DNA from: Sinohyriopsis cumingii
Taxonomy: Eukaryota > Mollusca > Bivalvia > Unionida > Unionidae
Length of the DNA: 64,000 nt
NCBI GenBank assembly: GCA_028554795.2
Contig: CM068826.1
Span: 103,291,602 to 103,355,601, forward strand
Reading direction: 5' to 3'
In this document: one piece after another, positions 1-64,000 of the stretch
How the letters are laid out: each line of letters begins with the position of its first letter
Numbering within the stretch: the first letter of the stretch is position 1
Notes under the pieces: model-generated
Databases searched by the model: none
What the model was told of the DNA's origin: nothing
Seen by the model: the letters and a program-made list of their open reading frames with translations, nothing else
Program-made: the position numbers and the translations under genes

Positions 1-552
1 GAATATAATATTCCAGTGTTTGAATTATGTGTAAATTTCGATAACTGTCTTTGTCCAAGAATTAATTTAGAGCACATGTATTTCCAGGCAAAAATAATCT
101 CTTGGAATCCAAATAATTTGAAGAAAACAAAATAATTAGCCCGAAAACTGATCACAACATAACACACTTTAACTTCTCAAGTGCTAAGGCAAGTAATCAA
201 AGCATCTATAATAAATCTAGCTACGACGCAAAACAGATGCCCGGATGTGGGTCGATCCACTGGAAAAAGCTAATTGATAAATATCATTTATCACGTACTC
301 CACGTATGGCATCGATTCCACTTTATGAATCATACTCTGAGAAAGAATAATTTTTTTTTAAAAAAGTTGTTTACTACAACTCTCGCCGATTTCAGAATCA
401 ATGTTAGAAACTAGGCCAGCATTAGATACAAAGTCTCTATTATTAGTTGTTTACAAAAAAAAAAACAAAAAAAAACCAGTCAGATCAAACAGAACTGAAC
501 TGAATTTCTGGACCAAGTCGAATCCATTAAATAAAGTTACATTACAATAGCA

Positions 553-584
<32 letters not shown>

Positions 585-1307
585 GGTTTAACGCCATTTT
601 CAGCACACGATAGGCTATACATGGCGGCCAGTATTAATGGTGGAGGAAGAACCCGGGAAAACCCCGGAAAGAACCACCGACCCACGAGAAGCTACTGGCA
701 AGCTTTCTCACATACCCACATTGGCCGAATCCACAATAGCATGTAATGGAATTTTAAAAAAACTAACAAACAAACAATTAAATTAAATCAAATAGAAATT
801 AAATCAAATATACATAACACTAGCTATTTGCAACTATGTACAAATATTTATAATAAATGTTCAACCGAGCCATGCTATCTATGGGTTGCATGAAGCAACT
901 TTAGATACAAATTGGTGATATAAAAATTTATTTGATCAGTTTTTGTTAATAAGTTCTCTTAATGCATAACAGAGTTTGTCTAACAAAACAACAGTAATAA
1001 TAACACTACATGGATATTTCCCTTTAAGAATGACAGAAAAAGTTTAGATTTACCTCATCAAATATTATATACTTTTTATCATCTAAATGCCCTTAAAGCA
1101 GTTTTTTCTTCTATTTTGAACATATTCATCTTACGTATTGGGGTCTTATTGTAAGCATTTTACTTAATTCATTTCCATTTGATAAAATATTTTAATAAAC
1201 CAATTTTATGCAGGTGTGAAAGGCTGGTAAGTATGGTGGAAAGAATAACAAATATGGACCATATGACTCTGTAGTGGAACGTAATATCATGTTGCACATA
1301 AACTTAC
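1..1307. other. Noncoding sequence left of P4HA-A exon 10
   Basis: AT-rich sequence without a convincing exon. It contains one 5'-truncated minus-strand SINE (553-734). The gene running leftward must continue beyond the window, so this is best read as intron. Confidence 0.6.
553..734 (-). mobile_element. tRNA-derived SINE (family 1), 5'-truncated
   Basis: On the minus strand it reads from the post-tRNA body to a (CAA)n-like tail, which appears as GTT repeats at its left end. It lacks the tRNA-like head present in the copies at 5962 and 54053. The body shares the conserved stretch near TTCTTCCTCCACCATTAATA and ends with the segment meaning GCGTTAAACC. Identified only by alignment to the other copies in this window. 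Confidence 0.8.
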
Positions 1308-1358
1308 AAAGGGATCCAGATGCTCCTCGTACATTCCACCTGATCCGTAATTCACGAT
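1308..1358 (-). CDS. P4HA-like gene copy A, exon 10 (catalytic HxD exon)
   Basis: A 51-nt exon bounded by a TTTCAG acceptor and a GTAAGT donor, phase 0 at both ends. It encodes IVNYGSGGMYEEHLDPF, which matches the collagen prolyl 4-hydroxylase segment containing the HxD pair of iron ligands (here H and D of EHLD). The paralogous exon of copy B (61951-62001) has the same length and phase. Later catalytic exons of this copy must lie left of the window. Confidence 0.85.
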
Positions 1359-3469
1359 CTGAAATAATAAATATCACATTACAGTATATGTAAATAAATA
1401 TATCCAAAAGGCAAGAAATGGATTTGTATTCTTTTTAATACTTGATAAACTGGACGCATATATCTCTATCAAATTGAAATTTAAACCTAATGCTATGCAT
1501 ATCTATAATTTGTTTAAAAATCTCTTTATTCATGGCTGTAAATTTAATAGTAATCTAAGCTGGATTCTGGTCTGTTTTAAGATGTTAAAGAACTTAAAAC
1601 TGCATATGATCTATAAACATGATTGCGTGCGTGTTAACAGTTGCTAATAACAGAATTATTAGCAAATATGCTTACAAGTTTTGGGCTTTATCCCACTAGA
1701 CAGGTCAGTCAGGTGGAATCTTAAAAGAATTAAGTTAATTCATATTGAATGGATTAAATCATGTGAATTCTTTTACGATGCTAGAAATTGCGATTTGTCA
1801 CCCAGCAGCAGTGGAAATGTACCTGTCGTAGTTTTCACCCTTATGTAAGTAGATCGGAATGGGCAGTCTTCTTATTCTTATTTCTTATGTTCTCGTTGAG
1901 ACATCAAGTCTGCATACGCATTTATTTGGATTATTCAGTGAAAATAGAAAGTGCTCATTGCACTATAATATTATTTTAGAATAATTGTGATTTACTATAA
2001 TTAATTTCTGGACCACGCCATTTTGACACGTTACGACTGATGGTGGACCAGTATATTCTTGGACCTGATATTTCTTCGGCACATTCCATTCCTTTGGCCT
2101 TTCCAGGATTATTTCGGACATAATTCATAATGCTGTAAGATCCTCTTACATTTTCATTTTATCAGCTGATAATTAAATTGTTTGTTAAAATCTGTTAGCT
2201 TTGTTTCTGTACTTAGTTTATGATCATTTAGTATATTTGTTTGTTTTATGTGCATGTGTGTTTCCTTGTTGTCGTTTGTTTTTCTTTCGACTGTTTAGCA
2301 AATCTGACAACATGCATAAGGTATACAATTCTCGACAGTGCACGTAGTGGCGAGATGGAATGTAGGAAAGAAAACACATAAAGAAGAAAATCGAAGAACT
2401 TCCACCACTGGCAAAGGCTCAAAGCATGTATGGACTACCATCAAACCAAGCACCTGCTGGATATGAGAGCTGATTATAGAGGTCACAGAGTTGCAACACA
2501 AGGATGTTAACTACAGGGTCACGCCTTTAATATATATGAATTGTTAATTAGCTATGCGCCGATCTTTTCCTCATAAAATAACAGTCATTACAAACGGAAA
2601 TTCAATCAATCGAAATGCAAATTAACCTGCTTATGGTAGAGAGTTGGGGTATAAGTGAATGTCTCAACCTAACAAAATATATTGTTTTTAAATCATCTTT
2701 TACGCAAACTTAGCCTAGTTTTCAATTAGCTCCAGTCTTCATATCAACTTTTCAATTTAAAAAATAATTTCTGAATGACAACTGAAACTGAAATAGACAT
2801 GTTGAAGCTGCCTACTCATGTTCAAGAAGATCATCAGTAGTTCTGTAAAGAAGCATGTTGGAAAGTCATCAATCGTCTATTCAACAGTTAAAAATACGGC
2901 AAACTAGTGAATGTATTAACTCATATAAAAGGGGGTGCGTATGTGTGAGTGCATGTATGTGTTCATGTGTTTGTGTGTACCTGGAAGAATTCTGCATGGC
3001 TTACGATAGGGTACTGTTGTGTGCTGAGGCCGGTAATAAATTCCACCCTTTTGGACAGTTTCTTCGCCATCGGGATGGTAGCATCCGATATCCAGGCTCT
3101 GTATCATAGTCAAAATTTAATAGAAAACAATATCCAGAATTTAAGAAAACAGTTTACAACTGTAAACTTAGGATTAAATAGAAAGCATACTTCACCTATC
3201 AACACTAAACTAATGTCCAGCCTTTTAAATAGTCTGTTTGATTCCTATTATAACTCATCTATTTCACTTCTATCCCAAATCACCTAACTTCATCTAGTTC
3301 GAATGTGGGTGCGACATAAGGAAACACATATTTAGCAGCTGCATGGGACGCTAGATCTAGCACGTATCAATAAATGGGGTCTGTAATAAAATAGGTGTAC
3401 ATAACTACACAACACATTTGTAAATTGTTCATGCAGAACATAATGATCTAGGTCAAAACCTGCTACAAC
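1359..3469. other. Intron 9 of P4HA-A
   Basis: About 2.1 kb between exons 9 and 10. I see no repeat family copy, exon or RNA gene in it. A short GT/TG-rich stretch lies near 2935-2985. Confidence 0.6.
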
Positions 3470-3554
3470 CCATAACTGCTCTCTCACATCACACACGAGA
3501 TGCAGGCCGGTCTCGAGTTTGTTTTGGTACAACCCAATTGTTGGTTTTATTCGG
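3470..3554 (-). CDS. P4HA-like gene copy A, exon 9
   Basis: An 85-nt exon following an AG acceptor (minus strand ...AATAG). It takes one base to complete the codon left open by exon 8, which ends in phase 2, and ends in phase 0 to meet exon 10. It encodes a segment with TGL followed by REQLW, matching the ...TGL...AEELQ stretch just before the HxD exon in P4HA proteins; copy B has ...ITGL...SEELQ at 62955-63033. The donor would be GTTGTA, a weak but GT-type site. The call rests on phase, order and the short conserved residues. Confidence 0.65.
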
Positions 3555-4221
3555 CTATTAACATGATTATATTTCAGTGTATACAAGGGTTTATTAACAT
3601 CACTTCAAAACAGACATTCGTCAACAGTCTGGATTAAATACCGTGATGGGTCATGAACCTGAAATTATATTGACCTTTTTGCATCTGGCGCCATACCGTC
3701 ACATACATAATATTGGTAATTTGCTTTCTTCGATCTCTCAACACATATCGAACGCGGGATCAGATATATCTTTGATTTGCGCCATTGTTCATACTTAACA
3801 TTTTGACTAATACTTTTGCGAGGCAACCGTAATCCGCTTTCGCTTCACAGATTTGCATTCATTCATTGAGACAAATCTTCTTGAGCAGTTTTATTGATAA
3901 GTGGCATTTTTGCTGTCTAAGGATGTGTAACTGCTTTTCATGGTGCTCGAGACACTAATCATCGAAGTTGATTTCCAATCGATGAACTTCCTACGATCCC
4001 AGATATTTCAACTACTATGTGGCTGTTCTTTTGATGCTAGCAGTTCCATTATAGTTAGTGAATGCAACCATTGGAGTATTGTGTATTTTAAAAATGAAGA
4101 ACCAAAATAGAAGCAATTGAGATTAAAATTAAAATATTATATTTTCTTTTAGTAGCATTTGGTAAATAAAATTTCGTACTTTTGGAGACTTAGACGTATT
4201 GTTGTGACCCTTAAGTCATTA

Positions 4222-4413
4222 CACCTCTGTCTGCGTGGGTTCGAGTCTCGGGCTCGGCAAATGTGGATATGTGAGAAAGCTTGCCGGTAGCTTCTCGTGG
4301 GTCGGTGGTTCTTTCAGGGGTTTTCCCGGGTTCTTCCTCCACCATTAATACTGGCCGCCATGTATAGCCTATCTTGTGCTGCAAAATGGCGTTAAACCCT
4401 ATAACAACAACAA
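4222..4413 (+). mobile_element. SINE family 1, 5'-truncated, with target duplication
   Basis: Begins inside the tRNA-like head, near the B-box sequence GGTTCGAGTCTCGG, and ends in a CAA-rich tail. It is flanked by perfect 12-bp repeats CTTAAGTCATTA at 4210-4221 and 4414-4425. The target duplication directly at the truncation point indicates insertion of a 5'-truncated cDNA, as expected for LINE-assisted retroposition. Confidence 0.85.
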
Positions 4414-5961
4414 CTTAAGTCATTAGCATAGAAGAAGAGCTATCAGGGAACCAATCATGATCAATCCTCATGCATTATGTGGCCAACTAGTATACAACGT
4501 TTAGCAGGGAGTCATCAAGCGGTCTGATTTGGAACCGCGAGAGATAGTTACCTTGTGTTAAGTGGGAGTAGAGGAGGGTGTTATGAATTTCCGCCATTTT
4601 ACTGATAGAATCTAACGTCTGTGCTTGGGGATAATGCAGTCCACAAATGACTTCTCTTCTTACTTTGTTGCGCTAGTGCCTCTTACTTCGTCTTGTTCTT
4701 TTAGAAATCTCACAAATACTTCTATCGATCTAAGCTGGAGTGAAAGTTGGTGTGTAGATGTAAGATTCTGTTGCTGTAGCTGTTGCAAATGTTCTTTGCT
4801 TCTTTGCTCTTAGACTTTGGAAAATGTTGCCTGTGGAGGTGTAGCTAAATGTTCGAGTGGGAGTTGGGTTCTGGAAAATAGCATCAGTGGAGATTCAGAG
4901 CCTCACCTTCGAGATCTGGTGGACTTGATTGCCGCCTGGGATATCTTTTTATTAATTTTCCCTCCTCTCTTCGTATAAACAATCTATAACATTGCGCTGC
5001 CATGACCAAAGTCTCCGTCTTGAAATGTACCTAGTATTTGATTATAATATTGCCACTAATCGCCAGAGGTTTCTCTTTACACCCAGTAATCTCCGTGCAC
5101 ACCCATTTGGTCCACACATTATTTACATGTGATGTTTTTTCAACATGAGTTGGCAACCTCGTTCATCAAAATGTTGGGTATTCGCTGTTGAATATTTTGA
5201 ATTGCCGCTGTGACGTTTTTGTAAAGTACATAAGTGCCTTTGAGATCACGCCAACATTCTCTCTAACTTCTCTGATGTCTTAATTGATTCTTGCAATCGC
5301 CTCCGCCAAGCGTCTGATGAATTGGGCTGTCCTAACAGTTCGACCCGGTTTATCTTTCATTGCCGCTATAGTTGTGTTTGTTGCCGCAACTGTCTTCATC
5401 TTCTACGGGGTGTGGTTTAGGTTAGAGTTGCAATATTCAGATCCGTGTAGTCCGTCGCGAAGTGATTGCGTTCACGGACATTTACGTATCCGCGAAGAAA
5501 TTTCAGTCGATCTTTGATAGATTTCCAGCGTCTGCTCTCATACTCAGCCATGACATTGCTTTCGGTTATTTCTGTTTCGGACATTAAATACATCGCTTGG
5601 TTGTTACATTTCTTCACAAGTAAGTGTTCACACCAGATCTATACTTGTTCGGTCCACTAGTCAGGTCAGTCTTAATGAAACTATTCATACGTGACATCCG
5701 CGAACATATTCAGAAATTTATCCCACAATAGGGCGGCGGCACATCAAGTCCTATGAATGTTTGCGAGACCATGCTCGTCTACGCCACGAAATATCATCAT
5801 CACGTTACAGTATCAGGTCACACAACACCGCTGATCTTTGCGGATAATGCAACAAATTCAGCGGAAAAAATGTGAACCGTGGAGCAAATTCTCTGGCGAA
5901 AAGCATATCATTGGATACAGTTATTGTGGGACTGGAATCAATAGATATACGAACTGATTCC

Positions 5962-6221
5962 CCCGGGGCCCCGAGTGGCCGAGTGGTCTAAAGCGCTCTC
6001 CGTTACGGATCACTGCCATCTCACCTCTGTCTGCGGCGGTTCGAGTCTTGGATTCGACCAATGTGGGTATGTGGGAAATCTTGCCAGTAGCTTCTCGTGG
6101 GTCGGTAGTTCTTTCCGGGGTTTTCCCGGGTTCTTCCTCCACCATTAATACTGGCCGCCATGCATAGCCTATCGTGTGCTGAAAAATGGCGTTAAACCTC
6201 ACAACAACAACAACAGCAACA
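5962..6221 (+). mobile_element. SINE family 1, full length
   Basis: Starts with a tRNA-like head (GCCCCGAGTGGCCGAGTGG, then a GGTTCGAGTC B-box) resembling a Ser/Leu-type tRNA. The conserved body and a CAA/CAG-rich tail follow. A perfect 13-bp target duplication ACGAACTGATTCC lies at 5949-5961 and 6222-6234. This is the reference copy for the family in this window. Confidence 0.9.
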
Positions 6222-6813
6222 ACGAACTGATTCCAACAATCGATCGAGACCAGTAGAAGAACATATTAACGCATGTTACTGACAGGATCTCGAGTACGAA
6301 TCATAAAGTGATATCCGTGCCCGTCAACATACCAATGTGGCTCTTCTCCATGACTTCAACACACTCGTGAGATAAGATGTCATAAAAAGAAACTTAGGAA
6401 GGATCATCCAGGGTAGTTGTCAGGCTAAGATTATCAATGGAGGAGGACACATTCCACTCATTGGAGTTAAACTAATATAGCAAACATACATTGATAATAA
6501 CCTGGCCGCGATATACAACAGTCCGTGTAGATATTGAAGGGTGAAGCAGCTGTTAAAAAGTTAGCGAAGACATGAAAGGTAACCGAAGGATTACTTAAGC
6601 ATGGCTGACGAAACAAGCATTGTAGCACATTCATCTGCAAACATCAATAAAGTTTCCCGTTAATGGTTTAATGTGAGTACACCCAACGAATTTCGCCTGG
6701 CGGATCATTAGCTTCTCTCAAAGCGTACGTGGATGCACCTGAAAGTAGGTGATAACCATTGTAGATGTTGCCAGCAGATTATAAGAAGCCAATCCGTTTA
6801 AGTCTAAAGATTC

Positions 6814-6819
6814 AACAAG
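6814..6819. repeat. Left 6-bp target site duplication of the Polinton (AACAAG)
   Basis: AACAAG directly abuts the left TIR and is repeated exactly at 26577-26582 outside the right TIR. Six-base duplications are the rule for Polinton/Maverick integrases. Confidence 0.95.
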
Positions 6820-6874
6820 AGTAGTAAATGGGGATACCCTACGGACAATGGGAATTAGCATTAAAAACACCCCT

Positions 6875-7000
6875 GGGACACTCTACGGACAAGGGAAATT
6901 TAACATGGCAAAAAATCGTGGGACACTCTACGGACAAGGGGAATTTAACATGGCAAAAAATCGTGGGATACTCTACGGACAAGGGAAATTTAACATGGGA
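6875..7000. repeat. 45-bp tandem subrepeats inside the left TIR
   Basis: Units start at 6875, 6920 and 6965 with GGGA(C/T)ACTCTACGGACAAG and run into AATTTAACATGGCAAAAAAT. A more degenerate copy precedes them from about 6831. The same array lies in the right TIR. These could be binding sites for a terminal protein or the integrase, but nothing in the sequence proves that. Confidence 0.85.
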
Positions 7001-7073
7001 TTTTTTTTTAAAAAAAATTTTTTAAAAAAAGGGTAGGCAATGGAAAGGCTATCTCTTTTCGAGAAATATGGCT

Positions 7074-7089
7074 GGCCCTGAAAAGGGCC
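7074..7089 (-). terminator. Histone-type mRNA 3' stem-loop (SL-A), in left TIR
   Basis: The minus strand reads GGCCCTTTTCAGGGCC: a 6-bp stem with a UUUC loop, identical in form to the metazoan replication-dependent histone stem-loop. It is preceded by ACCCAAA and followed, about 12 nt later, by CGAAAAGAGAT, a purine-rich element like the histone downstream (U7) element. It starts 23 nt after the stop codon of the gene at 7113-7709. Confidence 0.85.
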
Positions 7090-7112
7090 TTTGGGTTTTT
7101 CTTCTTCTTCTT

Positions 7113-7709
7113 TTATCTTCTTAACTTTTTCCAACATCTTCTTAATTTGTCCATCATTCCTTTCTTCTTTTTCTTTTCTGTTTCCGGCAACCAGTCCGGG
7201 TGGCCCATGGCCCTGAACTTCTCTTGGATTTTCATCCAGTTTGTGTTCAGTTTTTCGAATTCATCCTTTTTTCTTCTATTTTCTTCGTCTTTTCTTTCAT
7301 TGGACCACTTTTCTTTGATCTTCTTGACCTCTTTGGTCAGCACATTCCTCATTAGTTCTTCAGCTTTCTTAAGTTTTTCTAACCCCCACTTTGCGAAACA
7401 CCAATCTGTCCATTCTACAACGTCTTCTAAAAAGCACCTTGCACTTGTCACATGATCTATTGCTTCTTTTAACTTACCCACTTTGACATACGGTGGGTTA
7501 ATTAAACCTCTGATTCTCTTCTCCTCATCCTCTATCATTTCTTTCACGATGTTTACGGCTAAGTGCAGGCTGTTTACTTGTCTTGACACGAAGTCTTTTG
7601 TCACTTCATACCTCCATTCCTGTTCAACCCTTTCTGCTACACTCAATCCATCTACCATCCAATACCAACTTCCCATAAGATCGTTGTATAAAGCTGAAGC
7701 TGCTGACAT
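7113..7709 (-). CDS. Polinton accessory protein 1, coiled-coil, 198 aa
   Basis: Family not recognised. The product is 198 aa, highly charged and predicted alpha-helical from its heptad-like pattern. The N-terminal half has several Trp (YWMVDG, WRYEV, WTDWCF), and the C-terminal half is a Lys/Glu-rich coiled coil ending in a basic tail (KKKKKG...RRCWKKLRR). It starts with an ATG about 55 nt downstream of a TATA box (7761-7767, minus strand) and two copies of the GGACGTGAAGG promoter element. It ends 23 nt before stem-loop SL-A inside the left TIR. Outermost gene on the left side, reading toward the terminus. It shares promoter sequence but no obvious protein similarity with the next two genes. 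Confidence 0.75.
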   Translation of the reverse strand: MSAASALYNDLMGSWYWMVDGLSVAERVEQEWRYEVTKDFVSRQVNSLHLAVNIVKEMIEDEEKRIRGLINPPYVKVGKLKEAIDHVTSARCFLEDVVEWTDWCFAKWGLEKLKKAEELMRNVLTKEVKKIKEKWSNERKDEENRRKKDEFEKLNTNWMKIQEKFRAMGHPDWLPETEKKKKKGMMDKLRRCWKKLRR

Positions 7710-7760
7710 CTTCTTGTTTGCTTATTCCGTAGAATGAGCTCCAATGGCCAACACTATTAG

Positions 7761-7872
7761 TTTTATACTGAAAGTGCGGACGTGATGGAAAACATCCCCC
7801 CTAAAAAACATAAAATTGATCTTACCTAGATCATGACCCAATAACGCGCGGACGTGAAGGAAAACATCCCCC
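7761..7872 (-). promoter_or_regulatory. Promoter of accessory gene 1: TATA plus two copies of a shared element
   Basis: On the minus strand a TATAAAA lies at 7761-7767. Upstream are two copies, 7776-7800 and 7848-7872, of an element whose plus-strand core is GGACGTGA(A/T)GGAAAACATCC. The stretch between them (CATAAAATT...CCTAGATCATGAC) is repeated upstream of the next gene at about 8591-8629, so this is a duplicated promoter cassette. Confidence 0.75.
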
Positions 7873-7980
7873 TACTTTTTCATTTCATATAATATAACCC
7901 CAACTATTCTCTTCACATACTCTAAGAAACCCATAATCTACTTTATCACTTACAAACACAAACACACAATCACACAAACA

Positions 7981-8100
7981 CTTACGCTCACATTTTTTAA
8001 AGAAAGAGTTAGTGTTTATATTCACACTACTCTACCTACACACATTGGCAAATCGATCGTTATTTCTTTTCTAGAGTATTGGGTAGCCCTGAAAAGGGCT
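7981..8100. repeat. Intra-element duplication: 3' region of accessory genes 2 and 3
   Basis: About 120 bp here closely matches 8846-8968. Shared blocks include GAGTTAGTGTTTAT, CACACTACTCTACCTAC, CACATTGGCAAAT and TTATTTCTTTTCTAGAGTAT, ending in the stem-loop. Together with the shared promoters this shows that the accessory genes arose by tandem duplication of whole promoter-gene-stem-loop units. Confidence 0.85.
8085..8100 (-). terminator. Histone-type mRNA 3' stem-loop (SL-B)
   Basis: The minus strand reads AGCCCTTTTCAGGGCT with flank ACCCA immediately 3', exactly the flank seen in histone mRNAs. TAGAAAAGAAAT follows about 13 nt later. Only the outermost stem pair differs from SL-A (A-U for G-C). 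It starts 29 nt after the stop codon of the gene at 8130. Confidence 0.85.
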
Positions 8101-8129
8101 GTTTTGTTTGGAACTTCATGGGCACCTGG

Positions 8130-8492
8130 TTAATGGTGGCACCTTCCAGGCCTGGCGCCACATACGCATCTTATCCCCCAGTTACTTTTTACCTTTTGGG
8201 GGGAGAGAGCAGAGGCAGGATATGTCGCTTCAGAATCCCAATTTTCGCTCTCTGGGATTTTGAAATTTCTTCTCTCCTTTTCCTCCTCCTCTTCTTTGTT
8301 TCTTCTTTCCTCTTTATATCTTCTTTCTTCTTCTTCTTTATATCTTCTCTCCTCCTCTTCTTTGTTTCTTCTTTCCTCCTCTCTTATCCTTCCCTCCTCG
8401 ACAATGGCTTCCGCGGCCAGTTCATTTAATATGCGCCTGGCATATTCCAGATGCACATGAAGCTCCAACAGTTTCTCAAGTCTCGTGTTCAT
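8130..8492 (-). CDS. Polinton accessory protein 2, Glu/Arg-rich, 120 aa
   Basis: Unknown family. I chose the ATG at 8492 because the reading frame upstream offers only a TTG and because the paralogous gene 3 starts at the equivalent point. The N-terminal ~25 residues (MNTRLEKLLELHVHLEYARR) align with those of gene 3 (MCSKLAKLNEAYVNLHRVRH). The middle is a degenerate 8-residue repeat of the form (R/E)RR(N/Y)KEEE, so a long charged helix. The C-terminus has a small CVCGARPGRCHH cluster that might bind metal. TATA at 8545-8551 and the shared promoter element at 8560-8584 lie upstream; SL-B lies downstream. Confidence 0.75.
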   Translation of the reverse strand: MNTRLEKLLELHVHLEYARRILNELAAEAIVEEGRIREEERRNKEEEERRYKEEEERRYKEERRNKEEEEEKERRNFKIPESENWDSEATYPASALSPQKVKSNWGIRCVCGARPGRCHH

Positions 8493-8544
8493 TTTTTGGT
8501 GTTGATCAATCAACAAGGGTAGCTGGACTGCCGAACGAGTTTCA

Positions 8545-8660
8545 ATTTATACTGAAAGCGCGGACGTGAAGGAAAACATCCCCCTAATAACATAAAATTC
8601 ATCTTACCTAGATCATGACAAAAAAAAACAACAATGCGCGGACCTAAAAGAAACACTCAC
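8545..8660 (-). promoter_or_regulatory. Promoter of accessory gene 2
   Basis: Minus-strand TATAAAT at 8545-8551, an intact shared element at 8560-8584 (GGACGTGAAGGAAAACATCC core), and a degraded second copy at about 8638-8660. The arrangement mirrors the gene 1 promoter. Confidence 0.75.
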
Positions 8661-8945
8661 TCACTTTTTATGCTACCCATTACTATTTAAAATTTTTTAT
8701 AAATCACTTCAATGGACTATCCACATACTCAAATCAATCCAATCTAACCCCAAATTTACACCTCAAACACTAAGAAAATATATCATTTTAATCTACTATC
8801 CACACCAACTTATTTTTTTAAGCTCTTACTAACACTAACTCACCAACACATACCCTCACATTTTTAATAGCAAGAGTTAGTGTTTATTTTCACACTACTC
8901 TACCTACTCACATTGGCAAATTAATAGTTATTTCTTTTCTAGAGT
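8661..8945. other. AT-rich spacer between accessory genes 2 and 3
   Basis: No reading frame of note. Its right part (from about 8846) is the duplicated copy of the 3' region at 7981-8084. Confidence 0.7.
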
Positions 8946-8952
8946 ATTGGGT

Positions 8953-8968
8953 AGCCCTGAAAAGGGCT
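8953..8968 (-). terminator. Histone-type mRNA 3' stem-loop (SL-C)
   Basis: Minus strand AGCCCTTTTCAGGGCT followed by ACCCA and then TAGAAAAGAAAT, as in SL-B. It starts 30 nt beyond the stop codon of the gene at 8999. Confidence 0.85.
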
Positions 8969-8998
8969 GTTTTTTTGTTTTGCTATGGCGTTCTTTTT

Positions 8999-9358
8999 TT
9001 AGTTTCTAAGAATGCGATGTCCTCTGAGGATAGACTTTCTGGCAATAGGTCTGCTTCTTCGGAAAGAGAAGAAGAACTCTTTGGTGTCGATACGGCAATC
9101 GACAAAGCCTCTGTCAGGTTCAGGTTGCTGCTGCTGCTGTTCTTGTTGTTGCTGTTGCTGCTGTTTTTGAAGTCTGTACTTCTCTGTCCATTCTTCTTTT
9201 TCCCTGTTCACTTCTTCTCTGAAGAGCTCTTCTATTAGGTCTTCAGTGATTTTTAACATTCTCACATTCTCTATTTCTTCTGGCTTCGGTATCAGACTGT
9301 GTCTGACCCTATGCAAATTCACGTAGGCTTCGTTGAGCTTAGCTAGTTTGGAGCACAT
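8999..9358 (-). CDS. Polinton accessory protein 3, poly-Gln, 119 aa
   Basis: Paralogue of accessory protein 2 at the N-terminus (MCSKLAKLNEAYVNLHRVRH), followed by a charged helical region and a CAG/CAA-encoded Gln tract (two runs of Q interrupted by E). The C-terminus is basic and Arg-rich (FRRSRPIARKSILRGHR). I used the ATG at 9358, which aligns with the start of gene 2; the frame extends upstream only to a TTG. A shared promoter element lies at 9426-9450 and SL-C lies downstream. Function unknown. Confidence 0.7.
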   Translation of the reverse strand: MCSKLAKLNEAYVNLHRVRHSLIPKPEEIENVRMLKITEDLIEELFREEVNREKEEWTEKYRLQKQQQQQQQEQQQQQPEPDRGFVDCRIDTKEFFFSFRRSRPIARKSILRGHRILRN

Positions 9359-9425
9359 CTTCTTAGGAGGATGAGTCGACAATGGATGGTTAGACTGGGA
9401 ACAAACCGGTTCTTAAAGTTAAAGC

Positions 9426-9450
9426 GCGGACGTGAAGGAAAACATCCCCC
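9426..9450 (-). promoter_or_regulatory. Promoter element of accessory gene 3
   Basis: Intact copy of the shared element with plus-strand core GGACGTGAAGGAAAACATCC. There is no strong TATA. A weak minus-strand TTTAAG lies at about 9414-9419. Confidence 0.65.
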
Positions 9451-9669
9451 ACACGGTTTTTCTAGCCGCAACGTTCATGAGAGAGATAGTAAGAAATGAA
9501 AGAGCATCAATCCAACATTCTTATAGCTAAACAAACCACAAAAGCATTTTTTTCAAAACACAACATTTTTTTATTCAAAAATCACTTAACACTTAACAAC
9601 AACATTTCTAACATTTTTAACAATAATCCAACACTATAACATCAAACAATTTTTTTCTCAATGGACAAT
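9451..9669 (-). other. 3' noncoding region of the protease/capsid block with AATAAA
   Basis: AT-rich. A minus-strand AATAAA lies at 9570-9575, about 95 nt beyond the stop codon at 9670. There is no histone-like stem-loop here, so the core genes appear to use ordinary polyadenylation. Confidence 0.6.
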
Positions 9670-10593
9670 CTACTTTAAACAGGGCTGACAACGTTGTGAA
9701 TGAAATTGTGATTTCCACTGTTGGAAATCATTAGGCCATTGATGGACACTACGTTTCCTAGCTTGAGACAAAAGATAAGCATAATGGTCACAAAACCATC
9801 GATCTACTTTCACATCATTTCTAGCAGAAGAACGAGGATCGAAATGAGTCACTAAATGTTCTAAGCAATAGCCCAGGCTGCGATGATGCAGAAAATACAC
9901 ACAGTACTGTCCACACACCAAGGAATCTGTGCCTTGTAATTTCACATTATTGAATCGGGTGGTTTGAGCATTTCTTCTCATAAAGTCAATGATATCGTCT
10001 TCCAAAGGGGGCAATCCGTACGAATCGAAATATTCCACACATCCTTCTTGAGGAAAGTAAACGGCTACCCAGTGGGTAATAAAGTTCCCAGGTATCCATT
10101 TGTGTTGTTTTCTTCTTCACAGGTAATAATAAGTCATCAATTCGATCCTGACTTTTTGCTTGAAAATGTCTGACGAATAAACGGTTATTCGTTCTGTTTC
10201 CTCACTCTGATTTAGGAGAGCTTCGATACGATGGATCTCTTGAGTGGTTAATGGTGGACAAGAATGTTCACGCAAGTCTTTATACCACTGGTGCAACACG
10301 TCTTTGTTCGAGATGAGACTCCAAGCTTCGTCCAGATACTCGTCCAATTTTTCTTCTTGACTCAACATCAGGCATTTATCGTGTTGAATTTGACTGGGAT
10401 GATCGTTTTGACATCCATAACAATTTTTCTTGATCAATTCCGTCATTTTGTCAACCAAGTGTTTGGCAAAACAGGAGACTAAATGGGCTTCTTGTTCTGG
10501 CCATCTCGACTTCATCATGATCACTTCTTCTTTTTCCTCACATTCCATCTCCAAAGTTTCTCCACTAGGTAAAGAGGGACAACAGTCTTCCAT
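9670..10593 (-). pseudogene. Cys-rich protein fused to adenain-like cysteine protease (PRO), one in-frame stop
   Basis: The frame starts at an ATG at 10593, meets TGA at 10117-10119, and stays open in the same frame to 9670 (308 codons in all). The first half has a Cys/His cluster (CYGC then HPSQIQH) of unknown role. The part after the stop carries the adenovirus-protease-type catalytic triad in order: His in HWVAVYF, an acidic residue in VEYFDSYG, and Cys in VCGQYCVYF. Such proteases mature capsid proteins in Polintons. The N-terminal edge of the protease domain seems to lie before the stop (VYSSD), so the stop would remove all catalytic residues. Either one gene broken by a nonsense mutation, or two adjacent genes with the second lacking a visible start. 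The first is favoured. Confidence 0.75.
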
Positions 10594-10598
10594 GGTTT

Positions 10599-11897
10599 CT
10601 AGTAATCTAGGATGACTTCTCTCAAACTGTTGATTTCTATGGTATTATCGAATTCTGCATACAGGATGACGTTCACTGTCTCTTTCAGTGGTTCTGCAAA
10701 CTGAAGTTCCACACGAATCTGGCCTGATTTTATGGGGTGGAAATGTCCCTCGTCGCTGCCTTGGTCTGGAGTGAAATCGAAAGCCCACAAAGCGTAGCCT
10801 CCTGCATAATCCTCGTACGTAATACCGTGACTGGTGTTGGTTCCTAACTGTCCGGTGGCTTCGTACAGGGACAAGTACGATCTCAAGTAATTCTTCTCTT
10901 TAAAGTCAGGTTCGAAAGGTCGGGTACACAAGGTTTTGCCATCGCGACTGACTTCGATTTTCTTCACGTTAAAGTGTTGACAGTTGAAAGGATTTTGAGC
11001 GAAGGCTCCGTTGAAGGCTGAATTCGAGACCATACCAAGGATCAAACGTTTGGGTAGCTGTCCTTGGAACAGATGATCTTCGATCATGGAATGATGTCCA
11101 ACGGGAATGGTGAACGTTTTCACTTCCACGCGTCGTATGGGATACTTGGCGGTCGTTCTGCTCAACGTTTGACTGATGTCGTTACCTACTTTGGGTAACA
11201 CTTCCACGCGTCGTACGTAGAGTTTGGCCTCTTCGATTTTGCTTTTAGGAGCCTTAGCATTATCAGCCAACAAATGGAAAGCGGTACTGCTACGATTCAG
11301 TCTCAAGCGGACATTGACTCCGTTCAGCAAATATTTCTCTTGCAACCACATGTCCAAATGCAAACGATCCATCAGTTCTAAACTCTTCTTATCTAAGATT
11401 TTGAGTTCTCTTTGCTCAAAGCCGCTATTGGTTCCATCTACAAGGTCGAACTTGCCCGCTTCGTCAGGTTCCCACAGCACACAAGCATTGAGATGGGTAT
11501 CCTTGGCATCTATTCCGTACGTCAAGAGATTTTCCAGGTAGGCACGGTAAGGGTAAGTATCCATGCTGCTGCTGACCAGTTTGTTATTCAAGTACAAGTC
11601 CACTCCACTAAACAATGAATGCATGAAATTGTTGACGGGAGCTATATTCTCAGTGTCATCTACTGCACCATCATCCTTATCTAGAACTTTGACTTTCAAG
11701 TACAAGTAACTGCTATTCAGATCGATGTAATCTTCGGGCTGTCCTTTGATTTCAAACTCGATGGGAGCTGAGGCTGTCAATGAGGAGACGGGATGAAATT
11801 CCACCCACTGAGATTCTTGCATCGTCATCATGGTGGGGGGCATGGCAAACAGATCCAGTTCCGTCTTGGAACAAGCGCAAGACTCTCGGTGCATCAT
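10599..11897 (-). CDS. MCP: Polinton major capsid protein (double jelly roll)
   Basis: About 432 aa, intact. Features of the Polinton/adintovirus major capsid family include an early EFEIKGQPEDYIDLNSSYLY segment, VNNFMHSLFSGVDLYLNN, a YPYRAYLENLL stretch, and a late GGYALWAFDFTPD motif. The conserved FNV/VRVEL beta-strand pattern runs to the C-terminus. The protein builds the icosahedral shell. I used the ATG pair at 11892-11897, because the open frame upstream has only a TTG. It begins 14 nt after the pX-like gene ends and is followed within 5 nt by the protease gene. No lesion found. Confidence 0.9.
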   Translation of the reverse strand: MMHRESCACSKTELDLFAMPPTMMTMQESQWVEFHPVSSLTASAPIEFEIKGQPEDYIDLNSSYLYLKVKVLDKDDGAVDDTENIAPVNNFMHSLFSGVDLYLNNKLVSSSMDTYPYRAYLENLLTYGIDAKDTHLNACVLWEPDEAGKFDLVDGTNSGFEQRELKILDKKSLELMDRLHLDMWLQEKYLLNGVNVRLRLNRSSTAFHLLADNAKAPKSKIEEAKLYVRRVEVLPKVGNDISQTLSRTTAKYPIRRVEVKTFTIPVGHHSMIEDHLFQGQLPKRLILGMVSNSAFNGAFAQNPFNCQHFNVKKIEVSRDGKTLCTRPFEPDFKEKNYLRSYLSLYEATGQLGTNTSHGITYEDYAGGYALWAFDFTPDQGSDEGHFHPIKSGQIRVELQFAEPLKETVNVILYAEFDNTIEINSLREVILDY

Positions 11898-11911
11898 TTT
11901 TTCTCTGTGTT

Positions 11912-12328
11912 TCAATAATCGAAAACGTCTAAGTCTCGAACGGTTCTTCTTTTCTTGGCCTTTCTCGCTTGAAGTCTGGTGAAAGGGTGTTTTCTTCGTC
12001 GTCTCTTTCTGCCTTGTCCTTGCTGAATGCCTGACTCGGTAGCGTGCAGAACATTTATAGGTGTGTCTCGTCGGCCCAAAATGTCTTTGCCCGTTTGCAG
12101 CAAGACATTTTTGCCAGCCCTCATGAAGGCTTCTTTAGGGTTTTGTTTGTCGATGATGACATTTTGGAGAAATTCTTTGCCTTGCGTCAGTGCCGCATCT
12201 TTCAAGGCGTGCAATCCGCGTGTCACCATCGGTTTCAAGACTGGGGCCACCGAACGAAAGGCCGATTTTAACATGTCTCCTAAGCCGTGTCCTCGCTGTC
12301 GTGCAACCCCTCGGTACACTGGATACAT
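11912..12328 (-). CDS. pX/protein VI-like basic virion protein, 138 aa
   Basis: Begins with a hydrophobic/amphipathic segment (GLGDMLKSAFRSVAPVLKP) and ends with a strongly basic tail (GRKRRRRKHPF, ARKAKKRR). A gene of this plan between MCP and penton is usual in adintovirus-type Polintons, where it is compared with adenovirus core protein X or membrane-active protein VI. The role in genome condensation or membrane disruption is inferred from layout only. A TATA-like TATAAAA lies on the minus strand at 12423-12429 within the upstream gene. Confidence 0.65.
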   Translation of the reverse strand: MYPVYRGVARQRGHGLGDMLKSAFRSVAPVLKPMVTRGLHALKDAALTQGKEFLQNVIIDKQNPKEAFMRAGKNVLLQTGKDILGRRDTPINVLHATESGIQQGQGRKRRRRKHPFTRLQARKAKKRRTVRDLDVFDY

Positions 12329-12335
12329 GACTTAC

Positions 12336-13271
12336 TTACGAGTCGTGAGAAAACCGTTTTCGAAAATGGAGTTTCACCGTGACTTTTCCTTTGGTGAATG
12401 GAATATTTTGTCCTAAATCTCCTTTTATAGTAATGTTGACCGTGTCCAAATACGATTTGCTGACCGGTAAATAGTGAGGATGGACAAATTCGCGGTGGAC
12501 GTGATAAGTGTTTCCACCTTCCTCGTCAGCGTTCGTGGCAGAATCCACTTTGAAAGGAATGACACGCAGTAACGGCACAGAGGTGTGTCCCACCACGTTA
12601 TACTCCACCACATCGGAATAAACGAACATCAAATTTAGTCCTTGGTTCAGTTCTACCGGGGTACGAAAATACTTGGCAAAAGTATCGTTGTCAGAAATGA
12701 CTAGTAATTCGCCTTTTTGTTGTTCTACTTTCTTCCTCAGCTCCATGTCACCGCCCAACATGTCAAACAATTCAGGACAAAATAAGAAAGACATGATTTT
12801 GGGCCCCTCAGGAAATTTTATCAGGAAGCGACGAGCTGTTTTGTGGTACTCCAGGGTGACACTTTTTTTGACACTTTCCAAAGCTTTCAGAAACACACTA
12901 TTAAACCTGGTGGCTATGGTGTTGACCAAATGTTGACCACTAAAATAATAGCCTGGGGGAATGAACAAGTGATAGGTGGTCCACTTTAGATTTGGTGTAC
13001 GGGTTTTCTTGTCATATTTGCTATGGGTATCCAACTACTGTTGCATTTGTTCGTCATGAACTTCCACATCAAATTTATTTTGATTGGGAAGGACATTGAG
13101 GACTTGGGTCGGGTGAATCATTTCTACTAAAGCCACTTCCCAATGGACTTCGTGATCTAAAGGGATGGCTTGAGGTAATTTGGCCGTGTAACAGCACAAC
13201 GTGTTATTGGGAAACACCTCCATGGAACTGTCACTGGGTAAGGTCAAGTAAAATTGGTTTTCGTGACTCAT
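12336..13271 (-). pseudogene. Penton (minor capsid) protein, one in-frame stop
   Basis: Starts at an ATG at 13271 that overlaps the membrane-protein stop by 4 nt. The N-terminal ~78 codons carry the typical Polinton penton opening (FYLTLPSDSSMEVFPNN, then WEVALVEMIHP). A TAG at 13035-13037 interrupts, and the frame continues without shift for another 233 codons, including IPPGYYFSGQHLVNTI and a typical C-terminal strand region ending HFRKRFSHDS. There is no ATG near the start of the second part, so the stop probably abolishes full-length protein. Single jelly-roll vertex protein by family. Confidence 0.85.
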
Positions 13272-13678
13272 AATTCTAGAGTTCTGTGGCTGTCCGAGGG
13301 GATATTACTGGACGTCAGAGGCGTGTCTCCGCCCAAAATGGGGTTCTGGTTGTTGTTGGAGTGGTGACTGGCACTGGCACTGGACACAACGTTCCCGTTC
13401 GAGGAGAATTTCAGGGAGGGATTGGGAAGCAGGTAACCGATGCAACTGCTCAATAAAATGGTCCACAATTGTTTGTCTCCTTGTTGCAAACTCAAATTGG
13501 CGATGGCTGCCCCGATGACACAATACACCACGAAGATTTGGCAGAAAAAGACGATTTGCGTTTTAGGCACACATTCTCCACACCACAGCCACAAGGGTTG
13601 TTTTTGTAAATCTTGCACAGAAGAACTAGGGGAAGAAGGAGTGGTCGACGTAGCTGCGTCTGATGTGTGAAAGGGCAT
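13268..13678 (-). CDS. Polinton membrane protein, 136 aa
   Basis: Two hydrophobic segments (IVFFCQIFVVYCVIGAAIA and LWTILLSSCIGYLLP) follow a short N-terminus with a CGECVPK motif. The C-terminus is Ser/Asn-rich and polar. A two-span protein with this GYLLPNP motif commonly sits between penton and integrase in adintovirus-like elements; its role is unknown, perhaps assembly or entry. ATG at 13678 preferred over an upstream GTG. It overlaps the penton ATG as ATGA. A minus-strand TATAAAAAG lies at 13693-13702 inside the integrase 3' end. Confidence 0.8.
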   Translation of the reverse strand: MPFHTSDAATSTTPSSPSSSVQDLQKQPLWLWCGECVPKTQIVFFCQIFVVYCVIGAAIANLSLQQGDKQLWTILLSSCIGYLLPNPSLKFSSNGNVVSSASASHHSNNNQNPILGGDTPLTSSNIPSDSHRTLEL

Positions 13679-13683
13679 GATGG

Positions 13684-14796
13684 TCACTTCTTCTTTTTAT
13701 AGTCGATGACTTGCGAAGCGTCGATCCAAGAATCGAAACTGGGTGGATATCCTTTCCAACGTACTTTGACTTCTTTGACACGTCGTTTGCCCACTTTACG
13801 GGTTCTGCGTTCGAGAATGCTTTCGATGTCGTACACGTCGTCTTCTTTTTTGGTGACACGTTGTAACTCGGGCAAATAAAACGTTCCTTTGAGTACTTCT
13901 CCGTTCATGTCTTCCAATTTATAAACGGCAGGATGACGGCCATGCACTCGTCCAGTGACGCGAAACAATTCGGTCGTCCAGTTAGGTAAGTAACCTTTGT
14001 CGAAAGTGCGTTTGGTTTTGCCAATGCGCACCCAATCTCCTACGGTCAACTCTCCACTTTTCTCGGGGACAGCCCTCGTCGGGGACGTACCAAACAGACG
14101 CTCAAACACCAGCACTTCGTTGTCGGGAGTCACGTCTTGCGGGGCACGTCCGATGCTTCGATGGTAAGATTGGTTGTACGCTTGCACCAGGTGCGGTAAG
14201 ATGTCGATGTACTTCAGAGTGTGGTGATGCGTAAAATATTTCCACATGCGTTCTTTCAAAGTACGTTGAAAACGTTCCACGATGCTGGCTTTGGTTTCGG
14301 GATTCTCGGTGGTAAAAAAATGAATGTCACGTTTCTTTAATTCTTTTTGGAAAGCTTGGTTCAGAAATTCGGTGCCTTTGTCCGTTTGCCATCGAAGAGG
14401 GTGACGACCGCTTTGTTTCAACACCCGTTGCAGGGCTCGCACTAACTCGCTGCTCGATTTGGAAGTCAAGGGCACGACCCAAGCAAATTTGGAAAAGACG
14501 TCGATGACACAGAACAAATATTTGTAACCACGATTGTAGCTGGCCAAATGAGAGACATCGGCTAAATCGGCTTGCCATTGATGATCGATGCCTTCCACTC
14601 GGGTGCGACTTCTGGCAAACTTGCGTCGAATGGGTTTGTGTAAAGTGTAGGTAGCTTGTTCTTGTAACCATCGTTGCACTTGAGGTAAACGGAGACTTTT
14701 CAGTCGCGTTTTGGCAGCACGATACAATTTTTGAACTCCTGCGTAACCTGCAGGATGCGAGGGATCGTAGTAAATGCTGGCTGAGACTTTTTCCAT
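13684..14796 (-). CDS. INT: Polinton integrase (DDE, rve superfamily) with C-terminal chromodomain
   Basis: 370 aa, open throughout. The N-terminal ~75 residues hold the Polinton INT entry region (YYDPSHPAGYAGVQKLYRA, then a YTLHKP motif). The catalytic core shows D in WQADLADV, D in TDKGTEFLN and E in TKASIVERF, the D,D-35-E pattern of retroviral-type integrases. The C-terminus carries a chromodomain: YDIESILERR, VRWKGYP, then DSWIDASQV. The chromodomain probably steers integration to marked chromatin. The enzyme generates the 6-bp duplication seen here. Confidence 0.95.
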   Translation of the reverse strand: MEKVSASIYYDPSHPAGYAGVQKLYRAAKTRLKSLRLPQVQRWLQEQATYTLHKPIRRKFARSRTRVEGIDHQWQADLADVSHLASYNRGYKYLFCVIDVFSKFAWVVPLTSKSSSELVRALQRVLKQSGRHPLRWQTDKGTEFLNQAFQKELKKRDIHFFTTENPETKASIVERFQRTLKERMWKYFTHHHTLKYIDILPHLVQAYNQSYHRSIGRAPQDVTPDNEVLVFERLFGTSPTRAVPEKSGELTVGDWVRIGKTKRTFDKGYLPNWTTELFRVTGRVHGRHPAVYKLEDMNGEVLKGTFYLPELQRVTKKEDDVYDIESILERRTRKVGKRRVKEVKVRWKGYPPSFDSWIDASQVIDYKKKK

Positions 14797-14811
14797 TTTT
14801 GTGTTGGTGTG

Positions 14812-15501
14812 TTAATAAGTCACCCACTCTTCGGTGATGCTACTTTGGGTGGGTCGAAAGGGTGGTTTGGAAACGGATTTACGTGTCCGAAGGGCTACGG
14901 GAGTAGAAGTCGAAGGTAGTGGAGGTGGCAATGGAATGGCTTTGGTTTTCTTTTCTTTTTTCGCTTCTGGTTTCCCTTCTTTCTTTTTCACTTCTGTCGA
15001 AGGAGGGGTGGACATCATCTTTTTAACCCAAGCTTTCATTTCTTCTCGTTGGGGTGTGGGGGACGGGGTCAACAAGGATGCTGCAATCTTACTCGAAATG
15101 GGAGCTGCTGACGGTGTTTGAAACACTTCGCGCATCTCTTCTTCCTCAGGTCTTTGTGGGGTAGCATCTCTGGTGACCCTTGGGGATGGAAGTGGTGGTG
15201 GTAATGATGATGGTGCTAGACTTTTCATCAAGGTCTTAAAATCTTTTAGAGTGGGTAAAGCTGTTTCGTCTAAAGCTTTCTGGTGAAAGAGTTGCAGTCT
15301 TTGCAAGAGTTGACCGTACTTTTGCGATTTTTCTGTTTCGGACAAATCTTGGCGATCCATCAAGGATTGCAATTCGTGTTGTAACTGGGACATCTCGCTC
15401 AAATTGGGATTGGGAGGTAAATGCGGGGTGCGTTGTTCTTGCCACCGATGGTATTCCATCCATCGTTTGTAAGGCACTAAAGCTAGTTTTCGTCCTTCCA
15501 T
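14812..15501 (-). CDS. Polinton proline-rich protein, 229 aa
   Basis: Starts MEGRKLALVPYKRWMEYHRW, an opening seen in a short conserved Polinton protein family of unknown role. A helical stretch (residues ~35-85) is followed by low-complexity Pro/Ser/Lys-rich sequence and a conserved-looking end (SITEEWVTY). It sits between integrase and the small basic protein with gaps of 15 and 49 nt. Likely virion-associated by position, but unproven. Confidence 0.65.
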   Translation of the reverse strand: MEGRKLALVPYKRWMEYHRWQEQRTPHLPPNPNLSEMSQLQHELQSLMDRQDLSETEKSQKYGQLLQRLQLFHQKALDETALPTLKDFKTLMKSLAPSSLPPPLPSPRVTRDATPQRPEEEEMREVFQTPSAAPISSKIAASLLTPSPTPQREEMKAWVKKMMSTPPSTEVKKKEGKPEAKKEKKTKAIPLPPPLPSTSTPVALRTRKSVSKPPFRPTQSSITEEWVTY

Positions 15502-15550
15502 GGGGTTGTCAGGGGTCGATTCTGAGATCTTGGGACTTCCGAGGGCCTTT

Positions 15551-15937
15551 TTATCTTGCTCCCACCAGTCCTCCCAACATGGTTCCCAAGACTCCTTTCA
15601 GTATGGGGCCTAACAAGAGAGGTGAAATGCCTCCACGTTGGACCAACATCTTCTTTTTTTGACGAATGGGAATTTTCTTTTGAACCATTTTTCGAAGAAC
15701 GTGACGATGTTTGCCTAAGCATTGTTTCTGGTGTTTGGACAAAGGGATCGTGCCTTTCAAAACGTTCAAACAACATTCGCACACGGTATCGATGACCTCT
15801 TTGGAGGCCGTTTGAATGAGTTTTTTTCGTAGGGGTGGAGAAGCTTTGGACAGGACAGATAACATGTCCCCATGTTTGGCTAAACGTGGTGGCAGTCCTT
15901 TCCTTTTCTTTCCTTGGGGTTTTCTGGAGGGTGACAT
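15551..15937 (-). CDS. Conserved small basic Polinton protein with glycine-rich hydrophobic tail, 128 aa
   Basis: I chose the ATG at 15937 because the frame upstream offers only a GTG. The basic N-terminus (SPSRKPQGKKRKG) is followed by a Cys-containing helical core (KEVIDTVCECCLNVLKGTI) and KKIPIRQKKKMLVQRGG. The hydrophobic end is LLLGPILKGVLGTMLGG. The pattern (Cys-rich helix, basic stretch, Gly-rich hydrophobic tail) recurs in many animal Polintons. Function unknown; a pX-like or membrane-active role is possible. A minus-strand TATA-like site lies at 15992-16001. Confidence 0.75.
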   Translation of the reverse strand: MSPSRKPQGKKRKGLPPRLAKHGDMLSVLSKASPPLRKKLIQTASKEVIDTVCECCLNVLKGTIPLSKHQKQCLGKHRHVLRKMVQKKIPIRQKKKMLVQRGGISPLLLGPILKGVLGTMLGGLVGAR

Positions 15938-15995
15938 CTTTGAGTCTTCAGGAGCACCAAAAAACACTGATATCCTACTCGGTCACAGGCCTTTT

Positions 15996-16934
15996 TTATA
16001 CTGGAACGCGTCGCCATTGATTGTCTTTACGTAGTATCAGTTTGAGGACAGGCATGACACGTCGTGCAGGGGTACGTAACGGACTAAATCGAGCCAGTTC
16101 TTGCTTGGACAAATCCAGTAAACTTTGTAACATGCCCGATCTTTCATGGACTTTGATTTTGGGAGAAGGTACTTTGTGAGCAGCAGCCACTGCCGCTAAA
16201 TTGGAAGGTCCTGCCACTGGGGAAGTTCTTTTGGGGGTCATCAACGGAGAAGTTCTTGGTGTAATCAACGTCTCCAAGTACTCTTCAGTTCCTGGTGACA
16301 TCAACGGAGAAGTGGACAAACGTGAGGCTGTCGGAGACGCTGTGGCAGGTCGTGGTTTGCGAGTGTAAGGCTGCGTCCTGGCCGCAGTGCCTCTCTTGCG
16401 ACTAGTTTTCTTCTGTGGACTTTTCTTTTTCTGAGGATTTTTTCTCTGTTTCTTTTTCTGGGGGCTTCTTTTCTTTTTTCGGGGTGGTGTCTGGTAAGAG
16501 GAGGGTCCCGCCACTGGAGAAGTTCTTCTCTTTGGGGACCTGGTCTTTTTCTTCTTGGGGCTTCGTTGAACTTTTGTCTTAGGGATAACTTTGGGGGCAT
16601 TAGGATCCCATCTTAAGAGTGAGCGAATGATGACCCCTCCTAGAGTACCGCTCCCTCCAGGTTTCAAAATGATTTGTTTTTTGGTTTGAGTGTCGATGCG
16701 GGGATCGGCCAGTTGGACCAAAGCGACTTTGTTTCGATCGAAAAAGCGTTGGGTTTGATGAGGAATCTGAATGATTCCTTGGAGTAATTGACGTGCCGTC
16801 ACCGTGAACCATCGTAAGACTTCTTTGAGACTAGCTTCTAAGACACGAGCTCGTGTTTGTGGATCTTTTTCTCGACTGATGCCATACAAGGCACGAATCA
16901 ATTTGACGGGAAGATGCGACTGAAGGGACGTCAT
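15996..16934 (-). CDS. SPKK-rich basic protein, probable genome-packaging protein, 312 aa
   Basis: The N-terminal ~115 residues are a folded-looking domain (ALYGISREKDPQTRARVLEA...). Residues ~115-190 hold many SPKK/SPQKKK-type repeats (RSPKKKK, RSPKRR, RSPQKKK, KSPQKK). These are the minor-groove DNA-binding motif of linker and sperm histones. A Thr/Ser/Pro-rich region with repeated TSPLM(T/S)P and TSPVAGPS motifs follows. A compact C-terminus (RTPARRVMPVLKLILRKD) closes it. Likely condenses packaged DNA or binds host chromatin; inference from composition. TATA-like site at 16975-16983. Confidence 0.7.
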   Translation of the reverse strand: MTSLQSHLPVKLIRALYGISREKDPQTRARVLEASLKEVLRWFTVTARQLLQGIIQIPHQTQRFFDRNKVALVQLADPRIDTQTKKQIILKPGGSGTLGGVIIRSLLRWDPNAPKVIPKTKVQRSPKKKKTRSPKRRTSPVAGPSSYQTPPRKKKRSPQKKKQRKNPQKKKSPQKKTSRKRGTAARTQPYTRKPRPATASPTASRLSTSPLMSPGTEEYLETLITPRTSPLMTPKRTSPVAGPSNLAAVAAAHKVPSPKIKVHERSGMLQSLLDLSKQELARFSPLRTPARRVMPVLKLILRKDNQWRRVPV

Positions 16935-17004
16935 GTTCGCACTGAGTGTGAGACAGACAAAAAAGGGTCTGAGGTTTTTATAGATTTTTTGATGGGGAGT
17001 GAAA

Positions 17005-17733
17005 TTAAGTCGAGGACGGAGACGTGTACAGGACAGGCCCTCCGTCTTGGCACCAGTGGTGAAACAAGTGGGTACGAAATCGCAAATCCTCGGGAGTCGT
17101 AGGTTTCAAATCGACGAGTAAATAGGCGTGTGGCGTTTGAGTGGCATCGTCGTACGCCTGAGTCAGCCAAGGCGTTCCTAACTGTTTGGCTAAGACTTGC
17201 ACTTGCGATTTATCTCGAGGGCTTTTAAACAAGACCACGTAATGCGCATTGAGACTGATGGTGCGATGGGCTTTACTTTGTTGAAACAAATTTTGGGTGA
17301 TGTAAACGACACTGGCATTACGGTGATGCCCTTTGCGCGTGAACCACAATTTAATTTCTTCTTCGTCTTCTCCTAACATGTCGTCGAAAATGACCAAATG
17401 GATTTGACGGGAGTCAGAGACGATGCCGTCGTCTTCTTTAGGAATGCCTTCCACAAACACGATGGAATCGCCTTGACTTTCTCGCAAAAGGCTGTACGCC
17501 GATTGCCACTCTTTGTAACACCACACGATCCGTTGAGGTGGTCGATCGATCAAATGATGTTTATGTTCGATCAAACGTTTGACGAATTCGGTTTTGCCTG
17601 AACCGCTAGGTCCAGCAATGAGCATGTTAAAGGGATGGCGAAGATACAAAGCCTACCAACTGGCACGATCTAAGTGTTCGTCGATGACTTTGACAGTAGA
17701 GGAAGAGGGAGCAGAGACAGCAGAGGTAGCCAT
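17005..17733 (-). pseudogene. FtsK/HerA-type genome-packaging ATPase, one in-frame stop
   Basis: The ATG at 17733 is placed ~50 nt downstream of a TATA box (17782-17790). A TAG at 17653-17655 falls after 26 codons, and the frame continues unshifted. The part after the stop holds Walker A GPSGSGKT, Walker B LVIFDD, and the TQN sensor-type motif (VVYITQNLF) with a downstream Arg (FKSPRDKSQV). This is the standard Polinton packaging ATPase of ~240 aa. An in-frame ATG shortly before Walker A could in principle give a protein lacking only the first ~35 residues, so this may be the least damaging of the five stops. Confidence 0.9.
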
Positions 17734-17781
17734 GGTGTGAGAAATGTCACTTGTGACACGAAAAACAAACAAGACAAGAGT

Positions 17782-17810
17782 TTATATACTTTTTTCAGAA
17801 CACGTTTATT
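17782..17810 (-). promoter_or_regulatory. Compact junction: AATAAA of one unit, TATA of the next
   Basis: On the minus strand AATAAA (17805-17810) lies 7 nt after the stop codon at 17818. A TATATAAA-type box (17782-17790) for the ATPase gene follows. It marks the border of two transcription units and shows that these genes use poly(A) signals. Confidence 0.7.
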
Positions 17811-17817
17811 GAATGTT

Positions 17818-18039
17818 TCAAATATGAACACGAAAGACAAAAATACATACAACCCAAATAGTGATGTACAGGAATATAAAACACAGCAAAGCGATCAAAG
17901 TGGAATGTAAACAAGTGTCTGTACAACATGTTTTGGGTAACCAAGATGTCCTAGGGACAGTGTGTAATGTTCTTACAGTCTCTACATGAGGTATTGTCAC
18001 ACAAGTGTCCTCCCGGAATGACCTTTCAGGAATGTCCAT
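17818..18039 (-). CDS. Small C-terminal-anchored membrane protein, about 73 aa
   Basis: The frame stays open upstream to about 18228, but most of that overlaps the gene at 18026-18367, so I prefer the ATG at 18039 (14-nt overlap). The product has a polar N-terminus with several Cys and one strong hydrophobic segment at the end (TLIALLCFIFLYITIWVVCI). That fits a tail-anchored or short type II protein. Unknown family; the start is uncertain (ATG at 18204 is the alternative). Confidence 0.5.
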   Translation of the reverse strand: MDIPERSFREDTCVTIPHVETVRTLHTVPRTSWLPKTCCTDTCLHSTLIALLCFIFLYITIWVVCIFVFRVHI

Positions 18040-18367
18040 GACAGTCCTGTCCTGAAGCGAGTGGTTGTTCTCGGTGACGGGTTCTTCTGGCACCGTCACT
18101 AACATAGGTTGAAAAGTAACTTTTTTCCTTGAACAACTCTTGTGCATACTGAGCCACTTCTTGGGTCCAAGCCTCAAAACCCCCCTTTTTCCAGTCACGA
18201 ACATCTGTCCAATGAGGGTGTAAGTCACAAGCTACACACACATCGTCATACACGTCTTGGGTAGCTAAAAGTTGACGAATCTTTTTTTCCTGTTGAGGTC
18301 GAGAAGTATCCAGATGAAACCGCAAGGCTTTGAGCAAAAGGAGTTTTTCGTGACCATTTAAGGCCAT
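18026..18367 (-). CDS. Unknown Polinton accessory protein, 113 aa
   Basis: ATG at 18367 overlaps the stop of the preceding gene by 10 nt, a coupling seen elsewhere in this element. The first half is helical and Leu/Lys-rich (MALNGHEKLLLLKALRFHLD); the middle contains CVACDLHPHWTDV. No family recognised. Confidence 0.5.
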   Translation of the reverse strand: MALNGHEKLLLLKALRFHLDTSRPQQEKKIRQLLATQDVYDDVCVACDLHPHWTDVRDWKKGGFEAWTQEVAQYAQELFKEKSYFSTYVSDGARRTRHREQPLASGQDCHGHS

Positions 18368-18582
18368 GGAGGTGGTAAGTACTGATCGTAAAGAGTCCAC
18401 AAAGAATCGGCTGGTAAACGAAATCCCAGAAAACAAGTCACTAAGACACACACCACTTGTCGTCCCAAATTGAATGGATAAAGTTCTTGTAATAATCGAT
18501 GGTAATGATCCACGGTTTGAATATGGTCATTGAGTTCCTTCCACGGAATCTGTTGGATTACATACGACATAAGTCGTGGCAT
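18358..18582 (-). CDS. Unknown Polinton accessory protein, 74 aa
   Basis: Short frame with ATG at 18582, just downstream of a TATAAAAA on the minus strand (18591-18599). It contains one moderately hydrophobic stretch (VVCVLVTCFLGFRLPADSLW). It overlaps the genes on both sides. The promoter-like site is the main argument that it is expressed. Confidence 0.45.
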   Translation of the reverse strand: MPRLMSYVIQQIPWKELNDHIQTVDHYHRLLQELYPFNLGRQVVCVLVTCFLGFRLPADSLWTLYDQYLPPPWP

Positions 18583-19045
18583 AGCTGCCTGTTTTTATAG
18601 TCTCTTTGTTTCGAAAAGAATACACGTACTTTCTAGCCAGTGATGTTCGTTTTCCAGTGGGGAATGTAAATCTTGCATACTGTAACCGAAACGTCAGAGT
18701 TCGATTAGAAGTTTCCTCTTCCGCTAAGTAGATTCCACGTAAAATATGTTGGTAATCCTTTACCTCGTCTTCCTCAATGGGTTGCTCTAGGTGAATCTCG
18801 AAGTAACCAAAATGATCAACACGTGAATCATCGGGGGCCTGGAAGTATTGAACAAGGTCTGACCACTGAAACAATTTCTGACGAATCAGTTCTCTTATAC
18901 CCTTCAGGTACCAGTGGTTAAAGATCTGGTGACGTAACGGATGCAATTGTTCTTTACGTTTCACTTGTATTTTGACCAGCTCTCGGTAAATGCGTTCTCT
19001 CAACTCCACAGGCAAAGCACGAATGTTCTCTTGTAAAGTATCCAT
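18527..19045 (-). CDS. Duplicated accessory protein, F-box-like N-terminus, copy 1
   Basis: 172 aa. The first ~50 residues are nearly identical to the neighbouring gene at 19058-19513 (shared MDTLQENI, ALPVELRERIYRELVKI, KRKEQLHPLRH). The LP-x-EL-x-x-x-I-x-x-x-L spacing resembles an F-box, which would link targets to a ubiquitin ligase, but the match is short. The rest diverges between the copies apart from short shared motifs (EE-T..NR.T/ERI). Spacing to the second copy is 12 nt. Confidence 0.65.
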   Translation of the reverse strand: MDTLQENIRALPVELRERIYRELVKIQVKRKEQLHPLRHQIFNHWYLKGIRELIRQKLFQWSDLVQYFQAPDDSRVDHFGYFEIHLEQPIEEDEVKDYQHILRGIYLAEEETSNRTLTFRLQYARFTFPTGKRTSLARKYVYSFRNKETIKTGSYATTYVVCNPTDSVEGTQ

Positions 19046-19057
19046 GAATAGGTCATA

Positions 19058-19513
19058 CTAAATCCTCTTTGGTCTGACACAAGAAATGTACTCTTTGCAC
19101 AAACATGGTTTCACTTCAGTGTCGAATTTAAATCGTTGAGTCACTAATCTACACATTACAATTCGTTCAGAAGTTTCCTCTTTCACTAAGTTGACATTGT
19201 GTTCAAGATGTTGGTAATTCGTTAACTCTTCCTCTGGAATTCGATGCAGTACGTTTACAATGATGTAACTACAATCGTCCATACCAAACCAATCCTTTTT
19301 AAAACTAGAGGATCGTTGATCAATGTCTGTCCGATGGAACACTTTCAATTGAATCAATCCTTGTATAGCTTTCAGGTACCAGTGGTTCAAACACCGGTGA
19401 CGTAACGGATGCAATTGTTCTTTACGTTTCACTTGTATTTTGACCAGTTCTCGATAAATGCGTTCTCTCAACTCCACAGGCAAAGCACAAATGTTCTCTT
19501 GTAAAGTATCCAT
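19058..19513 (-). CDS. Duplicated accessory protein, F-box-like N-terminus, copy 2
   Basis: 151 aa, the tandem paralogue of the gene at 18527-19045. The 5' ~150 nt are almost identical in DNA while the 3' two-thirds are strongly diverged. That suggests either gene conversion of the 5' end or strong constraint on the N-terminus with fast change behind it. It lies directly downstream of the BIR gene (28-nt gap). Function unknown. Confidence 0.65.
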   Translation of the reverse strand: MDTLQENICALPVELRERIYRELVKIQVKRKEQLHPLRHRCLNHWYLKAIQGLIQLKVFHRTDIDQRSSSFKKDWFGMDDCSYIIVNVLHRIPEEELTNYQHLEHNVNLVKEETSERIVMCRLVTQRFKFDTEVKPCLCKEYISCVRPKRI

Positions 19514-19541
19514 GAACAGATTATTATGGTAAGAAGTTACT

Positions 19542-20285
19542 TCAATGTCTCGGTCCCACTAAGGGTAAGTAATGACAATTCGGTGACCATCGAGCATGTT
19601 CTACGTAGGCCGAATCTTGCGGTTCCCAGTGGTGAAGTGACACACCGCAACTGAAGCACTTGACTTTATCTCCTTCGCCCAAGTAGAAAAATCAGGCTCT
19701 GGCTAATTCTTCGGGGGTCGGTCCTCCCAGATACTTTGGCCATTTTCCTTTGAACGATTGAAGACGATTTTCAAAGTCGCAGTATTCCGACAAACGCACA
19801 GGAAACGAATATTCGTTTTTCACAGGTTCGTTTCGATGAGGGTTGGGTGACAGGAACAGGAGTTTGCTCAGGGCTGGATGACATCCGTAGGGGGGTAGAC
19901 GTGAAGGTGAACATTCCCCTTTAAAACGAAACCCAGTAAAATGTCCAAGAGGACGAGCGGCATCACTTTCGCATCCCACAGGTTTGACACGAACAGCATC
20001 ACTTTCCATGATAGGGGTAGGGGCACTAAAGTTCCCATGATGCTTTACGGCATCGCTCAGGTCACAAGGTACAGCATCGTACCCATCGCAAGGCTCACAA
20101 TCGCACTCGTCTGCAAACTCCGTTACGCAATTACAATGGTAACCACATGGACAATCGCAGTTTCCTTCCGGACATTTTCCGTCGCAATGCATGGGTCTTA
20201 TCCATCCAGTATTAGTCACACTAGAGGAAGATACAACTTTTTTACAATCCCCAAACTGGAACGATGCCTCTTTCAAAGTATTCAT
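19542..20285 (-). pseudogene. BIR-domain (IAP-like) protein with Cys-rich N-terminus, one in-frame stop
   Basis: The frame runs from the ATG at 20285 to a TGA at 19692-19694 and continues in frame to a second stop at 19542-19544. The N-terminal part is Cys-rich (CDGKCPEGNCDCPCGYHCNC). The C-terminal ~95 codons form a baculovirus-IAP-repeat domain: RLQSFKGKWP, then PEELARA just before the stop. After it come FFYLG and the zinc-ligand spacing C-x2-C-x16-H-x6-C. The stop replaces the usual Gly of the A-G-F-F/Y motif, a one-base GGA-to-TGA change. BIR proteins of viruses typically block host cell death. A TATATAAA-type box lies at 20341-20350. Confidence 0.85.
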
Positions 20286-20330
20286 CTTGTTCGCTCGGTC
20301 TTGGTAGTCACAATGAACTATCGATCTTCC

Positions 20331-23300
20331 CTAGGGTTCCTTTTTTATATACAGACCAATACCGACGTGACCGTACGGCAACGTAAAGTGATTGGGAAGT
20401 CGAACTCGTTTCTGGTATACAATTTGATAGACTTTTTCCAAGGGTCGACTGACGATGTGGTGAGTGGGTAAACGTACAATCTTGTTCGGTTGATAAGTGG
20501 TCACTTTAAAGTTTCCATCCTCTCCCGATTGCAAGGCTTCTTTCAATACCCCAAAGTTGACCACTCGACTGGTACGATGATTCAGAGTCAGTCCTTTCAC
20601 TTTGCACGTCGTGTGCACTTCTCCTTGTTTGTCCCGGTATTCGTAGCCGTAATTTTTGGGACCGCCACTGACGAAACTTAGAATCTTGTCGTCGGGATGC
20701 TCGTCTGTCCAGGCTCCTAAACGGTCTCCTTCGATGTCAGGGTGATGTTGAATCGGGTGATGGATGTAAATGCAACTGTCCGTGTCAAAGTACAGGACGC
20801 GTTCTTCTAACAGTTCTAAAGCTTCGTACAATTTTAAGCGAGCATGAGCTGTCACGTAAGCCGCAATGATGACATTTCCAAAAGGGTCGTCTTGTACAAA
20901 GTCCAGATCTTCTTCGTAATTGACCAAGATCAAATCCTCTCGAATGACGTCCACGTGTTTCATGTATTTGGTTTTGTCGTGAATCATCTGGAAGTAGCGG
21001 AAAGGTTCTGTCAAATATTCCGTCTTGGGTAAACACGGTCGTTGTGCCATTTTACCCCACAAGCAATTTAACATCACTTTGGCAAACGATCGCCTGCTTT
21101 CGTTTTTTTCGATGTGGTCTAAAGAGATGCCTTCTTGTTCGTAGTATTTCTCTTTGAATTTTATTTGCTCTTCGGGAGTGTGACACCAGGAAGGATAGCC
21201 GCTGGCTTCTTGCTTCAGTTTCAAAAAGGCATCCACGTAGTCGGCGAAAATGCCTTTCTGAGTAGGGTCACCCTTGTGGTACTGTTGTGTCTTGGGAAAG
21301 TGGCAAATTTCGTACACTTCTAACAGTTGGTATCCCATGTCCAGAGCTTTGAACAATTCTACGCTGACCCAGGTTCCCGTCAAGTCACGTTCTTCCTGGG
21401 TATGCTGACAAGGTTGGTCTTGGTTGCACGTTTCGGCACAAGTACGGCACAATGGAAACATCAGTTTGCCTTGACAATGGTGAGGTAAGACGGGATGGTA
21501 TAGGTTCGTGGGAGGCAAAACTTTACACTTGATCAAGCCTTCGTATTGTCGAATGTTGACCAGGTCGATGTGTTCCGTCAACAATTGCGGGTGCCCTGTA
21601 GGAAAGCGACAATATTTGCACACGTAGGGATACAGCGAACACACGTCCAAGTATTTGATTTCTTCTCCTTTCTCTTCGTCGGCTTGGTACAGCAAACAGG
21701 TGGCATTGGTCCTTCCTCCGTACAAACTATCCCTCGGGTTCAACGGGTCCATGAACTGGTAACTTTCCACGAGGCGTTTAAACTCGGGATCGGTTTTCAT
21801 ACGGTGATCGTACTCGTGTTCCCACATTTCCACCACTTGGTATCCTTGCTGTTCTAACTTTAGGCGTCGCTGACAAGTGTCCTGGTACAGGTCTTCCATG
21901 GTTCGTTGCAAAAATTGATTCTTGGTGCCACGGTCAGGGTAACAGACGGGACATCCGTGAAATAAGCAACCGTTAAACTCGTACACGATCTTGGGGTTTT
22001 CTAAGTCCCAGCCATCGACCGAATACGTTCCGATGGTCTTTTCGCCCCCTCCGTTGCGGGCATGCTGAATCCACTTGTCTTCCTTGTCGCACAAGTAATG
22101 TAACCAACGTAGGGCTTTGACCGAGTATTGACGTTTGACAAAGTGGGTCGTTTGAGGACTGATGACAGCCACGGTCTTTTCAGGCATGAATCGTTGTCGA
22201 TACACTAAGGAACACGCTTTGGCAATGGTGCAAGCTTCTTTCAAAGGATCGACCCCTCCGTGTTCCATGAACAGTTCTCGAAATTTTCCACAGCAACGCC
22301 GTAAAATGTCCACGTCGGAACGACAATACTTTAGCATTTCTTCCTGAAAGTCGAAAGGGTCCGAGGCGTGAATCTGGTACCAAGCGTAGAAAGCTTCTCG
22401 TTGTTCGGTACGCATGTTGTCGGGGTCGTAATAGTGAGCCTCTGGTAAATGGGGTAGAACGGCGTGTTGATTGGCTTCCGTATTGAAAAAGTGTGGAAAG
22501 TACCCTTTAGCCATTTCTGTCATTCCAAACGTTTTAGGCATTCGACTCAAAGGCATGGCCAAATAGCTCATCGAATCTTTAAACTGTACTTGTCCCACTT
22601 ACATGAAAATGATTTTGGCTCCGTTCAAAGTCACTTTTGGACGTTCGGTGCCTTGTTCCGTATAGTACCTCAAAAGAAACTGTCCATCGTATCCGGAGAA
22701 ATTGTGAGCCATCACCGTGGCATGGCGATGACAATCTCCGTAAAGTTCGATGTCCTCTTGGCTCCACGTCTTGTCGATGGGGTCTAAGACCCATTGGGCA
22801 AAATCGGCTAACGTGTTCGGTCCCCGAAAGATTTTTTCACGTCCTCCAGGAATCTTGCTGCAGTGAGGGCAATGACTGAAGATAGGTTCTTGAATGCACT
22901 TCTCGCACACTCGATGAGCCACGCAGAAATTAGGAATGTGAATGCCGGTCTCTTGCATGCATTCAAAATCGAAAAAGATGAAATTGCCTTTCTTCTTGTG
23001 ACCATCCTCTTTCTCTGGTGGGGGTTGGTATTTTTGCACGTAACATTGGTGTTCCAAGTCCACGATGTGGTGACAAATGTGACATTTTTTCTTTCCTCGA
23101 CATACGTGTGCCTTGGTACTATTGGTACGTATGACTTGTTCACACGTAGGGCACAATCTCAGGAGTTGACAAGCACATTTCTTCTGTGAACCTTGCGTTT
23201 TCAGATGTTGTTGGTAACAGGTAGGGCTGACAAACGTGCGCAGACAAGTTGAACAAGGCACTGGTTCTTCGCTCAGACAGGGTTGAGAGGCCAAACATCC

Positions 23301-24385
23301 TGAGCATTTCCATCCACAATGCTTGTGTTGCTCTCGATTATTATAACCATAGTCACATTTCTCACAATAATAACCGTATCCCAGGAATCCGGTGATACTG
23401 GTAATGGTATCGAAATGGTCATCGTGATGATAAACATGAATGTATTTTCCGTCCTTAAAATCTTGGCCTCGAAACAATAGGGGCCGCGCATTTCTTGAGG
23501 GTGCACTTTCAAGGTGTAGCGTGGAGCTAGGGCATCTTGCAATTTTTGCATCTCAGGAATGCCGCAGGGTGTGTCTTTGGGCAGTCCGGCTTGTTGTAAC
23601 AGGAGTTCTGCTTCGTTTCGTTGTTTGGCTCGGTCGGAACGTTGAATAGTGTCCCAGGTTCTTTTCCATTCTACCGTGTCGTTCTTGTTGGCATAGGTTC
23701 GTCCCACCACGATGGCACGGGCTAAACACATCTGGTCATGAGGGTTGTGAATTCGGACGAGACTCGTTTTGGTGTTGCGAAGGTCGTCCACCAATAACAT
23801 CTTTTTGCGTCCTGTCCCTTGAGGAGGAGAGACGTGGGTCATGTCCAGTGTGGTTTTACCATCGGTGATGTCAAACTGATCATTAGATTGTTGCACGTGT
23901 TGAATCTTGTCCATGACTTTGGAAGCAGTCAATTCTGCAGGGGTGCTAAACTCGATCCAAACAGGGGATTTCAAACCGTCGTGTTGTATGGAAAGTCTCA
24001 AGCGATCGTCTTCTTTGGGTTGACATTGTCGCTTGAGTGCAGTGAGCAAAGAATCCCACACCTCGGTGATGAACACTTCTGCTTTCTCTAACGGCACTTC
24101 AGCCTTGAAATCTTTAAACTTCACCGTGTATTTGTAAGCCGTGGTTCTAAATTTTCTAGAGGAGCGCTTTTCCGTCTCTCGAATGGAATAGTACTTTTCA
24201 GGGTTGACAAAGGGTGGTGGACTTGGTTTAGAGGGTTCGGATTCTGGTTCACTCATGTCCTCTTCAAAATCACTGGCATGAATTTGTGCCAAGATTTCAG
24301 CCCTGGTACGAGGCGATAGATCACGTTTCTGCCTCTTACTTCTTTCTTCTTCTTCTTTCTTCTCGAATGAATGGGATCGTTTCAT
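20331..24385 (-). pseudogene. PolB: Protein-primed DNA polymerase B (PolB), one in-frame stop and one frameshift
   Basis: About 1,350 codons. The N-terminal ~300 residues (ATG at 24385) include the Polinton-type SPPQGTGRKKM and CLARAIVVG stretches. A one-base frame change occurs near 23470-23485. Next come a multi-Cys zinc-binding region and the exonuclease motifs (Exo I FDFE, Exo II NFSGYDGQF), then a TAA at 22599-22601. The frame continues without shift through Exo III (YCRSDVDIL), SLYP (motif A), KVMLNCLWGK (motif B) and YFDTDS (motif C), then KNYGY. It replicates the element from protein-primed ends. The stop separates the exonuclease from the polymerase domain, so this copy is probably inactive. 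Confidence 0.93.
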
Positions 24386-24519
24386 CTTGAAAGCAAAAAG
24401 TCAAATGACTCAAGTTCAAACACCATAAGCTACTTTATAGTCATAGCAGACCAGCGTATATAAAAGGGTGTGTGTCTTGTCCTTTCACTATTCATTTCAC
24501 TCTCAAGCCGAGCACAACG
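24386..24519. promoter_or_regulatory. Divergent promoter between PolB and the zinc-knuckle gene
   Basis: A TATA box for PolB lies on the minus strand (TATAAAG, 24433-24439). One for the rightward gene lies on the plus strand (TATATAAAAG, 24457-24466). Both sit 40-60 nt from their ATGs. Confidence 0.75.
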
Positions 24520-24978
24520 ATGGAAGAGACTAACCAGATGGAACGTTTCGTCAGAGCTTTGCGAGGGGTCATTAGAAAATTCTCTTCAGACCAGCCTACG
24601 GACTACTCTCCTTCCTTTAGAGACAAAAGTCAAGATACTTGCTATATCTGTCAGAAGAAAGGGCATTGGTCTTCAGAGTGTCCAGACCGTCAAACAAGAA
24701 CAAAAACAGGGACTAAAAAAGACAAAAGTCAAGATACCTGTTATTATTGTAAAGAAAAAGGACATTGGTCTCCAGATTGCCCAAAAAAGAAACAAGAGGA
24801 GTCAGAAGAAAAGAGGAATTCTTCAGAAGAAGAGAGGGATTCTTTAGAGGAAGAGAGGGATTCTTCTGAGGAAAAAAGACAATTCTATTTACAAGAGGCA
24901 AAGAAACAGGAGAAGAAAAGAAGAAGGGAAGAAAATGAGGAAAAGACGGTGAAGAAATTTAAAAAACAGAGAGAGTAA
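24520..24978 (+). CDS. Two-zinc-knuckle (CCHC) nucleic-acid-binding protein, 152 aa
   Basis: ATG at 24520 chosen because the TATA box at 24457 places transcription start near 24490, downstream of the frame's earlier ATG. Two retroviral-type knuckles follow a short helical N-terminus: CYICQKKGHWSSEC and CYYCKEKGHWSPDC, each preceded by DKSQDT. This unit duplication sits at residues ~45-60 and ~78-92. The C-terminal half is Glu/Ser/Lys-rich and ends basic, with a likely nuclear signal (KKFKKQR). Its position beside PolB suggests a single-strand-binding or replication role. It is the only long gene on the plus strand, with an AATAAA 77 nt past the stop. Confidence 0.85.
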   Translation: MEETNQMERFVRALRGVIRKFSSDQPTDYSPSFRDKSQDTCYICQKKGHWSSECPDRQTRTKTGTKKDKSQDTCYYCKEKGHWSPDCPKKKQEESEEKRNSSEEERDSLEEERDSSEEKRQFYLQEAKKQEKKRRREENEEKTVKKFKKQRE

Positions 24979-25054
24979 ACAAGGAGAAAGAAGAAGTCAA
25001 TGAACTTTATATTAAAGTGTTGTGTTGTGAATTGGATTGTAAAAAATGGAGAAA

Positions 25055-25060
25055 AGAATA
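25055..25060 (+). terminator. Poly(A) signal AATAAA of the zinc-knuckle gene
   Basis: Perfect AATAAA followed by a GT/T-rich stretch (GGTAAGTGCCTTTGAGTTGTG). It contrasts with the stem-loop ends of the neighbouring genes. Confidence 0.7.
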
Positions 25061-25219
25061 AATGAATGATAAAAGGTAAGTGCCTTTGAGTTGTGATTTT
25101 AAAATAAGAAGCTACACTCACGCACTCATACACAGACACGTACTATAAGGGTAAAATGGGTGGTTTTTTTATGAGTTATTGGCAAATTGAAATTGTATTT
25201 CTTTTCGAGAAATGTGGGT

Positions 25220-25235
25220 GGCCCTGAAAAGGGCC
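25220..25235 (-). terminator. Histone-type mRNA 3' stem-loop (SL-D)
   Basis: The minus strand reads GGCCCTTTTCAGGGCC preceded by AAAAA and followed by ACCCACA, the closest of the five to a canonical histone mRNA end. CGAAAAGAAAT follows 12 nt downstream. It starts 26 nt after the stop codon at 25262. Confidence 0.88.
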
Positions 25236-25261
25236 TTTTTCTTCATGGTGAAGGGGTGAGT

Positions 25262-25834
25262 TTAAGCAATCAACTTTAACTGCCTTATGCCTTTGCCACG
25301 GCCAAGGCCTACTTCTGGACTGCGTAATGATGATGATGATTGAGTTGAAATCACTAAGGGTGGTACGGTAGGCTTAGTCACAGGGTTGACGTGTTTAGCT
25401 CGGGAAGGTCGTATTCTCTTCGGTCGTAATAAAGAAGTCTGATACATTTGTTTCAGACTTATTAACTCCGCTAAAATGTCCAACAGTACCGTGACCGTTT
25501 GATTTTCACCCTCTTGTTTCTTTGCTGCTGCTACTTCTTCTTCTTGCTGTTGTTTTTTTCTTACCTCTTCTTCTTGTTGCTGTTGCTGTAGGAGAAAAGC
25601 CTGTTCCGCTTCCTTTTGTCGTTGTATAAATTTCTCCAATTCTTCTTTCTGTCTCTGTCTAAAATTCTCCACTTGCGGTAATGAAGAAGGTAACGAAGGT
25701 TCCGGAACAAATTCTTGCGAGGAGAGAAAATCCACAAAATCCCAATTCACCTCTTCTGAAAGTAAGTCCGAGTTCCCTTGGGCAGTCTCCCCTGCTGGTG
25801 CACCCCAATGGATTGTTTTCTGAGTTTCCGTCAT
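25262..25834 (-). CDS. Polinton accessory protein 4, Gln/Glu-rich coiled coil, 190 aa
   Basis: Not recognised. The acidic/hydrophobic N-terminus is followed by WDFVDFLSSQEF and a Gln/Glu coiled coil (residues ~55-110). A Leu-rich helix (VTVLLDILAELISLKQMY) and a basic Ser-rich tail (RPKRIRPSRAKHV, GRGKGIRQLKL) complete it. The Q/E tract recalls accessory protein 3 but I see no clear alignment. ATG at 25834, ~50 nt downstream of a TATA-like CTATATAG with a CRE-like TGACGTCA beyond it. It ends at SL-D. Confidence 0.75.
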   Translation of the reverse strand: MTETQKTIHWGAPAGETAQGNSDLLSEEVNWDFVDFLSSQEFVPEPSLPSSLPQVENFRQRQKEELEKFIQRQKEAEQAFLLQQQQQEEEVRKKQQQEEEVAAAKKQEGENQTVTVLLDILAELISLKQMYQTSLLRPKRIRPSRAKHVNPVTKPTVPPLVISTQSSSSLRSPEVGLGRGKGIRQLKLIA

Positions 25835-26053
25835 GTTGAATCACTGTCGCATAGATTGACTGCACACAAGCGCTAGCGAATCTATATAGACTACGTGACG
25901 TCACAGACTGCACTCTTCGGATTGGATGCGGGCTGACTGAATTCTGTAACGCGTGTTCGGATTGGTGAATGAACTCAATCCGTTTCAATCCTTCCTGTCC
26001 CTATAAATAAGCGCCGTTCACTGCATTGATTCACCTATTCTCGGAGCCTCAAC
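25835..26053. promoter_or_regulatory. Histone-pair-like divergent promoter
   Basis: Serves the leftward gene at 25834 and the rightward gene at 26054. Minus-strand TATA-like CTATATAG at 25882-25889; palindromic TGACGTCA at 25896-25903. Two minus-strand CCAAT boxes lie within a repeated TTCGGATTGG (ATTGG at 25921-25925 and 25961-25965). A plus-strand TATAAATA lies at 26002-26009. CCAAT plus paired TATA boxes between divergent, stem-loop-ended genes is the layout of metazoan H2A-H2B pairs. Confidence 0.7.
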
Positions 26054-26284
26054 ATGTGGACAGACGTTGAATCTTCAATCCTTGTGTCAACAATGATGTT
26101 CAGGACGGACATGCTCATGTATGTCCGATCCAAGTGGACCGTTGTCCACAGGACCAACAGCAGCCTGTGGATAAGAAGAGTCTATATAGAGAGACAAGGT
26201 TGCCTCAAGAGGACTCTGATGTATGGCCCTGCTGTAAGACGAAGTTTGAGGACAAGAAGATGTCGCAAATGCCCTTTATGTTAA
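26054..26284 (+). CDS. Polinton accessory protein 5, Arg/Cys-rich, 76 aa
   Basis: A short frame supported by its surroundings: TATAAATA 45-52 nt upstream, ATG in the context CAACATGTGG, and a histone-type stem-loop 22 nt after the stop. The protein is basic, with a C-terminal RTRRCRKCPLC that could bind metal or nucleic acid. No family recognised. The DNA contains several short inverted repeats (for example GTGGACCGTTGTCCAC). A structured noncoding RNA therefore remains possible. Confidence 0.55.
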   Translation: MWTDVESSILVSTMMFRTDMLMYVRSKWTVVHRTNSSLWIRRVYIERQGCLKRTLMYGPAVRRSLRTRRCRKCPLC

Positions 26285-26301
26285 GGGCATATTAACATAA
26301 A
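26275..26301. repeat. Perfect 10-bp inverted repeat over the stop codon
   Basis: TTTATGTTAA (26275-26284, containing the TAA stop) pairs with TTAACATAAA (26292-26301). It ends exactly where the right TIR begins and 5 nt before the stem-loop. An overlapping alternative hairpin GCCCTT...AAGGGC uses 26271-26288. Confidence 0.8.
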
Positions 26302-26576
26302 CCAAAGGCCCTTTTCAGGGCCAGCCATATTTCTCGAAAAGAGATAGCCTTTCCATTGCCTACCCTTTTTTTAAAAAATTTTTTTAAAAAAAAAATTCCA
26401 TGTTAAATTCCCCTTGTCCGTAGAGTATCCCACGATTTTTTGCCATGTTAAATTCCCCTTGTCCGTAGAGTGTCCCACGATTTTTTGCCATGTTAAATTT
26501 CCCTTGTCCGTAGAGTGTCCCAGGGGTGTTTTTAATGCTAATTCCCATTGTCCGTAGGGTATCCCCATTTACTACT
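26302..26576. repeat. Right terminal inverted repeat
   Basis: 275 bp, the inverse complement of 6820-7094 with about three differences. It ends ...CCATTTACTACT and abuts the target duplication AACAAG. Confidence 0.95.
26307..26322 (+). terminator. Histone-type mRNA 3' stem-loop (SL-E), in right TIR
   Basis: Plus strand GGCCCTTTTCAGGGCC, preceded by ACCAAA and followed by AGCCA and CGAAAAGAGAT (26335-26345). It is the mirror copy of SL-A and ends the rightward gene at 26054-26284. Confidence 0.85.
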
Positions 26577-26582
26577 AACAAG
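26577..26582. repeat. Right 6-bp target site duplication (AACAAG)
   Basis: Exact copy of 6814-6819, directly outside the right TIR. Confidence 0.95.
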
Positions 26583-27650
26583 TGTCGCAGACGCTTTTAA
26601 ACGTATCTATATATCTTCGTTGCTAACATGGCCACAACTTCTACAGATGGATCCAAAGAAGCAATTTTTTCAGAGCTGTTGCTGTTTAGTTAGCAATACA
26701 TAAGGTTCTGTTTCGCCTTGGACGTGCTAATTTACATAGCAACACGCTGTTGTGGAACGATTCAATCACACATTTGATGAAAGATTAGTCTGACATAAGT
26801 ACGCGCAACAATTTTTTAAGAATCATGCAGAGCAATATCGTGAGTTGGTGACAGGGCTTCGGCCATTTCTAGCAGCGCTGACCAATGAAACCATACGCAC
26901 GACTGGGTTAAAACCTGCTAAGGCAAATCGACAAAAGTCTTTCACCCTTCCTCATAAAAGAATTTTACACCCACCCGCGTTAACCACACTCGGAAACTAT
27001 TTGATTCGATATCGATGTATTTATGTTCTCGGGAATTCAAGGACACCCAACATGTTACCTTTGGTGCAACGGTACACTCCCAACTATGTTTCCTTTGTAT
27101 CAGATGCGATTGGCTGTGTGTAAATTGACGCATCTAGTGTAAGCATTGCACGTACATGTTGTGCCGAAGACCCATTTGCACAATAATGAGTAGAATTCCT
27201 TTAGCTTTCCTGATGTTTTCGGAGCCACAGTTGAGTGCATTCATCAGTTTCAGAGTTTCGTTGATGGCCCAGAATTCAGCTGAGTATACGGAGCATTAGT
27301 CAAGGAGTCTGACTCTCAGTGTGTTCTTTTGATGTTTCACAAAACACAATCCAAAATACTCATGCCTGAGTACACTATGATTCCAAATTAATGTTCCAGT
27401 CCAAGAATAATATAGATTAGCACTTTGTATTTCCAGTGACATAGTAAATGAATAAATAAATGAATCAAAAAAAAAAAAAAAAAAAAAAATGAACACAGTA
27501 ATAAGAATGAGTCTCTTCAGCTGTCAGGACTGAAATATTAATTTTAGATAAACAACATGATACAGCTTTGGTTGCAATTACCATTTTCTGTAAATACCCT
27601 TAATAATAAAGTTCTCAATTGTAGAAGATTCTGAGGTCAGCATCAAGACT

Positions 27651-27910
27651 GGGGAGGGGGGCCGAGTGCCCGAGTGGTCTAAAGCGCTCACCGTTACGGA
27701 TCACTGCCATCTCACCTCTGTCTGCGTGAGTTCGAGTCTCAGGCTCGGCTAACGTTGGTACGTGAGAAAGCCTGCCAGTAGCTTCTCGTGGGTCGGTGGT
27801 TCTTCCAGGGGTTTTCCAGGGTTCTTCCTCCACCAATTATACTGGCCGCCATGTATGGCCTATCTTGTGCTGAAAAATGGTGTTAAACCCTACAACAACA
27901 ACAACAACAA
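27651..27910 (+). mobile_element. SINE family 1, full length
   Basis: Complete head, body and CAA tail. Perfect target duplication CAGCATCAAGACT at 27638-27650 and 27911-27923. Confidence 0.9.
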
Positions 27911-28317
27911 CAGCATCAAGACTACAGCTTTTAACTCACAATAATGTACGTGTTTACATTAATAATTATATGAATAATTAATCGACACACAAGAGAAATA
28001 TTATCTATGTTTTACTATTTGCAAAATAAATATACCTTATCAGGTACACATTAAACTTGAATTTGGACAAGGTCAAATACTAAATATAAATGTATATAAC
28101 ATAATTATAATAATAATAGTTAAGAAAAGCCAACAAATAATACAACTTAAATATATATAACATTCACTCCAACGTATATGGGATCAGAGATTTTAACATA
28201 TTAATTTACCATACTTCATTTAAGCTTATTTTTTCTCTCGCGAAAAGATCTGAGATACTGCGATTGCGAAAGATAGTTCGTATCCCAAACCTAAAGGGCT
28301 AGAATATCTGCTATGTT

Positions 28318-28521
28318 CAGAGGCGTAGCTATGACATTTTGCGCCCGGGGACGAACTATAAAATTGGCGCCCCAGCCCCATCCCCGTTTAATCACATTTT
28401 TGAATATTACCCTTGTTTACTTATTATAATGTAACGTTGTAAGCCTCATTTTGGCGCCCCTGTACCTTGGCGCCCGGGGACATATGTACCCCCCTGCCCC
28501 CCCCCCCCAGCTACGCCTCTG
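28318..28521. mobile_element. hAT-type MITE, 204 bp, with 8-bp target duplication
   Basis: Terminal inverted repeats CAGAGGCGTAGCT and AGCTACGCCTCTG. It is flanked by an exact 8-bp duplication GCTATGTT (28310-28317 and 28522-28529). The interior is GC-rich with repeated GGCGCCC motifs and a C-run; there is no reading frame. The 8-bp duplication and CAG start indicate the hAT superfamily. Confidence 0.88.
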
Positions 28522-28928
28522 GCTATGTTTATAGCACGTATCATCTACATTTAATTTTCATCCAATCATCAAACAATACCAGATTTTAAACATAGTTCTG
28601 AAAAATGTTTGGAATTATTTGCGAAAGAAAAATGTTTCATGTTTCGTAAAAATCGCGTCCTTGCTTTATGTGTAGGGCAATCTATTGTGACAACAACTCA
28701 GTTCACCAGCTACATGTGTAAGGCTTTGAACTCGACACTTGTATCTGTAACATAATGACCTTTCAATTCTGCCATGAGACTTAGGAGGCGATACAATACA
28801 CATAAAAATTATTTGTTATGCGAATGTATCTTTAAGGATGATTAAAAACTTTGTATATCCAATTTTTGGATTTTATTAAAGTGTTAATAAATGAATAATT
28901 AATTCTTCATTATTATTATTTTTATTAG

Positions 28929-29177
28929 TTGTTGTTGTTGTTGTAGGATTTAACGCCATTTTTCAGCACACGGCTATACATGGCGGCCAGCATTAATGGT
29001 GGAGGAAGAACCCGGGAAAACCCCGGAAAGAACCACCGACCCACGAGAAGCTTCTGGCAAGCTTTCTCACATACCCACATTGGCCAAATCGAGACTCGAA
29101 CCCACGCAGACAGAGGTGAGATGGCAGTGATCCGTAACGGAGAGCGCTTTAGACCACTCGGCCACTCGGGGCCCCAG
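28929..29177 (-). mobile_element. SINE family 1, near full length, minus strand
   Basis: The inverse orientation is shown by the GTT-repeat tail on the left and a tRNA-like head (complement of GGCCCCGAGTGGCCGAGTGG) at the right end. GTT/GTA-rich simple repeats follow to about 29285. Confidence 0.85.
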
Positions 29178-29509
29178 TTGTTGTTGTTGTTGTAGTAGTA
29201 GTAGTAGTAATATTAGTAGTAGTAGTAGTATTAGTATTGTTTTATTGTTGTTGTTGTTGTCATTGTTGTTGTTGTCGCTGCTGCTGATGATTTTTTTCTC
29301 CATTTTTGGGTATATTATAATCTTTCATGTCCGTACGTGCGCGAGTAGAAGTGGGTAACCACATCAGGTATGACATTCCTTGACAATTAATGTCATGACG
29401 ATTGAAAGGTTTTGACAAACGTTTCGGATTATTGATGCGGATTAAAATGTAGAGGGTTCCAAAGTTAAAGAAAATAAATGTGTGGTTTTCTTTCCAGGTA
29501 TTGATCAAG

Positions 29510-29823
29510 TTTGTGATTTGGATTTTTAACGTAGCTTTATCACTTTTTCAGTCATATCGCTACAATGTCTGCAGTGTGGCAATTTATAGTGATGTCTAGC
29601 ACTGGGACATCATGCCGCAGACAGGTAGCATGATGTCCCACACAGTCACATTGTCATGACACCAGCCGACCAGCCCTAACACTAACATCTTAATGCTGAG
29701 TGCCAAGCGAGGCAGCTGTTAGTACCATTTTTGTAAGTCTTTGGTATGACTCGGCCTGGGATCGAACCCACTAGCTCTCGCATCCGAGGCGGACGCTCTA
29801 ACCACTAGGCCACCGGACCGGTC
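29510..29823 (-). mobile_element. tRNA-derived SINE family 2, full length
   Basis: The head at the right end is, on the minus strand, CCGGTGGCCTAGTGGTTAGA with a B-box-like GGTTCGATCC. The body contains GGACATCATGC(T/C) and ATATGACTGAAA, and the left end carries the TAACGTAG-type tail. Perfect 12-bp target duplication GTATTGATCAAG at 29498-29509 and 29824-29835. Other copies lie at ~31552, ~39375, ~46420, ~58352 and ~59855. Confidence 0.88.
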
Positions 29824-29841
29824 GTATTGATCAAGATGACA

Positions 29842-29848
<7 letters not shown>

Positions 29849-29892
<44 letters not shown>
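29849..29892. repeat. (TAA)n microsatellite
   Basis: About 15 uninterrupted TAA/AAT units adjoining the family-2 SINE. Confidence 0.9.
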
Positions 29893-29893
<1 letters not shown>

Positions 29894-30152
29894 TCTAATT
29901 GTAGATATTGATAATTTTCAGATTAAAAATTAATGTCGAGGGCTATGTTAAGCAGATGCTTTTCATTCCTGTTTTAAATTCACAAAAGATGTTATGTGGA
30001 TATAGGATCGAGTGGACATAACATAAATTGAACAATGCCCCTTACACATCTCCTTACATGGTTTATACGTCCACTTGTTCTTGAATGTACGAGCTAGAAA
30101 TGCTATGTTAACGTGAAATATTATGTAAACATTGTACAGGATTTATACTTAC

Positions 30153-30220
30153 GTTTCGCTGATGCGAATCTCACTGAATCCTACTGTGTCCTCTGTTAGT
30201 ATCACACCGGATCGTTGGAG
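30153..30220 (-). CDS. P4HA-like gene copy A, exon 8
   Basis: 68 nt, acceptor TTTTAG, donor GTAAGT. It encodes LQRSGVILTEDTVGFSEIRISE plus two bases. It matches the region where P4HA proteins have ...A.YRISKS; the 3' end is phase 2, matching exon 9 at 3554. Confidence 0.8.
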
Positions 30221-30336
30221 CTAAAATATGCCAGAAAAATAATAATATGGACTTCAATTAAGCTAAAATTTAGTTTTCATCCATTTTTCAAGAGCTTCAA
30301 GGAAGCTAGATAGATGTTAAACCACACAAGATCAAT

Positions 30337-30396
30337 TGTATGTATGTATGTATGTATGTATGTATGTATGTATGTATGTATGTATGTATGTATGTA

Positions 30397-30450
<54 letters not shown>

Positions 30451-30476
30451 TACGTACGAGAGAGAGAGAGAGAGAT
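30337..30476. repeat. Compound microsatellite (TATG)n-(TG)n-(TACG)n-(AG)n
   Basis: About 15 TATG units, about 20 TG units, three TACG units and an AG run, in intron 7. Confidence 0.9.
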
Positions 30477-30535
30477 TCTAGTTGACCTGATTGGCCATAA
30501 GTAATTATAAATATTTTTAACAAAGAGATACGTAC

Positions 30536-30700
30536 ATTAGGCATCGCAAATTCTTTTAATACATTGGCCTCGTCATCAAATATCACATTGTATAATATGG
30601 AAAGTCTGGGTTTCCAATTCATGATTTCTTCCTTGACACGATAGTATGGCAGTATAGACTTCTTGTACACACATTTCAACTCAGACAGTGTTTGTATGGG
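30536..30700 (-). CDS. P4HA-like gene copy A, exon 7
   Basis: 165 nt (55 codons, phase 0/0), acceptor TTTCAG, donor GTACGT. It encodes a P4HA linker and the start of the dioxygenase fold: CVYKKSILPYYRVKEEIM, then WKPRLSILYNVIFDDEANVL, corresponding to the conserved ...P.ii.fhd.isd.Ei stretch. Confidence 0.88.
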
Positions 30701-31551
30701 CTGAAATAGATGTAGAAACAGTGCTTATAGGGATAGGACTTCTAAAGGGATGTTCACAGAGGACCTTAATTAAATTAAAAACAATTTTGAATAATGAATA
30801 TACTCGCCTAAAAGACAGCTAAAACTGCAAACAATAAAAATACTGATCTGCCGTAGCATAATGCGCCGGAAGATTAGAATCTACGCTGTTTGTGCTACTG
30901 ATTATTCCTTACAAACCGCACAGACCCAGATCTGTGCAGTTTGCAGGTGGACTCTTCTTATAAGCGAGTACGATATATATTGTGCCAGGAGCGACCGATA
31001 GGTACTACTAACTGAGCCACCAGTTAATGTTGTATATTGTTTTAGTCCATGAGAAAATCATTAAAACTGTTTCCTTTTTCCTTCCTGGAGATTTTCCAGC
31101 CACTTGCATTCATTATAAAGCAGCATTAAAGACTAAACAGAGACTAAAATATTTACCGAGTTCAGAGTCTTGACTTTAATATTGTATGGCATAGCATATA
31201 CGGGTATGATTCGGTTCCCAAAAAATCACTTGTACTAATTCAAATGCAACTATTTCCATAAAATGCAGCATAACCAGTTCCGTTTTCTTGATATGTTGCA
31301 TCCATGTCAATGCGTAACATAAGAAGTCTTGATGCGTATCTGATTTTTTAACAAATCCACTAGATTTCTTCAGGTATAGAGAAAGAATATAAGAGGAATT
31401 TAATCAGTGTACTGATGCCTTGAACTGCGTAACATATAAAATCCATGGTCAACACATTTTGTTTATAATTAAGCATCTTTGATACAATCTTGTCTAGTAT
31501 ATGTATGCATATAAATGAAACCAGTAAATCAGTCCGTTATCGGGTGTGTGT

Positions 31552-31740
31552 GTTTTGGATTTTTAACGTAGCTTTAACAAGTTTCAGAAATATCGCGACG
31601 ATGTCTGCAATGTGACAGTTTATAGAGACGTCTTGCACTGGGTCCTCATGCCGCAGACCCAGTCACATTTTCCTGACACCAGGCCGACCAGTCCTAACAC
31701 TAACCTCTTAATGCTGAGCGCCAAGCGAGGCAGCTGCAAG
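31552..31740 (-). mobile_element. SINE family 2, truncated
   Basis: Shares the GATTTTTAACGTAGCTTTAA tail, CGATGTCTGCA and the GCCAAGCGAGGCAGCTG block with other family-2 copies, then ends before the tRNA-like head. Confidence 0.8.
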
Positions 31741-32779
31741 TAAGCACCCGACATCTGGCGATCTTTGAAAAGTGTGAACCGTCAGGTTTATAAAAGATTT
31801 TATTCTACAAAGGCTGTTTCTATCAACATTAATTTGCCACCTGGTCACATATCTTTGTATTTATTTAAAATCTCGTACGGATGCAAACACAATTTAGATT
31901 GCATAGATGTTAGTATTTGTGTTTTCTCCACCCTTGGGGAAGTGCTACAGTGCAAGAGGACGCATACAGGTTATTCGGTTCTTCCAATTTGATGAGAATC
32001 GGTTCTTCCAATTTGATGAGAAATGGTAATTGAATCAGGCACTGGCATCATAAATGAAGTAATGCTTAATCGACCTAGGGAATAAGGAATTCTTTTCTTG
32101 TGCATTAATTACTTCAGTTTTGACCACTGTATGTATATAAGAGTATGAGATGTCCATTCAGTATGACAGTGAGCTGCAAAAAGCATACGTTAGGGTTCCT
32201 GGTCTGGTCTGGTCATCAATCAGAATATGACTGAAAATGCGATAGTTTAGCATGTTAGATGCCTTTGTCGTAAAATGGAATTTGCCTGCCCACTAACTGA
32301 AATAAATATAAATTTATCATACTGAGGATTCTCTGGCATATAACAAGAAATATAATTAAATATAGAGAATTTCTCCGTAGAGTACGAATTAAAAATCCTC
32401 TAACCTGTATTATAGTATTATTTGTATTAAAATATTAATTCTGCCTACTATTATCAAGCATTCTTCTATAGGAATTCAGGGGTAGCACTTTCCATTCTGT
32501 CTGGTGTATATTTATAATTCTCTATAATTAATTATATATACCTTGATTTCTTTCATAGGAATCCGGAATGCTGTGTAGATGCATGAAAATTCATTACTAG
32601 GTCGTCATGCGAGTGTGTCTGCTACACACGAGTCATTACAACACCTATTGAGTTACATCATTTATTTGGTGAGGGAATATGGGCTCGTGTGTGCAGGCAA
32701 GTCGATGGGTGCCGTTTACCCGCGGACCTGGGTTCGAATCTCCGTAGAGTACGAATTAGAAATTATCTAACCTGCATGA

Positions 32780-32810
<31 letters not shown>

Positions 32811-32812
<2 letters not shown>

Positions 32813-32925
32813 GGTTCTTTCCGGGGATTTCCTGGGTTCTTCCTCCACGATTAATACTGGCCGCCATGTATAGCCTATCTTGTGCTGAAAAATGGCGTTA
32901 AACCCTACAACAGCAACAGCTATTA
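32811..32925 (+). mobile_element. SINE family 1, 3' fragment
   Basis: Contains only the body from GGTTCTTTCCGGGG to the CAGCAACAGC tail, behind a TTA microsatellite (32781-32810). Confidence 0.8.
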
Positions 32926-33888
32926 CTATTATCATATATACAGCATTTCCTGAAATGGCTAAAGGATCTCCGAATTTCTCATATTTTCTCGAGATCCATT
33001 TATTGACATATTAGAAGATGCACTTTTTTTTCAAACGGGGTTTGGGGGTTTTGCTTTCAAACCAACAACCTAGGCTGATATGTTTGCGCCAAAATTGTTG
33101 CACATTTTATCTTTTTATTTGATAAATTTGAGTATTTATATATTTAAACAATATTTCATAATTTAAACAATTTGATATATACAGATGGACATGTGAGGAA
33201 TGCTTCCTAACGACACAAACATACCAAGGATGCTTCATTGTGTTTGAACTTTACATATGTAACCCACAGTAGTGCCATGCAACTCTTCACTTGGACAGCC
33301 TTGTTGAAAGATAAATTGTAGTAATCACCCTTTAGCACATGCAACCAAACTTTATAAGTTTGCTTCAGTGTTGCTACAGATGCAAAACAACAAATATAAT
33401 CAGTGCAAGTTTTGTTAGTCCTTCACAGTACAACTAAACCAACTGCATCAGTGAGCTGACATTGTATCCTATTGTAGACACTAACACTAACAAAAAGATT
33501 ATTTTCTCTTCGATAGTCGCTAAGCATTGAAGAAAGCATCCTTAAGGCCTAAACAAAAAATGCACATTGAGTTCAGCCTTTTGACATTTAAGTAGTGTTC
33601 TAAAGCAATATGTGTAATTCTGCCTGCTGCTAAAATTCCAGTCTTCGCATTCACATGTAAATAATTTTAGAAAATGCAACTTTTGCTTTATTTTTTAAAA
33701 ATATTGTGTCCAAATTATTGCCTAATATAAGTAATATGGTTTTAGCACATTTACAACTAGTGTACCAAATTTCAACATAAACGTAGAAAAATGAAGGAAA
33801 TAAACGCGGTATACAGAATTTAATTTGTGCATTGATGACTTGTATACGTACAAGTTTCTTCATTCCCCTCCCAAACAAGTGTAAAGAG

Positions 33889-34019
<131 letters not shown>

Positions 34020-34200
34020 CTCTATACTTCTCTACTTACTATTTCCTTTGCTCTGAATGACATCTCGAGCCATCATTTTTCCAAGTCAATATCGAGCATT
34101 CGTGTTAAAATGTGTCACGCTCTAGACTGGAATCTAGAACCAATAGCCTCTGTATTTTTTTATATGAAAAGAACAACGGTAAGATTTGGTTTGTACATAC

Positions 34201-34352
34201 CCTTGGTACTTGTCCTCTGCAGAGTCTGTAGTAATGTTCTCTCGTTTCCGATTCATCGCAGGTCAGGTTCTTTCTTCGGTCTGGCAATGGCATCTTCTCC
34301 AACTTGCCCCGAAAATACACAATGTTTCGCTTGACCTTTTCGTCAGAAGAAT
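34201..34352 (-). CDS. P4HA-like gene copy A, exon 6
   Basis: 152 nt, acceptor CGAAAG, donor GTATGT. It begins with two bases completing exon 5's codon and ends in phase 0. It encodes RNIVYFRGKLEKMPLP and REHYYRLCRGQVPR; the YxxLCRG motif is the P4HA signature between the peptide-binding and catalytic domains. Confidence 0.9.
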
Positions 34353-34586
34353 CTTTCGTAAACGCAATGAAAAATAGAAGAAGAGAAGAGGCACTTATGT
34401 CTCCATCGAGTAAGATCTATAGTGAAGAATTTGGTTTATATAACTGACTGCATTATGTTTATTATGTACTGTAATGCAAATAATCCAGTAATCAAAATCA
34501 TTTAGATTACACAGCTTTAAACCAAAGCATGTATTACATTTTACCTCAAACCAATGATATCCAAGCGTTTAATCTATGACTATTAA

Positions 34587-34834
34587 TGGGGTCCCGAGTG
34601 GCAGAGTGGTCTAAAGCGCTCACCGTTACCGATCATTGCCATCTCACCTCTGTCTGCGTGGAGTCAAGTCTCGGGTTCGGCCAATGTGGGTATGTGAGAA
34701 AACTTGCCAGTAGCTTGTCGTGGGTCAGTGGTTCTTTCCGAGGTTTTCCTGGGTTCTTCCTCCACCATTTATACTGGCCGCCATGTATAGACTAACTTGT
34801 GCTGAAAAATGGCGTTAAACCCTACAACAACAAT
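34587..34834 (+). mobile_element. SINE family 1, full length, in intron 5
   Basis: Complete copy from GGTCCCGAGTGGCAGAGTGG to the CAACAACAA tail. The flanking duplication is imperfect (TGACTATTAATG versus TGACTGTTGATT), suggesting an older insertion. Confidence 0.85.
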
Positions 34835-36195
34835 GACTGTTGATTAGTGTGCTAGAAACCGTCGCGAATACGGGGTCTGGAATAGATGTGGCTCAAAGAT
34901 TAGCCTCACCCGCGACCAGAAGGTTGCGGATTCAAACAGTAGTGTGTCACTGTACAATGTCTGGAGTGTTCACCTATGCTACGTATTTCAGGCAACAGGT
35001 TAGAGTTGAACATTTAATCAAAGTAGCTAAATTTAAATAGGAGAAAATATAATTTAACGTGTATAATAATAGATCGAACAATGCTATGTTAAAATTTAAC
35101 ATTTCTTTGCTTTGTCTTTTACACAAAGGTCTACTCCTTGCGTCATTTGCCCCTTGCTCAATCTGAAGTTGGAGTTTTCTCCCATTCGAGCATATACATT
35201 CTTGCTCTATAAACATATATTTCCGTTACAAAAAATGCATTTAGTGAGGAAAGAGACGTTCTTTTCATTTGAAATTTAACTAGCGCGTGGTTTAGAAATG
35301 GTAATATTGAAATTGTGTTTTATTTTGCAACTTTGTTCTTTCACTAAGTTCATGCCAGTGCTGGTCTCGCTATTCTGAGAGACAAAAGAGTACGAAACAC
35401 GACAAAGTTACCTCCCTTGCATCATAAGCTGTAACACAATTGCTCTGCAATTTTGTATGTTTTGTGGAATATCTAAGGAGCCAGCAAGTGTAAGTTCTTT
35501 GTTAACATTGTAAGAATGATTATTAAAAACAAACCATACAGCTCACGACTAGCTTTCTTCTGGGCAGGGTAGTCTGTACATTATTACAACATCGCATTCG
35601 AGGGATGAGCAGATGGACGTCAGTGGATAAAAGAGTGTGAAAAATTGCTACTGCATCCTTTCAAAGGATCGGGTTACGGTAAAAGCCACGGGAATGGCGT
35701 TTTATTAGAATTTAACAGAATTTGTCCACTGTTTTAGGAGGGTATTTTTATTTACAATTGACCCCGGTTCCCCAGGAAAAATATATTTTGGTTGATTGCA
35801 GTTTATAAGGTACGCCATACCATGATAGTAAATCTCGGACTATAATAACGGTGTAAAATATTTAAATTTCGTGCAAGCTACCGAATATTCAAAGCAATAG
35901 ATAGGATTAAGGCTATTGTGATATTTTGTCCTCAATAAATATAAATCGCGTAGAGAATATATCTACAAAATTCATCCTTAAATGTCATGAAATATATATG
36001 AAAATTCTGTTCAATTCTATTCCTTCTCGATTACCAAAATTATCAACTATAAACTATTTACGAAGGAGTGTAAAGAAAAACAGGATAACGTTTGGTCTGA
36101 TACCGTTGTTATTTCTTTATATATCAAGGGAATACATTTGTTGAAATGAAACAGAAATTAAAAGTAATATTTATTTTATCTCCTAGTTGCATTTA

Positions 36196-36199
<4 letters not shown>

Positions 36200-36236
<37 letters not shown>
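36200..36236. repeat. (TC)n microsatellite
   Basis: About 18 TC units in intron 5. Confidence 0.95.
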
Positions 36237-36240
<4 letters not shown>

Positions 36241-36601
36241 GCAATTCCTTTTGCGATTGTCCCACAGGAGTAAATCTACAGTGTTAACAGAACTAAGTGA
36301 ATAAAAAGTAAATGTCGCTGATAAGGACACAATATAAAAATGCTGCAAATGAAATTGCGTCTGGCTTTTATTACGTGATAAAATAAGCAAGCAGGAATTG
36401 TTCGGGTAGACAAGGATTGATAATAACGAGGATAATACAGAAATGATAACAAAATAAAAGTGTAACAAAAGCTAAATGAGGCCGTATACCTAAGACCAAA
36501 TCCCACTGTGGATATGTGGAAAGGGTGTTGTATATACGAACAATGTCATTTTGTAAATTGGTATGTACCTTGCATCAATTGTTTTTGGGATTTATACTCA
36601 C

Positions 36602-36653
36602 CAAATTCATTGTAAAGTTCAAGAATCTCCAATGATTTCCATGGCATTCCATA
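36602..36653 (-). CDS. P4HA-like gene copy A, exon 5
   Basis: 52 nt, acceptor CAACAG, donor GTGAGT. It encodes YGMPWKSLEILELYNEF plus one base, part of the TPR-like peptide-binding region (KSLEILELY). Confidence 0.82.
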
Positions 36654-36724
36654 CTGTTGCGAATAATTAAGTACACAACAATTATGTACATAGTTTATCA
36701 AACGTTTGTTTAGAGTGTTATATG

Positions 36725-36727
<3 letters not shown>

Positions 36728-36803
<76 letters not shown>
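36728..36803. repeat. (TA)n microsatellite in intron 4
   Basis: About 37 TA units. Confidence 0.95.
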
Positions 36804-36807
<4 letters not shown>

Positions 36808-36978
36808 AATATTTAACTGGAAAGATGATTGCGCTCTATTTAGTTTCTATCCATTAATCATATGATAAAATCTTCAAATATTATTGCAATTGCCCAGCTT
36901 CATCAACTTTTTCACGAACGAGAATTCCATGTTATGATTATCAGCAAATGTTTATGTTAAAAGCTGAGGTGGAAGTAC

Positions 36979-37056
36979 CTTTGGAATATGGCTGGATTTT
37001 GTATATTCCACAGGCATTTTAGCTGCGACACCTTCGTTATACAACTGTCGCCGATA
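36979..37056 (-). CDS. P4HA-like gene copy A, exon 4
   Basis: 78 nt (26 codons, phase 0/0), acceptor ATACAG, donor GTACTT. It encodes YRRQLYNEGVAAKMPVEY followed by TKSSHIPK. Less conserved than its neighbours; supported by splice sites and phase. Confidence 0.72.
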
Positions 37057-37165
37057 CTGTATTTTAAAGAACTTATTCAAATTCTCTAAATAGAATTTTA
37101 CCCGTAACTCAAGTTTAATTTGCAAATGATTCTCTTGGGAAGAAGCCGTTTAAGCCGTTTAATAC

Positions 37166-37167
<2 letters not shown>

Positions 37168-37219
<52 letters not shown>
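37168..37219. repeat. (TG)n microsatellite
   Basis: About 26 TG units in intron 3. Confidence 0.95.
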
Positions 37220-37221
<2 letters not shown>

Positions 37222-37305
37222 CACGAATTCTGATACAGTTTCTGAGCAATGGATCTTAAATAAATCTGGGACTTTACCTACATTAGTTGTCTACATTAGA
37301 CTCAC

Positions 37306-37643
37306 CTTGTCGTACGCACTTGCAAGTCTTCGAACCACTTGCACCTCTTTTATGTTATCTTCATTGCCTTCTGTTGACTGTATTGTCTTTAATAGGGCCT
37401 CTAGCCATTTTATCGCAGCGTAATGTTGGTTTTGTTCATCGGCAATATCGGTTATAAAAAGCACATCAGCTGACGTCAGTGGGTCGGTAATCGTATCCAT
37501 TATCTGACCACGTATCAGTAGTTCTGTGTCGAGGTTGTATACGTACCACAATCGAATCAGTGCCATTGCAGTCCCGATAACGTCGTTTTCAGTGACGTTC
37601 AGGTGGGTATCCAATCCGATGCGAGACATGGTATCCGCATATT
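37306..37643 (-). CDS. P4HA-like gene copy A, exon 3 (P4Ha N-terminal/peptide-binding domain)
   Basis: 338 nt, acceptor TTACAG, donor GTGAGT. It encodes the diagnostic P4HA N-domain pattern. NVTENDVIGTAMALIRLWYV corresponds to the D..GAA.AL.RLQ.TY motif. YNLDTELLIRGQI follows, then LTSADVLFITDIADEQNQHY and AIKWLEALLKTIQ, matching the LTA.DC..lG..AY...DY..t..W...AL pattern. Collagen P4H hydroxylates Xaa-Pro-Gly prolines in the ER as a tetramer with protein disulfide isomerase. Confidence 0.93.
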
Positions 37644-39336
37644 CTGTAAAAAGGAGACTTGTTAAGATAAAATGTATGGATCGCTTTCTTGTACAAAACA
37701 ATTTTAAAACACGAAAATGTAAACGAAGGAGAGAGAAGTATAGTTTTGTTTTGCGCTAGCAGAATAATAAACAAATAGTCCAGTTGAAGCCGTGGAAGTC
37801 TCGTACTCTAAAGGTTTCTTTCTATATCAGCATAAAATTGTTTGTCTCTGCTCACCCACCTTTCTTTCCAATCATTATCTCCATATTTATGTCTCAGCTT
37901 GTGTATTTCCGACTTGATAAATCACAGTCAATCTGTTTGTCTACCTATTCGTCAGACTTGCCTGTCTGTCTTCCTGGCTCGGTGCATGTTTATCATATTG
38001 TTTGTTTGTCTGTGTATCTTTGGTACGTGATGGATTGACCATTTATTTTACGTTCATTGAAAGTCTACTCTCTTAAAAAAAATTGTTTACCGTGCCTGAA
38101 TACATGTAAAATAACAGTCAGAATCAGTCATTTGCAGACAGCCAATCAGAAGACGGCAACCAGTTCACTGACATGTGACACAAACTAATCCTTCGTCACG
38201 AATTGCACACATTGACCCTTAGTCAGGAAATCATACAAACTGACCAATGGTCACGAAGTCACATAAACTGATCATGGTCATGAAATCACACAAACTGACC
38301 CTTAGTCATGAAATCGTTATATTAGTAATCTCCATTGAACTATACTGCCCAAGTTATCTTAGTGAAGTCCAATGTGGAGGAACATGCGTTTGATTAAACT
38401 ACAACTTTAATTCCGATTTTTTTAACTTCTTTCACTCTTGTTTCCCGATGTCGAAATGTGGGAGCTACGGCGACTGTTAAAGGAAGATGTATTATTCATT
38501 TGCTTTTGCAGTAATATCTATCGTTTACTAGAAATGACAAATATATCAATTTAACATGATCTTATTCACCGAGAGGGAGAGGGTCGCTGTTCCTTATGGA
38601 CCTCATCAATGCACGAAGTGATCAAAACACTCAAAATTAAGTCGGCTGGATAAAAGCTGATATCAATGTATGTCTGTCTGTCTCTGTATATGTCTCTGTC
38701 TATGTCTATGTCTATGTATATGTCTGTCTGTCTCTGTCACTGTATGTCTGTCTGTCCGTCTGTCTGTCTGTCTGTCTCTATGGATACCTGTATTTTGATT
38801 GATCCAATTGTCAATATTGTAGTAGCTGATTCATATACAATCCAATGGGGGGTGGGATTTAAAAAAAATTCAACAGTATTTATTGTACACCGTGAACATT
38901 CTACAATCACATCTTTCTCTAGATCGATCTATAATGCTAAAACAATGTTACATCATATTTTCTTCTTTACATAATATGTTCGTGATAACTTCAACGAACG
39001 AATGTGCCACTACGACAAAAAAAGATACTCACGTTGACAAGAAGAAAGACGACAAGTCAGCGACACAGATGACTTTACCGGCTCATGTCACAGTGATAGC
39101 TAGTGTCCCCTACCCCCACTGCCCCAAAACAATGACCTAAAACCAAAGTCATTTGAATAATGTCAAAATTTAACTACAGCTTTCATTGTTATACAAATTG
39201 ATAAACTTTTGTGAAAAAACCCAGATTTTCCTATTTAAAAAAAAAAATTGTCTTTCCGCGAATTGTGCCGCCCAGCTGCCTTGTCTAACAGTTCAACTCT
39301 AAAACAACGCCACCACCATCAGTAATAATAATAATA

Positions 39337-39375
<39 letters not shown>

Positions 39376-39682
39376 GTTTTTTTTTTATTTATAACGTAGC
39401 TTTAACAATTTTTCAGTCATATCGCTACATCGCTGCATTGTAGCATTTGATAGTGATGTCTAGCACTAGGGCATCATGCCTCAGACATGTATCATGATGT
39501 CCCACCCAGTCACATTATCCTGACACCAGGCCGACCAGTCTTAACTCTAACCTCTTAATGCTGAGCACCAAGCGAGGCAGCTGTTAGTACCATATTTGTA
39601 AGTCAAAGGTATGATTCGGCCGGGGATCGAACCCACGACCTTCCGCATCTGAAAAGGACGCTCTAACCACTAGGCCACTGGA

Positions 39683-39744
<62 letters not shown>

Positions 39745-39823
39745 TAATAATAATAATAATAGTTGTGAATGAAGCAATCAAACAATCAAGCAAGGAAGCA
39801 AATAAATTATTAGAAGGGCTTAC
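37644..39823. other. Intron 2 of P4HA-A
   Basis: 2.2 kb with a run of short direct repeats around 38170-38310 (units like CACACAAACTGACC(C)TTAGTCA) and a TCTG/TATG-rich stretch at 38665-38785. A (TG)n at 39340-39373, a family-2 SINE on the minus strand (39375-39682) and a (TAA)n at 39684-39741 complete it. Confidence 0.7.
39375..39682 (-). mobile_element. SINE family 2
   Basis: Near full length, from the TAACGTAGCTTTAACA tail to the tRNA-like head (complement of CCAGTGGCCTAGTGGTTAGA). Flanked by (TG)n and (TAA)n. Confidence 0.85.
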
Positions 39824-39987
39824 TCTTTGCAGCCTGATTCTGTAAGCAGTCATCACACAATATCAGGTTTGAAATTTGGTTCCATCTATTGTACATGCGA
39901 TACATTAAGTGGAATGCGTTTATCGGGTTCTCTACGAAGTGTTCCTTATTTGATTTCTTTGCTTGGAACTTCACCTCTGTCAAAAAT
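39824..39987 (-). CDS. P4HA-like gene copy A, exon 2
   Basis: 164 nt, acceptor TTGTAG, donor GTAAGC. It encodes FVENPINAFHLMYRMYNRW followed by NQISNLIL, the P4HA 'HPVNAFKLMKRL...W..LE.L' region. Phases join exon 1 and exon 3 exactly. Confidence 0.9.
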
Positions 39988-40050
39988 CTACAAAATAATA
40001 AAACATACTTTATGTGTAGAAAAATCCAATTGTACAATGTGTTGCGTATC

Positions 40051-40106
<56 letters not shown>

Positions 40107-42665
40107 CAAAAAACATTGTAATAACTGATAATTATCACAGATTGCTGCAAATTGTACATAAAGTCCTTGTTGTGATTAAAGAGATTGTTTTAAAAGTATC
40201 AAATTTAGCATGTACTCTTGACGTTTTCTGCCAGGTTCTTAGCGAGATGTTAAGTGCAGCAGAACCATTTAATTCTTCTTCCTCAAGGGTGAAAATGTAA
40301 AATAAAATAAAATGAAATAAAACGTCACTAAAAACGCAGCAGCTGACGAAATATTTCCACAACACTGTGTGGACAATTGAATTCTAAGCAAGTCCCATGA
40401 AGAAACACATCGGAGAGTATTCGGCAATTTTAAATGAGACTGTTTCGCTGTATTTCAGATAAAATGAGTCAAGAATAATTGCTTTAATTGATCCATATTG
40501 CACATTCATATGCTTGTCACCTCACTCCTATGATCCAAAGGTAGTATCCCTAAACCAAGCCGACATGTGTTCTTGCTAAGACTGCATATACAACTTGTCC
40601 TTATCTTAGCAACATCTACACAAAACGTTAATGTAATCGAAATTTAGGAAATGCTCCATCACTCCAACAACTCATTGTTGTAGCTGGCAAAACATAATAG
40701 TCGTCTTGCTCTTAATTACGATATGGACAAGTACACTGCCACATTTAGTAGATTTCCAAAATCTGCATGATGGGAGAGATACGGACTGAAGGACGTACGA
40801 ACAGAAGGGGTAAAACTAAGTGTAGGACTCCCATGATTTACTGGTGGACAAGGTCTCTGTTCAAGAACAGTTATCGACCATAAGCATATTTGGTAATCTT
40901 TAAATAAGATATTTACACGAAAAGTATATGGATAAGAGCTCTGCGTGCATTTTTCTTTATAGCCTTTCCATTTGACATAGGTAATTATATAAACATGTCT
41001 TAAGCAGTGTTGACTGACATGCCAAAAGAGCCTACAATGGCATATCTTAACAAATTGGGGCTTTTTGTAACTAATATATCTCAGTAAATATATTATATAT
41101 CATAACGCCGATTGGTTTTCTGCTTTTTCAATTCGACTTTGATGTGATTTCTAGGTATCGACTCCTCTACTCAATTTTCTTCATATAAAACCTTCAACTA
41201 TGGACGTTGAGTGTAAAAGCATAGAACATGAACGTTTCGCAATACCCTGATGCAATCTGCAGTGGATATTGTCTCCAACACATCAAAACATCTTTCAATG
41301 AATTTCTTCTACATGTACGGGCCTTGGCGCTCGATTTGAGATTTTCACGGTGACTGTTGCCTTTAAGGGCATTGTTTCTAAATAATATTTCAAAATATTT
41401 TGTTTGCCAGTATTGTTAGACTTTTTAAATGCAAATAAAGACATTATATTTCCAGCTTCATTTGAAACAAGTGTTCTGGCCGCTTCTTACATAGTATTTT
41501 TTTTCTTTCAATTCGTGACCTGTGGTGACTCTAAATTTAGTTATCATTATTTTACCAGTACAGTTTTGCAACAATGTTGTATTCTAAAAAAATGTGAAGA
41601 GAAAACATCCACTCATAGGACGTAAATGACTGAGAGTTTCGACAACTGGCTAAAACGAGTACATCTTAAAAGTTCCAAGAGCCGATTTGTACATTAATAT
41701 TGTGAAAGCATGATTCATAATTTAAACGTATGCACTGCATTATTTCATTAAATGTAATAATATTGTTACATGCCAGGGATCTTTACTTGACCGAGCAGTG
41801 TCAAACCCTGGCGCGATTCCCGCTAGAAGTCTTAAGTTTACACCAAATTTCCAATGACTTCCATACAACTTAAGCTGTAAATTAGAAAGCCCGACATGTC
41901 CGTTCTATACATAAATTTTACTTTAATCAATGCAAGACCACAGATCTCATAACCTGCCAAATATCTATCAACCTCACAACTGCATGGTTTCTCTTCGTTA
42001 GGTTTCCGTGCCGCCAGCAGTTCACGCAGTAGAGACTATACAACTATCCCTTAACACAGGGAACTATTTTAACTACGCTACGTTAGGCCAGTAAAACTAT
42101 GGTTTCCAGGCACATTTCGCCAGTACAACTGCATCACCATGGTGACATAAACAGTATCTGCTAAGTCCCTTCTAATTGATTCCATTGTGTAATTTACCGG
42201 TTTCCTACCGTAAATACTGCCACTTGCAGTCACACCACCAATATGCAACACTACATTTTGGTAGGGACTTTGTTATTACATGGACACTCATTCGGTTTTG
42301 ACCTGAATTCCCTACTAGTGAACCATGGCAGCATGGAAACTCACTGACACTTCACTCCGTTACGTTTGCTCCGAGTAATTGGCTAATTATTTCGGGCTAA
42401 GGAATATTTACTACATAGTACCGAATTCCAATAATCAGACAAGCAATCACACAAATCTAAGAATTCCTTAAAACGCGGCGATATGACCAAATGCGCATAT
42501 TCCAAATTTATTACATTATCAAAAAATCCCAGCTCATAAAATGAAGTTAAATTTTCAAATCACAAAAGTAGTAAACTCATGTAAATGTAAGAACATCGTC
42601 TCCTTTAATATGTGATCACCTGTATCAAAACGTAATTGTAAGGACACGTAATAAGATTAATTGAA

Positions 42666-42940
42666 AAGAACACTGTCAGCAGTAGTACATGCAATAACGT
42701 CATCTCACTTGTGATAACTGTATCAATTGTAATTGCAAGAAGACCTTATAAGAACACTGTCAGCAGTAGTACATGCAATAACGTCATCTCACTTGTGATA
42801 ACTGTATCAATTGTAATTGCAAGAAGACCTTATAAGAACACTGTCAGCAGTAGTACATGCAATAACGTCATCTCACTTGTGATAACTGTATCAATTGTAA
42901 TTGTAAGAAGACCTTATAAGAACAATGTCAGTAGTAAATT
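42666..42940. repeat. 84-bp tandem repeat, about 3.3 copies
   Basis: Units start at 42666, 42750, 42834 and (partial) 42918 with AAGAACACTGTCAGCAGTAG. The first three are almost identical. The unit length is a multiple of three, so it produces a spurious repeated reading frame. Confidence 0.95.
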
Positions 42941-43254
42941 AAAGAGAATCATCTCACCTATTTATAATAAACTAAATTAAAGATATTTATAACTAACAAT
43001 AATTGAAGTTAGCATCACTAGTAAATGAAATAAAATAATATCAGACCTCCGCCCCACACCTATCCCTCCCAACACTGATTTTATATCAATGTTTTCATCA
43101 CAGTACTAATGATACTTTGAATAACGGTCTATATGATCTTCGTAATGAAATAAGTTTGACCAAAAACACCTCAAGAAATCCACACAGCTTATGCAGACGA
43201 AGTGGACCGTTACAAGTGTACATCGTTATTAAATATCAAAACTGATCGCAGGGT

Positions 43255-43465
43255 TGCCGTCTTTACTCGCTTATAAGAAGAGTTCACTTGCAAAATGCAG
43301 ACCCAGATGCGCCGGCAGATCTGGATCTATGTAGTTTGTTAGGAGTAATCAGGAGAACGAACTGCATGGACCCTGATCTACTGGCGCATTATGCTACGAC
43401 AGATCAGGATCTTTGTTCGCAGATTGAGTCGACTTTTAAGCGAGTATTAACAGTATACAATATAC
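43255..43465 (+). repeat. Unnamed dispersed repeat, copy 2 of 3
   Basis: Shares blocks such as GCGCATTATGCTACG(A)CAGAT, GACCCAGATC and TTGTTAGGA(G/C)TAATCAG with 30840-30975 (inverse orientation) and 43715-43870 (same orientation). No coding content and no RNA-polymerase-III-like head seen. Confidence 0.75.
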
Positions 43466-44584
43466 TTTAATAAACGATGTTACATATTTGTTCTTTCGCG
43501 TGAAGAATGACATTGAAAGAAAAATTTATCGTACATGAAATAATTGATTTACTTTCTTCCAATGTTTAATATTTCATATAGCGGGCAAAGAAATGTATAA
43601 GCTCTTCTACCCTCACCTGCCACATATGTTACTGAATGCATCGTCCTCTCCAATGTCGTTGATTTATGGATATTCCGATTGATATAAATGTAAAAGTTAT
43701 AACATTTCCCATATTCAAACTGCACAGGCCCAGATCTACCGTCCTATAATGCGCTGTCAGATCTTTGTCTCTGCAGTTTGTTAGGACTAATCAGTAGAAC
43801 AAACAGCATAGGCCCTGATCTGCAGGCGCATTATGTTCCGGCAGATTAGGATTTTTGATTTTTGAAGTTCGACATGACTTATAAGCTAGAGTATATGGTA
43901 TATACAATCAATGATACAATTTTACTCAACCTGGTCTTTTTATTTGTGTCTTCAATACATGCTGGTAGTTTGCTGACCGTAATGAGTCTTTTAGAAGTGC
44001 CATTTACGTTACTCCATGTAAGCCTCGTGGTACTTAAAAGACCGGATCACATCGTCCTAAAACTCGCCTAAATCTAAATATCTATAAATCTATACATACA
44101 TAAATACATACATACATACATACATACATACATACATACATACATGCATACATACAAAATACAAAATTGACCTCCCACAATATACAAAAATTACAACCTC
44201 TCCGTAAGGAGGCGAATTCAATTAAAAGAAAAAAAGTATATGCTTTGTCAAAAGCCTACTGAGTCATATCATATGATTTCAGGTCTATTGTAGAAATGCT
44301 GTGGAAGGACTCGGTCATATTTCATACGTATGTGCGTCATCCCGCACGCACATATACCATGCATGGCTGGGTCGCGATACAAGTGCAAGATGGTTTAGTG
44401 TAACAGTATACATCTATAGCATGCATCTTCTAACATTAACTTTCCTAAAACTTTAAAATGTTCAAAATATACCTTTCTCAGAATAGAACGATCTTTTATT
44501 GTATTTATTGAGCGATTAATACATTCCGTATATATTTATGCAACTTTAAGGTCTATTTTAACACGTAAACACCATTTCTACTAC

Positions 44585-44585
<1 letters not shown>

Positions 44586-44657
<72 letters not shown>

Positions 44658-44695
44658 GATAGAGAAAACGAGAGAGAGAGAGAGAGAGAGAGAGA
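44586..44695. repeat. (TA)n and (AG)n microsatellites
   Basis: About 34 TA units followed, after a short spacer, by about 13 AG units. Confidence 0.95.
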
Positions 44696-45141
44696 TTGAT
44701 ATAGGAAATGAATCAGTCAGAACTTGATATGAATGTCAGACTCAGGTATTGATAAAAATATTATAATTAGTAGCAACAACGACCTTTTTTTGTTTATCTG
44801 TTGTTTTGATTTCAGAGGAACATGTGCCATTATTGAGTAATATGTAGAAAAGTATGCCATAATTTCTGCAAACTAATTTCTGTTTGAAGAGAGAGTAATT
44901 TAATGGAATCCTTCAAACGAAGTTACATTTGGAGATGGCGACAAGCAACGACTGATCCTAAATTCATTAACATAGGTCAATCGATAAGTACCTTTATAAA
45001 GTTAAAATTTACTTAATTTTGTTAGTCTTAATATATAAATATCAATATGAAATAAAGATGTCACTGGGAAGATGTTTTGCGAAATAAATTGAAAGCAAAA
45101 ACAAATGTTTACGTTTATGAAACTTTGATACAAAAACGTAC

Positions 45142-45335
45142 CTTTCAAGCTCGGGTGGAACGAATTCCATTTGATTCCTAAGGTCAAGAACGTATTCCTC
45201 TAAAGCAACCTTCATTATCATCTCCAACTTGGCAAGACGCTCCATTTTACATAAAGCGGTGAAAACATCGCTGGTTACATGGGAAATATATGCAAGTAAA
45301 ATAGCAAAACGCATAAAAATGTTATAAGTAGACAT
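45142..45335 (-). CDS. P4HA-like gene copy A, exon 1 (start, signal peptide)
   Basis: ATG at 45335; donor GTACGT. The first ~22 residues form a signal peptide (IFMRFAILLAYISHVTSD) directing the protein to the ER. VFTALCKMERLAKLEMIMK and a YVLDLRNQ helix follow, matching the P4HA N-terminal dimerisation region (F.....M..L...E..L...L..Y). It ends PPELE plus two bases and is completed by exon 2. Confidence 0.87.
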
Positions 45336-46186
45336 TTTCAGTACTGCAGTAGAGAAGGGGAATAGCAGTAGATGACTTGTTCTGTATATATACTACAAAT
45401 TAATCCAGCGTTTGGCTGATTTCAGGCATTGGTCTGGCGAGCTACTTAGAGAGTAAAGTCAAGAAATAATGTATTTGGTTCTTATATAGCAATCTATTGT
45501 CAATGATTAACTTGAATCATAACTTGGTGCTCGAACATAACAACAGACGTGCCATCGCACTGAGTGGAGTGTGGAGACATGTGGCACTTGACATCGATTA
45601 TTAGGTCTCACAAGTTTAACTGAAATGTGTTGGATAATTATTAAGTAGACTTTGTGTTTCGCCAGCAAATACAAGCCTAGATGAAATGAAGAGCGTCTAG
45701 TCGGCTTCGATATCTCACTGGGTTAAAATGTTTGCTCGGCCAGTATATTATGACAGTATTTTTGTTGTTGTTCTGTTGTTGCCTATAGCGTTACTGTTTC
45801 AGGTAGTTTACAGTCTTGTTAGTAAACCTGCAGAAGGTAATGCTTACAAAATGTAAGACACAATAATAATAACAAATCTAGCAATGATACCATTATGAAG
45901 TTAAATAAATATTGTGTTTACCTACCGTGCCAACTGCAAGATGAAAAAAGTGTTTTAATGTCTTTCAGACCTCTCTATGACCAGGTGAGTCGGTCATAAG
46001 TCAGACGAATTTGAACCAGTGCTTAATTCCTTAAAAATAAAATAGAATATGCATGTGAAATGTTTTGCTTCTAGAATCTAATGAGTGATATATCCACATT
46101 CGTTTTTGACGGATTTGTTTCAGGTGGGCAATAATTATAAGCGAGACTATTGATTTAAGTGTAGTTTAATTGTACTTCCTATGTAT

Positions 46187-46190
<4 letters not shown>

Positions 46191-46228
<38 letters not shown>
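46191..46228. repeat. (AC)n microsatellite
   Basis: About 19 AC units. Confidence 0.95.
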
Positions 46229-46230
<2 letters not shown>

Positions 46231-46372
46231 TAAAATTTCAATGTTTACAGAAGCATTCAATAGTCCATGTACAAAAAGATATGGATTGTTAGTTTTCTGG
46301 AGATCCATAGGAAAACAAATAAGGCTAATATACGCCCGTGAGTATGCATGCAGAATACACAACCTTCAAGCT

Positions 46373-46375
<3 letters not shown>

Positions 46376-46418
<43 letters not shown>

Positions 46419-46860
46419 TTTGGATTATGTAAAGTAGTTTTAACAATTTTCCAGTCATATCGATACGATGTCTGCAGTGTGGCTGTTTATACAGATGTCT
46501 AGTACTGGGGCATCAGACATGTAGCATGATGTCCCATTCATTCACATTATCCTGACACCATGCCTACCATTCCTAACAATAACCATTTAAGACCGCTCCG
46601 GATGTGAGAGGTCATGGGTTCGAACCCTGGTCGAGTCATACCAAAGACTTTTAAAATGGTACTAACAGCTGCCTCGCTTGGCACTCAGCATTAAGACTGG
46701 TCGGCCTGGTGTCATGATAATGTGACTGGATGGGACATCATGCTACATGTCTGTGGCATGCCCCAGTTCTGGACATTACTATAAACTGCCACACTGCAGA
46801 TATCGTAGCGATATGACTGAAAAATTGTCAAACATACGTTAACAATCCAAATCACACACA
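46376..46860. repeat. Head-to-head inverted pair of family-2 SINEs with (TG)n/(AC)n ends
   Basis: A minus-oriented 3' portion (about 46420-46592) meets a plus-oriented near-full copy (about 46593-46845). (TG)n (46376-46416) lies outside on the left and (CA)n (46853-46871) on the right. The arms share TTTTCAGTCATATCG, GATGTCTGCAGTGTGGC and CATCATGCTACATG in opposite orientation, giving a potential hairpin of about 170 bp per arm. Confidence 0.8.
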
Positions 46861-47514
46861 CACACACACACTGAACAGTGGTGTATTTTCGCGGAAGTGG
46901 TATTTTCAAGGAGTTTGATACCATCTTCTCAGAAAATAGAACATCCACGAAATTTTAAATACTTTGAATTCAAAAATCCATGTCCAATCGCCAACAACAC
47001 GAAATTAAAACGTGAGAAGGAAACGCTGAAAAACTGGAATCGCGTTTGGCATTACAAATATAACACGCTATTGCATAATAATTCTCAGAGACGGGATATT
47101 TTAAAAAATAAACCTTGTTTAAAAGAGATTATGTGTCAAGGTATTGATTTTGATTCTTGAGTCATGACGTGGAGAAGCGTGTCTTATTACAGACTTCAAT
47201 ATGTATTCTATTCAGGGCAATAAGTGTCTCTTTGAATGACAGAGTTACTATGTGACCACATTTGTAACAGCTGGCTATCAGTGAGAAATAGGTGTTTTTT
47301 CAAAATGTTATTGATTCTAGAAAATCTATTTCTTTACAAGAAAATAAACTGTATTTAACCAGAAATATATATGATGTAAAAAGTGCTTGATCAGCGCAGG
47401 TGTTGCCTTAGGCCTGACTTCCTCGTACGTTTCAAATCCGTTTTATCTAGTCTAGTAACTATATCGTTACTACCAGGAACTACCATTCTGAAGTTTATTA
47501 TTGAACTGGCCTGT

Positions 47515-47860
47515 ATGCAACGACCTCAAGCCAAATGAAACTGGACACCTGTGTGCAAAGACCTCATGTATAAATGCAACAGGACAACAGTATGCAAGTC
47601 AAATGTAACCGGACACATGTATGAAATGACCTTAAGATAAATGCAACCGGACACCTGTATGCAATGAGCTCAAGTGAAATGCAACAGGACAACATGACAC
47701 CAGTATTCAACGACCTCAAGTCATATGTAACCGGACAACTGTATGCAAAGACCTTAAGACAAATGCAACCGGACACCTGTATGCAATGACCTTAACACAA
47801 TTGCAACCGGACACCTTTGTGCAACGGCCTCAAGTCAAATGCAACCGGACACCGGATTCG
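47515..47860. repeat. Minisatellite, about 38-bp unit, roughly nine copies
   Basis: Degenerate units built on CAACCGGACACCTGTATGCA, ATGACCT and CAAGTCAAATG. Confidence 0.9.
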
Positions 47861-49416
47861 ATCCCGCTCTGAAGTTGAAAGTTTCCCCTTGGTTATCTCC
47901 CTTTCTCCATCCTAAACAAAAGATCACATCACTCCAGCTTTGCAGCATCCGAGAAAGCGTTGGTATAATTTAAATGTAAAATAAAAAAAGATTTAAAACG
48001 GACATAGGACAAACAGATTATGTGAATGAGAATTATGAAATTATTCGTTAGAGCCACTCGATTGGCTTAGGCTTTTTGCTGCCACCTGCTGCTGACGATT
48101 TCCGTTTGATACGAATTTCTAACACAAACGAGAGTCCGAGGATGCTGCCATATTTCAACGTCATTCTGTTACATAGGTAATAGGTATGAATACCGTCACT
48201 GCAAAATTAATTACAGAGATTATATGTATTAAAGGTAACAGAAAGTACTACAAATACCGTAAAGACTCTGCACTGCACAGTCAAGCTACTTTTTTACTAA
48301 TCCAATTTCCATTTTTGGGTCTTTAAAGGAGCACTACTGCATAACGTGAAAAAAAAATAATATAAAATTCCACAACACTCAAAAGGAGTGTTGTTTTTGT
48401 AAAAACGCAACTTTCGGCCCTTTAAAGTACATGACAAACCTATTGATTTGCATAGATAATCTAAGTAAAACTTTCAGATTTGAAAAAAGCGACGTGCACA
48501 GGAATAATATATTAATATTAATATACGATCATCTGCGACTTAACGTAGAAACTCGTGATTTCATGTCAACATTGAGATTATATAAGATGCATATCCCGTA
48601 AGAAGAAATGTGCTTTGTGGAAAGTCCGCCTGTACAGACCGGGTTAGTTTGATCAAGAAGACAGAGAAAGAAGAAATAGAAGACAGTTCAAAACATACAA
48701 TGGAGCTAGACACTTCCAACCTGTATGAAAAAAATGTCTAAAATAAGTTGAAAAAACGAGTGGAATCTCAAAACTATTCTACAAACGATGGGTTATTAAT
48801 GATCTAGACACTACCATTATGTACAGTTGATGCTTGCAGCAAATTTAAATATCAACGATATCAACATTAACGGTGCAGGAATGGATATGCATTCAATATA
48901 ATAAAAAAAAAAGTTATCGTTGCTCAAAATTAGCCTGGAAAGAGAAGGCGTAAATATATGCTTTTCACCCTTTTGACCTTCAGTTGAATGCATGACTGCA
49001 GTACATGTTATCAACATAACCATATACTGTTTATAATGTCATTAATATTGATTGATTCAGAAAACTTGTTACTGTTAAACCACGAATAAGTTGCTTTACT
49101 CAACATTTCTTTACTGTGTATTGTATGGAATGCAGATTACTTCAGCAGGTTATCATGCACTGGAAACTTGTTTTATCTTATTTTCCTATTCATTATTTTA
49201 TTTCTGGTGTCACATCACATAAAAGGACTTAAAACCACTGTTTAGCAGAATTTATCATAGCAGTTTAGTAGAAGCCGGCAGTTTTTCTCATATATTAGAA
49301 TCCATAATCATTTTGTCTGCTTAGACTCCTTGTAAACTCAACTTATACTGACAGAAGATTAACTACTATGGCGATGCATGATAGTTAGATGAGAGTTTGA
49401 TCCTGGCTTATAACAT

Positions 49417-49514
<98 letters not shown>

Positions 49515-49535
49515 ATATATACATCTATATATATA

Positions 49536-49605
<70 letters not shown>

Positions 49606-49629
49606 TATCTATCTATCTATCTATATATA

Positions 49630-49690
<61 letters not shown>
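49417..49690. repeat. (TA)n microsatellite, about 270 bp
   Basis: A TA array interrupted by short TC and TCTA stretches. Confidence 0.97.
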
Positions 49691-49692
<2 letters not shown>

Positions 49693-49842
49693 ATTAAATG
49701 ATCATGATTGGGTATTTATCGATGTGTAAATATTACCTATCCGCTCATAAAGTAAATAAAGTCCGAAGACTTTATGTAAATTTTGTGAGAGATTAGGTAA
49801 AATTTACACATCGATAAATACCTAACCATGATCATTTAATCC
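49691..49842. repeat. Fold-back element with 41-bp inverted arms
   Basis: GGATTAAATGATCATGATTG...CATCGATAAATAC-type arms at 49691-49731 and 49802-49842 are inverse complements with about two mismatches, separated by a ~70-bp loop. Part of the arm (ATTTATCGATGTGTAAA) recurs at about 50560-50577, suggesting a repeated MITE family. Confidence 0.85.
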
Positions 49843-50651
49843 TTATAATTGCAATTTATTTCCTTTCTAACATCAGATCAGTAGATTTAACCAACAAAAC
49901 ATTCACTTTAACGTACACTGAAGTTTTCTTTCATTAGCCTCTCAACTGCGGTAGAATACATAAGCCTATCTTAGCTAGCCAAGATTCATCGATTCTTTAT
50001 ACAGCTATTCTGGGTAGAATGTCTTAGCGGGTCATGCCAGTGATATACCGTTATGATCATTATTTTAATATATAAAAAAATTTTGTTGCTGTTAAACTAG
50101 GAATATTCCTTTTTTTTTGAAAATTACGCTTGCGTATGGCACGTGTTGTTATAGCAACGTCGTTGTTACTTTCTACACATTTAAATCTTTTAAAAGCAAA
50201 ATCGTGTCCATTTTTAGTGTCATCCCTTGGGTGACATATGACCCTGACCTTTAATAACCGCTGCTGTAACATGTTGTCGAGGTGAAATGCAATACTTTCG
50301 AACATTGGATTCTAAAGCCTACAATATACCTTCTTTGGCAAAAGTGGTGAGTGTTGCAATGCAGGAAGGTCTGTGCAATTACAATGTTTTAACTTCTAAT
50401 GATATATTTTAAGCTGTGGCTTGTCATTTTTGATCGGAAATCACAGGAGTGGGTGGGTGGGAGCTTGTTATTATTATTATTAGGGTGTAAGGCGTTGATA
50501 TAGATACAACCTCACATCAAAATTATCTGGTAACAGTGAACCAAAAGTAGTTCGCAGAATTTATCGATGTGTAAAAAATTCCAGATCAGTGTCACGTGAC
50601 CATTTACATCCAATCAAAGCATAGAAAACGCAGTCAATTCATAAAAATTGG

Positions 50652-50656
50652 TATAT

Positions 50657-50720
<64 letters not shown>
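50652..50720. repeat. (TA)n microsatellite
   Basis: About 34 TA units with one phase slip. Confidence 0.95.
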
Positions 50721-50723
<3 letters not shown>

Positions 50724-52372
50724 GGCTCTATAGTCGCAAACTAAGTAACATAAAGAAGCAAAACGTAACAAAGAATGTAATATATCAAATAGTGCCTGAA
50801 GAAATGTGAGAGGAACTTACAGTATTATGAAGTGAATCCAAAATAATCTTTATAAAGGTCAATAAAAGTCCTCAGTGATTGAAAGGTTCTGTATACAAAA
50901 TTTCAAAACCGGAAGTGTACTGGCCATCTAGAATCGTGAAGCTGCCATGATGACGTCGTCCGGAACTGCTGCGAGGAATTCACAAGAGTTCCAGAATAAT
51001 ATTATAGTCCAAGTAATGGCCACTTTCTATTTCCAATGAACAGTCCAAATAAATAGTTTTCCTCTCGAATAATATCTAAGTACAGTATAAATCTCATCTG
51101 TGGACTTACAACAGGAACACAAGAAATGAGGATGACTCCAAAATCGGAATGAACCTGATTGCTCTGTTCTCTGTGTATATACACCTAATATTACGAGTCG
51201 TATCTCACAATACACCCCACGTTACAGATCACAAAACACAGTTTGCGTTGAACTCGCCTATTCATTTGAACTAGCCCCAAAAATAGTAAGTTACTGAATC
51301 CTTCAAGAAACATCGAAACCCCATCAGCCAATGAGAAATTAATCCAAAGGTGCCACTAAGTCTTATTATTAAGATTATTTTTAATTACTGTCAAAATATG
51401 CATATATTTGTAGATCCTATGTAATATTATACTCCTCATGGAATCAGGACACGTGGGCAAAACTAACAAAAGATATTCTGTATGATTTACAGCCATGAAT
51501 AAAACTTATAAAAATGTAGATCATACTCTTCAGAATGTGTCATTTGTTTGCCTTGTACTGTCATCCAGTTTTTGTTTACAGATCGGCATTATCTGTTTTT
51601 ATGTCTAGCATGTAAGAGACAGTGAAACGAAGAGAAAAATGATTAATGCATCATGACCAATGGTATTATCACATAGTATACTTGTACAATCCTATTTAAA
51701 TCATCAATGCTATATTTCATGGCTAGGCTGTAGTTGATAAAACAGTTCAAGTAATGAAAGTAAAATATTTTGGATAGTTTGTCTTTTACCACAAACAAGC
51801 TCTTATTTGCAAAGTCAAGTTAAGAGTCATCTTAAAGTTACTTTTTTCTGATGTCTTGGCTGTAACTTAAAGCCATTAAACGTAGTATTACCCAACACTG
51901 CACAATATGGCATACTGACATTTGTGACTTTCATACTGTTAGCCAATACGTTATGATCGTATGCTAATATGCCTATATTTCTTGCCAAGTCTGGACCTAC
52001 CGACCCGTATTTTAGAGAGAAGAAAATGAATGTGCAGATATCCATATATATTCAATATTTTTCACCAGCCGTAGCTATGAAACTGGAAGATATTAGGAAC
52101 CATATATGTATATGATACACGGAGTGTGTTGCAAACCATGTTCTATGTCATTTTGCAAGGTCAAGGTCAATTCAGTAACACCTTTGGGGTCTTGTTAAAT
52201 TATAATATGAATATTGATCATTTATTCAGCCGTCTTAAATGGATAATACTATGCTAACACATGATCATTCCATCCTTCTATTAACATTTGGTTGTCTGGC
52301 TCATTACTCTGTCACAGCTGTCGAGATTTCATGAAACTCTGTTAATGTTTCCATCAACTAGCCGGTGTGTCA

Positions 52373-52732
<360 letters not shown>

Positions 52733-54052
52733 CATACAGGCTCCTACCACTAGGTTACGTTCACAGCAAGGGAAAATGTAATTATGTCATTTTGTGCATT
52801 TTCGCGATGATCAATTTTAAACTACTTAATATATGTTAATGAAACTAATACTAGCTATATATCATTCTTAAAGTTAACATATATTTGACTTCAGACTCAA
52901 TCATAAGTCAACAGCTAGGAAAAATGTAAATCAGCAACCTCTCTCCATGTACAGATATAATGATTGAACCGGTAATGATATTTTCATGTAAGTTAAGAGT
53001 ACTGTATATCTAGACTTGATAGTGGCTCTAATGTTCGTATTCATGTCATCTGCCCTAAAGGTTAAGGTCGAAAATAAGGGAAGTCAGTAGCCTATTTCAT
53101 TATATTGGTTACCACTTTTGAACTATTTCGTACATTTTGATAAACTGTTATCTTGCTCCAGACCTTTTGAAGCAGAAGGAAGGATTGTGGCTCTAAAATC
53201 TATTTATGATGATCCCACCCACCCCCATGATACAATTACACAACACATTACTTGCTTTAACCACTGTTCTAAAACTGCATATAAAAACTGCTTTACTTGA
53301 CGGAGAGGACATTACTATTATTAAAACTCTTTCATCCCATCGGCGACAGCAGTACATAGTCTTACATTGTTATATAGAGTAATGCGAAATGTCGTAAACT
53401 TCCGTTTCCCTTTCCTTATCCTGAGGCGATGCGCTGTTTGCACGGTGGCATTTTGCAATAAAAACAGATGCAATTGATCAGTGCATAATAGGAGCTCTTA
53501 AAGTAAAGCTCTTGATTGATCCCTAAAGCATGCGAAAGCAACACTCTGTAAGGAAGAGTTATCGGACAATATGACTACCATGTGGAGCAAAGATGCCGGT
53601 TATCAATTCTAGTCATTATTATGTTAAGAGATAGTCTACAGGGAATAAGAGATTGTAAGCACAGTCTAATACAATTATCTGGTCTCGTGGACATTTCATT
53701 CTCACTGCACGAATACTTATCAATTTTAAAGGAAACTTCTTTAGGTGCTGCTGGCTGCCTTTGTGTGCAATTGGGAAAGGTACTTAACTCCCATTTCCAC
53801 AGCATGATATAGTCAATAATATGTTTAAATTACCATAAAACTATCAAAACCCATCCTGTTTCTGGGCAGTACTTGCAGACGGAAAAGTGATTTTATCAGT
53901 TTTGACGTTTGAACCAATTTGTTATTCACGATCTCTTAATATGTCTTTGTTATTTACGTTGCTCGTCACAATGAACCCAAGCAATGTTAATAAAAGCGTT
54001 TCGAGCAAACAAACCAAACAACCAAACTCAAACTATAACTACCAAAAATCTA

Positions 54053-54303
54053 GGGGTCCCGAGTGGCCGAGTGGTCTAAAGCGCTCTCCGTTACGGATCA
54101 CTGCCATCTCACCTCTGTCTGCATGGGTTCGAGTCTCGGATTCGGCCAATGTGGATATGTGAGAAAGCTTGCCAGTAGCTTCTCGAGGGTCGGTGGTTCT
54201 TTCTGGGGATTTCCCGGGTTCTTCCTCCACCATTAATACTGGCCGCCATGTATAGCCTATCGTGTGCTGAAAAATGGCGTTAAACCCTACAACAACTACA
54301 ACA
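54053..54303 (+). mobile_element. SINE family 1, full length
   Basis: Complete copy with perfect 12-bp target duplication ACCAAAAATCTA at 54041-54052 and 54304-54315. Confidence 0.9.
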
Positions 54304-56678
54304 ACCAAAAATCTAAAACCTTTTGTGATCTTCAAGATAAATGAGTGCAAAATTAAACTGATAGCAGATACAGAATCATCCAACCTTTCTTTCGTTTAAT
54401 AGCATGGTTAATGCAGCTTAAGTGGGTATAATCCAAGAAGTATATGTTTTGAGGTTTTTTTTTATATTGAGCATGAATTTCTTGCTGAAAAACTTCCGAC
54501 AATACTGAGGCTCTTGCGTGCCTTGTATGACTTGCATGTCAAATTTCGTTTCCTGTCTACCTGTTGTAAATTATTCCGTTCTCTGTGTCTTACTTTTTAT
54601 ATCCAGTATACATTTTTTGCGTTATTGCGATGCTAGACTCTGAATCTATCGTAATCATGTAAATAAAATTTCTTTGGCAAAATGCGTGAAAGTGAACAAA
54701 TTAAGTCATAATTCTTTTTATAAAAGGACATGTTAGCTTGCGTATATAAATAAACAAAATGTCTCTTCATTACATTGTCGTGAGAATTGTGATACCATTA
54801 TTTACATCGGACGATGATAGAACTTTAAAAGAAATTAAAGATAGATAATGACTGTTACGATTTCATTACCAGCAGTATATCAATGTGGAAACAAAGAGTA
54901 TGAAAACAAGACACCGTCGATTTAATATAAACGTTTATTGCAATATTAACGCTTATTTGACGATCACTCTGAAACATGGCTTGTAAAAATACGAATACGT
55001 TACTACTCCATTAAATACTTTTTTTATGTTTTTCAAGTCTATTTCATATGTGTCCTGAGAATATTGTTTCATAACTCTAGCATAACAAAAACTCAAATGT
55101 AAAGTTCATTTAATCTTCATTATCTCTATAATGTAATATTAAATTTGATCTTTTCTCTTTAAATATTCGATATTTTACTAACTAAAAGTTCATCATAACA
55201 CTTTCAAAGTACATCGGAAATCAACCACATCGTCACTAGTTTTCGAAATTGAAAAAAAATATAACTTTTGATGACATGATTATAACATATGTATTAATAT
55301 ACTATGTAACTGACACCTTGCGCATACACCACTACATTCTACATTTAATAATTGTTGCAAAATATGTCGCTATAAGGGTCCGTCTAGAGAATTTGGACTT
55401 TTGCCACAAGGTCTACGAAACATTTGTCCAGCTTCTCGAATCCATTTGTTCGCAACTGGAAGGAGATAAGAAAATTGATAAATTAATATATATTGACACA
55501 AAAGGTAATGTCAGACAAACGGAGATCAGATGAAGCACGTACTAAGTAAAGGATCAATGAAATCAAGGCGTTTATTGACACAATATTCCTGTAATAAGAA
55601 TTAATTCATAAGTTATTGACAATTCAGATCCCTATCAATATTCTTAAATAGTTCTAAATCCGTTAAATCATGTTTCATTTCGACTGTTTCGATTGCGTTG
55701 AGGAAACATTTCACCTTGTATAAATTCTGCTTACCGGTATATATCGTCAGACCAAAACATAAAATGACAGAAAATACCGCTTATCCGCTTCTTTCGTGGC
55801 ATACATGTGCCTATTTCGTTCCGTACATTTACATATTTCGTGGGTTTTGTGGTTGATACAAACACGAGTTTCAAGATTCAAAGATCAAAGATACTTTGTA
55901 AAAGCAATAAGTGCTTCTTCATCACTCCACAAATTAAAGCGCCAGCAAAGAATAACGCTTTTAGCGAAACCACAAAATACGAAACTAACGAAAATGAATA
56001 AGAAGGAGATTTAATGTTGGCAATATGCCAGGACAAACCAAATTACATTCACTGTAGGTAATAATAGAACTCTGTAATATTGGTTACTGTGTAGTTCACG
56101 ATAAAATGTGTCCGAAATTCATGCAGTATAGACTCATACGAAGGATACGATCCAGAGAAAAGCCATTCCAATTCTGTAATAAAAGATATTTTGTACTTCT
56201 ACTGATAAACATAAAATGTTACATTTCGAAAAAGATCCACAAGTGTATGATAAAATGTATATCAAAATCATACCAACGCTAATAAATCTATGCTGACTCT
56301 TATTTCATGATTTTTTTTATATACCATTTAAATGAGATTGCTTGTTTTTTGTTTCAAGTTATTTATTACATAGAATTAAGTTAGAGTTTTAAACCGGTGG
56401 ATGGCGAGTGAACTTGCTTTTGTAAATAATAGTAGCAATGATTGGAAGCCAGGCAAGCTTTATCCCGAAAGTAGAAATGGTTGAAGGCTATACAGAGAGC
56501 TAACTCTAAGCAAAATAGTGCTAAGCCAGCTTCTTAAAACAAAACAAAATTATGGCAATGAGATAGTTTTTCAGTTTAACCTTTTTTAATTTAATGTAGC
56601 CAACTTTTATGAAAACTTTTAAACGTAGTAATCATATAATTCATGTGCTCTTTTCAGAAAATAAAAATCTGTGAAGGG

Positions 56679-56824
<146 letters not shown>

Positions 56825-57928
56825 TTAAAATGGTGAAGACTTAATTTTTTTAACCGTTTAAAGAGGACGGTTGTACTATGCGCGTTTTGTCTTACTACTT
56901 ATACAGAATTACAGTGTTGTGGGAGAAAACGTTTGATAAACAAAAGTACGTTTCAAACCAAAATGAACCTCTCGACGTAAAAATAAAATACGGCGACCGT
57001 GTTACTAAGGATTCGAAAAGTTAATAAGTTGACATCATTTGGGATTTTAAACGTAGTGGTAACTGAGACTATTATTTCAATGATATACAAGCCAATTATG
57101 TGTGACTGTATAGCCCATGTAATAAAGATGATGCCGTTATGAAGAGTTTCGAGGACTAAGCTGAAGTAGATATGATCTTCCTCTTTGTAAGAGTAGATTG
57201 TCTTTTCTTAAAAATAACAGAGACTTGTTCTCTGTAAACAAGACACGTAAGAAATTTGGTTTGCTATTCTTCCTCTTGAAATACAATATATTGTTAACAG
57301 TTACTTTTCACCGGTTGCAAAGGTACGGAATCTAACGTAAATCAAAACGATAGGTCTAAATCTTAATAAACATATAATTGGATATTTTTCCGTTCCTGCT
57401 CAATTCATAGAATAAATTCATAGAATAAATTTACCCAATGAGGTAGACACCATATTTACATATAAAGGTAATATGTAAGAGCAGAAAATGTATGTATGCA
57501 GCTCCTCAGATGTTTCTAAATTAAGCTTTTCTGACGTGGCAGAAGTGTAACGAGTTGTTGACATTTAGGGCCGCGCTCGCTTTGAAAGGATCGACGTGCA
57601 CCACGTTAGCTGAGACCATCGTCGGGAGTTAAACATTTAATGTTTCATCAGCGCAGCACATACTTCACTCAACATAAATCGATTTTGTGTCGCCTGCTAA
57701 TATGAATAAAAATGCAATATATGAATACATACCAACCTTTGAGTATGATTTTTTTAAATTCGTATGCTATTTTATTCGGTGCATGTTTTGATTGAACAAT
57801 ATGTTTAAGAATAAATGTTTAAAAGTATAAATTAAATTAAACTGTAAGTAAAAAGAAACTTAACATTTCAGATAATATACAGGAAAACCATACTGAAGAC
57901 GAAATATTACACTTAAGGAATAACCTAC

Positions 57929-58025
57929 TCCATTTTGATCCCAGAAGCACCGGACATCCAGCATGCACTGTGTCTATGTCAAATTCTCCGTCCCTTTTAA
58001 AGTTGTACCAAAACGCCGCAGCTCC
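57929..58025 (-). CDS. P4HA-like gene copy B, exon E (third His ligand, 2-oxoglutarate Lys)
   Basis: 97 nt, acceptor TTTCAG, donor GTAGGT, ends in phase 1. It encodes GAAAFWYNFKRDGEFDIDT followed by VHAGCPVLLGSKW, matching the P4HA stretch ...AVFWYN...TRHAACPVLVGNKW. It includes the distal iron-binding His (VHAGCP) and the Lys that binds 2-oxoglutarate (SKW). The next, probably last, exon was not found. Confidence 0.92.
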
Positions 58026-58351
58026 CTGAAAATACATTACGACGTTTTAAGAACTATTCAAGGTTGCAGTTTACCAAGCCTACACATATCCTATTTTGGT
58101 TGAACCATTCCTTAAATCGTAGATGTCTACGAGTACATGACTCCGCCTTAAGTGAATGCCGATATGTGATAGGTAATCTCAAGCAAATGTTGGTAACATG
58201 TACTGTTGCTTTGACGAGGTTAGCCGAGTAGCCTAGGTTAAATATCTTACTTGCGGACACATATCAATGACCATGCCGGGGCTAAAGTGCATTCCGTCCA
58301 TATCCTTGGTTCACACAACAACATGGTCAAGCTGCATATATAGATTATAAG

Positions 58352-58646
58352 TGCGTCAGCCATGGATGCGGGAGGTCGTGGGTTCGATCCCCGGCCGAGT
58401 CATACCAAAGATTTATAAAAATGGTACTAACAGCTGCCTCCCTTGGCGCTCAGCATTAAGAGGTTAGTGTTAGGACTGGTCGGACTGGTGTCAGGATAAT
58501 GTGACAGGGTGGGACGTCATACTACATGTCTGATACCCCAGTACTAGACATCACTATAAACTGCCACACTGCAGACATCATAGCGATATGACGGGACTTT
58601 CTTTTAAAAACCTACGTTAAAAAAATCCAAACCACACACACATAAG
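58352..58646 (+). mobile_element. SINE family 2, 5'-truncated, in copy B intron D
   Basis: Runs from GGATGCGGGAGGTCGTGGG (tRNA-like head, B-box GGTTCGATCCCC) to the ACGTTAAAAAAATCC tail followed by CACACACA. Confidence 0.85.
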
Positions 58647-59100
58647 TGCGGCATTTGTTTTCCATTTCGAAGATTACCGTTAAATAAAATGATTTTTTTT
58701 CATAAGAATATTCCTTATGAAGGTAATAATGGCGGTGATAATAATGAACACATATCAGTAAAATCCAAACTTTCCATTTAATACGTGATGACTTTGTATT
58801 AAATACCGGACAAAAAACTAAGAACTATGGGAGGTTCATTCTGAGTAAATGTTGGAGGAGGACTGGTGTATTCTTTACACATCTGTCTATTGAAATAAGC
58901 AGAGGCCAATATAAATGGCATTATAAAAACCAGCAATATTTTCAGAACAATTAATTATCTTATGTAGGTCGTTCATGTATTTGGTTTTTATATAATTCTT
59001 CTGTCATCCCACTTTGTTTACTTTTGGAAAAAAGAAGCAATTTTTGGTACGAATAAATTAAGAGAGAGAGAGCCATCTAAAAAATTGTCAGAGAGAACCT

Positions 59101-59161
59101 GCTTATACATACCTAGAGAATCTGCGTACACTTACCTAGAGAATCTGCGTACACTTACCTT
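59101..59161. repeat. Short tandem duplication at a splice donor
   Basis: A 23-bp unit (ACCTAGAGAATCTGCGTACA plus CTT) is present twice, so that the donor-like ACTTAC of exon D occurs twice, at 59130-59135 and 59153-59158. Confidence 0.8.
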
Positions 59162-59227
59162 TACTACAGGAACTGTTACATTAATATGAATAAAAACTGT
59201 TGCTCCACCTGCTTTAGGAACTTCTAC
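59159..59227 (-). CDS. P4HA-like gene copy B, exon D
   Basis: 69 nt (23 codons, phase 0/0), acceptor TTTCAG, donor GTAAGT. It encodes VEVPKAGGATVFIHINVTV ending PVVK, matching SDVSAGGATVFPEVGASVWPKK of P4HA proteins. The GGATVF core is invariant in the family. Confidence 0.92.
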
Positions 59228-59854
59228 CTGAAATATATAGCAAACATTATTAAAGTGAGGTATACGTGGAGATTTCCAGGTGTGCTTTACATACCAGATA
59301 ATCATGGCCTTAAAGTAAGACAACTGTGCAAAATAAAATATTTCTCAAAACACTTATATCTTTCTATTGACAACAATTAGTGAATAAAGTTGTTTCGAGA
59401 ACTAACGTATAATATTCGTGTTCATAACTGGCAGATTGTTTTAAACAATCACATCAATTAAACATAAACGAAAAGTTTCTACAATTACGAATAGGGAGAT
59501 TCTACTTTGGCATTTTAACGAATTGTCTGAGCCGGAGGGGAATGTATGACGTAGTTTCCAATGTTCCCGAATTCCAGACTGGTCTCAAGTAGTGGTCTGG
59601 TATATAAACATATTTTAATCCCCTCAGTAGAATGTCCACTTGCGTTCTGTGGTGTTTTCTGCTGAATATAAAGCATTGTCTTTTTTATAGCTGACTTCCA
59701 GTCATACTCGTAGAAATATCTGTATATTAAAACATTGAAGTTAGTGACAATGCAGTTGGTATAGCTTGTGATTTTGTTAAATCGCACACTGAAATTTGAG
59801 TCTGGTAAAAGAGTTAATTTCCAAAGTGTCGACGTATAATTCCCGCATGATTTG

Positions 59855-60184
59855 ACCGCTCCGGTGGCCTAGTGGATGGAGCGTCCGCCTTGGATGCGGG
59901 AGGTCGTGGGTTCGATCCCCGGTCGAGTCATACCAAAGACTTAGAAAAATGGTATTAACAGTTGCCTCGCTTGGCGCTCAGCATTAAGAGTTAGTGTTAG
60001 GAATGGTCGACCTGGTGTCATAATAATATGACTGGGTGGGACATCATGCTACATGTCTGCAGCATGATGCTCTAGTGCTAGACATCACTATAAACTGTCA
60101 CAATGTAGACATCGTAGCGATATGACTGAAACATTGTTAAAGCTACGTTAAATATCCAAATCACACACACACACACACACACAC
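59855..60184 (+). mobile_element. SINE family 2, full length
   Basis: Best plus-strand copy: head CCGCTCCGGTGGCCTAGTGG, B-box GGTTCGATCCCC, body to the CGTTAAATATCC tail, then (CA)n. TGCATGATTTGACAC-type sequence follows the (CA)n and CCCGCATGATTTGAC precedes the head. That suggests a target duplication GCATGATTTGAC (59845-59856 approx., and just after 60184). Confidence 0.87.
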
Positions 60185-60238
60185 CTGCATGATTTGACAC
60201 ATAGACTGGATTACTGACTGTTGCATAAAGATACTCAC

Positions 60239-60322
60239 ATAATAAAGCCATGTAGCCAGTCTATCTCCAGAACCTCTCATATGTGGGATATCAGAATTAT
60301 TTCTCTCGACCAAAATATTTCC
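60239..60322 (-). CDS. P4HA-like gene copy B, exon C
   Basis: 84 nt (28 codons, phase 0/0), acceptor TTTTAG, donor GTGAGT. It encodes GNILVERNNSDIPHMRGSG followed by DRLATWLYY; GSGDRLATWLYY matches the family's GTGNRIATWLFY. Confidence 0.92.
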
Positions 60323-61244
60323 CTAAAATAAAAAGTGTGGCAAAGAGCATTGGTTAAAATTTGTCCTCAACGCTTTTCTATGTAAGCATGTTATAAAATA
60401 CAAACAAATACATTGATGCATCATTTAAAGACTAAACTGTAATTAGTCTTGCATGAATAAAATAAAACGAGAGCTTTATGTTTGTACATATATCACCAGT
60501 AATCACTCAAGCGTTGCTAAATCTATTGTGCGTTTTAGTCCAAAGTATTTGTCATGCTCCTCATAAAATCTGACTTACCGTTTTTATGTTATCAATGTCA
60601 ATACAATCCAACTCGATACGCCTCAGTGCAGACAGGTTGGTTAATGTGAAAACAATGTGCTTTTATTAAAATGTTAACATTGGTTGAATTAGTTTTGTTT
60701 CTAGTTTGATAAGAAAAGAAAACCCTGTAAAATATAAAGACAATATTTTTCTGATATACGATGTGAAGACTTAAGGAATCACAGAGTGACCGATGCAAAT
60801 ACAACCATTGCTGTTAGTATTTTGTTTTCTATATTACTTTTTTATATAAGGCTTGCTTTGATTTATATAAAACAATAACAAGTTTGATTCTCAATACGTC
60901 GGCTTCTTAAAAGGTCTAATACAATTTAGAATTTTAATTCATGTACCATTAAAGAAAAACTTTGTGTTAATCGTCACTGGGTTCGGATCAAGGTACATTA
61001 TGGTTAGATACAAAAACAACACATGTGTTTTTGATGACATACGTAGAATTGCATGTCGATGTTCCTGTTAGTACGAGTCATTGCTTGACTTACCCACTAC
61101 AGTCATATCTAAGGTCAACGAAAATATCGTATGCCATGAATAGATACGTATATTTGCAAGTAAATGATGTATACTGTAAATTGGTAAATAAAGAAGCAAG
61201 AAAATGGTGGGCATTTTTGAATTGGTAATCACAGAGGCAAGACA

Positions 61245-61247
<3 letters not shown>

Positions 61248-61315
<68 letters not shown>
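61248..61315. repeat. (TA)n microsatellite
   Basis: About 33 TA units. Confidence 0.95.
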
Positions 61316-61319
<4 letters not shown>

Positions 61320-61950
61320 TAATACATGATGTATACAGTTGAATAGGTACCACAGAGAACAAAAGTAAGTAAATGATGGTTAATCTCATGTAGTACTGTA
61401 AGTATATAGACAAGAGCCACCCAGACATTTACGAACAGATTGTATGCCTAAAGGTGAACGAAAGCTCTTTTTTATAAATAAACATAATTACTACGAAAGG
61501 ACTATTAGAACTTGGTCTATTCTGTAATCTTACATAGGGTTTATACAACTCAAGATGTTAGAAATGAAAGTATGGTTAATCTGAACAATGTGACGTAATA
61601 ATAACTTTGACAAGGATGTTACTGATCAGTGGATAGTTTTTGACGTCCAGGGAGTCGCTTTGACTCCTCATCTCGGTGTTTTACTTCTATATCTATTGTG
61701 AACATATGGCAACTTTTCTGAGATAATCAATAGATGTCTCAAAAAACTGTTGTTTGAAATTGAAAATAACTCGTACTGGAAAGGTCCACAATTAGAATGT
61801 TTCAGAAGAAAGAGTGCCACATGACACCGGACCACAATGACGGTATGTAATGTATGACCACCGCAATTCTGTTGCTATTTGGTAAGAGTATATATATAGC
61901 TAAAGAATAGAGAAGAATTAAGAAATAACAGGAAATTAAATGTTACGTAC

Positions 61951-62001
61951 CAACGGATCAACATGTGGCCAATACATTCCTCCTATTCCATAATTTTGTG
62001 T
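61951..62001 (-). CDS. P4HA-like gene copy B, exon B (catalytic HxD exon)
   Basis: 51 nt, phase 0/0, acceptor TTTCAG, donor GTACGT. It encodes TQNYGIGGMYWPHVDPL, with the HxD iron ligands in PHVD. Length and phase are identical to copy A exon 10 (1308-1358). Confidence 0.93.
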
Positions 62002-62954
62002 CTGAAAATGAAATATGTTGGAATACCAATTTTGATACAATCTGAAAACATATTTTAAAGCAATAATATAGCAGCCAACTGTGCGAAGGTCATATTCTGT
62101 TGCAAAGTGATATATTATGCACAATGCTATCAATAAATGCAGAACATAGACAAAATTCATTCTTACATAATGTAAGTCTAATGGGAGTCTGAGGGAGGGT
62201 TACAGTGCATAATCAAATCAAGCGGACAAACTAAACTTTCCGAACAAGAGAATGATATATGTGTTGCTAGGAAACAGGTATCCCTACTTTGCGATATTAT
62301 TGTAAATATATTTATGACTACAGCATGAATATATAGGTATCGTACGTATCTTTGTTACGAAATGTTTTTAGTTAAATGATTTAAGTTACTTCCGATGAAT
62401 AGAAATGAGGTACATGTCTTATTCATAAAATGTTTATGGTCGATATAAGTATAACAAACGTTCTCCATTCAGTTGTATGTACCGAAAAGAGGATATTGTA
62501 TTAGCTGACATCGTGACTGATATTGCATTGTCGATATATGTTTATTTCATCCTGAAGACATATCAATCTTTTTTTCACAATTTTATCCCTAGCTCTTCGA
62601 GTGGCTAGCATGAAGATGTTGCATCCTGTAATCAACTTGCCCAATGAAGCTCTTTAAAAGAAATGTATTTGTAAGTCCTTCTTTTTGTCTGCATATCTCC
62701 TTGACATAAAGTGTTACAAGTATTTTCCTCGAACTATTAATAGGCACATTTACCGTATTACTGAGTCTCGTTGGTGGCTTTACTTTGGTTTTGAGTCTCT
62801 CCACAGTAGAACTACTGACTGTCTTTGTTCTGCCGGTCTGCGGCAACGATATCGAATAAGACCAGACATTAGACAATAATACACTTGAGTGTATTCGTTG
62901 ACACCGTAGACACGGCTTATCGTTCATGCATTTTGACTCATTCAAAAAAGTTAC

Positions 62955-63033
62955 CTGTAACTCTTCGGAGTGACTGGCACGCCAATACATTCTAGTACTG
63001 AGACCCGTTATCAGTTCGACTCGTCTCCCAAGT
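62955..63033 (-). CDS. P4HA-like gene copy B, exon A
   Basis: 79 nt, entering in phase 2 and leaving in phase 0, donor GTAACT. It encodes LGRRVELITGL then STRMYWRASHSEELQ, matching the ...RI..LTGL.....AEELQ segment. Two AG acceptors lie 4 nt apart; the inner one (exon from 63033) keeps the frame seen in copy A. Confidence 0.82.
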
Positions 63034-63455
63034 CTGTCTGCAAGAGGATGAATGAAATCCGGGAGCGCGGTTCTAGTTGTGTTTCATGAAAATAATCAAT
63101 AACAATTATGTAGTAAGGGGAGAAGAACGAAGAAAATAGATAAAATCTTAAATATTAGTGGAGATCAAAGTATGTGGTTTTAAGGACTAGACGATATTAA
63201 GTAGATAAAGTGTTGTCGGCTAACACAGTTTACATTAACTTCAATACATCAATAAAAGTGTTCGTCGTGGATTTATCTTGTGGATATTTGTGAAAAAAGA
63301 AATTAGAAATATGTTCATTGAACACTAAAGTTACATCACGGTACCCTACAAATGACCTAAAGGAGGTAAAACAAAGCTCCAAAGATCAAATGGAATGATT
63401 AACAACATATAGACAACCAATGTTATGAAATACATAAAAACGAAATTAAACCCTC

Positions 63456-63539
<84 letters not shown>

Positions 63540-64000
63540 AAGAAAGCAGTATTATTTAGCATAATCCAATTTTTGACAAGAACTGACACGAATCCTTCGT
63601 TGATAAAAAAAGTTACTTTTGTATCGACAGCTATGAAAAGATCACAGCGAATCATTATTAAAAAAAAGCCGTATTCATGTATGAAAGGAATGAAACCAAT
63701 ACATTGAATATGACTGCTTATAAAAGAGTGAAATCTTTGCTGGCTTGGTCAGCATGGAACTAAACATTTAGATAGATCATTATCTAAAGGTAAAAATTAT
63801 TATCGATGTACTTATAGCAGTATTGCATTGTAACCCTTTGTAAACAAAATGCAATAAATATGACACAAAAGAAGGATATAATCTGAAGCACCACAACCTA
63901 CATGATTGAAAGTATAAGTACTAAAATAAAGAAAAGTTCCCTAAATTAATTTGTATTCGTTTTAATGTATTAGCCAGAGGTAGTATATAATTTAAAAGAA
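63034..64000. other. Intron of P4HA-B at the right edge
   Basis: Noncoding sequence with a (TA)n-(TG)n array at about 63460-63540. The exons encoding the N-terminal half of copy B should lie beyond the window. Confidence 0.65.

Follow-up and report, generated by a model that had tools for sequence, protein, structure and literature searches.

A Polinton with five short accessory genes

The 64-kb stretch of Sinohyriopsis cumingii DNA analysed here (the window) contains a 19.8-kb Polinton with terminal inverted repeats (TIRs) and a 6-bp target-site duplication. A family B DNA polymerase, an rve integrase with chromodomain, an A32-like ATPase, the TIRs and the 6-bp duplication are common to this element and to Polinton/Maverick and adintovirus-type elements, from which the element in the window differs by 3′ ends of the histone type and by a box of histone promoters. 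Its boundaries, core genes, five short accessory genes (a to e) and one further gene that serves as a contrast are as follows.

6814..6819, unstranded: left target-site duplication AACAAG, identical to 26577-26582
6820..7097, unstranded: left TIR of 278 nt, with 99% complementarity to the right TIR; holds the hairpin of gene a
7113..7709, minus: gene a, encoding 198 aa; Pfam gave no family above the cut-off
8130..8492, minus: gene b, encoding 120 aa; by eye, coiled-coil-like
8999..9358, minus: gene c, encoding 119 aa; by eye, rich in Q and E
10599..11897, minus: core gene with 827 homologues, the named ones listed being mostly bivalve F54H12.2-like
13684..14796, minus: core gene, integrase (rve) with chromodomain (Pfam)
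17005..17625, minus: core gene, A32-like packaging ATPase (22.3 bits, just below the cut-off of 22.8)
20331..22571, minus: core gene, family B DNA polymerase (E 1.5e-34)
24520..24978, plus: zinc-knuckle gene without hairpin; an AATAAA at 25057 begins 79 nt beyond its stop
25262..25834, minus: gene d, 190 aa
26054..26284, plus: gene e, encoding 76 aa and divergent from gene d; by eye, rich in arginine
26299..26576, unstranded: right TIR, 278 nt, 99% against the left; holds the hairpin of gene e
26577..26582, unstranded: right target-site duplication AACAAG, identical to the left one

We take the product of 10599..11897 to have a capsid role. The open reading frame (ORF) at 9670-9981 resembles an adenain-type protease by eye, and a Pfam search with it gave no match. 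Protein searches returned two homologues of gene a, both without a function name, and no homologue of gene e; no histone match was obtained for genes a to e in Pfam at E values up to 0.1. Among viral contigs, no relatives were found by DNA polymerase, by the capsid-type protein or by its profile. The histone-hairpin pattern matched one viral contig, which was rejected as phage-like by eye and had no Rfam match at gathering score.

Histone-type 3′ ends of the accessory genes

Each accessory gene is followed by a hairpin and by a purine core resembling the histone downstream element (HDE). Scores are those of the Rfam covariance model RF00032 (Histone3), the gathering score of which is 34.

7054..7060, minus: HDE-like core GAAAAGA of gene a, 13 nt after the hairpin
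7074..7089, minus: hairpin of gene a (in the TIR), 23 nt past the stop; Rfam match 7049-7094(-), 35.6 bits
8065..8071, minus: HDE-like core GAAAAGA of gene b, 13 nt after the hairpin
8085..8100, minus: hairpin of gene b, 29 nt past the stop, with A-U as first pair; Rfam 8060-8105(-), 31.0 bits, E 6.4e-05
8933..8939, minus: HDE-like core GAAAAGA of gene c, 13 nt after the hairpin
8953..8968, minus: hairpin of gene c, 30 nt past the stop, with A-U as first pair; Rfam 8928-8973(-), 31.0 bits, E 6.4e-05
25181..25192, minus: second block TTTCAATTTGCC of gene d, 7 nt past the HDE core; host H2B and H2A contain a similar block
25200..25206, minus: HDE-like core GAAAAGA of gene d, 13 nt after the hairpin
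25220..25235, minus: hairpin of gene d, 26 nt past the stop; Rfam 25196-25240(-), 41.2 bits
26307..26322, plus: hairpin of gene e (in the TIR), 22 nt past the stop; Rfam 26302-26347(+), 35.6 bits
26336..26342, plus: HDE-like core GAAAAGA of gene e, 13 nt after the hairpin

The original prediction had placed five 16-nt hairpins at these positions and on these strands, 22-30 nt past a stop codon and upstream of GAAAAGA. Indeed, the degenerate pattern RGCCCTTTTCAGGGCY with up to two mismatches matched five times in the 64 kb, each time exactly (shuffles average 0.04), the measured distances past the stop were 23, 29, 30, 26 and 22 nt, and GAAAAGA began after 13 nt in all five cases. The 3′ flank had been described as ACCCA or close to it in four hairpins; this is corrected to ACCCA in three and AGCCA in two. 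The proposed covariance-model check turned out well for three of the five, which exceeded the gathering score, but the other two stayed below it at 31.0 bits.

The hairpins cannot be counted as five independent ones. Two are TIR copies and two lie in a 145-nt direct repeat (7964-8108 and 8832-8976, 90%), so that about three independent 3′ elements serve the five genes.

Comparison with the histone genes of the host

As a yardstick, we used the host's own histone genes, which are arranged in repeats of about 8.3 kb in the order H3, H4, H2B, H2A, H1. Their hairpins, GGCCCTTTTTAGGGCC (H3, H4), GGCCCTTTTCAGGGCC (H2B), GGCCCTTTTAAGGGCC (H2A) and GGTCCTTTTCAGGACC (H1), lie 27-38 nt past the stop, and three of the element's five hairpins have the same sequence as that of H2B. 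The downstream core is GAAAAGA (GAAAAGG in H2A) at a spacing of 13 nt (14 in H2A and H1), and Histone3 gave 19 matches of 35.0-39.4 bits. The likeness to histone genes that had been claimed thus extends to the host itself, with hairpin form, core and spacing shared and the distance from the stop similar. The sequence beyond the core also resembles that of the host, with 170 matches against a shuffled mean of 134.7 and a maximum of 160 (none of 5000 shuffles reached 170). At a lone H3-like locus outside the repeats, the 140 nt next to the ORF contained no hairpin, and Rfam gave no match.

The element shares with the metazoan replication-dependent histone 3′ end (RF00032) the 6-bp stem, the 4-nt loop, an A-rich 5′ flank, an ACCCA-like 3′ flank, a purine core downstream and a hairpin soon after the stop; the host version agrees in core and spacing. 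It differs in that its genes have no histone match and lie on a mobile element, and in that two hairpins start with an A-U pair.

U7 was not found by the searches made for it. Rfam RF00066 gave no match, as did its controls; the pattern CTCTTT...AATTTGTCTNG occurred at 59 places (92 for the control) and a second U7 pattern at 13 (16 for the control). Eight places of the first pattern were considered as U7, and none was accepted on inspection by eye and with Rfam.

Related copies in the host genome

The host genome contains 56,197 exact hairpins. Other copies were represented by 42 loci fetched by the exact hairpin, and retention rates are therefore biased upward. These loci hold 97 hairpin-like sites (up to 3 mismatches), and at 89 of them the core follows after 13 or 14 nt. 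At gathering score, Rfam returned 48 matches, in 32 of the 40 loci scanned. A hairpin followed the matched C-termini of gene a in 4/4 cases, of b in 18/18, of c in 17/19, of d in 19/19 and of e in 11/11, but those of the zinc-knuckle gene in 0/6. As had been expected of related copies, these hairpin-picked loci carry the unit at the corresponding place and orientation, mostly with order and spacing kept.

The hairpins could be passive relics of a histone 3′ end that was captured once, copied inside the element and has no present function. Such a history would agree with the two TIR copies and the duplication, with the probable descent of many genomic copies from few active elements, and with the lack of special conservation of the right-end HDE cores, as 124/289 and 83/289 noncoding 8-nt windows are equally conserved. 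However, we judge it unlikely: the HDE core columns of the fetched copies have an identity of 0.94-1.00 in the GGCC class and of 0.84-1.00 in the AGCT class, whereas the sequence upstream of the hairpins is variable (1.6-1.8 bits per column, with several gene types pooled). Furthermore, an ORF ends 18-42 nt upstream at 72 of the 97 sites, a separate promoter box accompanies the hairpin, and the element has no long segment in common with the histone genes.

It is also improbable that the genes are mainly polyadenylated, with the hairpin serving only to stop transcription or as an auxiliary signal. In the fetched loci, 65 of 85 hairpins have no AATAAA within 200 nt (signal variants left uncounted), and the hairpin-free zinc-knuckle gene shows that the element puts AATAAA near a stop codon, although the remaining 20 of the 85, as well as an AATAAA at 8883 after the hairpin of gene c in the window, would be in line with polyadenylation.

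A box shared with histone promoters upstream of genes a, b and c

Three of the accessory genes also share an upstream sequence with host histone genes.

7774..7800, minus: promoter box of gene a; agrees with the host H2B box in 21 consecutive bases (7776-7796)
7846..7872, minus: second promoter box, upstream of gene a
8558..8584, minus: promoter box, upstream of gene b
8636..8653, minus: H4 form TTTCTTTTAGGTCCGCGC, upstream of gene b; all 18 bases recur upstream of host H4
9424..9450, minus: promoter box, upstream of gene c

Compared with the H2B 22-mer, the box has one mismatch in host H1 and in genes a, b and c. It is absent upstream of genes d and e (11 mismatches of 22), in nine other upstream regions (9-11 mismatches, about the shuffled mean) and at host H3. 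The fetched loci contain 63 boxes with at most 5 mismatches of 27, and 60 of these have a hairpin within 1.2 kb downstream. Among the non-repetitive words common to the element and the histone unit, the H2B box is the longest with 21 bases; next come the H4 form with 18, the hairpin with 17 in three instances, and one 16-mer elsewhere. As a control, a shuffled histone unit reached 18 in 1 of 100 cases, and one control stretch of the window reached 17.

We consider it very unlikely that the box is element sequence deposited in the histone repeat by insertions and no histone promoter motif. The identity of the 21-mer in element and host would be expected from such insertions, but the box occurs at two different histone genes (at -106 and -104), in reverse at H2A and as the H4 form, and the shared words end at the box.

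The ACGTCCGC core of the box presumably resembles the HINFP motif. In this it would be like the HINFP (HiNF-P) sites of vertebrate H4 promoters, and HINFP is a candidate for binding in this host. HiNF-P brings NPAT to H4 promoters (PMC5706932).

Probable imitation of histone genes by the element

The observations at hand are the hairpin, the core, their spacing and orientation, the box, the match to the host, the many copies, a zinc-knuckle gene without hairpin and nine regions without box. Most of the sequence tests (Histone3, other copies, host histone genes and box) spoke for the original reading of a histone-type 3′ end. On these grounds, we propose, with a probability of roughly 0.8, that the accessory genes of this Polinton mimic the host's histone genes in their 3′ ends and partly in their promoters. 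The position of two of the five hairpins at the inner TIR ends would suit a DNA-level signal for replication, packaging or transposition in or near the TIRs. Such a role is hardly credible, since three hairpins lie outside the TIRs, each of the five has the orientation of its gene and an HDE-like core after it in the RNA sense, and the hairpin-core unit is also present in host histone genes.

In the proposed mechanism, the five short accessory genes would use the 3′ hairpin form and the purine core at the spacing of the host's replication-dependent histone genes. Since hairpin, core and spacing are all of the histone type, the transcripts of genes a to e are likely cut by host SLBP/U7 and left without poly(A). 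Genes a to c are probably driven by the host's histone-gene activator, for which HINFP is a possible candidate. Promoter and RNA end jointly would restrict these three genes to S phase or active viral DNA synthesis; the hairpin signal together with the box makes it likely that they are switched on with host DNA copying. With moderate confidence, we further suggest that an integrated animal DNA virus built complete histone-gene mimics, in which a HINFP-type box and a TATA box precede a short ORF without introns that has a histone 3′ end.

To our knowledge, replication-dependent histone genes are essentially the sole users of the SLBP/U7 pathway. Among open-licence papers, none combined "histone stem-loop" with "Polinton", and none of the matches listed described histone 3′ ends on genes of viruses or transposons. 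The main text of PMC11071296 contains none of the terms "stem-loop", "hairpin", "polyadenyl" and "SLBP". A partial likeness exists to mimiviruses, the transcripts of which have hairpins at their ends (PMC4402537). In those viruses, a viral enzyme cuts palindromic hairpins and poly(A) is added, whereas the element has the host histone form and an HDE-like core.

If a mobile element copies both regulatory ends, the SLBP/U7 pathway would be shown to be open to capture by a parasite. This would suggest how Polintons link their expression to replicating cells, and would give a handle on when silent-looking Polintons are active. Other animal DNA viruses could also be tested by sequence for genes of this kind, which poly(A)-selected RNA data would miss. 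Should the accessory genes be mimics, their transcription would accompany that of the histone genes and might take place in histone locus bodies, and their mRNAs would end without poly(A) at levels that follow DNA synthesis. The TIR-borne signal would be usable by any gene landing at either end, and with 56,197 exact hairpins, the element may compete with histones for SLBP and U7.

Histone-type hairpins in a single Polinton

One Polinton lies in the window, delimited by 278-nt terminal inverted repeats (TIRs) and a six-base target-site duplication, AACAAG. Its proteins include an rve integrase with a chromodomain and a family B DNA polymerase, as identified by Pfam; the A32-like ATPase scored slightly below the Pfam cut-off. 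Another protein had 827 homologues in a protein search, and the animals named among the 120 matches listed were all bivalves (Mercenaria, Crassostrea, Ostrea, Saccostrea), which makes a bivalve host probable. The relevant features are:

6820-26576, Polinton, 19,757 bp
7113-7709, minus, gene a; hairpin 7074-7089
8130-8492, minus, gene b; hairpin 8085-8100
8999-9358, minus, gene c; hairpin 8953-8968
24520-24978, zinc-knuckle gene, convergent with gene d; without hairpin, AATAAA begins 79 nt past the stop
25262-25834, minus, gene d; hairpin 25220-25235
26054-26284, plus, gene e; hairpin 26307-26322

Two adjoining short genes (172 and 151 aa) carry a tandem duplication (18848-19056 and 19316-19524, 87% over 209 nt). 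Long A/T runs and ~45-nt tandem copies lie inside the TIRs beside the hairpins (6855-7040, 26360-26541), and a repeat that by eye is tRNA-derived SINE-like flanks the Polinton on both sides (5965-6221, 27656-27912, 28972-29175).

A pattern search of the window found all five hairpins exactly where the original prediction had placed them, and the purine element claimed downstream was present as GAAAAGA at 13 nt in every case. The proposed check with the Rfam Histone3 model succeeded in part: three hairpins were accepted, but those of genes b and c, at 31.0 bits, fell below the gathering score. In these two the first pair is A-U instead of G-C and the second G is retained; a contact of this second G with SLBP Arg181 is discussed in a passage of PMC10388802. 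The core in the TIR copies, GAAAAGAGAT, includes AAAGAG, which a passage of PMC7026596 names as the purine core for mouse H2a. Because of the TIRs and one duplication, approximately three independent 3' elements serve the five genes, and the TIR element terminates different genes at the two Polinton ends.

Copies across the host genome

The 2.905-Gb host genome, the sole genome examined, contained 27,794 + 28,403 = 56,197 exact hairpins; a reversed control gave 0. Host H2B genes contribute a few of these. At five per element, this number would correspond to ~11,200 copies and, were they full-length, to as much as roughly 7-8% of the genome. For an animal, such a Polinton load would be very large. 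On contig 1, the 100 hairpin places among the matches listed formed 29 groups. By eye, all five hairpins stand in the window's order, or in its mirror image, in at least nine sets, and the inner distance varies among them.

Allowing up to three mismatches, we found 97 hairpin-like sites in 42 fetched loci (86 exact, 8 with one mismatch, 3 with three). The core followed at 13 or 14 nt in 89 of the 97, and an ORF of at least 50 aa ended 18-42 nt upstream of 72 (other distances, 15; no ORF, 10). The Rfam scan covered 40 of these loci, all but L050 and L051, and gave matches at the gathering score (26 + 22) in 32 of them. Genes d and e were divergent and both hairpin-ended in 17/17 right ends (16 fetched plus the window), which had been chosen for carrying both hairpins. 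The fetched copies mostly keep the order and spacing of the unit; since loci were fetched by exact hairpin, order and spacing are informative and the retention rate is biased.

The zinc-knuckle gene served as an internal contrast. Matched C-termini in the fetched loci were followed by a hairpin in 4/4 cases for gene a, 18/18 for b, 17/19 for c, 19/19 for d and 11/11 for e, and in 0/6 for the zinc-knuckle gene. Amino-acid identity to the window proteins a-e was 38-100% over all matches in these loci, partial ones included.

The host's own histone signals

A Pfam histone search located the host histone genes in tandem repeats of ~8.3 kb. In two of these (L082, L083), H3, H4, H2B, H2A and H1 each have a hairpin 27-38 nt past the stop and a GAAAAGA core (H2A: GAAAAGG) 13 or 14 nt after it. 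Rfam gave 19 matches in L082-L085 (35.0-39.4), and no hairpin was found at a lone H3-like locus (L087). Judged by eye, an ORF of 986 aa between the histone genes of L084, a host repeat (ORF end at 4563), may be a non-LTR retrotransposon. Genes a, d and e have exactly the hairpin sequence of host H2B. After the core, host histone genes and the element have in common a second block around TTTCAATTTGCC; the likeness here exceeded all of 5000 shuffles. In 77 of 82 element sites, the distance from the core to the end of TTGCC or a variant is 18 or 19 nt. What the element matches is thus the signal in the form that the host itself uses.

A shared promoter box

Genes a-c are preceded by a box, GGGGGATGTTTTCC[T/A]TCACGTCCGC[G/A]C, resembling those of host H2B (ATGTTTTCCATCACGTCCGCGC at -106) and H1 (ATGTTTTCAATCACGTCCGCGC at -104). 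Host H2A has a form with three mismatches on the opposite strand, H4 a AGGTCCGCGC form whose 18 bases reappear upstream of gene b, and no box was found upstream of H3. Genes a-c each differ from the H2B 22-mer at a single position, against 9-11 mismatches, approximately the shuffled mean, for genes d and e and for nine further upstream regions of the element (excluding that of the polymerase gene). All four occurrences of ACGTCCGC in the 64-kb window fall within the boxes. The box appears to resemble the HINFP motif. HiNF-P recruits NPAT to H4 promoters, according to a passage of PMC5706932. By eye, the divergent d/e promoter (25835-26053) has TGACGTCA (CRE-like) and CCAAT boxes and no histone box.

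The longest non-repetitive words common to the element and one histone unit were 21 and 18 nt (two boxes) and 17 nt (hairpin); the next was a single 16-mer at another place. As controls, four stretches of the window yielded no shared word above 17, and the maximum over 100 shuffles was 18, reached once. Sharing is largely restricted to regulatory motifs, which argues against the element having simply captured part of a histone gene.

Predicted expression

As read from sequence, host histone signals stand at both ends of genes a-c and at the 3' end of d and e. These genes would be transcribed together with the histone genes; SLBP would bind the hairpins and U7 would guide cleavage between hairpin and core, giving mRNA without poly(A) that would be stable during DNA synthesis and decay afterwards. 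Against this processing, AATAAA is present after some hairpins in the window and fetched loci, U7 snRNA was not found in the host genome by sequence patterns or by the RF00066 model (whose controls also gave nothing), and the right-end cores were not exceptionally conserved in an 8-nt window test. Agreement with the histone genes of the host is the most solid part of this reading, and the predicted RNA processing the least certain. No precedent for viral or transposon genes with histone-type 3' ends appeared among the literature matches listed. At the sequence level, the use of histone-gene signals by a virus-like element is real, and expression timed to DNA synthesis would fit an element that encodes its own polymerase and would need dividing, possibly germline, cells to spread.
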